From NCBI RefSeq assembly GCF_022965805.1, contig NW_027331428.1, positions 62,001 through 126,000 on the forward strand: a stretch of DNA of 64,000 nucleotides. Direction: 5' to 3'. Of this stretch, positions 1 to 64,000 are shown piece after piece; within the stretch, counting starts at the first letter, position 1, and each line of letters begins with the position of its first letter. Source of the DNA: Primulina eburnea (taxonomy: Eukaryota > Streptophyta > Magnoliopsida > Lamiales > Gesneriaceae). The translations under genes were made by a program, and so were the position numbers. A model generated the notes under the pieces. That model worked only from the letters and a program-made list of their open reading frames with translations. It was not told the DNA's origin and did no database searches.

Positions 1-2209
1 GAACCTCTTCGAGTTCTATCATCTCGCCTTTTCTATCTAATAGAAATTCCTTTTCCAAAAAGGTTGCGTTCCTAGAAACAAACACCTTTGTTTCTTGGGG
101 ATGATAGAAATAATATCCAATGGAATTTCTTGGGTATCCCACAAAGTAGCATAAAATGGATCGACTATCCAATTTATCTCCCACTGTCTGCTTCACATAA
201 GCAGGACACCCCCATATTCTAAGATAAGAATACTTGGGAGGCTTACCCATCCATATCTCATATGGAGTCTTGTCAACTGCCTTTGTATGGACATTGTTCA
301 ACAACAGTGCCGCTGTTTCAAGCGCATATCCCCAAAAAGATGGCGGCAACTCCGTGAACCCCATCATAGACCGAACCATGTCCATCAAAGTCCGGTTACG
401 ACGCTCCGAAACACCATTTAACTGTGGTGTAGCGGGCGGAGTCCACTGCGAGAGAATCCCATTCTCTCAAAGATACTCTTGGAACTCGGCACTCAAGTAC
501 TCACCACCTCGATCCGATCGAAGTGTGTTGATGCTTCGTCCCAATTGCTTCTCTACTTCACTTCTGAATTCTTTGAACCTTTCAAAGGCTTCAGACTTGT
601 ATTTCATCAAATACACATACCCATACCTCGAATGGTCATCGGTAAAGGTGATGAAGTAGGCATGTCCATGCTTAGTGGTGATGCTAAGCGGACCGCACAC
701 ATCGGTATGGATCAAATCCAATAACCCTTTGGCTCGCTCCGCATGGCCCTTAAAGGGAATTTTGGTCATCTTTCCTTTTAGACAGGATTCACAAGTCGTG
801 AGAGCATTAATATCGGACATATCAAACATGCCAACTCCCACTAACTTGTTCATCCTTCTTAGGGATATATGACCTAATCGAGCATGCCATAATTGTGCCG
901 AATTAAGAGTATCTTGTTTGCGCTTATTTGTCGTTGTTATCGTTTGGACATTGTTAAGTGGAATATCTTTTAATTTTAAGGTGTAGAGATTGTTTTCAAG
1001 TTCACCGGTACCAACTAAACATTCATTCTTGTAAATATTGCAAACACCTTTGCCAAATAAACAAGAATATCCATCAATATCAAGCATAGGAATGGAAATA
1101 ATGTTTTTAATCAAGTCTGGTACGAACAAAAAATCTCTTAATACAAACTTAAAATCATTGTTCAAAATTAAACAAATATCTCCTACGGCTTTGGCAGCAA
1201 CTCTTGCTCCATTGCCCATCCTTAAGAAGGTCTCACCCTCTCGGAGCCTCCTACTTCTTCCCATCGCCTGCAAGTCATTACAGAGATGTGAGCCACAGCC
1301 GGTATCCAATACCCAAGAAGTAGAGTTAATCGAGATATTTACTTCAATAAAGAACATACCTTTGCCAGAACCCTTCTGCGCAAGATATTCCCTGCAGTTA
1401 CGCCTCCAATGTCCAGGCTTCTTGCAGTGGTGACAGATGTCAACAGTCTTTTCAGCCTTCACTGGCGCGGCTGCCACAACGGGACTCGGACTCTGCCTCT
1501 TCAAGGGCACGCTCTTCTTGGTACGCTGGAAAGAACGCTTCTTTCCCTTCCCAGGTGGACCGGTCTTCGTGCCAGATGAAGAGCCCACATAAAGAACCTG
1601 CTTCTCCTTTTTGATTGTGGACTCAAAGGTCACAAGCATGTTCACCAACTCTTCAAGGCTGGGCTCGAGCTTGTTCATATTGAAGTTCACAACGAAAGGA
1701 TCGAAAGAGCTAGGCAGCGATAGCAGCAACACATCAGTGGTCAACTCCGAAGGCAACACCAAATCCATGCCTACGAGCTTGTCCACGAGCCCAATCAACT
1801 TTAGGCCATGCTCATGGACCGAAGTCCCATCTCGCATGCGTAAAGTGATGAGTTCCTTTACTGTGGCATGCCTCAAAGGCCGAGTCTGCTCTCCGAAGAG
1901 CTCCTTGAGGTGCATATGAATGTCAGCAGCATTCTTTGCATCCTCGAATCGCCTTTGCAGCTCATCGTTCATTGAAGCCTGCATATAACACTTCGCCTTC
2001 AAGTCATGGTCACACCATTCCTTGTAGGTCTGCAATTCCTCAGGAGTGCAGCCTATAGGAGCCTCAGCAGGGGGCGCCTCAGTCAGTGTATACGCGATCT
2101 TCTCCGAGTTTAGGACAATCTTTAAATTTCTTAGCCAAGTGATATAGTTTGGTCCGGTTAGAATGTGTTTTTCGAGAATGACGGAAAACGGGTTGCGAAT
2201 TGATGACAT
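1..2209 (-). pseudogene. Copia-1 gag-pol (Gag, protease, integrase, start of RT), one nonsense codon, incomplete
   Basis: The frame starts at the ATG at 2209. Residues 1-250 are a UBN2-type copia Gag. A CCHC zinc knuckle (CHHCKKPGHWRRNC) lies at about 259-272 and the aspartic protease motif LDTGCGSH at 301-308. The GAG-pre-integrase/zinc region has WHARLGH near 441 and CESC near 473. The integrase core has catalytic Asp at HTDVCGP (about 503) and SDRGGE (about 566). A TGA at 467-469 interrupts the frame after residue 580. The same frame then stays open to base 1, with the third integrase acidic residue in a VSERRNRT motif and the region leading into the RT. The rest of RT and RNase H lie outside the window. 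A single nonsense codon suggests a relatively recent but disabled copy. Confidence 0.92.
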
Positions 2210-4005
2210 GTCAAAGATTGTACTGAAAAGTAAAACAGATAAATGTTAATGACTATTTTAAAATATTTAATAAGATATAAAGTTTGGACTTTTACTTTAT
2301 AAATAATCGCTCCCACTGTTTTGACATTTTCACTACCCTCTAGTGAAAACGGGAAACACTTTCCTCAGTAGGTACGTAAGGTCCAATTAGCGAATTGTGA
2401 TCCCGAATAATATCGGCCATCACAACTCCTAAAAGGTAGTTTCCAATTGCATCGCCATGCAACCCTCTACGTATTCTTTTGTCTCACGTTTGATTAGGAC
2501 CCAATAATATGACGTCGTTCATCTTTACGTGTCAAGCCTAACCCATCGATATTGAACCTTAATGGACGGTCGCCATGAGTTCCCTCAATAATATGAGCCG
2601 AAATCATGGGAGTTCCACGTAGTTCACATCACCATGTCAATGGATGTCACAGCTTTCCGGCACCCAGGGCCCCCTCAATAATATGAGCCGAGCCCCGAGT
2701 ACGGGTAGCGTTCATCATGCATCCATTGTCGATGGAAGACAAGGAAATTATAAACAAATTTATAATTCCCCTTTTCGGACTTGATATTAATTTTGAATCT
2801 TATTCAAAATGAGGGTTTTTAATTTTGAAAGGTCTCATCATTAATTTTATTTTAAAAGCTCGCCATGTTTGATCGTATGTTTGCCGGATTCATGCAACTT
2901 TGTTATTATAATAATAATAACGCACATACTCATTATTTATAACATATCATGCATATATTATAAATAGAAAACAGTACAAGGATGATCAATCGCCCCAAAA
3001 CTAATGGCCCGTGTGAGCCAAACACGGGCCTAGGTCCAATCCTAGGGTAAATGCAGGGATGCAATGCAACTAAATTATTACATTAGCATCCAATATTACA
3101 TGTCTTCGATCTTCATAATCACCAAGGCCACCATCTTCCAATCTTGATCTTCCACTATTCTAATATTTACATTTAAATATCCATGGCACATAGGGATACA
3201 TCTCATGGGGGGTGGGAACAGGCCATAAACCAAGCCCACTTTATAAATTGATAATTATTACAATCATACAACACAAATATCCTAGCATACACCTAGCAAA
3301 TTGGGCTTGGGCTTTTGATCATCCTTCATGCATAATATCACATATCATACACCATCAATCAATTATCACTATAATTAATTGATCCAATATTATATATCTT
3401 GATCCAATCACTAACCGCCACAATTATAAATTAAATCAACAAAGTATACAAACACCTTTGTGTACTTTCAAATTAATTTATTTATAATCGAATTTCTTGT
3501 AAATCACAATTTACTATAAATAATTAAAGTCCTACTTCAATTATTTATTTTATGAGAAAATATGTGCAACAATTGTAAATTTAAACTTAAGGGCCCAAAA
3601 GACATTTTTCACCAAAATATTTTGGCCCATTTAAATTTCACAAATTATGTTGTCCATCCAATGGCCCAACATCTCAAGGCCCATGACACTAAGATTCACC
3701 AAAACACTTTTGGAAACCCTATTCGTCATCGCCGTCGCCGGATTCCGGCAACAAAAAAAAAAAAATTTTTTTTTTTTATTTAAAAACTGGAAGTTTCGGG
3801 CAGCCCCTTGGGCTGCCCCTCGGCTGCCCGAAATTTTCGGGCAGCCCCTCGGGCAGCCCTCGGGCAGCCCCGAAAAATTATTTTTTTTTTTTTTTGTTGT
3901 TTCAAAATTTCGGTCCTTGCATATTCTATGCACAAAAATTCTCAAGCGGTTAGAAATCGATCTCAACACAATATTATGCAAATATCACACAAAAACGTAA
4001 CCTTA
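2210..4005 (-). other. Copia-1 untranslated leader between primer site and gag
   Basis: This is about 1.8 kb without a supported gene. The octamer AATAATAT recurs at 2406, 2503, 2588 and 2677, a spacing of 85-97 bp. The Copia-2 leader has the same pattern inverted, so it is a family feature. At 3798-3872 there is a GC-rich cluster of CGGGCAGCCC-type units between A/T runs (about 3751-3778 and 3874-3897). The equivalent place in Copia-2 (about 13665-13695) lacks the cluster. Confidence 0.8.
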
Positions 4006-4017
4006 GCTCGGATACCA
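4006..4017 (-). promoter_or_regulatory. Copia-1 primer-binding site
   Basis: On the minus strand this reads TGGTATCCGAGC, two bases after the LTR end. It resembles the initiator-methionine tRNA primer site TGGTATCAGAGC with one or two changes. Copia-2 has the same variant, so it is typical of the family. Confidence 0.85.
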
Positions 4018-4019
4018 CT

Positions 4020-6097
4020 TGAAAGCGGACCGGTTACGGTGGTCGGAAACGCAACGGAAGCAAAAATTTTAAGTTTTTAGAGCAAAATTTCGGCCACCTC
4101 CTTTTGTGCAATATTTACATTTCAAACACAATAAATCATACATAGGGTGTTTGTAGAAAGTTTTACCTATCAACCCCTTAGAGTTGATGAATGGCTCCAA
4201 CTAAAGTGTAAACACTTTAGCTCTTGTATGGATGAAAATCTACAAGCACACCTACTTCCTCTTCAAGAATTAGGCCCACCACTTAGCTTTGTAAACCCCT
4301 TCAAATATTGCACTAGAAATATTTGAAGATTTATCAAAAAGAAGTGAGTATTCTCCAAGAAAATGAAGAACACAAGATGAGAGAAAAATATGGAGAGAAA
4401 AGCCTTGAAGTTTCGGCCAAGTGAGGAGGGAAGAGTGAGGAGTGAAGTCTAGTCTTGGGTGTGGGAAAAGTTGGGAGAAAAGTTGCATGCCTTTGCAATT
4501 TTTTAATCAAAAATATTCCACACCTCTTCACCTCCCAAGCATGCAAACCCTAGCATGTCTCACATATATTATATGGTTTTTAACACATTAAAAACCATAG
4601 ACTAAATTTTAATTATCTCAAACATTTTTGAGATTAATTAAATACTACTTGAATTTATTCAAGTCCCACTAGTTAAATAATTATTTTAATTGAGCTCTAC
4701 AAGACTCAATATTATTAATTCAACACTTGAATTATTTTTAATTATTTGGACTCTACTAGGTCCACTAGTGTTTAATTAATTCAACACTTGAATTAATTTA
4801 ATTTAGTCTCCAATAATGTTTATGAAAATCACAATTTTCAACTACATTATTCACTTGGCCAAATTTTAATCTTAGGAACACTTCCATAAATTAAAATTTA
4901 TATTTCTCTCTTAGAAGTCATACTTCTATTTTTCTTAACGCTTATAAACACATTTATAAGCCGTTCAACACATTGAACTATTTTACTTCTCATCGGGATT
5001 TACCAAGCAAGTACTTGTGTGGCCCTCAATGGTTCATTGATACAACTAGCCGTGGGTTCACATCTCTATGTGATTCGGACTAAACATGTCCTTATTCGAG
5101 CATACCCCAATTGCTCCATTCTTACTTATTAACTCCTTGATAGTAAGAACGTCAGAACTCAAGTCTGATAGTACCCAACCAATCACGTTAAACGCCTAGC
5201 AGCATCGCTTACGTGATTCCCTAGGTATCACATGATAGTGCCTGCAAGAACCATTCAATTATGGTTAGCGTACAGTACGGTCCCTTCAACTCATATATCC
5301 CGACCGATTCGACAACTATTGGTCTATCGAGAGTTGACAATGAATCGATACTATGTGTCATGTCGTGGTTGCATCGATGGTGTAATCTATGAAACCCCTT
5401 TCATAATTACCACCATACTCTGATCAGAGATTTCAACCCACACATAGATGAAAAACACATAGGATATCCATACCCGTAGGTAAGCGGTGAATCCCCGGCT
5501 ACAATGCATCGACTCCTATATGTTTCGCCGTAACACCCAACCTTGCCACCTGATGACCCCATAAGAGTCGGTAAACAAGTCAAAGTGAAACGCTAGCATA
5601 TAGAGTCTCAATGTTGTCCCGGGTCATAAGGACTAATGGTGTACAACCATAAACTAGGACTTTTCCACTCGATAAGTGAGAACCACTTGGAAAGTCCTTT
5701 CTAGAGGGTTGTTCAGTGCACTCTACCAGGAGCACCTATCTGCATGCTCGGACATCACAATGTCCCCTACCAATGAAACATGGTACTCACATCGCAGATA
5801 CTAGTCTCTAACTCGAGCGGCCTTTATCCTTCTTAGTGGCGGCTGAATCGACTAGGAACGGTTTAGAATATACAGTATTCCAAATATGAGTTTCATGATA
5901 CTCATCATATGAGCATCTCATATTCTTTCTACTATTTGTATATTCAAGGACTTTATCTATGCAACAAGCATGGGTATAAAGATAAAGATGCGCCAAATTA
6001 ATAAATTGAAATATTATTAAAATAAAGATCGTTTATACAAAGAGTTTCATTGTGAACAGTCGGCCAACACTTGGCTCGACGTGCACCTACTCTAACA
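4020..6097 (-). repeat. Copia-1 5' LTR (2,078 bp)
   Basis: It starts TGTTAGAGTAGG at 6097 and ends CTTTCA at 4020 on the minus strand. It is homologous along its length to the Copia-2 3' LTR at 35901-38036 in opposite orientation. A TATA-like TGTATAAA lies near 6035. Open frames inside it have no recognisable product and are taken as chance. Confidence 0.92.
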
Positions 6098-6729
6098 GAT
6101 AGAACTCAACCAAAAACTTACCTTAGCTTCCTCTCACCACGAAGAAGCTCGATCTCAACTCGGAAATCCAAACAAATCCAAGAATCAAAGGTAGGAAATG
6201 AATGAAATGGTAGAAAACCCTATTCCTTGGAGAGAAAATCGAGAATGGAAGAAAGGAAAGAGATAAGGTATGGCCAACAACTCCCAAAAAGTAACTTAAA
6301 AACTCGCCCATACCTAGACCGCGGGTGCGACAACACAAAGGCCGCGGGTGCGCTGAGCTCACGGCAATCCACAAAAATCCTGAACCACGAACACCGCGGG
6401 TGCGGCGCTGCAAGCACCGCGGGTGCGGTCCCTGCATCACCGCGGGTGCGGTGATGCTACGGCCCTCCAACTCTAAAATCAAGAACAGTCGACCGCGGGT
6501 GCACTCCTTGCACTACCGCGGGTGCACTATGGCCACGACAATGAACAAAATTCAACCACCCAAAATCGATGCGAAACTCTGAAACGAACAACCAACAACA
6601 ACTAACACCTCAAGAACAATAACAACCAATAATACTATTGCCCAAAACACAACTCTAAACATCTAATCACATAACCCAAATAAACACATAAAGCTTAAAC
6701 CGTACCGTACACCGGGCTCGGCTATTACA
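6098..6729 (-). repeat. Element D 3' LTR, upstream portion, truncated by Copia-1 insertion
   Basis: It matches 12157-12794 of the intact D LTR. On the minus strand it begins TGTAATAGCC at 6729, just after the polypurine tract. It contains about seven copies of ACCGCACCCGCGGTG-type motifs (seen on the plus strand as CCGCGGGTGCGG) between 6318 and 6530. It stops abruptly at 6098, where the Copia-1 LTR starts. Confidence 0.93.
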
Positions 6730-6730
6730 A

Positions 6731-6740
6731 TCTCCCCTCC
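6731..6740 (-). promoter_or_regulatory. Element D polypurine tract
   Basis: The minus strand reads GGAGGGGAGA one base upstream of the LTR start TGTAATAGCC. This is the expected position of the plus-strand DNA synthesis primer. Confidence 0.85.
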
Positions 6741-6837
6741 TTAGAGGAATTTCGTCCGCGAAATTGACGTCACTGCACGAACAACTCAGGATACTTCTCT
6801 CTCATCTCATCCTCTGGTTCCCACGTAGCCTCCTCGA

Positions 6838-9800
6838 TCAAATGGTTCCTCCAAAGGACTTAACGATGCCGATCTCTTTGTTTCTCAAAACTCTAACTGT
6901 GCGATCCAAAATCTGGACCGGAATCTCTTGGTACGTCAAATTCGGCGTCAAGTCCAATGGCTCGTGGTGAAGGACATGGGAAGGATTTGCAACATACTTC
7001 CTGAGCATCGATAAGTGAAAAACATTGTGAACTCTGTCAAGATCTGGCGGTAGGGCTAATCTGTAGGCTCTGTCACCAACTCTGTCCAAGATCTCAAAAG
7101 GGCCAATAAACCTCGGACTCAGCTTGCCCTTCTTGCCAAACCTCATCACACCCTTGAGAGGTGCAAACTTAAGGAACACGTGGTCGCCAACCTCAAACTG
7201 CAAAGGCCTACGACGAACATCTGCATAGCTCTTCTGTCTCGACTGCGCAGTCTTCATCCTCTCACGGATAACAGCAACCACATCAGCAGTCTGTTGGACC
7301 AACTCTGGTCCCAACATCTTCCTCTCACCAACCTCATCCCAAAACAAGGGCGATCTGCACTTCCTGCCATAAAGAGCCTCATACGGCGCCATCCCAATCG
7401 TCGCTTGGTAGCTATTGTTGTACGTGAATTCGACCAAAGGCAACTTAGAATCCCAGCTACCAGAATAATCAATAGTACAAGCTCTGAGCATATCCTCTAG
7501 AATCTGAATGACTCTCTCTGACTGACCGTCGCTCTGAGGGTGATAAGCTGTACTGAACGCTAACCGCGAACCCATAGCTCTGTGCAAACTCTTCCAAAAC
7601 TCTGAAGTAAACCTGGGGTCACGATCAGACACAATCGACACAGGGACACCGTGAAGTCTAACAATCTCTGCTACATACTCCTCAGCATACTGATTCATGG
7701 AGTACGTCGTCTTGACTGGAAGAAAGTGCGCTGACTTGGTCAATCGATCAACGATAACCCAAATGGAATTAAATCCTCTCTGTACTCTGGGAAGACCAGT
7801 CACGAAATCCATCGTAATATGCTCCCACTTCCACTGAGGAATCGGCAATGACAACAATGTCCCAGCAGGTCTCTGATGCTCGATCTTCATCTGCTGACAA
7901 GTAAGGCACTGAGAAATGAACATAGCAATATCTTTCTTCATACCTGGCCACCAAAAGAGTCGACGAAGATCCTGATACATCTTCGTGCTGCCTGGATGAA
8001 TCGAATATGGCGCGGTATGAGCCTCTGCCAAGATATCTCGCCGAATATCATCGCCAACAGGAACACAAATACGACCTCTGAAAGTCACCAAACCATCACC
8101 ATTCGAACCAAACTCTGAGTTCCCTCTCTCCTCTGCTCTAGCTCTCAACTCTGTCAACTGAACATCAGTCGACTGCTCTCTACAGATCCTGTCAGTCAAT
8201 GTAGCCCGAATGACCAACGCTGAAAGGAGAGCAATGGTTCCCGGAACTACCAAAGAAATATCCTCTCGATGCAAGTCCATCAACAACGGCCTCTGAATCA
8301 AAGAACTCAAGGAAGAACTCGACTTGCGACTCAACGCATCAACCACAACATTCGCCTTCCCTGGGTGGTAACTGATAGTCACATCATAATCTTTGACAAG
8401 CTCTAACCACCTCCTCTGGCGCATGTTGAGCTCTTTCTGAGAAAACAGATACTTCAAACTCTTGTGATCTGTGAAGATCTCACACTTTTCGCCATACAAG
8501 TAATGTCTCCAAATTTTTAGGGCGAAAACCACAGCTGCTAGCTCCAAATCATGCGTCGGATAATTCTTCTCATAGTCTTTCAACTTGCGAGAAGCATAGG
8601 CAATGACCTTACCTCGCTGCATCAGCACTGCACCAAGGCCTCTCTTCAACGCATCGGTATAGACAACAAAATCCTCAGAACCACTGGGCAATGAAAGAAC
8701 AGGAGCTGTCGTCAATCTATCCTTCAACTCCTGAAATGCACTCTGGCAAACAATGGACCACTCGAACTTAACAGTCTTCCTCGTCAGATTGGACAATGGC
8801 AGGGCAATCTTGGAAAAATCTGAAATGAAACGACGATAATAACCCGCCAAACCAAGGAAACTGCGTACCTCTGAGACAGTGGTAGGAATAGGCCAATTCT
8901 GAATCGCCTCTATCTTCAACAGATCAACAGCAATGCCATCCTTCGAAACGACATGGCCTAGGAAAGAAATCTGATCCAACCAAAACTCACATTTCTTCAA
9001 CTTGGCAAACAACCTCCTCTCTCTCAACAACTGAAGCACAACTCTGAGATGCTCTGCATGAAGCTCTCTGGTCTTGGAATAGATAAGAATATCGTCGATA
9101 AAGACAATGACGAAGCTATCCAGATAAAGCTTGAACACACGGTTCATCAGATCCATAAAGACTGAAGGAGCATTGGTCAAACCAAAAGGCATAACCATAA
9201 ACTCAAAATGACCGTACCTGGTCCGGAACGCTGTCTTAGGGATATCAGACTCCCTAACCTTCAACTGATAGTAGCCAGACCGAAGATCAATCTTCGAGAA
9301 TACAGTAGCACCATGGAGCTGATCAAACAAATCATCTATCCGTGGCAACGGATACTTATTCTTGACAGTCACTTTGTTAAGCTCCCTGTAGTCGATACAC
9401 AGTCGCAAAGAACCATCCTTCTTCTTGACAAACAGAACCGGAGCTCCCCAAGGCGAAGAACTCGGACGAATAAAACCCTTGTCTAATAGATCCTGCAACT
9501 GCGTCTTCAACTCCTTCATCTCGGTAGGGGCCATCCTGTACAGAGCCTTAGAAATAGGAACCGTACCTGGAGCTAAATCGATCGAAAACTCAACATCCCT
9601 ATCCGGCGGCAAACCCGGAACATCATCCTCAAACACATCAGCAAACTCCCTCACAACATCGATATCATATATATTCAACTTAATCAGTCTATCCACATCC
9701 ACTATAGAAGCCAGAAACACATCACAACCTCTACACATCAACTTCTCAGCCTCAAGACAAGAAATAAAAGGAAGGACCAGCGAAGTACCTGAGCTGGTGA

Positions 9801-9864
9801 GAACTCCTCCCTGGCCATCATCTGCAAAAGTCACCTTCTTAGCAACACAATTGATGTCGGGCAC
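6838..9864 (-). pseudogene. Element D pol: RT, RNase H, integrase, start of chromodomain region
   Basis: This is a 1,008-residue frame. The RT has FIDD at about 255-258. RNase H has Asp 404 (VYTDAL), ELAA near 441 and TDHKSL near 465. The integrase zinc finger has HTAPYSIH near 616-623 and CLTC near 653-656. The DD35E core has Asp 686 (MDF), Asp 747 (SDRD) and Glu 783 (GQSER). The end ([14 protein letters not shown]) leads into a Tekay-like chromodomain. A missing base near 6860 puts the last 30 or so codons out of frame, although the EEATWEPE-like motif is still readable in another frame at about 6833-6770. The frame's upstream end is not a natural start: it is the product of a deletion joining gag-protease to the RT linker. 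Confidence 0.93.
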
Positions 9865-11060
9865 AACACGTCCCCCGAAGGCAAAACAACACTAATCTGG
9901 AGGGGAAGAACAGAAGGAACTATACCCAAAGATCTCAAAAACAATTCAGACATAAAAGAATGAGTAGCACCAGTATCTATCAAAGTCGTAGCTACTCTGC
10001 CCGAAATCAAAATAGTACTAGATATCAATGAAGAATCATGATTAATACCTTCCTTGGTCATCGTAAAGATACGACCCTGCACCTTCCCTTGGCTAGCTCC
10101 TCGTGGACAATCTCTGGCAACGTGACCTGCCGTGCCACAACGATAGCAAGAATGAGTGCCAAATCTGCACTCTCCTCGATGATGCTTGCCACACTTTGGA
10201 CACAGTGGCTTCTCGGGATCAACTGGAACTGGCGGTGGTCTAGGACTCGACTCCATCTTGCCCTTTCCCTTGAAACGATCCCTGCCCCTCTGATTCGAGC
10301 CCTGGCCTCTCTGAACAACAGCTTGGTGCCTCTCCTGCCTCTCTCTGGTGATATCCTTCTCATCCTGCTCGGCCAACAATGCCTTGGACACAATCTCCTT
10401 GAAAGTCACAGCCTTGGACATGTTGATGTCACGACGAATCTCAGCTCTAAGGCCTCGAATGAAATGAGCGCCTTTGTCTTTATCATTGGAAGCAATGTAC
10501 GGGGCAAACAAGCAACCCTCCTCAAACTTCAGAATATACTCATCAACGTTCAAGCTCCCCTGTCGAAGCTCCAAGAACTCCGTAACCTTCCTCGCTCGAA
10601 GTGCATCGGGGAAATACTTGTCATAGAATAAGTCTGTAAACTCTGACCACTTCAGTGTCGTAACAGTCACACCAACCTTCGTCGCATTCCACCAAATGCG
10701 GGCAGCCTTAACCAACATGAAAACTGCACAACTGATCCTGTCTTTGTCCTCGTACTGGAGATGATCGAAGATAGCTTCAAGCGCCTTGACCCACTCAACA
10801 GCCACTAAAGGATCAGTGCTACCTGCGAATTCCGGTGGATCCATCCTCTTGAAAGCAGAAAAGACGGCATCAGTGCCAACTGCCTGAGCTACTGGAACTC
10901 TACCTTGGCCTCTACCCTGTCCTGTTCCTTGCAATCGAAGCAGCTGCTGAATCTGCTCACTATGAACTTTAGCCTGCTACTTAAGCAACTTGCCGAACTC
11001 ATCGACAACTCTAGAGGAAGAACTATCCTCACCCTCTACTGCTTTCCTCTTAGGTGGCAT
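9831..11060 (-). pseudogene. Element D gag and N-terminal part of protease, nonsense codon near the start
   Basis: The probable start is the ATG at 11060-11058 (MPPKRKAV). A TAG at 10977-10979 stops it at codon 28, after which the frame is open from a later Met at 10934. The long middle is a retrotransposon Gag domain (WVKALEAIFDHL, SAVFMLVKAARIWW). Two CCHC-like knuckles follow (CPKCGKHHRGEC and CYRCGTAGHVARDC). The protease motif IDTGATHSFMS is present, but the C-terminal protease half and the linker to RT are missing. At about 9850 the frame passes into [11 protein letters not shown] in another frame, which indicates an internal out-of-frame deletion. Confidence 0.9.
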
Positions 11061-11180
11061 ACTCTACAATTGCTCACAAGACACCAATCAATAGATAACA
11101 ATGAATTAATAGATGCAAAGAAAACATACCCGGACAGTTGAAAGTAGACTAAGTCATATGCATTGGTCCAAAGAACCGGT

Positions 11181-11192
11181 GCTCTGATACCA
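11181..11192 (-). promoter_or_regulatory. Element D primer-binding site
   Basis: The minus strand reads TGGTATCAGAGC, the exact initiator-methionine tRNA primer site, six bases after the 5' LTR end (TGTCACA). Confidence 0.92.
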
Positions 11193-11198
11193 CTAAAT

Positions 11199-12794
11199 GT
11201 GACACCCTGACCCGTAACAATAAAAATACAGCGGAATTTAAAATTTTCTTTCAAATGGAAGGAGTTTCAAAATACATTTCATAAAATGTTTACAAAATAA
11301 ATACATGATCATTCAAATGATATACAAAATGCAAAACAATCATTTCTATGATCATGTCCCAAAATGATAACAAAATAATCTTCCTTCCAATCTTTGTATG
11401 CATATGACCCCTGACCACAGTCAACGTCCTGGTCCGTCGCTCTTATCTGCATCACATGAAAATAACTGAAATGAGTATAAAAACTCAGCAAGTGGAACTC
11501 TACATAACAATGATACATAGTATACTTTGTAAAACATGACTTTGAAATCATAAATACCATCAACTCTGAAACATGAATACTGTAGCAATAACTGTAGCAA
11601 TAAATAACAGTACGATGGTATTTCTCTTTTCTCTGGTTGGATTGATATCAATAGTATCTCTGACTGTGGTGCTCGTATCCCAAATCGATTATAAACCGAT
11701 AACTCTGAGGGATATAAGCCTATGGGCGTTGATCAACTAATTGCATGCAATGCTCTGACTATGATTCAATCAATCCAATAAAACATTTGAATTCTCAATA
11801 GCATTTAAACAATCACTTTGGAAACTATATCTTTTCTCTTGTATTCCCTTTTCAATAAATGAGACATACAATGCCTCCAATAGATAATCAATGGAATCAA
11901 TACATAACAATGGATCAATTGAAGGGAATAACACTTTGAAACCTTTGAAATACAATACATATAACATCATGTGAGCAAAGGGATGAAATTCCACTTACAA
12001 ACCAATAGAACACCTCCAAACTAAACTCTTGGTACACCACCTACAACAATAATCCATAAATAACACCAATAACAACTCTGTATCCAAAAATACAAGTCAA
12101 ATAATCTATTAAACCAACAACAACATCAACCTATAGCATCTCTTTTCCAACACCATGATAGAACTCAACCAAAAACTTACCTTAGCTTCCTCTCACCACG
12201 AAGAAGATCGATCTCAACTCGGAATTCCAAACAAATCCAAGAATCAAAGGTAGGAAATGAATGAAATGGTAGAAAACCCTATTCCTTAGAGAGAAAATCG
12301 AGAATGGAAGAAAGGAAAGACATAAGGTATGGCCAACAACTCCCAAAAAGTAACTTAAAAACTCGCCCATACCTAGACCGCGGGTGCGACAACACAAGGG
12401 CCGCGGGTGCGCTGAGCTCACGGCAATCCACAAAAATCCTGAACCACGAACACCGCGGATGCGGCGCTGCAAGCACCGCGGGTGCGGTGCACACCGCGGG
12501 TGCGGTCCACCCGCGGTGATGCTACGGCCCTCCAACTCTAAAATCAAGAACAGTCGACCGCGGGTGCACTCCTTGCACTACCGCGGGTGCACTATGGCCA
12601 CGGCAATGAACAAAATTCAACCACCCAAAATCGATCCGAAACTCTGAAACGAACAACCAACAACAACTAACACCTCAAGAACAATAACAACCAATAATAC
12701 TATGGCCCAAAACACAACTCTAAACATCTAATCACATAACCCAAATAAACACATAAAGCTTAAACCGTACCGTACACCGGGCTCGGCTATTACA
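11199..12794 (-). repeat. Element D 5' LTR, complete (1,596 bp)
   Basis: On the minus strand it runs from TGTAATAGCC (12794) to GGGTGTCACA (11199), next to the primer site. Its upstream part carries seven or eight GC-rich units (12374-12590) of the ACCGCACCCGCGGTG type. It matches the truncated copy at 6098-6729, with small differences in the number and spacing of these units. Confidence 0.93.
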
Positions 12795-13566
12795 ATTATG
12801 GACTAAATTAAATTAATTCAAGTGTTGAATTAATTAAACACTAGTGGGCCTAGTAGAGTCCAAGTAATTAAATTAATTCAAGTGTTGGATTAATTAAATA
12901 ACATTGGGTCTAGTAGAGCCCAATTAGAAATAATTATTAAACTAGTGGGCTTGAGTAAAATCAAGTAATGGTTAAATGGTCTCAAATGTGTTTGAGACAT
13001 TTAAATAAAAGTCCACGGGCCTTGTAATTGTTACAAGCCCAAATAGAATGTGCATGGGGAGATGAAAGGTTGGGAAACAACTTTTTGTATAACCAAGGCT
13101 TGGCATGCAACCTTTTTACTTTAACTTTTCCCACAACCAAAAAAATGTCTCTCCTTCTCTCCTAGGATGAATAGTGCCGAAAATACTATTCATTTTTCTC
13201 TCATATTTTGTTCTTCAATTGTTGAGGAAACAATACACTTCTCAAAGAAAAATGCTCTAATTTTTCTAGTGCAAAATTAGAGTGGTTCTAGCTAGTTGGT
13301 GGTGGGCTTAATATTTGAGCAAGGTGGGCTCAAAGGAAGCTTGAAGATTGTCTTGCCATTGAAGAGCTTAGTTGTATATCAACTAAGTTGGAGCCATCAT
13401 CAATCTTTTAAGATTGATAGGTACAATTCTAAACACACTATGAATGTCATTTTTGGTGTTTATTGTATTTGCTACACATTATCATGAGGTGGCCGAATTT
13501 TTGATGAAAAATTAAAATTTTTAAACTTCCGTTGCGCTTCCGGTCACCATAACCGATCCCCTTTCA
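12795..13566 (+). repeat. Copia-2 5' LTR, downstream portion
   Basis: It is nearly identical to 37265-38036 of the 3' LTR and ends CCCTTTCA immediately before the primer site. The upstream part is cut off by element D at 12794/12795. Confidence 0.93.
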
Positions 13567-13568
13567 AG

Positions 13569-13580
13569 TGGTATCCGAGC
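13569..13580 (+). promoter_or_regulatory. Copia-2 primer-binding site
   Basis: TGGTATCCGAGC, two bases downstream of the LTR end CTTTCA. It is the same initiator-methionine-like variant as in Copia-1. Confidence 0.87.
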
Positions 13581-15203
13581 TATGGTTACGATTTTGTGTA
13601 GCAACTACAAGATATTATGTTGAGATTGATTTCTAACCGCATGAGAACAAAATTTTGCAACGGCAGCCCCATCAATTTAATAATTAAAAAAAAAATTTGT
13701 GTGGCCGGAATCCGGCGACGGAGCTCCGGCGACGGCGATGACGACTAGGGTTTTCAAAAGGTGTTTTGAATTATCCAAGTTTCATGGGCCTTGAGTTGTT
13801 GGGCCATTGGATGGCTAACATATTTGTGAATTTTAAATGGGCCAAAAATGTTTTTGGTGAAAAATGAGTTTTTGGGCCCTTAAGTTTAAAATTACAAAAG
13901 TTGAAAATATTTTCTCATGAAATAAATATTTTAAGTTGGACTTTAAATATTTATAGTAAATGGTGATTTACAAGAAATTCGGTTATAAATAAATTAATTT
14001 GAAAGTAGACAAAGGTGTTTGTATACTTTGTTAATTTAGTTTATAATCGTGGCGGTTAGTGATTGGATCAAGATATATAATATTGGATCAATAATTATTG
14101 TGATAATTAATTGATGGTGTATGATATGTGATATTATGCATGAAGGATGATCAAAAGCCCAAGCCCAATTTGCTAGGTGTATGCTAGGATATTTGATGTT
14201 GAATGATTGTAATAATTATCAATTTATAAAGTGGGCTTGGTTTATGGCCCGTTCCCACCCCATGAGATGTATCCCTATTTGCCATGGATATTTATTTGTA
14301 AATATTAGTATAGTGGATGATCAAGATTGGAAGATGGTGGCCATGATGATTATGAAGATCGAAGACATGTAAATATTGGAAGCTTATGTAATAGTTGCAT
14401 TTGCATCCCGTGCATTTCCCTAGGATTGGACCTAGGCCCGTGTTTACCTCACGTGGTCCATTAGTATTGAGGCGATTGATCATCCTTGTTTGTTTACTGT
14501 TTATAATATATGCATGATATGTTATAAATAATGAGTATGTGCGTTATTATTATGATAATAACAAAGTTGCATGAATCCGGCAAACATACAATCAAACATG
14601 GCGAGCTTTTAAAATAAAATTAATGATTAGACCTTTCAAAATTAAAAACCCTCATTTTGAATAAGATTCAAAATTAATATCAAGCCCGAAAAGGGGAATT
14701 ATAAATTTGTTTATAATTTCCTTGTCTTCCATCGACAATGGGTGCATGATGAATGCTACCCGTACTCGGGGCTCGGCTCATATTATTGGGGGAGCTTTGG
14801 GTGCCGGAAAGCTGTGACATCCATTGACATGGTGATGTGAACTACGTGGAACTCCCATGATTTCGGCGCATATTATTGAGGGAACTCATGGCGACCGTCC
14901 ATTAAGTTACAACATCGATGGGTAAGGCTTGACACGTGAAGATGAACTACGTCATATTATTGGGTCCTAATCAAACGTGAGACAAAAGTTTACGTAGAGG
15001 GTTGCATTGTGATGCAATTGGAAACTACCTTTTAGAAATTGTGATTGACTGATATTATTCGGGATCATAATTCGCTAATTGGACCTTACGTACCTACTGA
15101 GGAAAGGAGTTTACCGTTTTCACTAGAGGGTAGTGAAAGATGTCAAAACAGTGGGAGCAAATATTTATGAAGTAAAAGTCCAAACTTCATATCTTACTAA
15201 ATA
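13581..15203 (+). other. Copia-2 untranslated leader, interrupted by element A
   Basis: This is homologous to the Copia-1 leader at 2210-4005 in inverse orientation. ATATTATT recurs at 14780, 14870, 14954 and 15052 with 84-98 bp spacing. The leader is cut at 15203/15204 by element A and resumes at 30869. The base run AAATA is present on both sides (15199-15203 and 30864-30868). No coding region is supported here. Confidence 0.85.
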
Positions 15204-15347
15204 TGTAATGCCCAGAACACTGAGTGATCATTCTGAATTGATAGATATGTTATGAATAATGTGCATGGAGATAAGAAATAAGAGAGGAAGAAGTTTGGCT
15301 TGAAATGTAGAATTATGCAATTTTTAATTCGAAGCCATACCGCACCC

Positions 15348-15570
15348 GCGGTGCTTGTAGACACCACACCCGCGGTGCATGGACAGTAAGTTGGCCAAAA
15401 TTTCCGTAGCATCACCGCACCCGCGGTGCAGCAAGACCGCACCTGCGGTGTAAAGACCGCACCCGCGGTGTTGTAAAGACCGCACCCGCGGTCGACAGTT
15501 TGAAAAAATTGTAGGGCTGCCGAAGCAGGAGCGCACCCGCGGTAATGATATGAGCGCACCCGCGGTGATG
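15348..15570 (+). repeat. GC-rich motif cluster in U3 of element A 5' LTR
   Basis: There are eight irregularly spaced copies of ACCGCACCCGCGGTG or close variants, each containing the palindrome CCGCGG or a near form. The cluster ends about 45 bp before the TATA box. The 3' LTR has seven copies (29163-29372). Element D's LTR carries the same motif in its own coding orientation. Confidence 0.88.
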
Positions 15571-15616
15571 CAGCCGAGGAATCCACTCTTGTTCTCAACT
15601 TGACACATGGCAGGGG

Positions 15617-15624
15617 TATAAATA
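15617..15624 (+). promoter_or_regulatory. TATA box of element A 5' LTR
   Basis: TATAAATA stands just after the GC-rich cluster and before a pyrimidine-rich stretch, as expected for the U3/R border of an LTR promoter. The 3' LTR lacks it through a 24-bp deletion. Confidence 0.7.
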
Positions 15625-17090
15625 TAATTCGAACATGAGTTATCTCCTTCTCATTTTCCAGCAGGCAGAACCGAGAATTCCTCAAATTCTCAAGGCTTTA
15701 AAGTTGGATATCTCAAGATTTAGTCATCCAAATTATATTCCGAGTTGAGATTCTTGTTCCTTGCATTGAAGGCATCAAAAGGGTATACTTTTTATATCAT
15801 TTCAACATGTTTCGAGAATTGCATGTAAAGGAAATGCTGTTATAATTGTATTTAGATGTTCTTGTGAATATTATGAGTTTATAATCGAAACCGGAACGAA
15901 GAAATGATATCGTATGCATTTCCCATGAATTTCAGCATGGTTTATGAATAGTTGGGGCATAATTATTGTGTTTTAGATGGATAGTGTGGTGGATTATGAA
16001 TGAGAATAATTGAGGATTGAGTTGTGTGTTGACCGGTATTACGAATATATGTCGTTATGCTGTCAAATTATATCGAGATCACGTAGTGACTTGGATATGT
16101 GTTGATTAGATGAGAGATTGATAGATTGTATATCCACATTTCCATTTCAGATTCGTCTTTACGACCGTGACAGCGACTGTGCAAAGAAAGGTATAGTACA
16201 TGTTTTGTTTGGGGAATCAGGACTCAAAGGAGATCACATTTGAGTTTCCCAACCAAAATCACATACTTGTTTTATTATCTATATCTTGATATGATTATGA
16301 TTTTTATAGAATTGTTTCTAGAACTTGTATACAAATCTTGCTATGCTTTGTTTACAGATCATGTTGCATTGCATTAAGATGATCATGCTTGTTTACAGAT
16401 TTTGTATTCATGCATTAAGATAGGAAAGTCTGAGAGATCATCCAGACTTCTAGATGTTCGGCGATATCACAGCTTAGGGGAAGATCACCGCCCCTATTGT
16501 AGATGTGGATACAGATCAGGCCGAAGTCTAGGAATAAGACATACCGTCACCCCGATTGGGAGGGTAGGTGATAGATCGTCTTATTCACACCGGGATCCCT
16601 AGAGTTCTAGTCGAGTCGAGTCTAGACATGATTAGATTCGCATTGCATGATTATATATGAATGATATTCATATTAGCATGTTTCATGTGTTTAGACTGTT
16701 TTAATGCATGTATACATGTTTATACTGGGATTTGTTCTCACCGGTTTTCCGGCTGTTGTTATGTATGTATGTGTGCATAACAACAGGTGGGGACAGGATC
16801 TGGGTCGAGACAACGATGATCGTGATAGCGTGGTGATCTCGGGCGCAGCAGAGGACTAGTGGTTCTTTTGTTAGACTTGTACTATCATTTGAGTTTAGAT
16901 GATAGTGAACACTAGTTGTATATAGACCAAGACATGTATTTTATGTTTTATATTGTAAATTAAATTAAGAACTTATGTTTGTTTAGTTACATTTGATTTA
17001 ATGTAAAAAGCAAAAATTTGACCCACGTTTTATAACAACGATCCATTTAATCCCAAGAAAAAGAATTAGAGCCCGGGTCCCCACAACAGG

Positions 17091-17102
17091 TGGTATCAGA
17101 GC
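17091..17102 (+). promoter_or_regulatory. Element A primer-binding site
   Basis: TGGTATCAGAGC, five bases after the LTR end CCACA, complementary to the 3' end of initiator-methionine tRNA. The leader from here to the gag ATG (17338) contains no other feature that I can support. Confidence 0.93.
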
Positions 17103-17337
17103 GGTAGGTTCTGTAGACTAAGATAGGAGAGAATGAGCGGGGTAGATCGAGTCTTCTTCCTTGCTTATGATGTGCTAGTATGTTTATTGCTTTCTTTATT
17201 ACATTTTGTTTGTTATCTGATTGATTACAGCATGTAATAAACTGAATCAGAACCGATTCTGGATCAGAGGTAAATGATCAGAGGAGGGCTGAGACAGTTT
17301 GTATAGCTCGTATACTAATTTGTTGAATATCAGATAC

Positions 17338-18519
17338 ATGCCTCCTAGAAGAGCAGCAGTGCCTCTACGACCCACAACACCAGAACAGGGTAGCACATCT
17401 GGTGATACGATGGATGTCACTGCTACGCCTATGGAGACTCTATTAAAGCGATTCCAGTCATTCCGACCACCGACCTTAAAGGGTACAGAAAATGCAATTG
17501 AATGTGAAAGCTGGTTGGAGGATATCGAAATGTTATTCGAGTCTCTGGAATATAGTGACGAGAAGCGAGTGGAACTCATTGGCCATCAACTGCAAGATGT
17601 GGCTAAGAATTGGTGGTTGAACATCAAAAGAGCATTGGAACAGCGTGGCACGGAGATTACATGGAAAACGTTCAAGACAGAGTTTTATCTGCGATTCTTT
17701 CCTATATCCTACCGTAAAGATAAAGGCGCTGAGTTTGAAAACTTAAGGCAAGGGCAATTGAACATCGAAGAGTATGTCGCTAAATTTTCTTCCTTGCTTC
17801 GTTTTGCACCTCATGTTTCAGGTAGTGATGAGGCCGTAGCGGATCAGTTTATAAACGGCTTAAATCCTGATATCTTTACGTTGGTAAATACTGGAAGACC
17901 TAACAATTTCGCTGAGGCATTGAACCGTGCCAAAGGAGCAGAAGCAGGATTGCTTAGGCAACGGAGTGCTCCGTATGTTGCTCCGAGTCGTAAACCACCA
18001 CTACCTCCAGCACAACCTCCTCTTAGATTTGATAGCGGCGGTAGTAGCAGCGGACGGAAGGATCAGTTGAAAGCAAAAGGGAAGCAGTTCAAAAGACCTG
18101 GGAGCAGTTCGTCAAGCTCCAGTGGATCCAGACAGAGTAGTTTTGATCAGAGTACCAGGTATACATGTGTCTACTGCAGTTCTTGTGGGGGTAGACATGC
18201 GACTGAACAGTGCCAGGGAGTGACAGGGAGATGTAACATATGTAGACAACAGGGCCTCTTCGCCAAAGTGTGTCCCCAGAAAAGATCACAGAGATTTCAA
18301 GGTGCAGGGTCATCTGCATCTGTAGCTCAGCCTGAGAGGCAAGCTTCATCTGTTCACTCCTTTCAGCCACCACAGACACAGACGCAGCCCAGAGGCAGAG
18401 GTGGCCAGACCGTGAGTCAACTTCCTCGACAACAGGCTCAGGTTTTTGCATTGACAGAGGAGCAAGCACAGGATGCCCCAGATGATGTCATAGCAGGTAA
18501 CTGTTCCCTTTGCGGTTAA
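17338..18519 (+). pseudogene. Element A gag, closed by a nonsense codon before protease
   Basis: I chose the ATG at 17338 (MPPRRAAVP) over the upstream in-frame ATG at 17299, because MPP-R/K-R starts are usual in this lineage. The Gag domain has SWLEDIEMLFESL and AKNWWLNI, then LRQGQLNIEEYVAKF. A low-complexity Ser/Pro linker follows, then a CCHC-like knuckle CSSCGGRHATEQC and a second one, CNICRQQGLFAKVC, in which the expected His is Leu. A TAA at 18517-18519 ends the frame after LCG. The same frame then continues as [16 protein letters not shown], so the stop is a point mutation within one Gag-Pol. Confidence 0.92.
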
Positions 18520-20412
18520 CCTGCTTATATATTGATAGATACGGGTGCATCGCATACATTCATCTCAGAACGATTTGCATTATTGCATTCCTTGCCTGTT
18601 GAGTCCTTGCTAGATGTTGTGTCTATTAATTCTCCGTTGGGAAGTGGATTGATATCTGTAACTACAGTTTGACATTGCATTCTACAGTTTTAGGGGCATG
18701 AGATTGACCTAGATTGTATAGTGTTGGGTCTAGCTGATTTTGATTGTATAGTCGGTATTGACATGCTAACGAAGTACAGAGCCACTGTAGATTGTTTCCA
18801 TAAGATTGTCAGATTCAGACCCGAGATGACAGACGAGTGGAAATTCTATGGGAAGGGTTCCAGATCTCGGATTCCCTTGATTTCGGCTCTTACTATGAAC
18901 AGATTGTTACAAAAAGGAGCAGATGGTTTTTTTATTTATGCTGTAGATATGCAGAAGTCGAGCCCGGCATTGGCGGATCAGCCAGTAGTACGGGAATTTG
19001 CAGATATTTTTCCAGATGAGATCCCAAGATTACCTCCGGTGCGAGAGGTAGATTTTAGTATTGATCTTGTACCAGGTACCGTCCCTATTTCGAGAGCTCC
19101 GTATAGGATGGCACCCATCGAACTAAAAGAATTGAAAGCACAGTTAGAAGATCTTCTGGCCAAGGGATACATCAGACCTAGTGTATCTCCTTGGGGCGCT
19201 CCGGTGCTATTTGTGCGCAAGAAAGACGGTTCGATGCGATTATGTATAGACTACCGGCAACTGAATAAGGCAACGATTAAGAACAAATATCCTTTGCCTA
19301 GAATTGACGATCTCTTTGATCAATTACAGGGATCCTCTGTCTATTCTAAGATTGATTTGCGTTCTGGGTATCATCAGCTCAGAGTTCGAGATGTAGATAT
19401 ACCGAAGACAGCATTTCGAACCAGGTATGGACATTACGAATTTATTGTCATGCCTTTTGGTTTAACAAATGCTCCTGCTGGTATTTATGGGCTTGATGAA
19501 TCAAGTGTTTCAGAGATATTTGGATGAATTTGTGATTGTCTTCATTGATGATATTTTGGTGTATTCGAAGAACAGAAATGAGCATGCAGAGCATCTCAGA
19601 ATTGTTTTACAGACGTTGAGAAACGAGCAACTGTATGCGAAATTGTCAAAGTGTAAGTTTTGGCTGAATCGAGTTGTATTCTTAGGGCATATCATTTCTG
19701 GAGATGGTATTTCTGTTGATCCGAGTAAAGTAGAAGCTGTGATCAATTGGCCAAGACCGACTTCCGTACCAGAAATACGCAGTTTCATGGGTCTGGCAGG
19801 CTACTATCGAAGATTTATTCAAGATTTCTCCAGTATTGCAAAGCCAATCACACAATTGACACAGAAGAATATGCCATTCGTTTGGTCAGAGGAGTGTGAG
19901 TCTAGCTTCCTAGAACTGAAGAAAAGGCTGACTAGTACTCCAGTGTTGACGATACCTTCAGGTACGGGGGATTTCGTTGTCTATTGTGATGCTTCTCACA
20001 GAGGTTTGGGATGTGTACTTATGCAGCGAGGTCATGTGATCGCATACGCCTCGAGACAACTGAAGCCACATGAAGTATGATACCCCATTCATGATCTGGA
20101 ATTGGCGGCTATCGTATTTGCATTAAATATTTGGCGTCATTATCTCTACGGTGAGAAATTTGAGATCTTCTCCGATCACAAGAGCCTGAAGTACCTATTT
20201 TCTCAATCAGAATTAAACATGAGGCAGCGTAGATGGCTTGATCTACTAAAAGATTTTGATTGTGAAATCAAATATTATCCAGGAAAGTCAAATGCAGCAA
20301 CAGATGTCTTGAGTCGAAAGGTATATGCCTTATTCTTATCGACGATAGGTGTTAATAATTTAGTTGAGAAATGCTGCTTGTCTGGGTTAGAATTTGATAC
20401 AGATAGTAAGCC
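18520..20412 (+). pseudogene. Element A pol, first part: protease, RT, RNase H, with several breaks
   Basis: The protease motif [10 protein letters not shown] follows the gag stop. Two more in-frame stops lie at 18670-18672 and 18691-18693. The RT starts near 19030 ([21 protein letters not shown]). An extra base near 19480 shifts the frame in the NAPA motif. RT continues in the new frame with [14 protein letters not shown] at 20078-20080 interrupts RNase H, which continues as HDLELAA and [10 protein letters not shown], with LSRK at about 20310. The frame is broken at 20412/20413 by element B and resumes at 27464. I see three nonsense codons and one frameshift in this part. Confidence 0.92.
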
Positions 20413-21330
20413 TGATGTGAATCTTGACACGAATAAATAGCAAACACGATTAAAAATAAATCGCACCCTCTATTCAATTACGATATTAAGATTCGTGTGT
20501 TTTTCCCGATCTTTTGAATCAAGTATTGTGTGATATTCACCTCTAAACTAGCAAGAGTTTAGCAACAAATAAACACGAGGATAAACAATCGAAAACTATA
20601 CGAACCTTCGAAGAACTTTGCCTACGACAATCCGCACAAGCAACGATCGACAAACGCCACAAAGTTAAAACTTTGATAAGTTTGATTTTGATTTAACAAA
20701 GCTTGGCTTTGAAAAGTTGAGAGAAAATTCTCAAAGGGTTTGATAAACTCAAAATATTATGTGTATTGTGTCTTGAATTTCGTCCAAATACATTATAATA
20801 AAGAAAAGATATCAAAAATCTAGTCTCCCAAAATAATAAAACTCTAGAAAAGGAAACAAATCCGCGCAGAAAACACTAGGCACGGACCCCGGGCAGACCT
20901 CCGTGTCTGGGTCCGTGTACATACTATAAAACTCTTCAATCGGGATCAAGGGACACAGGACCCCGTGCTCACCTCCGTGTACGGGTCCGTGTAGGCACTG
21001 TATTTGCCAATAACAAAGGGCACGGACCCCGTGCCTGGGTCCGTCTCCAGGTCCGTGGAGCCACTGTAAAAACTCATCCCAGCTTGTAAAGGACACGGAC
21101 CCCGTGTGCAGGTCCGTGTACACGTCCGTGTAGCCTCGGGTTTCTCCAACAATGCTTGAATGACATTCCGTTGGCCTCCAAACGTACTCCCATGCATCAC
21201 GACTTCTTCAGGCTTGCTCATGACTCCTTGTAGTGCCTCCTTGAATCTCTTTAGTCGACCCCTCGTGATTGGTCCCTCCGGCAACTGCAAAGGATCTCAT
21301 GCTTTCCTTGGGACGTCCACGTTCGCATCA
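20413..21330 (-). repeat. Element B 3' LTR (918 bp)
   Basis: On the minus strand it starts TGATGCGAACG (21330) and ends TCACATCA (20413). It differs from the 5' copy at roughly a dozen positions counted by eye. Between about 20880 and 21145 it holds GC-rich units of the form CACGGGGTCCGTGTCC. Confidence 0.94.
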
Positions 21331-24080
21331 TCCTCCCCTTCTTGAAAAGGATTTATCCTCAAATCTTGCTCATCACCTACATCAAACAACGACAAATCAC
21401 TAACATTAAATGTAGAACTTACGTTGTACTCACCTGGCAAGTCGAGTTTGTAGGCGTTTTCATTGATCCTCTCAAGAACTTGGAATGGCCCATCGCCCCT
21501 AGGTAATAGCTTTGAGCGTCGCTTCTCCGGAAACCTCTCCTTCCTCAAGTGTAGCCACACCCAATCACCCTTCTCGAATACCACCTTCTTTTTCCCCTTG
21601 TTAGCTTGCTTGGCATATTGCTCATTCTTCTTCTCAATGTTGGCTTTGGCCTTCTCATGCAACCCCCTAACAAATTCAGCCTTCCTTTTGCCATCCATGT
21701 TTAACCTTTCACTCACAGGTAAAGACATCAAATCCAACGGAGTCAAAGGATTAAAACCGTATACAATTTCAAATGGCGAATAGTTAGTAGTAGAATGCAC
21801 ACAACGATTATAAGCAAACTCAACAAATGGCAAGCAATTCTCCCAATTCTTTAAGTTCTTCTTGAGAATAGCACGTAATAACGTTCCTAACGTCCTATTA
21901 ACTACCTCAGTTTGACCATCAGTTTGAGGATGACAGGTCGTAGAAAACAGTAACTTAGTGCCAAGTTAAGCCCACAGTGTTTTCCAGAAATAACTTAGGA
22001 ATTTAACATCACGGTCCGACACAATTGTCCTAGGCATGCCATGCAGCCTAACGACTTCTCTAAAGAATAGGTCCACAATGTTAGATGCATCATCCGTCTT
22101 GTGACAAGCAATAAAGTGTGCCATTTTTGAAAACCTATCCACAACAACAAATATAGAGTCCCTCCCCTTCTTTGTCCTAGGTAACCCCAAAACAAAGTCC
22201 ATAGATATATCCACCCAAGGTTCACTAGGGACGGGAAGTGGTGTATATAATCCATGTGGTAGTGTCCTAGACTTAGCTTGTCTACAAGTTACGCACCTCT
22301 CACAAATACGCTCAACATCACGTTTCATGTGTGGCCAATAAAAATGTTCATGCAATGCACTTAAAGTTTTAGCCACCCCAAAGTGCCCCATCAAGCCACC
22401 CCCATGTGCTTCCCTAACAAGTAACTTACGAATTGATGACTTAGGAATGCACAATCTATCCTCTCTAAACAAGAAACCCTTATGCAAATAGAATTTATCA
22501 TGTGGACCATGCATACAAGTTTCAAACACTTCTTTAAAATCATCATCTAGCACATACAATTCTTTAACAAGCTCAAACCCCAAGATTTTAGATTCCAAAG
22601 TAGAGAAAAGCACATACCTCCGTGATAGTGCGTCGGCCACTATGTTTTCCTTACCTTATTTGTACTTGATGATGTAGGGGAACGTCTCTATGAACGCCAC
22701 CCACTTGGCATGCCGCTTGTTGAGCTTTTGTTGACCCTTAAGGTGCTTTAGAGATTCATGGTCCGTATGGATCACAAATTCCTTAGGCCTCAAGTAGTGC
22801 TGCCACGTCTCTAGGGTCCTCACAAGTGCGTAGAACTCCTTATCGTACGTGGGATAGTTAAGCGCTGCCCCATTGAGCTTTTCACTGAAGTACGCCACCG
22901 GCCTTCCTCCTTGCATCAACACGCCACCAATACCTACACCTGAAGCATCACATTCAATTTCAAAGGTGTTAGCAAAATCAGGTAAAACAAGTAAAGGAGC
23001 ATTAATCAACTTTTGCTTAATAAGGTTAAAGGACTTCTCTTGCTACTCGCCCCAATAGAATGGAACGTTTTTCTTGATTACCGCCGTCATCGGTGCCGCC
23101 AGTGTGCTAAAATCCTTGACAAACCTCCTATAGAAGCTTGCAAGACCATGAAAACTTCGAACTTGACCAACATTAGTAGGCGTTGGCCAATCCCGAATAG
23201 CACTTACCTTGTCTTCATCAACTTGTATACCCTGTGAACTTACCACAAAACCAAGGAAGACAAGTTTGCTAGTACAAAAATCACATTTCTTCAAGTTAGC
23301 ATACAAATTTTCAGCTCGTAATGTGATTAAAACAAGCCTCAAGTGGTTAACATGCTCATCCAAGTTTTTGCTATACTCTAGGATATCATCAAAATAAACA
23401 AAAACAAATTTTCCTATGTGTGCACGCAAAACATGATTCATTAACCTCATAAAGGTGCTAGGTGCATTAGTTAAGCCAAAAGGCATAACCATCCACTCAT
23501 ACAACCCGTATTTAGTTTTAAAAGCAGTTTTCCACTCATCACCTTCCCTCATCCTAATTTGGTGATACCCACTCTTCAAGTCAATTTTGCTAAAAATGCA
23601 AGAACCATGCAATTCATCTAACATATCATCTAGTCTAGGTATGGGATGCCTATACTTAATGGTTATGTTATTGATTGCCCTACAATCCACACACATACTC
23701 CATGAGCCATCTTTCTTAGGGACTAGTAAAACGGGCACCGCACAAGGTGACATGGACTCACGCACAAACCCCTTATCTAATAGCTCACTTACCTGTCGTT
23801 GCAGCTCCTTAGTCTCCTCCGGATTGCTCCTATAAGCTGGACGGTTTGGCAAGGCACTCCCGGGCACCAAATCAATTTGGTGCTCAATCCCCCTCAATGG
23901 TGGCAAGCCTTGAGGTAGCTCCTCCGGAAATACATCGTCAAATTCCTGCAATAGTGAAACAATAATACTCGGAAGGGATCCGGCTATATCACTTGTGTTA
24001 AGGAGAATCTCCTTGTAAAGAATTAACACAAGTGGTTCATGTGTGTGCAATAATTGTTTCAACTCACCTTTTTGGGCCAT
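21297..24080 (-). pseudogene. Element B pol: RT, RNase H and integrase, three nonsense codons
   Basis: From MAQKGELKQ (24080) the RT runs through [10 protein letters not shown] and VYFDDIL. It is stopped by TAG at 23043. RNase H follows in the same frame ([24 protein letters not shown]) and is stopped by TAA near 22656. The integrase zinc finger has [18 protein letters not shown] and CVTCRQAK. The core has [16 protein letters not shown] and DGQTEVVN, so all three catalytic acids are present, but a TAA at 21966 falls between the last two. The C-terminal domain ([31 protein letters not shown]) ends at 21297, about 34 bases inside the 3' LTR. The stops are single codons in one frame. Confidence 0.92.
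21331..21343 (-). promoter_or_regulatory. Element B polypurine tract
   Basis: The minus strand reads AAGAAGGGGAGGA directly before the LTR start TGATGCG. It lies inside the coding frame, because the integrase reading frame continues into the LTR. Confidence 0.87.
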
Positions 24081-24123
24081 ATATGATTTCTTTTTGGCCT
24101 CTTTCCTCTCTTTTTCTTTTCCC

Positions 24124-25923
24124 TCATTTTCTTTCCTCTCTTTTTTTTGTTTTTGTGGCTATCTCACTCTTTTGATCACTCTTTTTTTCAGCCACTTCAT
24201 TTTTGTTTTCAAAGGCCATCTCACTTTTTAGTTCACTCTTTTTTTCGGCCTCATCTCTCTTTTTCTTTTTCAAGTGGTCCTCCAATACTTGCTTTGGGGA
24301 CAATGGAAGTAAGACAACAGTTTCTTTTTTCAAGACAAACGAGTACTTATTTTTGAACCCATCGTGAGTCACTCGCCTATCAAATTGCCATGGCCTACCC
24401 AACAATATATGATAAGCATGCATAGGTACCATGTCACACAAAACCTCATCCACATACTTCCCAATTGAAAAGGACACTAGAACTTGCCTATTCACTCTCA
24501 CCTCCGCACAATCATTCAACCATTGAAGCCTATATGGTTGAGGGTGTTTTATTGTAGGCAATCCCAATTTTTCCACCAACTCAACACTAACCACATTAGT
24601 GCAACTCCCTCCATCTATGATGATATTGCAAACCCTACCATTCACAAAACATCTAGTGTGGAACAAATTCTCCCTTTGGCTAGCCTCCTCATTCTTGACT
24701 TGGGCACTCATGATTCGCCTAGTCACTAGCGCTTCTCCTACAACCGCCCCATATCCCTCATCGGGATCCTCCAACTCAGGCATATCATCATCACTACCCT
24801 CGCCATCTCCCTCACTTTGAGATTCATACTCACCATAATCATTCAAGATCATCACCCTCTTATTAGGACAATCACTAGAAATATGACCCATCCCTTGACA
24901 CCTAAAACATCTAACATCTCTAGAGCGATTAGAAGGAGTTTCAGATTTACCTTGGACTCCTTGCTTAGGCGCCTCTTGTTTGGTCTCAAATTTGGGCTTG
25001 GCCACTACTTTGTTCTCCTCACGCTTCCCCACATTTGATCTCCAAGAAGATGATGCACCTCCGGTTTGATTGGTGCGGCCAACTCCTCGCCTCTTGAGTT
25101 GTTGCTCCACTTTTATGGCCATTTGCACCATCTCGTCTAGATCTAAGTAGTGCCGAAGCTCCACTTGATCTTGGATCTCCCTGTTCAAACCACAAAGAAA
25201 ACGAGCCATAGTTGCTTCATTATCCTCCTCAGTATTTGCCGTAATCATGAGTACTTCCATCTCCTTATAGTAGTCCTCAACACTCTTCAACCCTTGCCTC
25301 AAAGTTTGTAGCCTCTTAAACATCTCCCTATAATAGTGGTTAGGCACAAACCTCTTCCTCATTACACTCTTCATCTCATCCCAAGATTCAATAGGTCTCT
25401 CATTATACTTTCTTTTAGTGGTCACTAATTGATCCCACCAAATGAGAGCATAGTCTAAGAATTCAACCACCGCCAACCTCACCTTCTTTTGTTCGGAGTA
25501 GTGGTGACATGCAAATACGAACTCTACCCTCTTTTCCCATTCTAGGTACGCCTCCGGGTCCGATTTCCCATGGAATGAAGGGATTTTCATCTTAATGCTA
25601 CCCATGTGACCATCTTCCCTTGTCTCCTCATATCTACCCCGCATGGCTTCCCTTCTTCCTCTACCAAATCCTCTATCTCTTCCATTCCTACCCCAATTCT
25701 CATTTTGACTCTCATCGCCTCCTCCTAGATCATACTCCTCGCCATCTCTACCCAAATCCTTAGGCTTAGGTTTACCCCCACTAACACTAACCTCAAGTTT
25801 ACCCAACCTCTCATGCAACGACTCCATTTGGGTCGTCATCGCCCTACTAAAATCCCCAAACAACGCATCCATTTGGGCCTTAGACACCCCCGAATTCGAA
25901 CTATCTCCAACCTCCCTCTCCAT
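24124..25923 (-). pseudogene. Element B Gag-protease, frameshifted from pol
   Basis: A 599-residue frame begins MEREVGDSSN at 25923, after a leader with no other gene. The Gag core has KIPSFHGKSDPEAYLEWEKR and LDYALIWWDQL. A single zinc knuckle CFRCQGMGHISSDC follows, then an acidic stretch (SEGDGEGSDDDMPELEDPDE). The retropepsin-like domain has IIDGGSCTNVVS (DGG in place of DTG) and ILLGRPWQFDRR. The end is Lys/Glu-rich. The frame stops at 24124, while pol opens in another frame at 24080. Related elements have one continuous frame, so I infer a one-base indel in the low-complexity region. The domain itself is otherwise intact. Confidence 0.9.
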
Positions 25924-26528
25924 TTAATTTCAAATTTGTACCTGCAAGAAAAGGTTAGTAGAAATAAAATAATCCTCACCCAAATGCTCACGGTCACTCC
26001 AAAGAAATTCTCTCGTTTTTTTTTCCTCACAATTTTGTTTGCTCACAACAAATACTCACCGTTCACTCCAAAGAAAAGTCACTCGCACTCAAGTGTATCA
26101 CTCGAATTTTGAAAGCTCTCTTGGAAGTGCTCAAGCTTTGTATTGCGGGTATATCAAACAATCAAGGTTCAAACTTGTGAACAAATGCTACCGACTCACT
26201 TGGACTGTGTAGACAAGAAATTCGAATATAGGGAATTTATTTATTTTTTTTTTTGACTGCGAGAGGCAATTGACTATGACTCTCTAAAGGGAATAGAACA
26301 ATATATCAAAAAGAAATAATGGTGAATTTTCGGAATTTTTGTACTTTTTTTTTTTTTTTTACTACTCGAAAATCCCAAAAAAATTCACCAACAAATTTCG
26401 AGAATCACAGATTCACGAAAAAAATTTACGAAGAACGATAGAACAAAACAGATCTGAAAATAATGAATAAATAATACAGATCTGCAATTTAAAAACAAGA
26501 TAACTAACTTGAATTCAATAAACCTAAA

Positions 26529-26540
26529 GCTCTAATACCA
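26529..26540 (-). promoter_or_regulatory. Element B primer-binding site
   Basis: The minus strand reads TGGTATTAGAGC, two bases after the 5' LTR end. This is one mismatch from the usual TGGTATCAGAGC. The leader between it and gag (25924-26528) holds only A/T-rich sequence with a long homopolymer run near 26343. Confidence 0.85.
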
Positions 26541-26542
26541 AA

Positions 26543-27463
26543 TGATGTGAATCTTGACACGAATAAATAGCAAACACGATTAAAAATAAATCGCACCCTC
26601 TATTCAATTACGATATTAAGATTCGTGTGTTTTTCCCGATCTTTTGAATCAAGTATTGTGTGATATTCACCTCTAAACTAGCAAGAGTTTAGCAACAAAT
26701 AAACACGAGGATAAACAATCGAAAACTATACGAACCTTCGAAGAACTTTGCCTACGACAATCCGCACAAGCAACGATCGACAAACGCCACAAAGTTAAAA
26801 CTTTGATAAGTTTGATTTTGATTTAACAAAGCTTGGCTTTGAAAAGTTGAGAGAAAATTCTCAAAAGGTTTGATAAACTCAAAATATTATGTGTAATGTG
26901 TCTTGAATTTCGTCCAAATACATTATAATAAAGAAAAGATATCAAAAATCTAGTCTCCCAAAATAATAAAACTCTAGAAAAGGAAACAAATCCGCGCAGA
27001 AAACACTAGGCACGGACCCCGGGCAGACCTCCGTGTCTGGGTCCGTGTACATACTGTAAAACTCTTCAATCGAGATCAAGGGACACGGACCCCGTGCTCA
27101 CCTCCGTGTACGGGTCCGTGTAGGCACTGTATTTGCCAATAACAAAGGGCACGGACCCCGTGCCTGGGTCCGTCTCCAGGTCCGTGGAGCCACTGTAAAA
27201 ACTCATCCCAGCTTGTAAAGGACACGGACCCCGTGTGCAGGTCCGTGTACACGTCCGTGTAGCCTCGGGTTTCTCCAACAATGCTTGAATGACATTCCGT
27301 TGGCCTCCAAACGGTTACTCCCATCAATCACGACTTCTTCAGGCTTGCTCACTGACTCCTTGTAGTGCCTCCTTGAATCTCTTTAGTCGACCCCTCGTGA
27401 TTGGATCCCTCCGGAAACTGCAAAGGATCCCATGCTTTCCTTGGGACGTCCACGTTCGCATCA
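26543..27463 (-). repeat. Element B 5' LTR (921 bp)
   Basis: It has the same ends as the 3' copy (TGATGCGAACG at 27463, TCACATCA at 26543). GC-rich CACGGGGTCCGTGTCC-type units lie at about 27010-27262. It is followed on the plus strand by AAGCC and then by element A's pol. Confidence 0.94.
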
Positions 27464-28927
27464 AAGCCACTCCGACTTGCTACGATCCAAGCTGAACCTG
27501 GTTTTATTATGAGGATCAAAGAAGCACAGAGAAGGGATCAGAACGTGCAAAGATCGATTCAAATGGTCAGATCAGGGCATATGTCAGAATATCAGGTACA
27601 TGATCATGTGCTGTACGTGAATAACCGTCTTGTTGTGCCAGATGTTGCAGAGTTGAGACAGCAGATTCTGTCAGAGGCACATGGTAGTAGGTTCAGCATT
27701 CATCCTGGTGGCAGGAAGATGTATAATGACTTGAAGACACAATTCTGGTGGAAACAAATGAAATCAGATATTGCAGAATTTGTGTCTAAGTGTTTGAACT
27801 GCCAACAAGTAAAAGCTGAAAGAAAGAAGCCGGGAGGTTTACTTCAGAGTTTATCTATTCCAGAATGGAAATGGGACCACATTTCCATGGATTTCGTGAC
27901 GAAGTTACCTCGATCATCCAGAGGCTGCGATGCGATTTGGGTCATTATTGACAGCTTGACCAAATCTGCTTGTTTCATTCCGTACAGAATGACATATAGA
28001 CAAGATCAGATGGCGGAGATATATATTCGAGAGGTAGTCAGATTGCATGGAGTGCCGAAGTCTATCGTATCAGATCGTGATCCACGATTCACTTCTCACT
28101 TTTGGCACAGCTTACAGCAGGCTTTGGGTACGACATTACACCTGAGTACTGCTTATCACCCTCAGACAGACGGACAGTCAGAACGGACTATCCAGACACT
28201 AGAGGATATGTTGAGAGCCGTTGTGCTAGATTTTGGCATTAGTTGGCAAGATTCCCTACCTCTTTGCGAATTTTCTTACAATAATAGCTATCAGACGAGT
28301 ATCCAGATGGCACCGTTTGAAGCTTTGTATGGCAAGAGGTGCAGATCTCCGCTATATTGGGATGATATCTCAGAAGTACCAGAACTGGGGCCAGACATGA
28401 TTCGTGACATGATTGAGAAGGTGAAAGTTATTCAGAAAAGAATGAAGACAGCACAGGATAGACAAGCAAAGTACGCCAATGTTCGACGTAGACCGTTAGT
28501 ATTTGAGACAGGAGATAGAGTATTCTTAAAGATTTCTCCTTTCAGAGGCGTTGTAAGATTTGCCAAACGCGGGAAACTATCTCCTCGATACATTGGGCCT
28601 TACGAAATTCTTGAGAAGATTGGAGATCGAGCTTACAGACTTGCTCTTTCTCCTTCTCTATCCGGAATACATGACGTGTTTCACGTATCAATGTTGCGAA
28701 GATATATGCCCGATGTTTCCCATGTCATTCAACCTGACGAAGCTGAACTTGATCAGACTTTGAGCTATGTGGAACAACCGATACAGATTCTTGATCGGAA
28801 AGATAAGCAACTCAGAACGAAGACTATTCCACTTGTGAAAGTTCAGTGGAGTCGTCATGGCATCGAGGAAGCGACTTGGGAAACAGAGGCAGACATGAGG
28901 CAGAAACACCCCGATTTATTTATATGA
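27464..28927 (+). pseudogene. Element A pol, second part: integrase and chromodomain region
   Basis: Directly after element B the frame opens with PLRLATIQAEPGF and stays open to TGA at 28927. The HHCC finger has SIHPGGRKMY and CLNCQQVK. The DD35E core has [17 protein letters not shown] and DGQSERT. The C-terminal part has GDRVFLKISPFRG, HDVFHVSMLRRYMPD and a final ILDRKDKQLR...EEATWETEADMRQKHPDLF, the Tekay-type chromodomain region. This half has no stop or shift, unlike the first half. A change of [10 protein letters not shown] (as in E) to IDSLTKSACF is visible. Confidence 0.93.
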
Positions 28928-29014
28928 TGTAAGTATTTATTCAGTTTTAGATTGTAATACTGTTTTAAATACTCTAATTGATTTATTCCAAGTTCGAGGA
29001 CGAACTTATGTCTT

Positions 29015-29027
29015 AGAAGGGGAGAAA
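29015..29027 (+). promoter_or_regulatory. Element A polypurine tract
   Basis: AGAAGGGGAGAAA directly before the 3' LTR (TGTAATGCCC at 29028). The 90 bases between the pol stop and this tract hold nothing else. Confidence 0.88.
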
Positions 29028-30863
29028 TGTAATGCCCAGAACACTGAGTGATCATTCTGAATTGATAGATATGTTATGAATAATGTGCATGGATATAAGA
29101 AATAAGAGAGGAAGAAGTTTGGCTTGAAATGTAGAATTATGCAATTTTTAATTCGAAGCCATACCGCACCCGCGGTGCTTGTAGACACCGCACCCGCGGT
29201 GCATGGACAGTAAGTTGGCCAAAATTTCCGTAGCATCACCGCACCCGCGGTGCAGCAAGACCGCACCCGCGGTGTTGTAAAGACCGCACCCGCGGTCGAC
29301 AGTTTGGAAAAATTGTAGGGCTGCCGAAGCATGAGCGCACCCGCGGTAATGATATGAGCGCACCCGCGGTGATGCAGCCGAGGAATCCACTCTTGTTCTC
29401 AACTTGACACATGGCAGGGGTATCTCCTTCTCATTTTCCAGCAGGCAGAACCGAGAATTCCTCAAATTCTCAAGGCTTTAAAGTTGGATATCTCAAGATT
29501 TAGTCATCCAAATTATATTCCGAGTTGAGATTCTTGTTCCTTGCATTGAAGGCATCAAAAGGTATACTTTTTATATCATTCCAACATGTTTCGAGAATTG
29601 CATGTAAAGGAAATGCTGTTATAATTGTATTTAGATGTTCTTGTGAAGATAACGAGTTTATAATCGAAACCGGAACGAAGAAATGATATCGTATGCATAT
29701 CCTATGAATTTCAGCATGGTTTATGAATAGTTGGGGCATAATTATTGTGTTTTAGATGGATAGTGTGGTGGATTATGAATGAGAATAATTGAGGATTGAG
29801 TTGTGTGTTGACCGGTATTACGAATATATGTCGTTATGCTGTCAAATTATATCGAGATCACGTAGTGACTTGGATATGTGTTGATTAGATGAGAGATTGA
29901 TAGATTGTATATCCACATTTCCATTTCAGATTCGTCTTTACGACCGTGACAGCGACTGTGCAAAGAAAGGTATAGTACATGTTTTGTTTGGGGAATCACG
30001 ACTCAAAGGAGATCACATTTGAGTTTCCCAACCAAAATCACATACTTGTTTTATTATCTATATCTTGATATGATTATGATTGTTATAGAATTGTTTCTAG
30101 AACTTGTATACAAATCTTGCTATGATTTGTTTACAGATCATGTTGCATTGCATTAAGATGATCATGCTTGTTTACAGATTTTGTATTCATGCATTAAGAT
30201 AGGAAAGTCTGAGAGATCATCCAGACTTCTAGATGTTCGGCGATATCACAGCTTAGGGGAAGATCACCGCCCCTATTGTAGATGTGGATACAGATCAGGC
30301 CGAAGTCTAGGAATAAGACATACCGTCACTCCGATTGGGAGGGTAGGTGATAGATCGTCTTATTCACACCGGGATCCATAGATTTCTAGTCGAGTCGAGT
30401 CTAGACATGATTAGATTCGCATTGCATTATTATATATGAATGATATTCATATTAGCATGTTTCATGTGTTTAGACTGTTTTAATCCATGTATACATGTTT
30501 ATACTGGGATTTGTTCTCACCGATTTTCCGGCTGTTGTTATGTCTGTATGTGTGCATAACAACAGGTGGGGCAGGATCTGGGTCGAGACAACGATGATCG
30601 TGATAGCGTGGTGATCTCGGGCGCAGCAGAGGACTAGTGGTTCTTTTGTTAGACTTGTACTATCATTTGAGTTTAGATGATAGTGAACACTAGTTGTATA
30701 TAGACCAACACATGTATTTTATGTTTTATATTGTAAATTAAATTAAGAACTTATGTTTGTTTAGTTACATTTGATTTAATGTAAAAAGAGAAAATTTGAC
30801 CCACGTTTTATAATAACGATCCATTTAATCCCAAGAAAAAGAATTAGAGCCCGGGTCCCCACA
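29028..30863 (+). repeat. Element A 3' LTR (1,836 bp)
   Basis: It is bounded by the polypurine tract and by AAATA (30864-30868). It has seven GC-rich ACCGCACCCGCGGTG-type units. The 24-bp segment with the TATA box of the 5' LTR is absent near 29422. Other differences are scattered single bases. Confidence 0.94.
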
Positions 30864-30922
30864 AAATATTTTAAAATAGTCACCAACATTTATCTGTTTT
30901 CACTTTTCAGTACAAATTGACA

Positions 30923-31783
30923 ATGTATTCGATTCGCAATCCGATGTCCATAATACTCGACAAACACATATTAACTGGACCTAATTACCTCACTTGGCTA
31001 AGAAACCTGAAAATCTTCTTGAATTCGGAAAGGGTAGCATATACACTGACTGAGTCGCCCCCTGTTGAGGCTCCGACTGACTGCAATCCTGAGGAATTGC
31101 AGGTTTACAAGGAATGGTGTGACCATGACTTGATAGCCAGGTGTTATATGCTGACTTCTATGAATGATGAGCTGCAGAGGTGTTTTGAGGATGCAAAGAG
31201 TGCTGCTGACATTCTTTTGCATCTCAAGGAGCTCTTTGGTGAGCAAACACGACCTCTTAGGCATGCTACCGTCAAGGAGCTGATCACTATGCACATGCGA
31301 GATGTGGCCTCGGTCCATGAGCATGGCCTGAAGTTGATTGGGCTCGTGGATAAGCTCGTTGGCATGGATATGATCTTGCCTTCGGAGTTGACCACCGACG
31401 TGTTGCTGTTATCATTGCCTAGCTCATTTGATCCTTTTGTGGTGAACTTCAACATGAACAAGATGGAGCCGACCATTGAGGAGTTGGTGAATATGTTTGT
31501 TACGTTTGAATCAACCATCAAGAAAGAGAAGTTGGTTCTTTATGTGGGTTCTTCATCTGGTACGAAGATTGATCCACATGGGAATGGAAAGAAGCGTTCT
31601 TTCCAACGTCCCAAGAAGAACGTGCCCTTGATGAGGCAATCTCCGAATCCTGTTGAGGCAGCCACACCAGTTAAGGCTGACAAGACTAGTGATGTTTGTC
31701 ATCACTGCAAGAAGCCTGGACATTGGAGGCGAAATTGCAAGGAATATCTGGCCCAGAAGAGTTCTGGAAACGGTATGTTCTAA
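30923..31783 (+). pseudogene. Copia-2 gag, closed by a stop before protease
   Basis: I chose the ATG at 30923 (MYSIRNPMSI), which aligns with the Copia-1 start. The UBN2-type Gag is collinear with Copia-1 residues 1-285, with many substitutions. The zinc knuckle CHHCKKPGHWRRNC is conserved. A TAA at 31781-31783 follows GMF, exactly where Copia-1 continues into its protease. The leader bases 30869-30922 join to 15203 once element A is removed. Confidence 0.92.
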
Positions 31784-33311
31784 ATTGAAGTAAAAATTAA
31801 CTCTACTTCTTGGGTATTAGATACTGGTTATGACTCACATCTCTGTAATGGGTTACAGGTGATGGGAAGAAGTAAGATGCTTAAGGGAAGGTGAGACCTT
31901 CTTGAGAATGGCTATGGAGCAAGAGTTGCTGCCAAGACCTTAAGAAATGTTTACTTATTGTTGAACAATGATTTTTTAAGTTAATTTTAAGAGATGTTTT
32001 GTTTGTACCTTTTTGGTGAAAAACATTGTTTCCATTTCTATTGTGATAAAAATGGATATTCTTGTTTATTTAGCAAAGGTGTTTGCAACATTTACAAGAA
32101 TGAATGTTTAATTGGTACTTGAGAACTTGAAAACGATCTCTATAACTTAAAATTTAAAGATATTCCATTAAATGTTCATTCAAAAGGCAGACACCATATG
32201 AGATATGGATGGGTAAGCCTCCCAAATATTCTTATCTTAGAATATGGGGGTGCCCTGCTTATGAAATAGGTAGTGGGAGATAAATTGGATAGTCGATCCA
32301 TTTTATGCTACTTTGTGGGATATCCAATGAATTCGGTTGGATACTACTTCTATCATCCTCAAGAAACAAAGGGTTTGTTTTTAGGAATGCAACCTTTTTG
32401 GAAAAGGAATTTCTATTGGATAGAAAAGAGGAGATGATAGAACTCGAAGAGGTTCGAGAGACACCCACAATTGTAGAACCCACACCCGAAGAGCCAAGAG
32501 AGGAGATACAAGCTCCTAGAAAATCCGAGAGAGTCTCGAGACCACCTAGGAGGTATGGTCTGCTTCTTGAAGAGGGCCATGATGAGCCTAACCATGGATG
32601 TGATCCAAGGACCTTTAAGGAAGCATTATTTGATGCCGATTCATCCAAGTGGCTTGAAGCAATGGAATCTGAGATGAATTCCATGCATCCGAACCAAGTG
32701 TGGAATCTCGTGGATCCACCTGAGGGAATTGTTCCCATAGGGTGTAAATGGATTTACAAGAGGAAACTTGGGGCGGATGGGAAGGTATTGACCTTCAAGG
32801 CGCAATTGGTGGCAAAAGGATATACTCAAATACAAGGAGTTGACTTTGAGGAAACCTTTTCACCAGTTGCAATGTTCAAGTCCATAAGGATTTTGCTAGC
32901 CATAGCTGCATGGTATGACTATGAGATATGGCAGATGGATGTCAAGACAACCTTTCTTAATGGGGATATTAAGGAAGAGATTTACATGTCTCAAACCTGG
33001 AGGGTTTACATCTATCGGAAGTGAGCATATGGTATGCAAACTTCAGAGATCTATTTATGGTCTAAAGCAGGCATCTAGGAGTTGGAACCTTAGATTCGAT
33101 AGTACAATCAAAGAGTTGATTTACTAAGAATCCTGAGGAACCCTGTATGTATAAGAAGGTCAGTGGGAGTGTTGTGACATTCCTGGTGTTTTATGTTGAT
33201 GACATTCTAATCATTGGGAATGATGTAGGAATGTTGCAATCAACTAAGATATGGTTAGCGAGTAAGTTCTCGATGCAGGACTTGGGTGAAGCATCTTTTG
33301 TATTGTGATAC
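31784..33311 (+). pseudogene. Copia-2 protease remnant, integrase deletion, and N-terminal RT
   Basis: STSWVLDTGYDSHLCNG (about 31801) is the protease remnant, followed by shifts and stops. Near 32170 the sequence passes from the DIPLN segment, upstream of the integrase, straight to TPYEIWMG-like sequence downstream of it. In Copia-1 the matching points are 657 bp apart and both lie at TGGACATTGTT (288-298 and 945-955). RT is readable at 32305-33024 (IGCKWIYKRKLGADG, AQLVAKGYTQIQGVDFEETF), then in other frames with YGLKQASRSW and FYVDDILIIG near 33190. At 33311 it is cut by insert G. Confidence 0.9.
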
Positions 33312-35008
33312 TGTGGGGACCCGGACGCTAATCATTTTCTTAATCATCGTTGGGATTTAATTATCAGTTCTGATAAACAGGGTCTAAAAATTTTTCTTTT
33401 TAAAATATAAATGCGGAAGGTAATGGCATCTAATAATATACATATCTGTATAAAACTACATTTCAGTATAAAGGTACAACACTGTACAACCTAAATCTAA
33501 GGTTCAAATACTAATTTCAAGTATTAAAATCAAATCTATCCAAGTCCGGAATCACCACGCTAAACTCGTCTTCTCTCGTCGTCTTCTCGACCCTGATCCT
33601 GTCCCACCTGTTGTCATGCACACATACAAAACAAGACAACAGCCGGATAATTCCGGTGAGAATAAATCCCAGTATAAAACATGGTAAACATGCATATACA
33701 CATAATAATTCATGAAACATGCTGTCATGAAGAAATTAAAACAATAGTAATAGATTTCATGATCTATGAAATCTAATCTAACTAAACATGCATCTCAATC
33801 AGATAAATATGCACATACACAATCTAAATCATAAAACATGCTATCATAACTGAAGGCAATAACAATGGGTTCCATAATCTATGAATCCCATTCATATAAG
33901 CATGCAGTTCTAGTCAAATCATGTCTAGACTCGACTCAACTATAACTCTAGGGATCCCGTGATGAATAAGACGTCAATGCCTGTTACCTACTCAACCGAT
34001 CGTGGTAACCGTACGTCTTATTCCTAGACTTCGGTCCGAGCTGTATCAACGGCTGGCAATAGGAGTAATACCTGCTCCTAAGTTGAGATACACCGAACGT
34101 CTAGAAGTCTGACAATGACTGTCAAGACTTTCCTATCTTAGATGCAATGAATAAGAATCTGTAAACAAAGCATAATCATATTATAACTGAATATCTCAAT
34201 TATCTTACCTGCTTGAATACAATTCTATAATCAAAGCATAATCAGGTAACAATATAAACAATAATCTAGTATGTGATTTTATTGGGAAACTCAAATTAAT
34301 CTTATTTGAGTTATGCTTCCCGAATATCACATGAATTATACCTTTGTCGTCCCGGTCTGACGAAGACGATGACCTGTATCCAACTCTGTCCATCTTGAAT
34401 CTGAAATGACAATATCGAATACTCTGTATCAATGAATAACTCAATACATAATCTGTTCTGACCAATACTCAAATCAGTATACAATCTGATCAATATCTGA
34501 ACAAGATACAATCTAATTCATGTCATCGACATTACAATACTATCTGAATAATTACAGAGTCTGATCAATCTCAATCAATACTGAATCTGATCAATATCAA
34601 TCAACTGATGTTTCGACGGTATAATAATACAAGTCTGAATAACCTCGTCAATCTGAACATCACAAATATAATACTGAACTCATAATCTGTGCCCACATAA
34701 TTCATACTCTGAATATTAACACAATTCTGATATAAAATCTCAGTTAAATCAACTCCAAAAATCATAACAATTACAGAAACAATCTGTTCTTTAATCTGAC
34801 TTCAATTCTATAATGTCTACGGTAGCAGAAACACCATATCTGAATCATATTCAATTCTAGCAACATCATATTTTCAAAACATCTCAAAACGTAACAAAAC
34901 TTACGTCCAAATGAAGCCTGCGTTGCTAGGAACTCAATACCGTAATCGGATTCAAAAACAGACGGACAGATTGACAAAATCTTTAATCAAAATCAAGAGC
35001 TTCCCTCG
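33312..35008 (-). mobile_element. Insert G: truncated LTR-derived sequence related to the element A LTR
   Basis: The left edge (plus strand TGTGGGGACCCGG) is the reverse complement of the U5 end of an A-like LTR (GGGTCCCCACA). The order of segments, such as the region matching A's 16480-16620 and the TGTGTGCATAACAACAG-like stretch, follows A's LTR in reverse, with substantial divergence. The right edge lacks the TGTAAT start and the GC-rich U3 units. It stops in the part that corresponds to just downstream of A's TATA box. The insert is flanked by TTGTGATAC (33303-33311 and 35009-35017), nine bases rather than five. It could be a truncated solo LTR or an R-U5 cDNA insertion. No coding sequence is seen. 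Confidence 0.72.
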
Positions 35009-35886
35009 TTGTGATACAGATCTATAGAGATAGATCGAAAAGATTGCTTGATCTCACCCAGTCCACATACATTGATTACCATCGTGAAAGCGGTTCTCGA
35101 TGGGTGAGTCCATGAGAGGACATCTACCAATGTGTCATGGCGTGTCCCTATCCAAGTCTGTCTCCCAAGACTGATGCAGAGATAGCGGCGATGAAAGGCA
35201 TTTCTTATGCATCTACGATTGGTAGCATCATGTATGAGATGATATCTACACGTCCTGACGTGGCTTTCGCACTAAGTGTAGTGAGTAGATATCAATCGAA
35301 CCCTGGTCTTCCACACTGGAAAGCTGTGAAAGACATCCTCAAGTAGTTGAGAAGGACCAATAAATTGTTCTTGGTCTATGGGGTGGAAAACTGAAATTGG
35401 AAGGCTATACCGACTCTAGCTTCCAAAGCGATATCAATGACTCAAAGTCAACCTCTGGGTTTGTATTCATGCTCAATGGTGCTGCTGTCTCTTGGAAGAG
35501 TTCCAAGCAAGACAATACTGCGGATTCCAGCACAGAGGCCGAATACATTGCTGCATCAGATGCAGCAAGGGAAGCTGTTTGGATAAGGAATTTTGTCTAA
35601 GAGTTGGTTGGACGTCATTCCTAATGGAGTTGCTCCTGTCCCGGTGTTGTGTGACAACACGGGAGCTTTAGCTCAAGCAAAGGAGCCAAGGTCTCATCAG
35701 AAATCCAAACTAGTATTGAGAAAGTACCACATCCTCGGAGAGATTGTGGAAAGTAGAGAAGTGTCTTTAGACATAGTCGGCTCCGCAGACAATGTTGTTG
35801 ATCCACTAGCTAAGCCTTTACCTGGACCATTATTCGACAAGCATCACGAATCAATGGGTTTAAAGCATATGGGTAGTTGGCTCTAG
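35009..35886 (+). pseudogene. Copia-2 RT C-terminal part and RNase H
   Basis: After insert G the RT continues with YRDRSKRLLDLTQSTYID-like sequence (about 35024). SPKTDAEIAAMKG and STRPDVAFALSV follow at 35137-35346, then a TAG. RNase H is readable at 35397-35600 ([32 protein letters not shown]) and ends at 35886 after a frame change near 35595 (DNTGALAQAKEP). The stops and shifts show long decay. Confidence 0.91.
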
Positions 35887-35889
35887 TGC

Positions 35890-35899
35890 AAGTGGGAGA
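35890..35899 (+). promoter_or_regulatory. Copia-2 polypurine tract
   Basis: AAGTGGGAGA one base before the 3' LTR start TGTTAGAGTAGG, four bases after the last RNase H stop. Confidence 0.85.
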
Positions 35900-35900
35900 T

Positions 35901-38036
35901 TGTTAGAGTAGGTGCCCGTCGAGCCAAGTGTTGGCCGAGTGTTCACAATGAAACTCTATGTATAAGCAATCTTTATTTTAGTAATATTTGATATTATTAT
36001 TTTGGCACATCTTTATCTGTATATCCATGCTAGTTGCATAGATAAAGCCCTTGAATATACAAATTGTAGAAAGAATATGAGATACTCATATGATGAGTAT
36101 TATGAAACTCATATTTGGAATACTGTATATTCTAAACGGTTCCTAGTCGATTCAGCCGCCACTAAGAAGGATATAGGCCGCTCGAGTTAGAGACTAGTAT
36201 CTGCGATGTGAGTACCATGTTTCATTGGTAGGGGACATTGTGATGTCCGAGCATGTAGATAGGTGCTCCTAGTAGAGTGCACTGAACAACCCTCCATTAA
36301 AGGACTTTCCAAGTGGTTCTCACTTATCGAGTGGAAACGTCCTGGTTTATGGTTGTACACCATTAGTCCTTATGACCCGGGACAACATTGAGACTCTATG
36401 TGATAGAATTACACTTTGACTTCTTTACCGACTCTCATGGGGTCATCAGGTGGCAAGGTTGGGTGTTCTGTCGAAACACATAGGAGTCGATGCATTGTAG
36501 TCGGGGATTCACCGCTTACCTTCGGGTATGGATATCCTATGTGTTATCATGTGTATGTAGGTTGAAATCTCTAGCCAGAGTATGGTTGTAATTATGAAAG
36601 GGGTTTCATAGATTACACCATCGATGCAACTACGACATGACACATAGTATCGATTCATTGACAACTCTCGATAAACCAATGGTTGTCGAATCGATCGGGA
36701 TATATGAGTTGAAGGGACCGTACTGTACGCTAACCATAATTGAATGGTTCTTGCAGGCACTATCATTTGATACCTAGGGAATCATGTAAGCGATGCTGCT
36801 AGGCGTTTAACATGGTTGGTTGGGTACTATCAGACTTGAGTTCTGACATTCTTTTTATCAAGGAGTTGATAAGTAAGAATGGAGCAATTGGGGTATGCTC
36901 ATATAAGGACATGTTTAGTCCGAATCACATGGAGATGTGAACCCACGGCTAGTTGTATCAATGAACCATTGAGGGCCACACAAGTGTTGGCTTTCTAGAA
37001 CCCGTTGAGAAGTAAAAATAGTTCAATGTGTTGAACGGCTTATAAAGGAGTTTATAAGCGTAAGGAAAATTAGAAGTATGACTTCTATAAAGGAGAAATT
37101 AGTTCAATGTGTTGAACGGCTTATAAAAGAGTTTATAAGCGTAAGAAAAAATAAAAGTATGACTTCTATGAGAGAAATGTAACTTTTAATTTGTGGAACT
37201 GTTCCTAAATTAAAAGTTGGCCAAATAAATAATGTATTTGAAAATTGTGATTTTCATAAACATTATTATGGACTAAATTAAATTAATTCAAGTGTTGAAT
37301 TAATTAAACACTAGTGGGCCTAGTAGAGTCCAAGTAATTAAATTAATTCAAGTGTTGGATTAATTAAATAACATTGGGTCTAGTAGAGCCCAATTAGAAA
37401 TAATTATTAAACTAGTGGGCTTGAGTAAAATCAAGTAATGGTTAAATGGTCTCAAATGTGTTTGAGACATTTAAATAAAAGTCCATGGGCCTTGTAATTG
37501 TTACAAGCCCAAATAGAATGTGCATGTGGAGATGAAAGGTTGGGAGACAACTTTTTGTATAACCAAGGCTTGGCATGCAACTTTTTTACTTTAACCTTTC
37601 CCACAACCAAAAAAATGTCTCTCCTTCTCTCCTAGGATGAATAGTGCCGAAAATACTATTCATTTTTCTCTCATATTTTGTTCTTCAATTGTTGGGGAAA
37701 CAATACACTTCTCAAAGAAAAATGCTCTAATTTTTCTAGTGCAAAATTAGAGTGGTTCTAGCTAGTTGGTGGTGGGCTTAATATTTGAGCAAGGTGGGCT
37801 CAAAGGAAGCTTGAAGATTGTCTTGCCATTGAAGAGCTTAGTTGTATATCAACTAAGTTGGAGCCATCACCAATCTTTTAAGATTGATAGGTACAATTCT
37901 AAACACACTATGAATGTCATTTTTGGTGTTTATTGTATTTGCTACACATTATCATGAGGTGGCCGAATTTTTGATGAAAAATTAAAATTTTTAAACTTCC
38001 GTTGTGCTTCCGGTCACCGTAACCGATCCCCTTTCA
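35901..38036 (+). repeat. Copia-2 3' LTR, complete (2,136 bp)
   Basis: It begins TGTTAGAGTAGG and ends CCCTTTCA. The last 772 bp match the 5' LTR remainder at 12795-13566, and the whole is homologous to the Copia-1 LTR in inverse orientation. A short local duplication (GTTCAATGTGTTGAACGG) occurs at about 37020 and 37101. The sequence then passes into the satellite. Confidence 0.93.
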
Positions 38037-38996
38037 GTTTAGCCCATAAAGTCTTCCAAAATTAACACAAGAATTTAACATCGCGACCAGAAACAATAGC
38101 CCTAGGCATGCCATGCAACCTAACGACTTCTCTAAAGAACAAATCTGCAATGTTTGAAGCATCATCGGTTTTATGACAAGCTATAAAATGTGCCATCTTA
38201 GAGAATCTATCCACAACAACAAAAATAGAATCCCTCCCCTTCTTAGTCCTAGGCAACCCCAAAATAAAGTCCATAGAAATGTCAATCCAAGTTCTTTTTA
38301 AGAATAGCACGCAAAAGTGTATTGACAACTTCAGTTTGTCCATCCGTTTGAGGATGACAAGTAGTAGAAAACAACAATTTTGTGCCAGGTTTAGCCCATA
38401 AAGTCTTCCAAATGTAACTCAAGAATTTAACATCGCGACCAGAAACAATAGTCCTAAGCATGCCATGCAACCTAACGACTTCTCTAAAGAACAAATCCGC
38501 AATGTTTGAAGCATCATCGGTTTTATGACAAGCTATAAAATGTGCCATCTTAGAGAATCTATCCACAACAACAAAAATAGAATCCCTACCCTTATTAGTC
38601 CTAGGCAACCCCAAAATAAAGTCCATAGAAATGTCAATCCAAGTTCTTTTTAAGAACATCACGCAAAAGTGTTCCAAAGTACTATTGACAACTTCAGTTT
38701 GTCCATCCGTTTGAGGATGACAAGTAGTAGAAAACAACAATTTTGTGCCAGGTTTAGCCCATAAAGTCTTCCAAAAGTAACTCAAGAATTTAACATCGCG
38801 AACAGAAACAATAGTCATAGGCATGCCATGCAACCTAACGACTTCTCTAAAGAACAAATCCGCAATGTTTGAAGCATCATCGGTTTTATGACAAGCTATA
38901 AAATATGCCATCTAAGAGAATCTATCCACAACAACAAAAATAGAATTCCTCGCCTTCTTAGTCCTAGGCAACCCCGAAATAAAGTCCATAGAAATG

Positions 38997-41900
38997 TCAA
39001 TCCAAGTTCTTTTTAAGAATAGCACGCAAAAGTGTTCCCAAAGTTCTATTGACAACTTCAGTTTGTCCATCCGTTTGAGGATGACAAGTAGTAGAAAACA
39101 ACAATTTTGTGCAAAGTATAGCCCATAAAGTATTCCAAAAGTAACTCAAGAATTTAACATCGCGACCAGAAACATTAGTCCTTGGCATGCCATGTAACCG
39201 AACGACTTCTTTAAAGAACAAATCCGCAATGTTTGAAGCATCATTGGTTTTATGACAAGCTATAAATGTGCCATCTTAGAGAATCTATCCACAACAACAA
39301 AAATAGAATCCCTACCCTTCTTAGTCCTATGCAACCCCAAAATAAAGTCCATAGAAATGTCAATCCAAGTTTTTTTTAAGAATAACACGCAAAAGTGTTC
39401 CCAAAGTTCTATTGACAACTTCAGTTTGTCCATCCGTTTGAAGATGACAAGTAGTAGAATCCAACAATTTTGTGCTAGGTTTAGCCCATAAAGTCTTCCA
39501 AAAGTAACAAAAGAATTTAACATCGCGACCAGAAACAATAGTCCTAGGCATGCCATGCAACCTAACGACTTCTCTAAAGAACAAATCCGCAATGTTTGAA
39601 GCATCATCGGTTTTATGACAAGCTATAAAATGTGCCATCTAAAAAAATCTTTCCACAACAACAAAAATAGAATCCCTCCCCTTCTTAGTCCTAGGCAACC
39701 CCAAAATAAAGTCCATAAAATGTCAATCCAAGTTCTTTTTAAGAATAGCACGCACAAGTGTTCCCAAAGTTCTATTGACAACTTCAGTTTGTCCATCCGT
39801 TTGAGGATGACAAGTAGTAGAAAAAAAAAATTTTGTGCCAAGTTTAGCCCATAAAGTCTTCCAAAAGTAACTCAAGAATTTAACATCGCGACCAGAAACA
39901 ATAGTCCTAGGCATGCCATGCAACCTAACGACTTCTCTAAAGAACAAATCCGCAATGTTTGAGGCATCATGGGTTTTATGACAAGCTATAAAATGTGCCA
40001 TCTTAGAGAATCTATCCACAACAACAAAAATAGAATCCCTACCCTTCTTAGTCCTAGGCAACCCCAAAATAAAGTCCATAGAAATGTCAATCCAAGTTCT
40101 TTTTAAGAATAGCACGCAAAAGTGTTCCCAAAGTTCTATTGACAACTTCAGTTTGTCCATCCGTTTGAGGATGACAAGTAGTAGAAAACAACAATTTTGT
40201 GCCAAGTTTAGCCCATAAAGTCTTCCAAAAGTAACTCAAGAATTTAACATCGCGAACAGAAACAATAGTCCTAGGCATGCCATGCAACCTAACGACTTCT
40301 CTAAAGAACAAATCCGCAATGTTTGAAGCATCATCGGTTTTATGACAAGCTATAAAATGTGCCATCTCAAAGAATCTATCCACAACAACAAAAATAGAAT
40401 TCCTCGCCTTCTTAGTCCTAGGCAACCCCGAAATAAAGTCCATAGAAATGTCAATCCAAGTTCTTTTTAAGAATAGCACGCAAAAGTGTTCCCAAAGTTC
40501 TATTGACAACTTCAGTTTGTCCATCCGTTTGAGGATGACAAGTAGTAGAAAACAACAATTTTGTGCAAAGTATAGCCCATAAAGTATTCCAAAAGTAACT
40601 CAAGAATTTAACATCGCGACCAGAAACATTAGTCCTTGGCATGCCATGTAACCGAACGACTTCTTTAAAGAACAAATCCGCAATGTTTGAAGCATCATTG
40701 GTTTTATGACAAGCTATAAATGTGCCATCTTAGAGAATCTATCCACAACAACAAAAATAGAATCCCTACCCTTCTTAGTCCTATGCAACCCCAAAATAAA
40801 GTCCATAGAAATGTCAATCCAAGTTTTTTTAAGAATAACACGCAAAAGTGTTCCCAAAGTTCTATTGACAACTTCAGTTTGTCCATCCGTTTGAAGATGA
40901 CAAGTAGTAGAACCCAACAATTTTGTGCTAGGTTTAGCCCATAAAGTCTTCCAAAAGTAACAAAAGAATTTAACATCGCGACCAGAAACAATAGTCCTAG
41001 GCATGCCATGCAACCTAACGACTTCTCTAAAGAACAAATCCGCAATGTTTGAAGCATCATCGGTTTTATGACAAGCTATAAAATGTGCCATCTAAAAAAA
41101 TCTTCCACAACAACAAAAATAGAATCCCTCCCCTTCTTAGTCCTAGGCAACCCCAAAATAAAGTCCATAAAATGTCAATCCAAGTTCTTTTTAAGAATAG
41201 CACGCACAAGTGTTCCCAAAGTTCTATTGACAACTTCAGTTTGTCCATCCGTTTGAGGATGACAAGTAGTAGAAAAAAAAAATTTTGTGCCAAGTTTAGC
41301 CCATAAAGTCTTCCAAAAGTAACTCAAGAATTTAACATCGCGACCAGAAACAATAGTCCTAGGCATGCCATGCAACCTAACGACTTCTCTAAAGAACAAA
41401 TCCGCAATGTTTGAGGCATCATGGGTTTTATGACAAGCTATAAAATGTGCCATCTTAGAGAATCTATCCACAACAACAAAAATAGAATCCCTACCCTTCT
41501 TAGTCCTAGGCAACCCCAAAATAAAGTCCATAGAAATGTCAATCCAAGTTCTTTTTAAGAATAGCACGCAAAAGTGTTCCCAAAGTTCTATTGACAACTT
41601 CAGTTTGTCCATCCGTTTGAGGATGACAAGTAGTAGAAAACAACAATTTTGTGCCAAGTTTAGCCCATAAAGTCTTCCAAAAGTAACTCAGGAATTTAAC
41701 ATTCGCGACCAAAAACAATAGTCCTAGGCATGCCATGCAACCTAACGACTTCTCTAAAGAATAAATCCGCAATGTTTGAAGCATCATCGGTTTTATGACA
41801 AGCTATAAAATGTGCCATCTCAAAGAATCTATCCACAACAACAAAAATAGAATCCCTCCCCTTCTTAGTCCTAGGCAACCCCAAAATAAAGTCCATAGAA

Positions 41901-42620
41901 ATGTCAATCCAAGTTCTTTTTAAGAATAGCACGCAAAAGTGTTCCCAAAGTTCTATTGACAACTTCAGTTTGTCCATCCGTTTGAGGATGACAAGTAGTA
42001 GAAAACAACAATTTTGTGCAAAGTATAGCCCATAAAGTATTCCAAAAGTAACTCAAGAATTTAACATCGCGACCAGAAACATTAGTCCTTAGGCATGCCA
42101 TGTAACCTAACGACTTCTCTAAAGAACAAATCCGCAATGTTTGAAGCATCATCGGTTTATGACAAGCTATAAATGTGCCATCTTAGAGAATCTATCCACA
42201 ACAACAAAAATAGAATCCCTACCCTTCTTAGTCCTATGCAACCCCAAAATAAAGTCCATAGAAATGTCAATCCAAGTTTTTTTAAGAATAACACGCAAAA
42301 GTGTTCCCAAAGTTCTATTGACAACTTCAGTTTGTCCATCCGTTTGAAGATGACAAGTAGTAGAACCCAACAATTTTGTGCTAGGTTTAGCCCATAAAGT
42401 CTTCCAAAAGTAACAAAGAATTTAACATCGCGACCAGAAACAATAGTCCTAGGCATGCCATGCAACCTAACGACTTCTCTAAAGAACAAATCCGCAATGT
42501 TTGAAGCATCATCGGTTTTATGACAAGCTATAAAATGTGCCATCTAAAAAATCTTTCCACAACAACAAAAATAGAATCCCTCCCCTTCTTAGTCCTAGGC
42601 AACCCCAAAATAAAGTCCAT
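38997..42620 (-). repeat. Four-monomer higher-order repeat (about 1,453 bp) in the left block
   Basis: Four monomer variants recur in the same order. The first has ACATTAGTCC with a changed arm near 39170. The second has a shortened ATAAATGTGCC and CTAGGTTTAG. The third has CTAAAAAAATC and an A-run near 39825. The fourth has GAGGCATCATGGG. Matching points are 38997/40451, 39260/40704, 39623/41066 and 39723/41175. A third, partial and rearranged round runs from about 41904 to 42620. Confidence 0.85.
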
Positions 42621-42627
42621 AAAAATG

Positions 42628-45600
42628 TCAATCCAAGTTCTTTTTAAGAATAGCACGCAAAAGTGTTCCCAAAGTTCTATTGACAACTTCAGTTTGTCCA
42701 TCCGTTTGAGGATGACAAGTAGTAGAAAACAACAATTTTGTGCCAAGTTTAGCCCATAAAGTCTTCCAAAAGTAACTCAAGAATTTAACATCGCGACCAG
42801 AAACAATAGTCCTAGGCATGCCATGCAACCTAACGACTTCTCTAAAGAACAAATCCGCAATGTTTGAAGCATCATCGGTTTTATGACAAGCTATAAAATG
42901 TGCCATCTTAGAGAATCTATCCACAACAACAAAAATAGAATCCCTCCCCTTCTTAGTCCTAGGCAACCCCAAAATAAAGTCCATAGAAATGTCAATCCAA
43001 GTTCTTTTTAAGAATAGCACGCAAAAGTGTTCCCAAAGTTCTATTGACAACTTCAGTTTGTCCATCCGTTTGAGGATGACAAGTAGTAGAAAACAACAAT
43101 TTTGTGCCAAGTTTAGCCCATAAAGTCTTCCAAAAGTAACTCAAGAATTTAACATCGCGACCAGAAACAATAGTCCTAGGCATGCCATGCAACCTAACGA
43201 CTTCTCTAAAGAACAAATCCGCAATGTTTGAAGCATCATCGGTTTTATGACAAGCTATAAAATGTGCCATCTTAGAGAATCTATCCACAACAACAAAAAT
43301 AGAATCCCTCCCCTTCTTAGTCCTAGGCAACCCCAAAATAAAGTCCATAGAAATGTCAATCCAAGTTCTTTTTAAGAATAGCACGCAAAAGTGTTCCCAA
43401 AGTTCTATTGACAACTTCAGTTTGTCCATCCGTTTGAGGATGACAAGTAGTAGAAAACAACAATTTTGTGCCAAGTTTAGCCCATAAAGTCTTCCAAAAG
43501 TAACTCAAGAATTTAACATCGCGACCAGAAACAATAGTCCTAGGCATGCCATGCAACCTAACGACTTCTCTAAAGAACAAATCCGCAATGTTTGAAGCAT
43601 CATCGGTTTTATGACAAGCTATAAAATGTGCCATCTTAGAGAATCTATCCACAACAACAAAAATAGAATCCCTCCCCTTCTTAGTCCTAGGCAACCCCAA
43701 AATAAAGTCCATAGAAATGTCAATCCAAGTTCTTTTTAAGAATAGCACGCAAAAGTGTTCCCAAAGTTCTATTGACAACTTCAGTTTGTCCATCCGTTTG
43801 AGGATGACAAGTAGTAGAAAACAACAATTTTGTGCCAAGTTTAGCCCATAAAGTCTTCCAAAAGTAACTCAAGAATTTAACATCGCGACCAGAAACAATA
43901 GTCCTAGGCATGCCATGCAACCTAACGACTTCTCTAAAGAACAAATCCGCAATGTTTGAAGCATCATCGGTTTTATGACAAGCTATAAAATGTGCCATCT
44001 TAGAGAATCTATCCACAACAACAAAAATAGAATCCCTACCCTTCTTAGTCCTAGGCAACCCCAAAATAAAGTCCATAGAAATGTCAATCCAAGTTCTTTT
44101 TAAGAATAGCACGCAAAAGTGTTCCCAAAGTTCTATTGACAACTTCAGTTTGTCCATCCGTTTGAGGATGACAAGTAGTAGAAAACAACAATTTTGTGCC
44201 AAGTTTAGCCCATAAAGTCTTCCAAAAGTAACTCAAGAATTTAACATCGCGACCAGAAACAATAGTCCTAGGCATGCCATGCAACCTAACGACTTCTCTA
44301 AAGAACAAATCCGCAATGTTTGAAGCATCATCGGTTTTATGACAAGCTATAAAATGTGCCATCTTAGAGAATCTATCCACAACAACAAAAATAGAATCCC
44401 TCCCCTTCTTAGTCCTAGGCAACCCCAAAATAAAGTCCATAGAAATGTCAATCCAAGTTCTTTTTAAGAATAGCACGCAAAAGTGTTCCCAAAGTTCTAT
44501 TGACAACTTCAGTTTGTCCATCCGTTTGAGGATGACAAGTAGTAGAAAACAACAATTTTGTGCCAAGTTTAGCCCATAAAGTCTTCCAAAAGTAACTCAA
44601 GAATTTAACATCGCGACCAGAAACAATAGTCCTAGGCATGCCATGCAACCTAACGACTTCTCTAAAGAACAAATCCGCAATGTTTGAAGCATCATCGGTT
44701 TTATGACAAGCTATAAAATGTGCCATCTTAGAGAATCTATCCACAACAACAAAAATAGAATCCCTACCCTTCTTAGTCCTAGGCAACCCCAAAATAAAGT
44801 CCATAGAAATGTCAATCCAAGTTCTTTTTAAGAATAGCACGCAAAAGTGTTCCCAAAGTTCTATTGACAACTTCAGTTTGTCCATCCGTTTGAGGATGAC
44901 AAGTAGTAGAAAACAACAATTTTGTGCCAAGTTTAGCCCATAAAGTCTTCCAAAAGTAACTCAAGAATTTAACATCGCGACCAGAAACAATAGTCCTAGG
45001 CATGCCATGCAACCTAACGACTTCTCTAAAGAACAAATCCGCAATGTTTGAAGCATCATCGGTTTTATGACAAGCTATAAAATGTGCCATCTTAGAGAAT
45101 CTATCCACAACAACAAAAATAGAATCCCTCCCCTTCTTAGTCCTAGGCAACCCCAAAATAAAGTCCATAGAAATGTCAATCCAAGTTCTTTTTAAGAATA
45201 GCACGCAAAAGTGTTCCCAAAGTTCTATTGACAACTTCAGTTTGTCCATCCGTTTGAGGATGACAAGTAGTAGAAAACAACAATTTTGTGCCAAGTTTAG
45301 CCCATAAAGTATTCCAAAAGTAACTCAAGAATTTAACATCGCGACCAGAAACAATAGTCCTAGGCATGCCATGCAACCTAACGACTTCTCTAAAGAACAA
45401 ATCCGCAATGTTTGAAGCATCATCGGTTTTATGACAAGCTATAAAATGTGCCATCTTAGAGAATCTATCCACAACAACAAAAATAGAATCCCTCCCCTTC
45501 TTAGTCCTAGGCAACCCCAAAATAAAGTCCATAGAAATGTCAATCCAAGTTCTTTTTAAGAATAGCACGCAAAAGTGTTCCCAAAGTTCTATTGACAACT

Positions 45601-46995
45601 TCAGTTTGTCCATCCGTTTGAGGATGACAAGTAGTAGAAAACAACAATTTTGTGCCAAGTTTAGCCCATAAAGTCTTCCAAAAGTAACTCAAGAATTTAA
45701 CATCGCGACCAGAAACAATAGTCCTAGGCATGCCATGCAACCTAACGACTTCTCTAAAGAACAAATCCGCAATGTTTGAAGCATCATCGGTTTTATGACA
45801 AGCTATAAAATGTGCCATCTTAGAGAATCTATCCACAACAACAAAAATAGAATCCCTCCCCTTCTTAGTCCTAGGCAACCCCAAAATAAAGTCCATAGAA
45901 ATGTCAATCCAAGTTCTTTTTAAGAATAGCACGCAAAAGTGTTCCCAAAGTTCTATTGACAACTTCAGTTTGTCCATCCGTTTGAGGATGACAAGTAGTA
46001 GAAAACAACAATTTTGTGCCAAGTTTAGCCCATAAAGTCTTCCAAAAGTAACTCAAGAATTTAACATCGCGACCAGAAACAATAGTCCTAGGCATGCCAT
46101 GCAACCTAACGACTTCTCTAAAGAACAAATCCGCAATGTTTGAAGCATCATCGGTTTTATGACAAGCTATAAAATGTGCCATCTTAGAGAATCTATCCAC
46201 AACAACAAAAATAGAATCCCTCCCCTTCTTAGTCCTAGGCAACCCCAAAATAAAGTCCATAGAAATGTCAATCCAAGTTCTTTTTAAGAATAGCACGCAA
46301 AAGTGTTCCCAAAGTTCTATTGACAACTTCAGTTTGTCCATCCGTTTGAGGATGACAAGTAGTAGAAAACAACAATTTTGTGCCAAGTTTAGCCCATAAA
46401 GTCTTCCAAAAGTAACTCAAGAATTTAACATCGCGACCAGAAACAATAGTCCTAGGCATGCCATGCAACCTAACGACTTCTCTAAAGAACAAATCCGCAA
46501 TGTTTGAAGCATCATCGGTTTTATGACAAGCTATAAAATGTGCCATCTTAGAGAATCTATCCACAACAACAAAAATAGAATCCCTCCCCTTCTTAGTCCT
46601 AGGCAACCCCAAAATAAAGTCCATAGAAATGTCAATCCAAGTTCTTTTTAAGAATAGCACGCAAAAGTGTTCCCAAAGTTCTATTGACAACTTCAGTTTG
46701 TCCATCCGTTTGAGGATGACAAGTAGTAGAAAACAACAATTTTGTGCCAAGTTTAGCCCATAAAGTCTTCCAAAAGTAACTCAAGAATTTAACATCGCGA
46801 CCAGAAACAATAGTCCTAGGCATGCCATGCAACCTAACGACTTCTCTAAAGAACAAATCCGCAATGTTTGAAGCATCATCGGTTTTATGACAAGCTATAA
46901 AATGTGCCATCTTAGAGAATCTATCCACAACAACAAAATAGAATCCCTCCCCTTCTTAGTCCTAGGCAACCCCAAAATAAAGTCCATAGAAATGT
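42628..46995 (-). repeat. Homogenised core of 12 nearly identical 364-bp monomers
   Basis: Twelve consecutive monomers have exactly 364-bp spacing and almost the same sequence. The only differences I noticed are CCCTACCC for CCCTCCCC in two monomers (near 44036 and 44764) and GTATTCC for GTCTTCC near 45309. This is far less variation than in the flanking monomers, so it is likely the most recently amplified part. Confidence 0.88.
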
Positions 46996-48569
46996 CAATC
47001 CAAGTTCTTTTTAAGAATAGCACGCAAAAGTGTTCCCAAAGTTCTATTGACAACTTCAGTTTGTCCATCCGTTTGAGGATGACAAGTAGTAGAAAACAAC
47101 AATTTTGTGCCAAGTTTAGCCCATAAAGTCTTCCAAAAGTAACACAAGAATTTAACATCGCGACTAAAAACAATAGTCCTAGGCATGCCATGCAACCTAA
47201 CGACTTCTCTAAAGAACAAATCCGCAATGTTTGAAGCATCATCGGTTTTATGACAAGCTATAAAATATGCCATCTTTGAGAATCTATCCACTACAACAAA
47301 AATAGAATCCATCGCCTTCTTAGTCCTAGGCAACCCCAAAATAAAGTCCATAGAAATGTCAATCCAAGTTCTTTTTAAGAATAGCACGCCAAAGTGTTCC
47401 CAAAGTTCTATTGACAACTTCAGTTTGTCCAACCGTTTGAGGATGACAAGTAGTAGAAAAACAACAATTTTGTGCCAAGTTTAGCCCATAAAGTATTCCA
47501 AAATTAACTCAAGAATTTAACATCGCGACCAGAAACATTAGTCCTAGGCATGCCATGCAACCTGTAGTGACCCGTTCCAGAATCACCTACTAATCAGAAC
47601 TTAAGCATGCAATTAACTTAATAAAACTGAATCAGATAAACAGCGGAAAAAACAACATATACAGCCCGATCGAATCAGTAAGTACGAATACTAAAACAAC
47701 CAAATCAAACTAAATCCCAAGAATAAAATACCAGCAACTACAGGTCAACCCCTGCTAGCTCCCTGTCCTCTCCCTCCTGGACCGTCCAACCTGAGACCTG
47801 CCCCATCGAATAGGGTGTCCAAAACAGAGATAAACCGAGGACGTGAGCATAAAACGCTCAGTACCGAAAGAATGAGTATACAAGACTATGACATGCATGT
47901 ATGCAAAATGTACTGGATACCAGGGTCTGGGTATAACGAAAAACTGCTCAGGCAAATGACGTCAAGGTATGTAGCACTCTGCGCCGTCGCACCAGGAGGT
48001 GGCTCCCATACCATAAACCTGTGGATATACCGGTATCCTGACCACCGTCGGCCAACGGGGTCCAACCATCCACAACAACCGAGGGCTGAGCACCCTCTGA
48101 ACAGGCTATCTCAAAAGATAAACAGGCCCAACATGATTATGCAAATGCCGCATAATAAACCATGCATCATATGTCAGATAATAATGCAACACATAAACAT
48201 GCAACACATAGTAAAGCATACTCAACCAGGATATCTCGGATAGTACTTCCGTACCTCAAACCAGTAGATCCTAGTAATCAGCCCTAGAATCAAGCCTACA
48301 ATCCAAGTGATACCATATCACTAAACCACATCTAAAAGCCTTAACTAGACTAATAGATACTTCCAAATCTCAAGGGAACCTAGAACCATACCTGCGTCCG
48401 TAGTCAGCCCACTGATGCCGCTAGCTCCCAACTAGAGCACAGCTCCGCTACAAAGCCAGTAGCTCCCTGCTAGTGCCCGAACCTCGGGAAAAGCTAGAAA
48501 CCCATCAGAAACGACTAAAACGCTCTGGAACTCTCGGAATTGGTAATTGAAAAGTGAAGCCTCGCGCCT

Positions 48570-48579
48570 CTATTTATAG
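48570..48579 (-). promoter_or_regulatory. TATA box of element E 3' LTR
   Basis: CTATAAATAG on the minus strand, directly after the GC-rich cluster (48580-48850). The same box is in the 5' LTR at 54564-54573, where it would drive transcription of the element. Confidence 0.78.
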
Positions 48580-48850
48580 ACGACGATCGGACGATCCGAT
48601 CCACTTCGGAAGATCCGATCCTGTGCACTTCGGACGATCCGATCCACTTCGGACGTTCCGAACTCTGCATGTCTTCCACGTGTCCAGCCACCTGTCTTCG
48701 GACGATCCGAACCTCTTCGGACGATCCGAACCCTGACACGGTCTACTGTTGACAAGACTCGGTCTGACACCGAACCGAACGGTCCATCCGAACCCACTTC
48801 GGACGATCCGAACCTCTTCGGACGGTCCGATCCTGGTTCGTTCCTTCCGA
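48580..48850 (-). repeat. GC-rich motif cluster in U3 of element E 3' LTR
   Basis: About ten copies of TTCGGATCGTCCGAAG or close variants, with core CGGACGATCCG, are separated by short unique spacers. The duplicate lies at 54574-54844. Placed just upstream of the TATA box, they are in the position of promoter or enhancer repeats. That function is inference. Confidence 0.88.
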
Positions 48851-48906
48851 ACTCGCAGAATATAATTAATCCAATAATTACTCAATTTAGGCATCGGGAT
48901 ACTACA

Positions 48907-48918
48907 TTCTCCCCCTCT
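48907..48918 (-). promoter_or_regulatory. Element E polypurine tract
   Basis: The minus strand reads AGAGGGGGAGAA directly before the LTR start TGTAGTATCCC. The 129 bases between it and the Gag-Pol stop (49048) hold nothing else that I can support. Confidence 0.88.
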
Positions 48919-49047
48919 AAAAAGGATTTCGTCCGCGAAATCGAGTCTGAAGAATAACAATTCTGAACAATCAATACATTCATCTCAAGAATGAATTACA
49001 AATTGAAAGCCCAACTGAAATTACAATCATAACTGAAAATGCTACAA

Positions 49048-52000
49048 CTAGAACAACTCAGGATGCTCTGACCGCATGCGACTCTCTAGTTCCCAAGTAG
49101 CTTCTTCAGTACCTCGGCGCTGCCACTGCACTAAGACAAGAGGAATAGTCTTATTCCGCAGTACCTTATCCTTCCGGTCTAAGATCGAAACCGGTCTTTC
49201 TACAAAAGACAAATCCGGATTCAACTGAACTTCTGTCGGATGCAAAACATGGGACTCATCCGCTACGTATCGTCTCAACAAGGACACATGAAACACATTG
49301 TGAACACTAGACAGATACGGTGGCAAGGCTAATCTGTAGGCCAAATCTCCCACACATTCCAAGATCTCAAAAGGACCAATGAATCTCGGAGATAGCTTAC
49401 CCTTGAGTCCAAATCTCAGAATCCTCCGAAAAGGTGATACCTTGAGAAACACTTTCTCGCCTGCATCAAAATGAAGAGGCCTGCGCTTGGTGTTCGCATA
49501 ACTCGCTTGTCGATCCTGAGCAGTCTTAATCCGCTGCTTGATCACAAGAACTTTATCCTTGGCCTGCTGAATCAATTCTGGACCCTCGACCTGTCGTTCT
49601 CCGACTTCCTCCCAGAACAGAGGAGTACGACAACGTCGACCATACAACGCTTCAAACGGAGACATACCAATACTCCTATGAAAGCTGTTGTTGTATGCAA
49701 ACTCTATCAGTGGCAAATGATCCTGCCAAGCTGGCCCGAAATCCATCACACAAGACCTCAACATATCCTCAAGCGTACGAATAGTCCTCTCTGACTGTCC
49801 GTCAGTCTCTGGGTGATACGCAGTACTCAAACTCAAAGTAGTGCCCAAAGCTTGCTGAAAGCTACCCCAAAATCTAGACGTAAATCGAGGATCTCTGTCA
49901 CTAACGATACTCACAGGCACACCATGAAACCGTACAATCTCCTGAATGTACAACCGTGCCATCCGATCGAAAGTGAAATCTCTGTTATACGGAAGAAAAT
50001 GGGCAGACTTGGTAAGCCGATCTACTACAACCCAGATAGCATCTCTATTCCCCACAGACATAGGCAAGTGAGTCACGAAGTCCATCGTGATATGCTCCCA
50101 CTTCCACTCCGGAATAGGAAGATTCTGCAACAAACCTCCAGGTCGTCGATACTCTGCCTTTACCTGCTGACAGACCAGGCACTTGGAGACATACTGATAA
50201 ACATTGCGTTTCATACCTTTCCACCAAAATCGAGTCCTTAAATCTTTATACATCTTGTTGCTCCCCGGATGAACACTCAACTTGCTACGATGAGCCTGGG
50301 ACAAAATCTCCTCCCTCAAAGTGTCATCCTCCGGTACAACAACACGACCAGATAAGCACAAAAGACCCTGAGACTGATAGTGGAAACCAGAAGTATTATC
50401 TCCATCAGCCAACCGAGCTAATTTCTGAACCTTAGAATCAGACATCTGAGCATCTCTAATCCGAGAGTACAACACTGGTTCAGACAAAATAGTAGCCACA
50501 CGGATACTCTCTGATCCCTTCCGATGCTTATAATTGAATCCCATCGAACAGAAATCCTGAATAATCCCAGATACAGCACAAGTCTGAAGAGCAGACAATC
50601 TCACCTTGCGACTAAGAGCATCAGCCGTGAGATTCGCAGATCCTGGATGATACTTGATCTCACAATCATAATCCTTGAGTAGATCCATCCAGCGACGCTG
50701 ACGCATGTTCAACTCTGCCTGAGTGAACAGATACTTCAAACTCTTATGATCGGTGAAAATCTCAAATCGCTCACCATACAGATAATGGCGCCAGATTTTC
50801 AAAGCAAAAACGATCGCTGCTAATTCCAGATCATGAACAGGATAGTTCTCCTCATGAGGCTTCAACTGCCTCGACGCATAAGCAATCACATGCTCATTCT
50901 GCATCAAAACACACCCTAGACCCTGCAAAGAGGCGTCGGTGTAAACACTAAAACCACCAGATCCAGCCGGTAAGGCCAAAACAGGCGCAGATGTCAACCG
51001 TCTGCGAAGCTCCAAGAAACTCTCTTCGCACTCTGATGTCCACTCAAATGAAACATCTTTCCGAGTGAGCTGAGTAAGTGGCTTAGCAATCTGAGAGAAG
51101 TTGACAATGAAGCGGCGATAATACCCAGCCAATCCCAGAAAACTGCGGATCTCGGCTACTGTCGTCGGACGCGACCAGTTCAATACCGCCTCCACCTTGC
51201 TCGGGTCAACTGAAACTCCCTCGCTAGAAATAACATGACCAAGGAATACAACCCTGTCAATCCAAAACTCGCATTTACTCAACTTCGCATAAAGCTGATT
51301 CTCGCGAAGTATCTGTAAAATAATTCTCAAGTGTTGTACGTGTTCTCGCTGATCACGCGAATAGATTAAGATATCATCTATGAACACCACAACAAATTTA
51401 TCCAAGAAGTCTCGAAATACCCGATTCATCAGATCCATAAAAACTGCTGGTGCATTCGTCACCCCAAAAGGCATAACCAGAAACTCATAATGCCCATACC
51501 GGGTCCTGAATGCAGTCTTTGATATATCTCCCTGATGAACTCGAAGTTGATGATAACCAGACCTTAAATCGATCTTGGAATACACAGAGGTACCTTGCAG
51601 TTGATCAAATAAATCATCAATCCGTGGCAACGGATACTTATTCTTTATCGTAGCACGATTCAACTGCCGATAATCTATGCAGAGCCGCATAGAACCATCC
51701 TTCTTTTTGACAAAAAGAACTGGTGCTCCCCACGGGGACACACTGGGTCGAATATACCCCTTGTCAAGAAGATCCTGCAACTGCTGTTTCAATTCTTGCA
51801 TCTCTGATGGAGCTAAACGATAAGGAGCTCTGGAGATTGGTGCCGTGCCTGGCACTAAATCAATGCTGAAATCCACTTCCCGAACTGGAGGAAAACCAGG
51901 AATCTCCTCGGGAAAAACATCCGGAAAATCGCAAACCACTGGAATGTCACTGACCCCGACACTGTCTGCGGACGAATCAATAGCATAGATAAGGTAGCCT

Positions 52001-53475
52001 TCCCCGCCCGACTCTAAGGCACGACAGGCTTTCAGAGCAGAAACCACAGGCATCGGGGGTCGCGCTCCCTCTCCATAGAAAAACCAACTGTCGCCCTCCA
52101 CTGGACGAAACTGCACGAACTTCTGGTAACAGTCCACAGTAGCTCTATACACAGTCAGCACATCTATTCCCAGAATGCAATCAAAATCCTCCATCGCAAG
52201 AATCATCAAATTAGCAGTTAAGATATTACCCTCAAACTCTAGAGGACAACCCATCACTAGACGTTTAGCTAACACCGAATGACCCATCGGTGTGGAAACA
52301 GATACCACAATGTCCAAAGAAGTGAAAGGTAAAGCATGACGCTTAGCAAACCTCGCAGATATAAATGAATGCGATGCACCAGTATCAATGAGAACGTAAG
52401 CAGGTAATCCACATAAATTACAAATACCTGCAATAACTCTCTCGTTCTCCTCAGCAGCCTGATCCTGGTTAAGAGCAAAGACCTGCCCTTGAGTACGCGG
52501 TCGGAGGTTAGAGCCCTGAGTAGACTGTCCCTGCTGTGGCCTCTGATGAACTGAAGCCTGAGAACCAGATCCTGATCCTCCACCCATCTGTGGACAATCT
52601 CTCTTCATGTGGCCCATCTCACCGCACCTGAAACAAGCACCCGCAACTCTGCGACAACGCTCTGTCGGATGGTCCTTCCCGCAATGCTGACACGGGCCCT
52701 TCTTCTTCCCAAAATGGTGAACTCCTCCAGATCCAGAGGAAGAAGAAGTAGATCCAGCCTTCTTAAATGATTGGGCACGGGGACCCAAAGAACTAGTAGG
52801 ACGAGCAGACTGCATGGCTCGACCCCTCAGCAAACTGCCCTCTGCCTGGCGACAACGGTTCACAAGGCCCTCATACGACGTCGGATCATCACAGACCACG
52901 ACCCGATCATAAATCTCCTGATTGAGGCCCTGAAGAAAATGATTATACTTGGCCACCGCATTGTCACTGACGTGCGGAACATATGGGAGCAACTCAAAGA
53001 ACTTCTGCTGATACTCATCAACAGACAAACTCCCCTGCTTCAGATTGATCAACTCAATCGCCTTGGTCTGCAGAAGAGCTGGCGGAAAGTAAAGCAGCAT
53101 GAAAGCAGCTCGGAAATCGGCCCAAAGAACTCGGCCCTGACGCTGAACTATCGGTGCAGAGGTAGACCTCCACCACTTACGTGCACCGCCCTCCAGCAAG
53201 AAATCAAGGGTATCCATCTGCTGCTCCGCCGAGCACTGGAAAGACTTGAAACAGCTCTCCATCCTCTCAAGCCAGTTCTCCGCAACATCCGGAGTCTCGC
53301 CGCCCGAAAGAGGTTTCGGCCCCATCTGCAAGAACCTATGCATACTGAAACTCCGAGGCTCATCTCGTCGGTGTGGACGACGTTCCCGATGCTCTCGACG
53401 ACGCTCCCGATCGTCGCGGTCTCCCCAGCGTCCCACGCTGCCATGACTACTAGCATCGTCGTCAAAACCAGACAT
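49048..53475 (-). CDS. Element E Gag-Pol polyprotein (1,475 aa), uninterrupted
   Basis: The start is the ATG at 53475 ([10 protein letters not shown]), 67 bases after the primer site. Gag spans about 45-230. Zinc knuckles are at 262-274 ([13 protein letters not shown]) and 281-294 ([14 protein letters not shown]). The protease DTG is at 364-366. RT spans about 540-790 with FIDD at 698-701. RNase H has Asp 847, Glu 884, Asp 909 and Asp 952. The integrase zinc residues are His 1062, His 1069, Cys 1099 and Cys 1102. The DD35E core has Asp 1132, Asp 1193 and Glu 1229. The C-terminal chromodomain-like tail reads [19 protein letters not shown], then [11 protein letters not shown]. All the catalytic residues I looked for are present and the frame has no stop. 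By family knowledge it is cut by its own protease and acts in cytoplasmic particles and in the nucleus. Confidence 0.96.
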
Positions 53476-53541
53476 CTCTACAAAAAGTCACCAGAGATTA
53501 GACCCAAAAGAACAGTTCTAAATCCCAAAATCTTAATGCAT

Positions 53542-53553
53542 GCTCTGATACCA
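53542..53553 (-). promoter_or_regulatory. Element E primer-binding site
   Basis: TGGTATCAGAGC on the minus strand, four bases after the 5' LTR end (CACTACA). It is the exact initiator-methionine tRNA primer site. Confidence 0.93.
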
Positions 53554-53557
53554 TAAA

Positions 53558-54900
53558 TGTAGTGACCCGTTCCAGAATCACCTACTAATCAGAACTTAAG
53601 CATGCAATTAACTTAATAAAACTGAATCAGATAAACAGCGGAAAAACAACATATACAGCCCGATCGAATCAGTAAGTACGAATACTAAAACAACCAAATC
53701 AAACTAAATCCCAAGAATAAAATACCAGCAACTACAGGTCAACCCCTGCTAGCTCCCTGTCCTCTCCCTCCTGGACCGTCCAACCTGAGACCTGCCCCAT
53801 CGAATAGGGTGTCCAAAACAGAGATAAACCGAGGACGTGAGCATAAAACGCTCAGTACCGAAAGAATGAGTATACAAGACTATGACATGCATGTATGCAA
53901 AATGTACTGGATACCAGGGTCTGGGTATAACGAAAAACTGCTCAGGCAAATGACGTCAAGGTATGTAGCACTCTGCGCCGTCGCACCAGGAGGTGGCTCC
54001 CATACCATAAACCTGTGGATATACCGGTATCCTGACCACCGTCGGCCAACGGGGTCCAACCATCCACAACAACCGAGGGCTGAGCACCCTCTGAACAGGC
54101 TATCTCAAAAGATAAACAGGCCCAACATGATTATGCAAATGCCGCATAATAAACCATGCATCATATGTCAGATAATAATGCAACACATAAACATGCAACA
54201 CATAGTAAAGCATACTCAACCAGGATATCTCGGATAGTACTTCCGTACCTCAAACCAGTAGATCCTAGTAATCAGCCCTAGAATCAAGCCTACAATCCAA
54301 GTGATACCATATCACTAAACCACATCTAAAAGCCTTAACTAGACTAATAGATACTTCCAAATCTCAAGGGAACCTAGAACCATACCTGCGTCCGTAGTCA
54401 GCCCACTGATGCCGCTAGCTCCCAACTAGAGCACAGCTCCGCTACAAAGCCAGTAGCTCCCTGCTAGTGCCCGAACCTCGGGAAAAGCTAGAAACCCATC
54501 AGAAACGACTAAAACGCTCTGGAACTCTCGGAATTGGTAATTGAAAAGTGAAGCCTCGCGCCTCTATTTATAGACGACGATCGGACGATCCGATCCACTT
54601 CGGAAGATCCGATCCTGTGCACTTCGGACGATCCGATCCACTTCGGACGTTCCGAACTCTGCATGTCTTCCACGTGTCCAGCCACCTGTCTTCGGACGAT
54701 CCGAACCTCTTCGGACGATCCGAACCCTGACACGGTCTACTGTTGACAAGACTCGGTCTGACACCGAACCGAACGGTCCATCCGAACCCACTTCGGACGA
54801 TCCGAACCTCTTCGGACGGTCCGATCCTGGTTCGTTCCTCCCGAACTCGCAGAATATAATTAATCCAATAATTACTCAATTTAGGCATCGGGATACTACA
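53558..54900 (-). repeat. Element E 5' LTR (1,343 bp)
   Basis: Same ends as the 3' copy (TGTAGTATCCC at 54900). It contains the TATA box (54564-54573) and the GC-rich cluster (54574-54844). It is followed on the plus strand by CAACC and the resumed satellite. Confidence 0.96.
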
Positions 54901-54905
54901 CAACC

Positions 54906-56700
54906 TAACGACTTCTCTAAAGAACAAATCCGCAATGTTTGAAGCATCATCGGTTTTATGACAAGCTATAAAATGTGCCATCTTAGAGAATCTATCCACA
55001 ACAACAAAAATAGAATCCCTACCCTTATTAGTCCTAGGCAAACCCAAAATAAAGTCCATAGAAATGTCAATCCAAGTTCTTTTTAAGAATAGCACGCAAA
55101 AGTGTTCCCAAAGTTCTATTGACAACTTCAGTTTGTCCATCCGTTTGAGGATGACAAGTAGTAGAAAACAACAATTTTGTGCCAAGTTTAGCCCATAAAG
55201 TCTTCCAAAAGTAACTCAAGAATTTAACATCGCGACCAGAAACAATAGTCCTAGGCATGCCATGCAACCTAACGACTTCTCTAAAGAACAAATCCGCAAT
55301 GTTTGAAGCATCATCGGTTTTATGACAAGCTATAAAATGTGCCATCTTAGAGAATCTATCCACAACAACAAAAATAGAATCCCTCCCCTTCTTAGTCCTA
55401 GGCAACCCCAAAATAAAGTCATAGAAATGTCAATCCAAGTTCTTTTTAAGAATAGCACGCAAAAGTGTTCCCAAAGTTCTATTGACAACTTCAGTTTGTC
55501 CATCCGTTTGAGGATGACAAGTAGTAGAAAACAACAATTTTGTGCCAAGTTTAGCCCATAAAGTCTTCCAAAAGTAACTCAAGAATTTAACATCGCGACC
55601 AGAAACAATAGTCCTAGGCATGCCATGCAACCTAACGACTTCTCTAAAGAACAAATCCGCAATGTTTGAAGCATCATCGGTTTTATGACAAGCTATAAAA
55701 TGTGCCATCTTAGAGAATCTATCCACAACAACAAAAATAGAATCCCTCCCCTTCTTAGTCCTAGGCAACCCCAAAATAAAGTCCATAGAAATGTCAATCC
55801 AAGTTCTTTTTAAGAATAGCACGCAAAAGTGTTCCCAAAGTTCTATTGACAACTTCAGTTTGTCCATCCGTTTGAGGATGACAAGTAGTAGAAAACAACA
55901 ATTTTGTGCCAAGTTTAGCCCATAAAGTCTTCCAAAAGTAACTCAAGAATTTAACATCGCGACCAGAAACAATAGTCCTAGGCATGCCATGCAACCTAAC
56001 GACTTCTCTAAAGAACAAATCCGCCATGTTTGAAGCATCATCGGTTTTATGACAAGCTATAAAATGTGCCATCTTAGAGAATCTATCCACAACAACAAAA
56101 ATAGAATCCCTCCCTTATTAGTCCTAGGCAACCCCAAAATAAAGTCCATAGAAATGTCAATCCAAGTTCTTTTTAAGAATAGCACGCAAAAGTGTTCCGA
56201 AAGTTCTATTGACAACTTCAGTTTGTCCATCCGTTTGAGGATGACAAGTAGTAGAAAACAACAATTTTGTGCCAAGGTTTAGCCCATAAAGTACTTCCAA
56301 AAGTAACTCAAGAATTTAACATCGCGACCAGAACTAATAGTCCTAGGCATGCCATGCAACCTAACGACTTCTCTAAAGAACAAATCCGCAATGTTTGAAG
56401 CATCATCGGTTTTATGACAAGCTATAAAATATGCCATCTTAGAGAATCTATCCACAACAACAAAAATAGAATCCCTCGCCTTCTTAGTCCTAGGCAACCA
56501 CGAAATAAAGTCCATAGAAATGTCAATCAAATTCTTTTTAAGAATAGCACGCAAAAGTGTTCCCAAAGTTCTATTGACAACTTCAGTTTGTCCATCCGTT
56601 TGATGATGACAAGTAGTAGAAAACAACAATTTTGTGCCAAGTATTAGCCCATAAAGTATTCCAAAAGTAACTCAAGAATTTAACATCGCGACCAGAAACA
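54906..56700 (-). repeat. 14-monomer higher-order duplication in the right block, copy 1
   Basis: Rare monomer variants recur 5,100 bases further on (60006-61800): GGCAAACCCAAAAT (55037/60136), CCGCCATGTT (56021/61121), GTACTTCC (56291/61391), TTGATGATGAC and GTATTAGCCC (offset 5,101). 5,100 bp is 14 monomers. The copies also differ at several sites, so this is not a recent exact duplication. Confidence 0.75.
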
Positions 56701-59700
56701 ATAGTCCTAGGCATGCCATGTAACCTAACGACTTCTCTAAAGAACAAATCCGCAATGTTTGAAGCATCATCGGTTTTATGACAAGCTATAAAATGTGCCA
56801 TCTTAGAGAATCTATCCACAACAACAAAAATAGAATCCCTCCCCTTCTTAGTCCTATGCAACCCCAAAATAAAGTCCATAGAAATGTCAATCCAAGTTCT
56901 TTTTAAGAATAGCACGCAAAAGTGTTCCCAAAGTTCTATTGACAACTTCAGTTTGTCCATCCGTTTGAGGATGACAAGTAGTAGAAAAACAACAATTTAG
57001 TGCCAAGTTTAGCCCATAAAGTATTCCAAAAGTAACTCAAGAATTTAACATCGCGACCAGAAACAATTAGTCCTAGGCATGCCATGCAACCTAACGACTT
57101 TCTAAAGAACAAATCCGCCATGTTTGAAGCATCATCGGTTTTATGACAAGCTATAAAATGTGCCATCTTAGAGAATCTATCCACAACAACAAAAATAGAA
57201 TCCCTCCCCTTCTTAGTCCTAGGCAACCCCAAAATAAAGTCCATAGAAATGTCAATCCAAGTTCTTTTTAAGAATAGCACGCAAAAGTGTTCCCAAAGTT
57301 CTATTGACAACTTCAGTTTGTCCATCCGTTTGAGGATGACAAGTAGTAGAAAACAACAATTTTGTGCAAGGTTTAGCCCATAAAGTCTTCCAAAAGTAAC
57401 TCAAGAATTTAACATCGCGACCAGAAACAATAGTCCTAGGCATGCCATGCAACCTAACGACTTCTCTAAAGAACAAATCCGCAATGTTTGAAGCATCATC
57501 GGTTTTATGACAAGCTATAAAATGTGCCATCTTAGAGAATCTATCCACAACCACAAAAATAGAATCCCTCCCCTTCTTAGTCCTAGGCAACCCCAAAATA
57601 AAGTCCATAGAAATGTCAATCCAAGTTCTTTTTAAGAATAGCACGCAAAAGTGTTCCCAAAGTTCTATTGACAACTTCAGTTTGTCCATCCGTTTGAGGA
57701 TGACAAGTAGTAGAAACCAACAATTTTGTGCCAAGTTTAGCCCATAAAGTATTCCAAAAGTAACTCAAGAATTTAACATCGCGACCAGAAGTATTAGTCC
57801 TAGGCATGCCATGCAACCTAACGACTTCTCTAAAGAACAAATCCGCAATGTTTGAAGCATCATCGGTTTTATGACAAGTTATAAATGTGCCATCTTAGAG
57901 AATCTATCCACAACAACAAAAATAGAATCCCTACCCTTATTAGTCCTAGGCAACCCCATAATAAAGTCCATAGAAATGTCAATCCAAGTTTTTTTTAAGA
58001 ATAGCACGCAAAAGTGTTCCAAAGTACTATTGACAACTTCAGTTTGTCCATCCGTTTGAGGATGACAAGTAGTAGAAAACAACAATTTTGTGCCAGGTTT
58101 AGCCCATAAAGTCTTCCAAAAGTAACTCAAGAATTTAACATCGCGAACAGAAACAATAGTCATAGGCATGCCATGCAACCTAACGACTTCTCTAAAGAAC
58201 AAATCCGCAATGTTTGAATGCATCATCGGTTTTATGACAAGCTATAAAATGTGCCATCTTAGAGAATCTATCCACAACAACAAAAATAGAATCCCTCACC
58301 CTTCTTAGTCCTAGGCAACCCCAAAATAAAGTCCATAGAAATGTCAATCCAAGTTCTTTTTAAGAATAGCACGCAAAAGTGTTCCCAAAGTTCTATTGAC
58401 AACTTCAGTTTGTCCATCCGTTTGAGGATGACAAGTAGTAGAAAAAAACAATTTTGTGCCAAGTTTAGCCCATAAAGTCTTCCAAAAGTAACTCAAGAAT
58501 TTAACATCGCGACCAGAAACAATAGTCCTAGGCATGCCATGCAACCAAACGACTTCTCTAAAGAACAAATCCGCAATGTTTGAAGCATCATCGGTTTTAT
58601 GACAAGCTATAAAATGTGCCATCTTAGAGAATCTATCCACAACAACAAAAATAGAATCCCTACCCTTCTTAGTCCTAGGCAACCCCAAAATAAAGTCCAT
58701 AGAAATGTCAATCCAAGTTCTTTTTAAGAATAGCACGCAAAAGTGTTCCCAAAGTTCTATTGACAACTTCAGTTTGTCCATCCGTTTGAGGATGACAAGT
58801 AGTAGAAAACAACAATTTTGTGTCAAGTTTAGCCCATAAAGTCTTCCAAAAGTAACTCAAGAATTTAACATCGCGACCAGAAACAATAGTCCTAGGCATG
58901 CCATGCAACCTAACGACTTCTCTAAAGAACAAATCCGCAATGTTTGAAGCATCATCGGTTTTATGACAAGCTATAAAATGTGCCATCTTAGAGAATCTAT
59001 CCACAACAACAAAAATAGAATCCCTCCCCTTCTTAGTCCTAGGCAACCCCAAAATAAAGTCCATAGAAATGTCAATCCAAGTTCTTTTTAAGAATAGCAC
59101 GCAAAAGTGTTCCCAAAGTTCTATTGACAACTTCAGTTTGTCCATCCGTTTGAGGATGACAAGTAGTAGAAAACAACAATTTTGTGCCAAGTTTAGCCCA
59201 TAAAGTATTCCAAAAGTAACTCAAGAATTTAACATCGCGACCAGAAACAATAGTCCTAGGCATGCCATGCAACCTAACGACTTCTCTAAAGAACAAATCC
59301 GCAATGTTTGAAGCATCATCGGTTTTATGACAAGCTATAAAATGTGCCATCTTAGAGAATCTATCCACAACAACAAAAATAGAATCCCTCCCCTTCTTAG
59401 TCCTAGGCAACCTCAAAATAAAGTCCATAGAAATGTCAATCCAAGTTCTTTTTAAGAATAGCACGCAAAAGTGTTCCCAAAGTTCTATTGACAACTTCAG
59501 TTTGTCCATCCGTTTGAGGATGACAAGTAGTAGAAAACAACAATTTTGTGCCAAGTTTAGCCCATAAAGTCTTCCAAAAGTAACTCAAGAATTTAACATC
59601 GCGACCAGAAACAATAGTCCTAGGCATGCCATGCAACCTAACGACTTCTCTAAAGAACAAATCCGCAATGTTTGAAGCATCATCGGTTTTATGACAAGCT

Positions 59701-60005
59701 ATAAAATGTGCCATCTTAGAGAATCTATCCACAACAACAAAAATAGAATCCATCCCCTTCTTAGTCCTAGGCAACCCCAAAATAAAGTCCATAGAAATGT
59801 CAATCCAAGTTCTTTTTAAGAATAGCACGCAAAAGTGTTCCCAAAGTTCTATTGACAACTTCAGTTTGTCCATCCGTTTGAGGATGACAAGTAGTAGAAA
59901 AACAACAATTTTGTGCCAAGTTTAGCCCATAAAGTATTCCAAAAGTAACTCAAGAATTTAACATCGCGACCAGAAACAATTAGTCCTAGGCATGCCATGC
60001 AACCT

Positions 60006-61800
60006 AACGACTTCTCTAAAGAACAAATCCGCAATGTTTGAAGCATCATCGGTTTTATGACAAGCTATAAAATGTGCCATCTTAGAGAATCTATCCACAA
60101 CAACAAAAATAGAATCCCTACCCTTATTAGTCCTAGGCAAACCCAAAATAAAGTCCATAGAAATGTCAATCCAAGTTCTTTTTAAGAATAGCACGCAAAA
60201 GTGTTCCCAAAGTTCTATTGACAACTTCAGTTTGTCCATCCGTTTGAGGATGACAAGTAGTAGAAAACAACAATTTTGTGCCAAGTTTAGCCCATAAAGT
60301 CTTCCAAAAGTAACTCAAGAATTTAACATCGCGACCAGAAACAATAGTCCTAGGCATGCCATGCAACCTAACGACTTCTCTAAAGAACAAATCCGCAATG
60401 TTTGAAGCATCATCGGTTTTATGACAAGCTATAAAATGTGCCATCTTAGAGAATCTATCCACAACAACAAAAATAGAATCCCTCCCCTTCTTAGTCCTAG
60501 GCAACCACAAAATAAAGTCCATAGAAATGTCAATCCAAGTTCTTTTTAAGAATAGCACGCAAAAGTGTTCCCAAAGTTCTATTGACAACTTCAGTTTGTC
60601 CATCCGTTTGAGGATGACAAGTAGTAGAAAACAACAATTTTGTGCCAAGTTTAGCCCATAAAGTATTCCAAAAGTAACTCAAGAATTTAACATCGCGACC
60701 AGAAACATTAGTCCTAGGCATGCCATGCAACCTAACGACTTCTCTAAAGAACAAATCCGCAATGTTTGAAGCATCATCGGTTTTATGACAAGCTATAAAT
60801 GTGCCATCTTAGAGAATCTATCCACAACAACAAAAATAGAATCCCTACCCTTCTTAGTCCTAGGCAACCCCAAAATAAAGTCCATAGAAATGTCAATCCA
60901 AGTTCTTTTTAAGAATAGCACGCAAAAGTGTTCCCAAAGTTCTATTGACAACTTCAGTTTGTCCATCCGTTTGAGGATGACAAGTAGTAGAAACCAACAA
61001 TATTTGTGCCAAGTTTAGCCCATAAAGTCTTCCAAAAGTAACTCAAGAATTTAACATCGCGACCAGAAACAATAGTCCTAGGCATGCCATGCAACCTAAC
61101 GACTTCTCTAAAGAACAAATCCGCCATGTTTGAAGCATCATCGGTTTTATGACAAGCTATAAAATGTGCCATCTTAGAGAATCTATCCACAACAACAAAA
61201 ATAGAATCCCTACCCTTATTAGTCCTAGGCAACCCCAAAATAAAGTCCATAGAAATTTCAATCCAAGTTCTTTTTAAGAATAGCACGCAAAAGTGTTCCC
61301 AAAGTTCTATTGACAACTTCAGTTTGTCCATCCGTTTGAGGATGACAAGTAGTAGAAAACAACAATTTTGTGCCAGGTTTAGCCCATAAAGTACTTCCAA
61401 AAGTAACTCAAGAATTTAACATCGCGACCAGAAACAATAGTCTTAGGCATGCCATGCAACCTAACGACTTCTCTAAAGAACAAATCCGCAATGTTTGAAG
61501 CATCATCGGTTTTATGACAAGCTATAAAATATGCCATCTTAGAGAATCTATCCACAACAACAAAAATAGAATCCCTCGCCTTCTTAGTCCTAGGCAACCA
61601 CGAAATAAAGTCCATAGAAATGTCAATCAAAGTTCTTTTTAAGAATAGCACGCAAAAGTGTTCCCAAAGTTCTATTGACAACTTCAGTTTGTCCATCCGT
61701 TTGATGATGACAAGTAGTAGAAAACAACAATTTTGTGCCAAGTATTAGCCCATAAAGTATTCCAAAAGTAACTCAAGAATTTAACATCGCGACCAGAAAC
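60006..61800 (-). repeat. 14-monomer higher-order duplication in the right block, copy 2
   Basis: Partner of 54906-56700. It shares the rare variants listed there at a constant offset of 5,100-5,101 bp. It has its own variants, for example ATAAATGTGCC near 60796 and CCAACAATATTTG near 60993. Confidence 0.75.
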
Positions 61801-63764
61801 AATAGTCCTAGGCATGCCATGCAACCTAACGACTTCTCTAAAGAACAAATCCGCAATGTTTGAAGCATCATCGGTTTTATGACAAGCTATAAAATGTGCC
61901 ATCTTAGAGAATCTATCCACAACAACAAAAATAGAATCCCTACCCTTCTTAGTCCTAGGCAACCCCAAAATAAAGTCCATAGAAATGTCAATCCAAGTTC
62001 TTTTTAAGAATAGCACGCAAAAGTGTTCCCAAAGTTCTATTGACAACTTCAGTTTGTCCATCCGTTTGAGGATGACAAGTAGTAGAAAACAACAATTTTG
62101 TGCCAAGTTTAGCCCATAAAGTATTCCAAAAGTAACTCAAGAATTTAACATCGCGACCAGAAACATTAGTCCTTAGGCATGCCATGCAACCTAACGACTT
62201 CTCTAAAGAACAAATCCGCCATGTTTGAAGCATCATCGGTTTTATGACAAGCTATAAAATGTGCCATCTAGAGAATCTATCCACAACAACAAAAATAGAA
62301 TCCCTCCCCTTCTTAGTCCTAGGCAACCCCAAAATAAAGTCCATAGAAATGTCAATCCAAGTTCTTTTTAAGAATAGCACGCAAAAGTGTTCCCAAAGTT
62401 CTATTGACAACTTCAGTTTGTCCATCCGTTTGAGGATGACAAGTAGTAGAAAACAACAATTTTGTGCCAGGTTTAGCCCATAAAGTCTTCCAAAACTAAC
62501 TCAAGAATTTAACATCGCGACCAGAAACAATAGTCCTAGGCATGCCATGCAACCTAATGACTTCTCTAAAGAACAAATCCGCAATGTTTGAAGCATCATC
62601 GGTTTTATGACAAGCTATAAAATGTGCCATCTTAGAGAATCTATCCACAACAACAAAAATAGAATCCCTACCCTTATTAGTCCTAGGCAACCCCAAAATA
62701 AAGTCCATAGAAATGTCAATCCAAGTTCTTTTTAAGAATAGCACGCAAAAGTGTTCCCAAAGTTCTATTGACAACTTCAGTTTGTCCATCCGTTTGAGGA
62801 TGACAAGTAGTAGAAAACAACAATTTTGTGCCAGGTTTAGCCCATAAAGTCTTCCAAAAGTAACTCAAGAATTTAACATCGCGACCAGAAACAATAGTCC
62901 TAGGCATGCCATGCAACCTAACGACTTCTCTAAAGAACAAATCCGCAATGTTTGAAGCATCATCGGTTTTATGACAAGCTATAAAATGTGTCATCTTAGA
63001 GAATCTATCCACAACAACAAAAATAGAATCCCTCGCCTTCTTAGTCCTAGGCAACCCCAAAATAAAATCCATAGAAATCTCAATCCAAGTTCTTTTTAAG
63101 AATAGGACGCAAAATTGTTCCCAAAGTTCTATTGACAACTTCAGTTTGTCCATCCGTTTGAGGATGACAAGTAGTAGAAACCAACAATTTTGTGCCAAGT
63201 TTAGCCCATAAAGTCTTCCAAAATTAACACAAGAATTTAACATCGCGACCAGAAACAATAGTCCTAGGCATGCCATGCAACCTAACGACTTCTCTAAAGA
63301 ACAAATCCGCAATGTTTGAGGCATCATGGGTTTTATGACAAGCTATAAAATGTGCCATCTTAGAGAATCTATCCACAACAACAAAAATAGAATCCCTACC
63401 CTTCTTAGTCCTAGGCAACCCCAAAATAAAGTCCATAGAAATGTCAATCCAAGTTCTTTTTAAGAATAACACGCAAAAGTGTTCCCAAAGTTCTATTGAC
63501 AACTTCAGTTTGTCCATCCGTTTGAGGATGACAAGTAGTAGAAAAACAACAATTTTGTGCCAAGTTTAGCCCATAAAGTATTCCAAAAGTAACTCAAGAA
63601 TTTAACATCGCGACCAGAAACATTAGTCCTAGGCATGCCATGCAACCTAACGACTTCTCTAAAGAACAAATCCGCAATATTTGAAGCATTATCGGTTTTA
63701 TGACAAGCTATAAATGTGCCATCTTAGAGAATCTATCCACAACAACAAAAATAGAATCCCTACC

Positions 63765-64000
63765 TGTAATGCCCGAGATTTAATTATTAAAATCAGACGT
63801 TGATTAATTGTCACGATTGAACTCAAATGAACCGATATGACAAGGTTGGGCGTCGTTGCAATTGTTAGCCAAGTTTTTTTGGACAGAGACCTCGGCGCTC
63901 GAGCGGTAGAAAAGCACCGCCCGAGCGCCAATGCATCGCAAATTATTGTTCGGACAGAAGGTTCGGCGCCCGGGCGGTAGATTTTGACTGCCCGAGCGCC
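63765..64000 (+). mobile_element. Element F: start of an LTR inserted in the satellite (cut by the window edge)
   Basis: TGTAATGCCCGAG at 63765 interrupts a satellite monomer after CTACC (63760-63764). The start resembles the element A LTR (TGTAATGCCC), so the plus strand is the likely coding orientation. From about 63888 there are GC-rich inverted units (GGCGCTCGAGCGGT, ACCGCCCGAGCGCC, GGCGCCCGGGCGGT), again in the upstream part of the LTR. Whether it is a full element or a solo LTR cannot be seen. Confidence 0.78.

What the first reader, a model, noticed from the sequence alone, without database searches (positions are those of the whole stretch)
38037..63764. A satellite DNA whose whole 364-bp monomer is a retrotransposon integrase core
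About 50 head-to-tail monomers each encode, on the minus strand, the stretch from just before the first catalytic Asp to just after the catalytic Glu of a Ty3/gypsy integrase, with no LTR or spacer sequence. Tandem repeats derived from centromeric retrotransposons are known from other plants, but those I recall come mostly from LTR or untranslated regions. A satellite made only of integrase catalytic core is unusual and may be undescribed.
Basis: partly seen in the sequence, partly recalled or inferred. Interest (0 to 1): 0.9.

Follow-up and report, generated by a model that had tools for sequence, protein, structure and literature searches.

The report
Tandem repeat from retrotransposon integrase core
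A piece of a plant retrotransposon's integrase gene, with one catalytic residue already lost, has been copied head to tail about 50 times into non-coding repeat DNA, which suggests that satellite-like DNA can arise from the protein-coding core of a mobile element.

Summary
51 head-to-tail monomers (50 complete; consensus 364 bp; mean pairwise identity 97.5%) fill 38037-47562 and 54906-63764, interrupted by one young LTR element (47563-54900) with a perfect 5-bp target duplication. Each monomer is an integrase-core segment read on the minus strand. A broken relative with CRM-clade features lies in the same window (20413-27463). The two share 83.6% of bases but 116 of 121 residues (dN 0.02-0.03, dS 0.84-1.75): the segment was under strong protein selection before capture. 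It is not now. The frame breaks at each 364-bp junction; the second catalytic Asp is missing in 51 of 51 monomers but present in 114 of 120 homologues; variants among monomers fit neutrality. A 4-monomer higher-order repeat, a likely 14-monomer block duplication and 12 near-identical monomers in a row point to growth by unequal exchange or conversion. Both ends abut LTR-like sequence, so true length, genome copy number and chromosomal place are unknown. Ten literature searches (nine aimed at such repeats) showed LTR-, UTR- and gag-derived relatives but no integrase-derived one; the library is open-licence only. New variant of a known kind.

The parts
38037..47562 (-). Left part of the array: monomers 1-26 and the first part of monomer 27 (integrase read on the minus strand)
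47558..47562 (.). CAACC, left copy of the target-site duplication (array sequence)
47563..54900 (-). Young LTR element (Ty3 type by eye) inserted in monomer 27; LTRs 47563-48906 and 53558-54900 differ by 1 transition in 1343 aligned bases; one stop-to-stop ORF of 1479 aa (49048-53487)
54901..54905 (.). CAACC, right copy of the target-site duplication
54906..63764 (-). Right part of the array: rest of monomer 27 to partial monomer 51
38389..42746 (-). Monomers 2-13: 4-monomer higher-order repeat (about 1.45 kb period)
42747..47113 (-). Monomers 14-25: 12 near-identical monomers (mean 99.9% to the consensus)
43720..44232 (-). Example ORF over one junction (170 aa): 47 aa out of frame, then 122 aa of integrase core
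43888..43890 (-). Codon of the second catalytic position in monomer 17 (GGT, Gly, where most homologues have Asp)
21853..22219 (-). Homologous integrase segment in the CRM-like element, 83.6% nucleotide identity over 120 codons
20413..27463 (-). CRM-like element with broken pol: LTRs 20413-21330 and 26543-27463, TSD AAGCC, LTR ends TGATG/CATCA; a relative of the founder, not the founder
35901..38036 (+). LTR (3' LTR by inference) that abuts the left edge of the array
63765..64000 (+). LTR-like start (TGTAATGCCCGAG...), by eye, that abuts the right edge of the array; its partner lies outside the window

Best explanation
This is non-coding tandem-repeat DNA made from a fragment of pol. A 364-bp segment of the integrase core of a CRM-lineage retrotransposon copy, probably one whose second catalytic Asp was already mutated, was duplicated head to tail by illegitimate recombination between short matches at its ends (inferred). 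The duplication then grew by unequal exchange and/or gene conversion, giving block duplications and a homogenised stretch (the pattern is shown, the process inferred). Since amplification the sequence has drifted with no sign of selection on the protein (shown). Later LTR retrotransposons inserted into it: one inside, with a target-site duplication (shown), and probably one at each edge (inferred).
For: The same junction in the 50 complete monomers: 42 of 50 have the identical 18 bases around it, 8 have point changes or a one-base gap, so one founding event. Homology to an integrase segment in the same window, dN 0.020-0.027 against dS 0.84-1.75 by three methods: the founder lineage was under protein selection. 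Second Asp missing in 51/51 monomers (47 Gly, 3 Val, 1 Ser) against 114/120 homologues with Asp: most simply lost before amplification. Replacement share among monomer variants 172/218 cells and 67/85 distinct, expected 0.797 from the same variants' base-change spectrum. A 3-bp match AAG at the two ends of the segment in the CRM-like relative. Lag-4 sharing of variants reached by 0 of 1000 shuffles; pairs at lag 4 in monomers 2-13 are 97.3-100% identical against a mean of 95.1% for pairs whose lag is not a multiple of 4. 14-monomer duplication: 26 of 10000 shuffles reach it. Monomers 14-25 are 99.9% to consensus, monomers 1-13 97.2%.
Against: The relative is only 83.6% identical, so the true ends of the founder are inferred. 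A match of 3 bp or more is expected at about 5% of random junctions (my arithmetic, not a call). The first step cannot be told apart from rolling-circle copying. Homogenisation could have spread the loss of the Asp after amplification. Over the whole array 20 lags were tested: besides lag 4, lags 2 and 14 were reached by 49 and 38 of 1000 shuffles, which is weak after 20 tests. The 14-monomer block was chosen after seeing the list, and 5 of its 10 pairs share no variant. Both array edges abut LTR-like sequence, so the original borders are not seen.
Confidence: 0.72

Rival explanations
1. The 364-bp segment was first excised as a small DNA circle, multiplied by rolling-circle copying and reinserted as an array.
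For: It would leave the same single junction and a run of near-identical monomers such as 14-25.
Against: It does not by itself explain the 4-monomer and 14-monomer block structure, which needs later exchange anyway. No circle data.
Confidence: 0.17
2. The repeat arose inside a retrotransposon during reverse transcription (template jumping), as proposed for Ogre 3'UTR repeats, and the array seen is a remnant inside or spread by an element.
For: Precedent: Lathyrus satellites from Ogre 3'UTR repeats (PMC7004042, passages). Both array edges here are LTR-like ends.
Against: The 38036 edge looks like a 3' LTR end (a PBS-like stretch, by eye, follows the matching copy at 13567), so the array would lie outside that element. 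On the right an LTR-like start follows at 63765. In the sequence read next to the array (1036 bases left; 236 bases right) I saw no other integrase sequence.
Confidence: 0.08
3. Assembly artefact: the array is a duplication or joining error.
For: 12 near-identical monomers in a row, and no raw reads were available.
Against: 116 distinct variants, 60 of them private, in 50 monomers, with ordered block structure. An LTR element sits inside one monomer with a perfect TSD and unbroken monomer phase.
Confidence: 0.03
4. A tandem coding gene: the array encodes a repeated integrase-core protein that is kept by selection.
For: 23 of 50 integrase segments tested are full length and stop-free (one of the 50 was mis-cut to 2 bases).
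Against: 364 mod 3 = 1, so the frame breaks at a 364-bp junction. Second catalytic Asp lost in 51/51. Replacement share close to the neutral expectation.
Confidence: 0.01

Closest known systems
CRM1TR and CRM4TR of maize (Sharma et al. 2013, PMC3648361; passages seen, part of the abstract among them)
   Same: Tandem repeats wholly derived from CRM-clade retrotransposons; illegitimate recombination then conversion proposed; heterologous retrotransposons inserted in the arrays.
   Different: Those monomers are LTR plus UTR; this one is integrase coding core only.
250-bp centromeric repeat of wheat and rye, gag-like (original paper not read; known here from one passage in PMC3648361)
   Same: A tandem repeat with similarity to a coding part of a CRM-type element (Cereba).
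   Different: gag, 53% amino acid similarity as quoted there; here the integrase core, with 116 of 121 residues shared with a relative in the same window.
Ogre-derived satellites of Lathyrus sativus (PMC7004042; passages)
   Same: Satellite arrays from LTR-retrotransposon sequence, with elements inserted in expanded arrays.
   Different: They come from pre-existing short tandem repeats in the 3'UTR downstream of gag-pol, not from coding sequence.
CRM clade of Ty3/gypsy chromoviruses (PMC3059260, passages; PMC6317226, passages)
   Same: Likely source lineage: the relative in the window has TGATG/CATCA LTR ends and a CR-motif-like stretch in its LTR.
   Different: The array is a 364-bp fragment; it has no LTR, gag, RT or targeting domain.

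Membership tests
Retrotransposon-derived tandem repeat | Head-to-tail monomers homologous to one defined part of a retrotransposon | tested here: met
Retrotransposon-derived tandem repeat | Source segment present singly in an element of the same genome | tested here: inconclusive
   A relative of the source, 83.6% identical, lies singly at 21853-22219; the founder itself was not found
LTR/UTR-type CRM tandem repeat (CRM1TR, CRM4TR) | Monomer made of LTR and UTR | tested here: not met
   monomer is wholly integrase core
Satellite DNA | Long array of near-identical tandem monomers | tested here: met
   51 monomers, 97.5% mean identity, 18.4 kb seen
Satellite DNA | High genome copy number, many or very long arrays | not tested
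   The genome search gave no answer in 8 tries
Satellite DNA | Heterochromatic or centromeric location | not testable with these tools
   needs FISH or ChIP
Functional Ty3 integrase | D,D(35)E triad | tested here: not met
   second Asp 0 of 51; first Asp in 49 of 51 (monomer 28 has a gap, partial monomer 51 does not reach it) and Glu in 50 of 51 (monomer 51 does not reach it); 35 residues between the second position and Glu
CRM clade (the relative at 20413-27463) | LTR ends TGATG and T/CATCA | tested here: met
   the feature is given for most CRM elements in PMC3059260
CRM clade (the relative at 20413-27463) | tRNA-Met primer binding site | tested here: inconclusive
   TTGGTATTAGAGCTTTAGG next to the 5' LTR, read; the tRNA-Met complement is recalled, not computed
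CRM clade group A (the relative at 20413-27463) | CR motif encoded in the 3' LTR | tested here: inconclusive
   GPITRGRLKRFKEAL in the LTR, in the frame of INT but after an in-frame stop; TRARAR/K motif from PMC11302176; compared by eye
CRM clade (the relative at 20413-27463) | No ordinary chromodomain after the integrase | tested here: inconclusive
   No chromodomain hit, but the same call gave none for the integrase of the neighbouring Ty3-type element (27401-28927) either, so the scan says little
CRM clade (the relative at 20413-27463) | Phylogenetic placement by RT or INT | not tested
   no named reference sequences were at hand

The most novel reading that the evidence does not exclude
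The array is one member of an abundant centromeric or pericentromeric satellite made only from the integrase core of a centromere-targeting retrotransposon, the first of its kind. Because it keeps matches of small-RNA length to the parent family, its transcripts could feed silencing of the same retrotransposons. In the window relative the longest exact match to the consensus is 21 nt (one shared 21-mer, two overlapping 20-mers, no 24-mer); the true parent should match better.
Probability: 0.1. Interest if true: 0.75.

Novelty: new variant of a known kind. Interest (0 to 1): 0.48.

Why it matters
The accounts I saw draw retrotransposon-derived satellites mainly from LTRs, UTRs and pre-existing 3'UTR repeats (passages of PMC3648361; PMC7004042; review PMC12692304). 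A satellite-like array made only of catalytic-core coding sequence suggests that a stretch long held by protein selection can serve too. The switch from strong protein selection to neutral drift is readable in one window, which makes founder, junction and growth steps separately testable.

Tried and rejected
Coding function of the array: rejected (frame break, lost Asp, variants near the neutral expectation). Artefact: thought unlikely. The same satellite in public data: the 120 homologues listed (of 7950 passing; only 7996 candidates were scored) cover 67-79% of the query, which fits the integrase part, except P0086 at 97%, which on reading is an ordinary integrase. A search with the junction-side first 50 residues alone found no candidate. 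An exact 29-base junction word has 0 matches in viral contigs; a protein scan there gave 3 pattern matches, none confirmed as a relative. Neither is a plant genome set, so this says little about plants. WW-dinucleotide periods of the consensus were looked at without a control and not used. Fixed-anchor counting found 26 anchors, missed many monomers and was replaced.

Literature: 10 searches; one search was about CRM elements and one search returned nothing. Searches matched 1333 and 377 papers, of which 15 and 20 were listed, so the absence of an integrase-derived satellite in print is not proven. PMC3480287 (potato centromeres) is not held; the wheat gag-repeat paper was not read. All ten papers opened were seen as passages only; only 12 of 21, 12 of 22, 12 of 32 and 12 of 26 places were shown.
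Full report
What is there. TRF reports period 364 at 38036-47563 and 54901-63761. A wrap-around alignment to an iterated consensus gives 50 complete monomers plus one partial. Identity to the consensus is 95.1-100%, and mean pairwise identity of the 50 is 97.5% (90.9-100). Of the 49 uninterrupted complete monomers, 29 are exactly 364 nt. The two blocks are one array. Monomer 27 runs across the 7.3-kb element at 47563-54900 with unbroken phase; the element begins TGTAGTGACC, ends ACTACA, and is flanked by CAACC on both sides. Its LTRs differ by one transition in 1343 aligned bases, and it carries one stop-to-stop ORF of 1479 aa; I call it Ty3 type by eye.

What the monomer is. On the minus strand one frame reads WIDISMDF...SGRDVKF...[11 protein letters not shown]...AILKKNL, 122 residues. 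It runs from 6 codons before the first catalytic Asp to 18 codons after the Glu. Pfam rve matches the example ORF at E 1e-7, exactly at the curated cut-off. There are 35 residues between the second catalytic position and the Glu, as in D,D(35)E. The second Asp is replaced in 51 of 51 monomers (47 Gly, 3 Val, 1 Ser). Among the 120 homologues listed, 114 have Asp there (5 Asn, 1 Tyr), 119 have the first Asp and 109 the Glu. As 364 is 3x121+1, a junction of that length shifts the frame. 23 of 50 segments tested are full length and stop-free, one of the 50 having been mis-cut by the script.

Where it came from. The self-comparison shows one related integrase segment of this kind outside the array, at 21853-22219. 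It belongs to an element at 20413-27463 with LTRs 98.6% alike, TSD AAGCC and LTR ends TGATG...CATCA. Its ORF pieces give gag, protease, RT and H2C2 hits, and an rve hit just under the cut-off (31.9 against 32.6 bits); its pol is broken by stops. No chromodomain hit was seen, but the same call gave none for the neighbouring Ty3-type integrase (27401-28927) either, so this says little. [quoted passage not shown] Here the stretch GPITRGRLKRFKEAL lies in the LTR in the frame of INT, after an in-frame stop. It resembles the TRARAR/K motif named in PMC11302176 (passages); this comparison is by eye. I call the element CRM-like. A tree was not made.

Selection before and after. Over 120 codons, satellite consensus and relative share 83.6% of bases, with dN 0.020, 0.027 and 0.021 and dS 1.73, 0.84 and 1.75 (NG86, LWL85, YN00). 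Of 60 differences over 121 codons, 53 fall in synonymous codons and 49 at third positions; 116 of 121 residues agree, one of the five others being the relative's stop. The line leading to the founder was therefore under strong protein selection, and this relative is not the founder itself. Among monomers, 172 of 218 variant cells and 67 of 85 distinct variants change the protein, against an expected share of 0.797 computed from the same variants' base-change spectrum. So the repeat now evolves as DNA only, as far as this shows.

How it grew. The consensus junction reads ...ATCCAAG|TTCTT...; 42 of 50 complete monomers have the identical 18 bases around it and 8 have small changes. The relative has CCAAGG at one end of the segment and TTAAGTTC at the other, a 3-bp match of AAG. 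A match of 3 bp or more is expected at about 5% of random junctions (arithmetic of mine), so this is weak support for illegitimate recombination. Of 116 distinct variants, 56 are shared between monomers. Of 20 lags tested, sharing at lag 4 exceeds all 1000 shuffles; lags 2 and 14 are reached by 49 and 38 of 1000 and are weak. In monomers 2-13, pairs four apart are 97.3-100% identical, while pairs whose lag is not a multiple of four average 95.1%. Monomers 27-36 share 17 variants with 41-50, in 5 of 10 pairs, reached in 26 of 10000 shuffles; that block was picked after seeing the list. Monomers 14-25 average 99.9% to the consensus, monomers 1-13 97.2%. This is what unequal exchange or conversion leaves. 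A circle-based first step is not excluded.

Edges. The left edge at 38036 is the end of an LTR (35901-38036). Its partner, 12795-13566, is followed by a PBS-like stretch (by eye) at 13567. The right edge at 63765 begins TGTAATGCCCGAG, like an LTR start; its other LTR is not in the window. The array may therefore continue beyond both, and its true borders are not seen. By LTR divergence the inner element (K 0.0007) is younger than the left one (K 0.0118, 772 bp); I give no years because the species and its rate are unknown.

Novelty. Papers seen as passages describe CRM tandem repeats from LTR-UTR and, second hand, a gag-like 250-bp repeat in wheat and rye (PMC3648361), Ogre 3'UTR satellites (PMC7004042), LTR-derived repeats in jujube (PMC12596083) and reviews (PMC4107277; PMC12692304). 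The passages shown for Agave (PMC9956584) and spinach (PMC6337768) name no integrase-derived satellite. None of 10 searches showed one in its list, but the library holds open-licence papers only and long lists were not read through. I file it as a new variant: a retrotransposon-derived tandem repeat whose source is the catalytic core.

What is not known. Species, copy number, chromosomal place, transcription and chromatin. The own-genome search did not complete. That the host is a plant is inferred by eye from the retrotransposon types and was not tested.

Noticed in passing
47563-54900: Very young LTR element with an ORF of 1479 aa that looks like a whole gag-pol; its LTRs carry short GC-rich repeats (TCGGACGATCCGA).
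   Followed up: partly
1-38036: Nested pile of LTR elements (types by eye). A copia-type element (parts 12795-15202 and 30865-38036) holds a Ty3-type element (15203-30864), which holds the CRM-like one (20413-27463). A further element (6098-12796) and a reversed copia-type copy (about 1-6097) sit at its 5' LTR, so the start of that LTR probably lies outside the window.
   Followed up: partly
6392-6452, 12474-12516, 15414-15492, 29238-29296: Short repeats of the type CACCGCGGGTGCGGT recur in the LTRs of two different elements.
   Followed up: no
20860-21145: The CRM-like LTR contains repeated CACGGACCCCGTG-like motifs.
   Followed up: no
63765-64000: Start of another LTR-like sequence with repeated GGCGCTCGAGCGGTAG / CCGCCCGAGCGCC-like motifs, cut by the window end.
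   Followed up: no
38037-38388: Monomer 1, next to the LTR, lacks 12 bases; no other monomer lacks more than 3 within its span.
   Followed up: no
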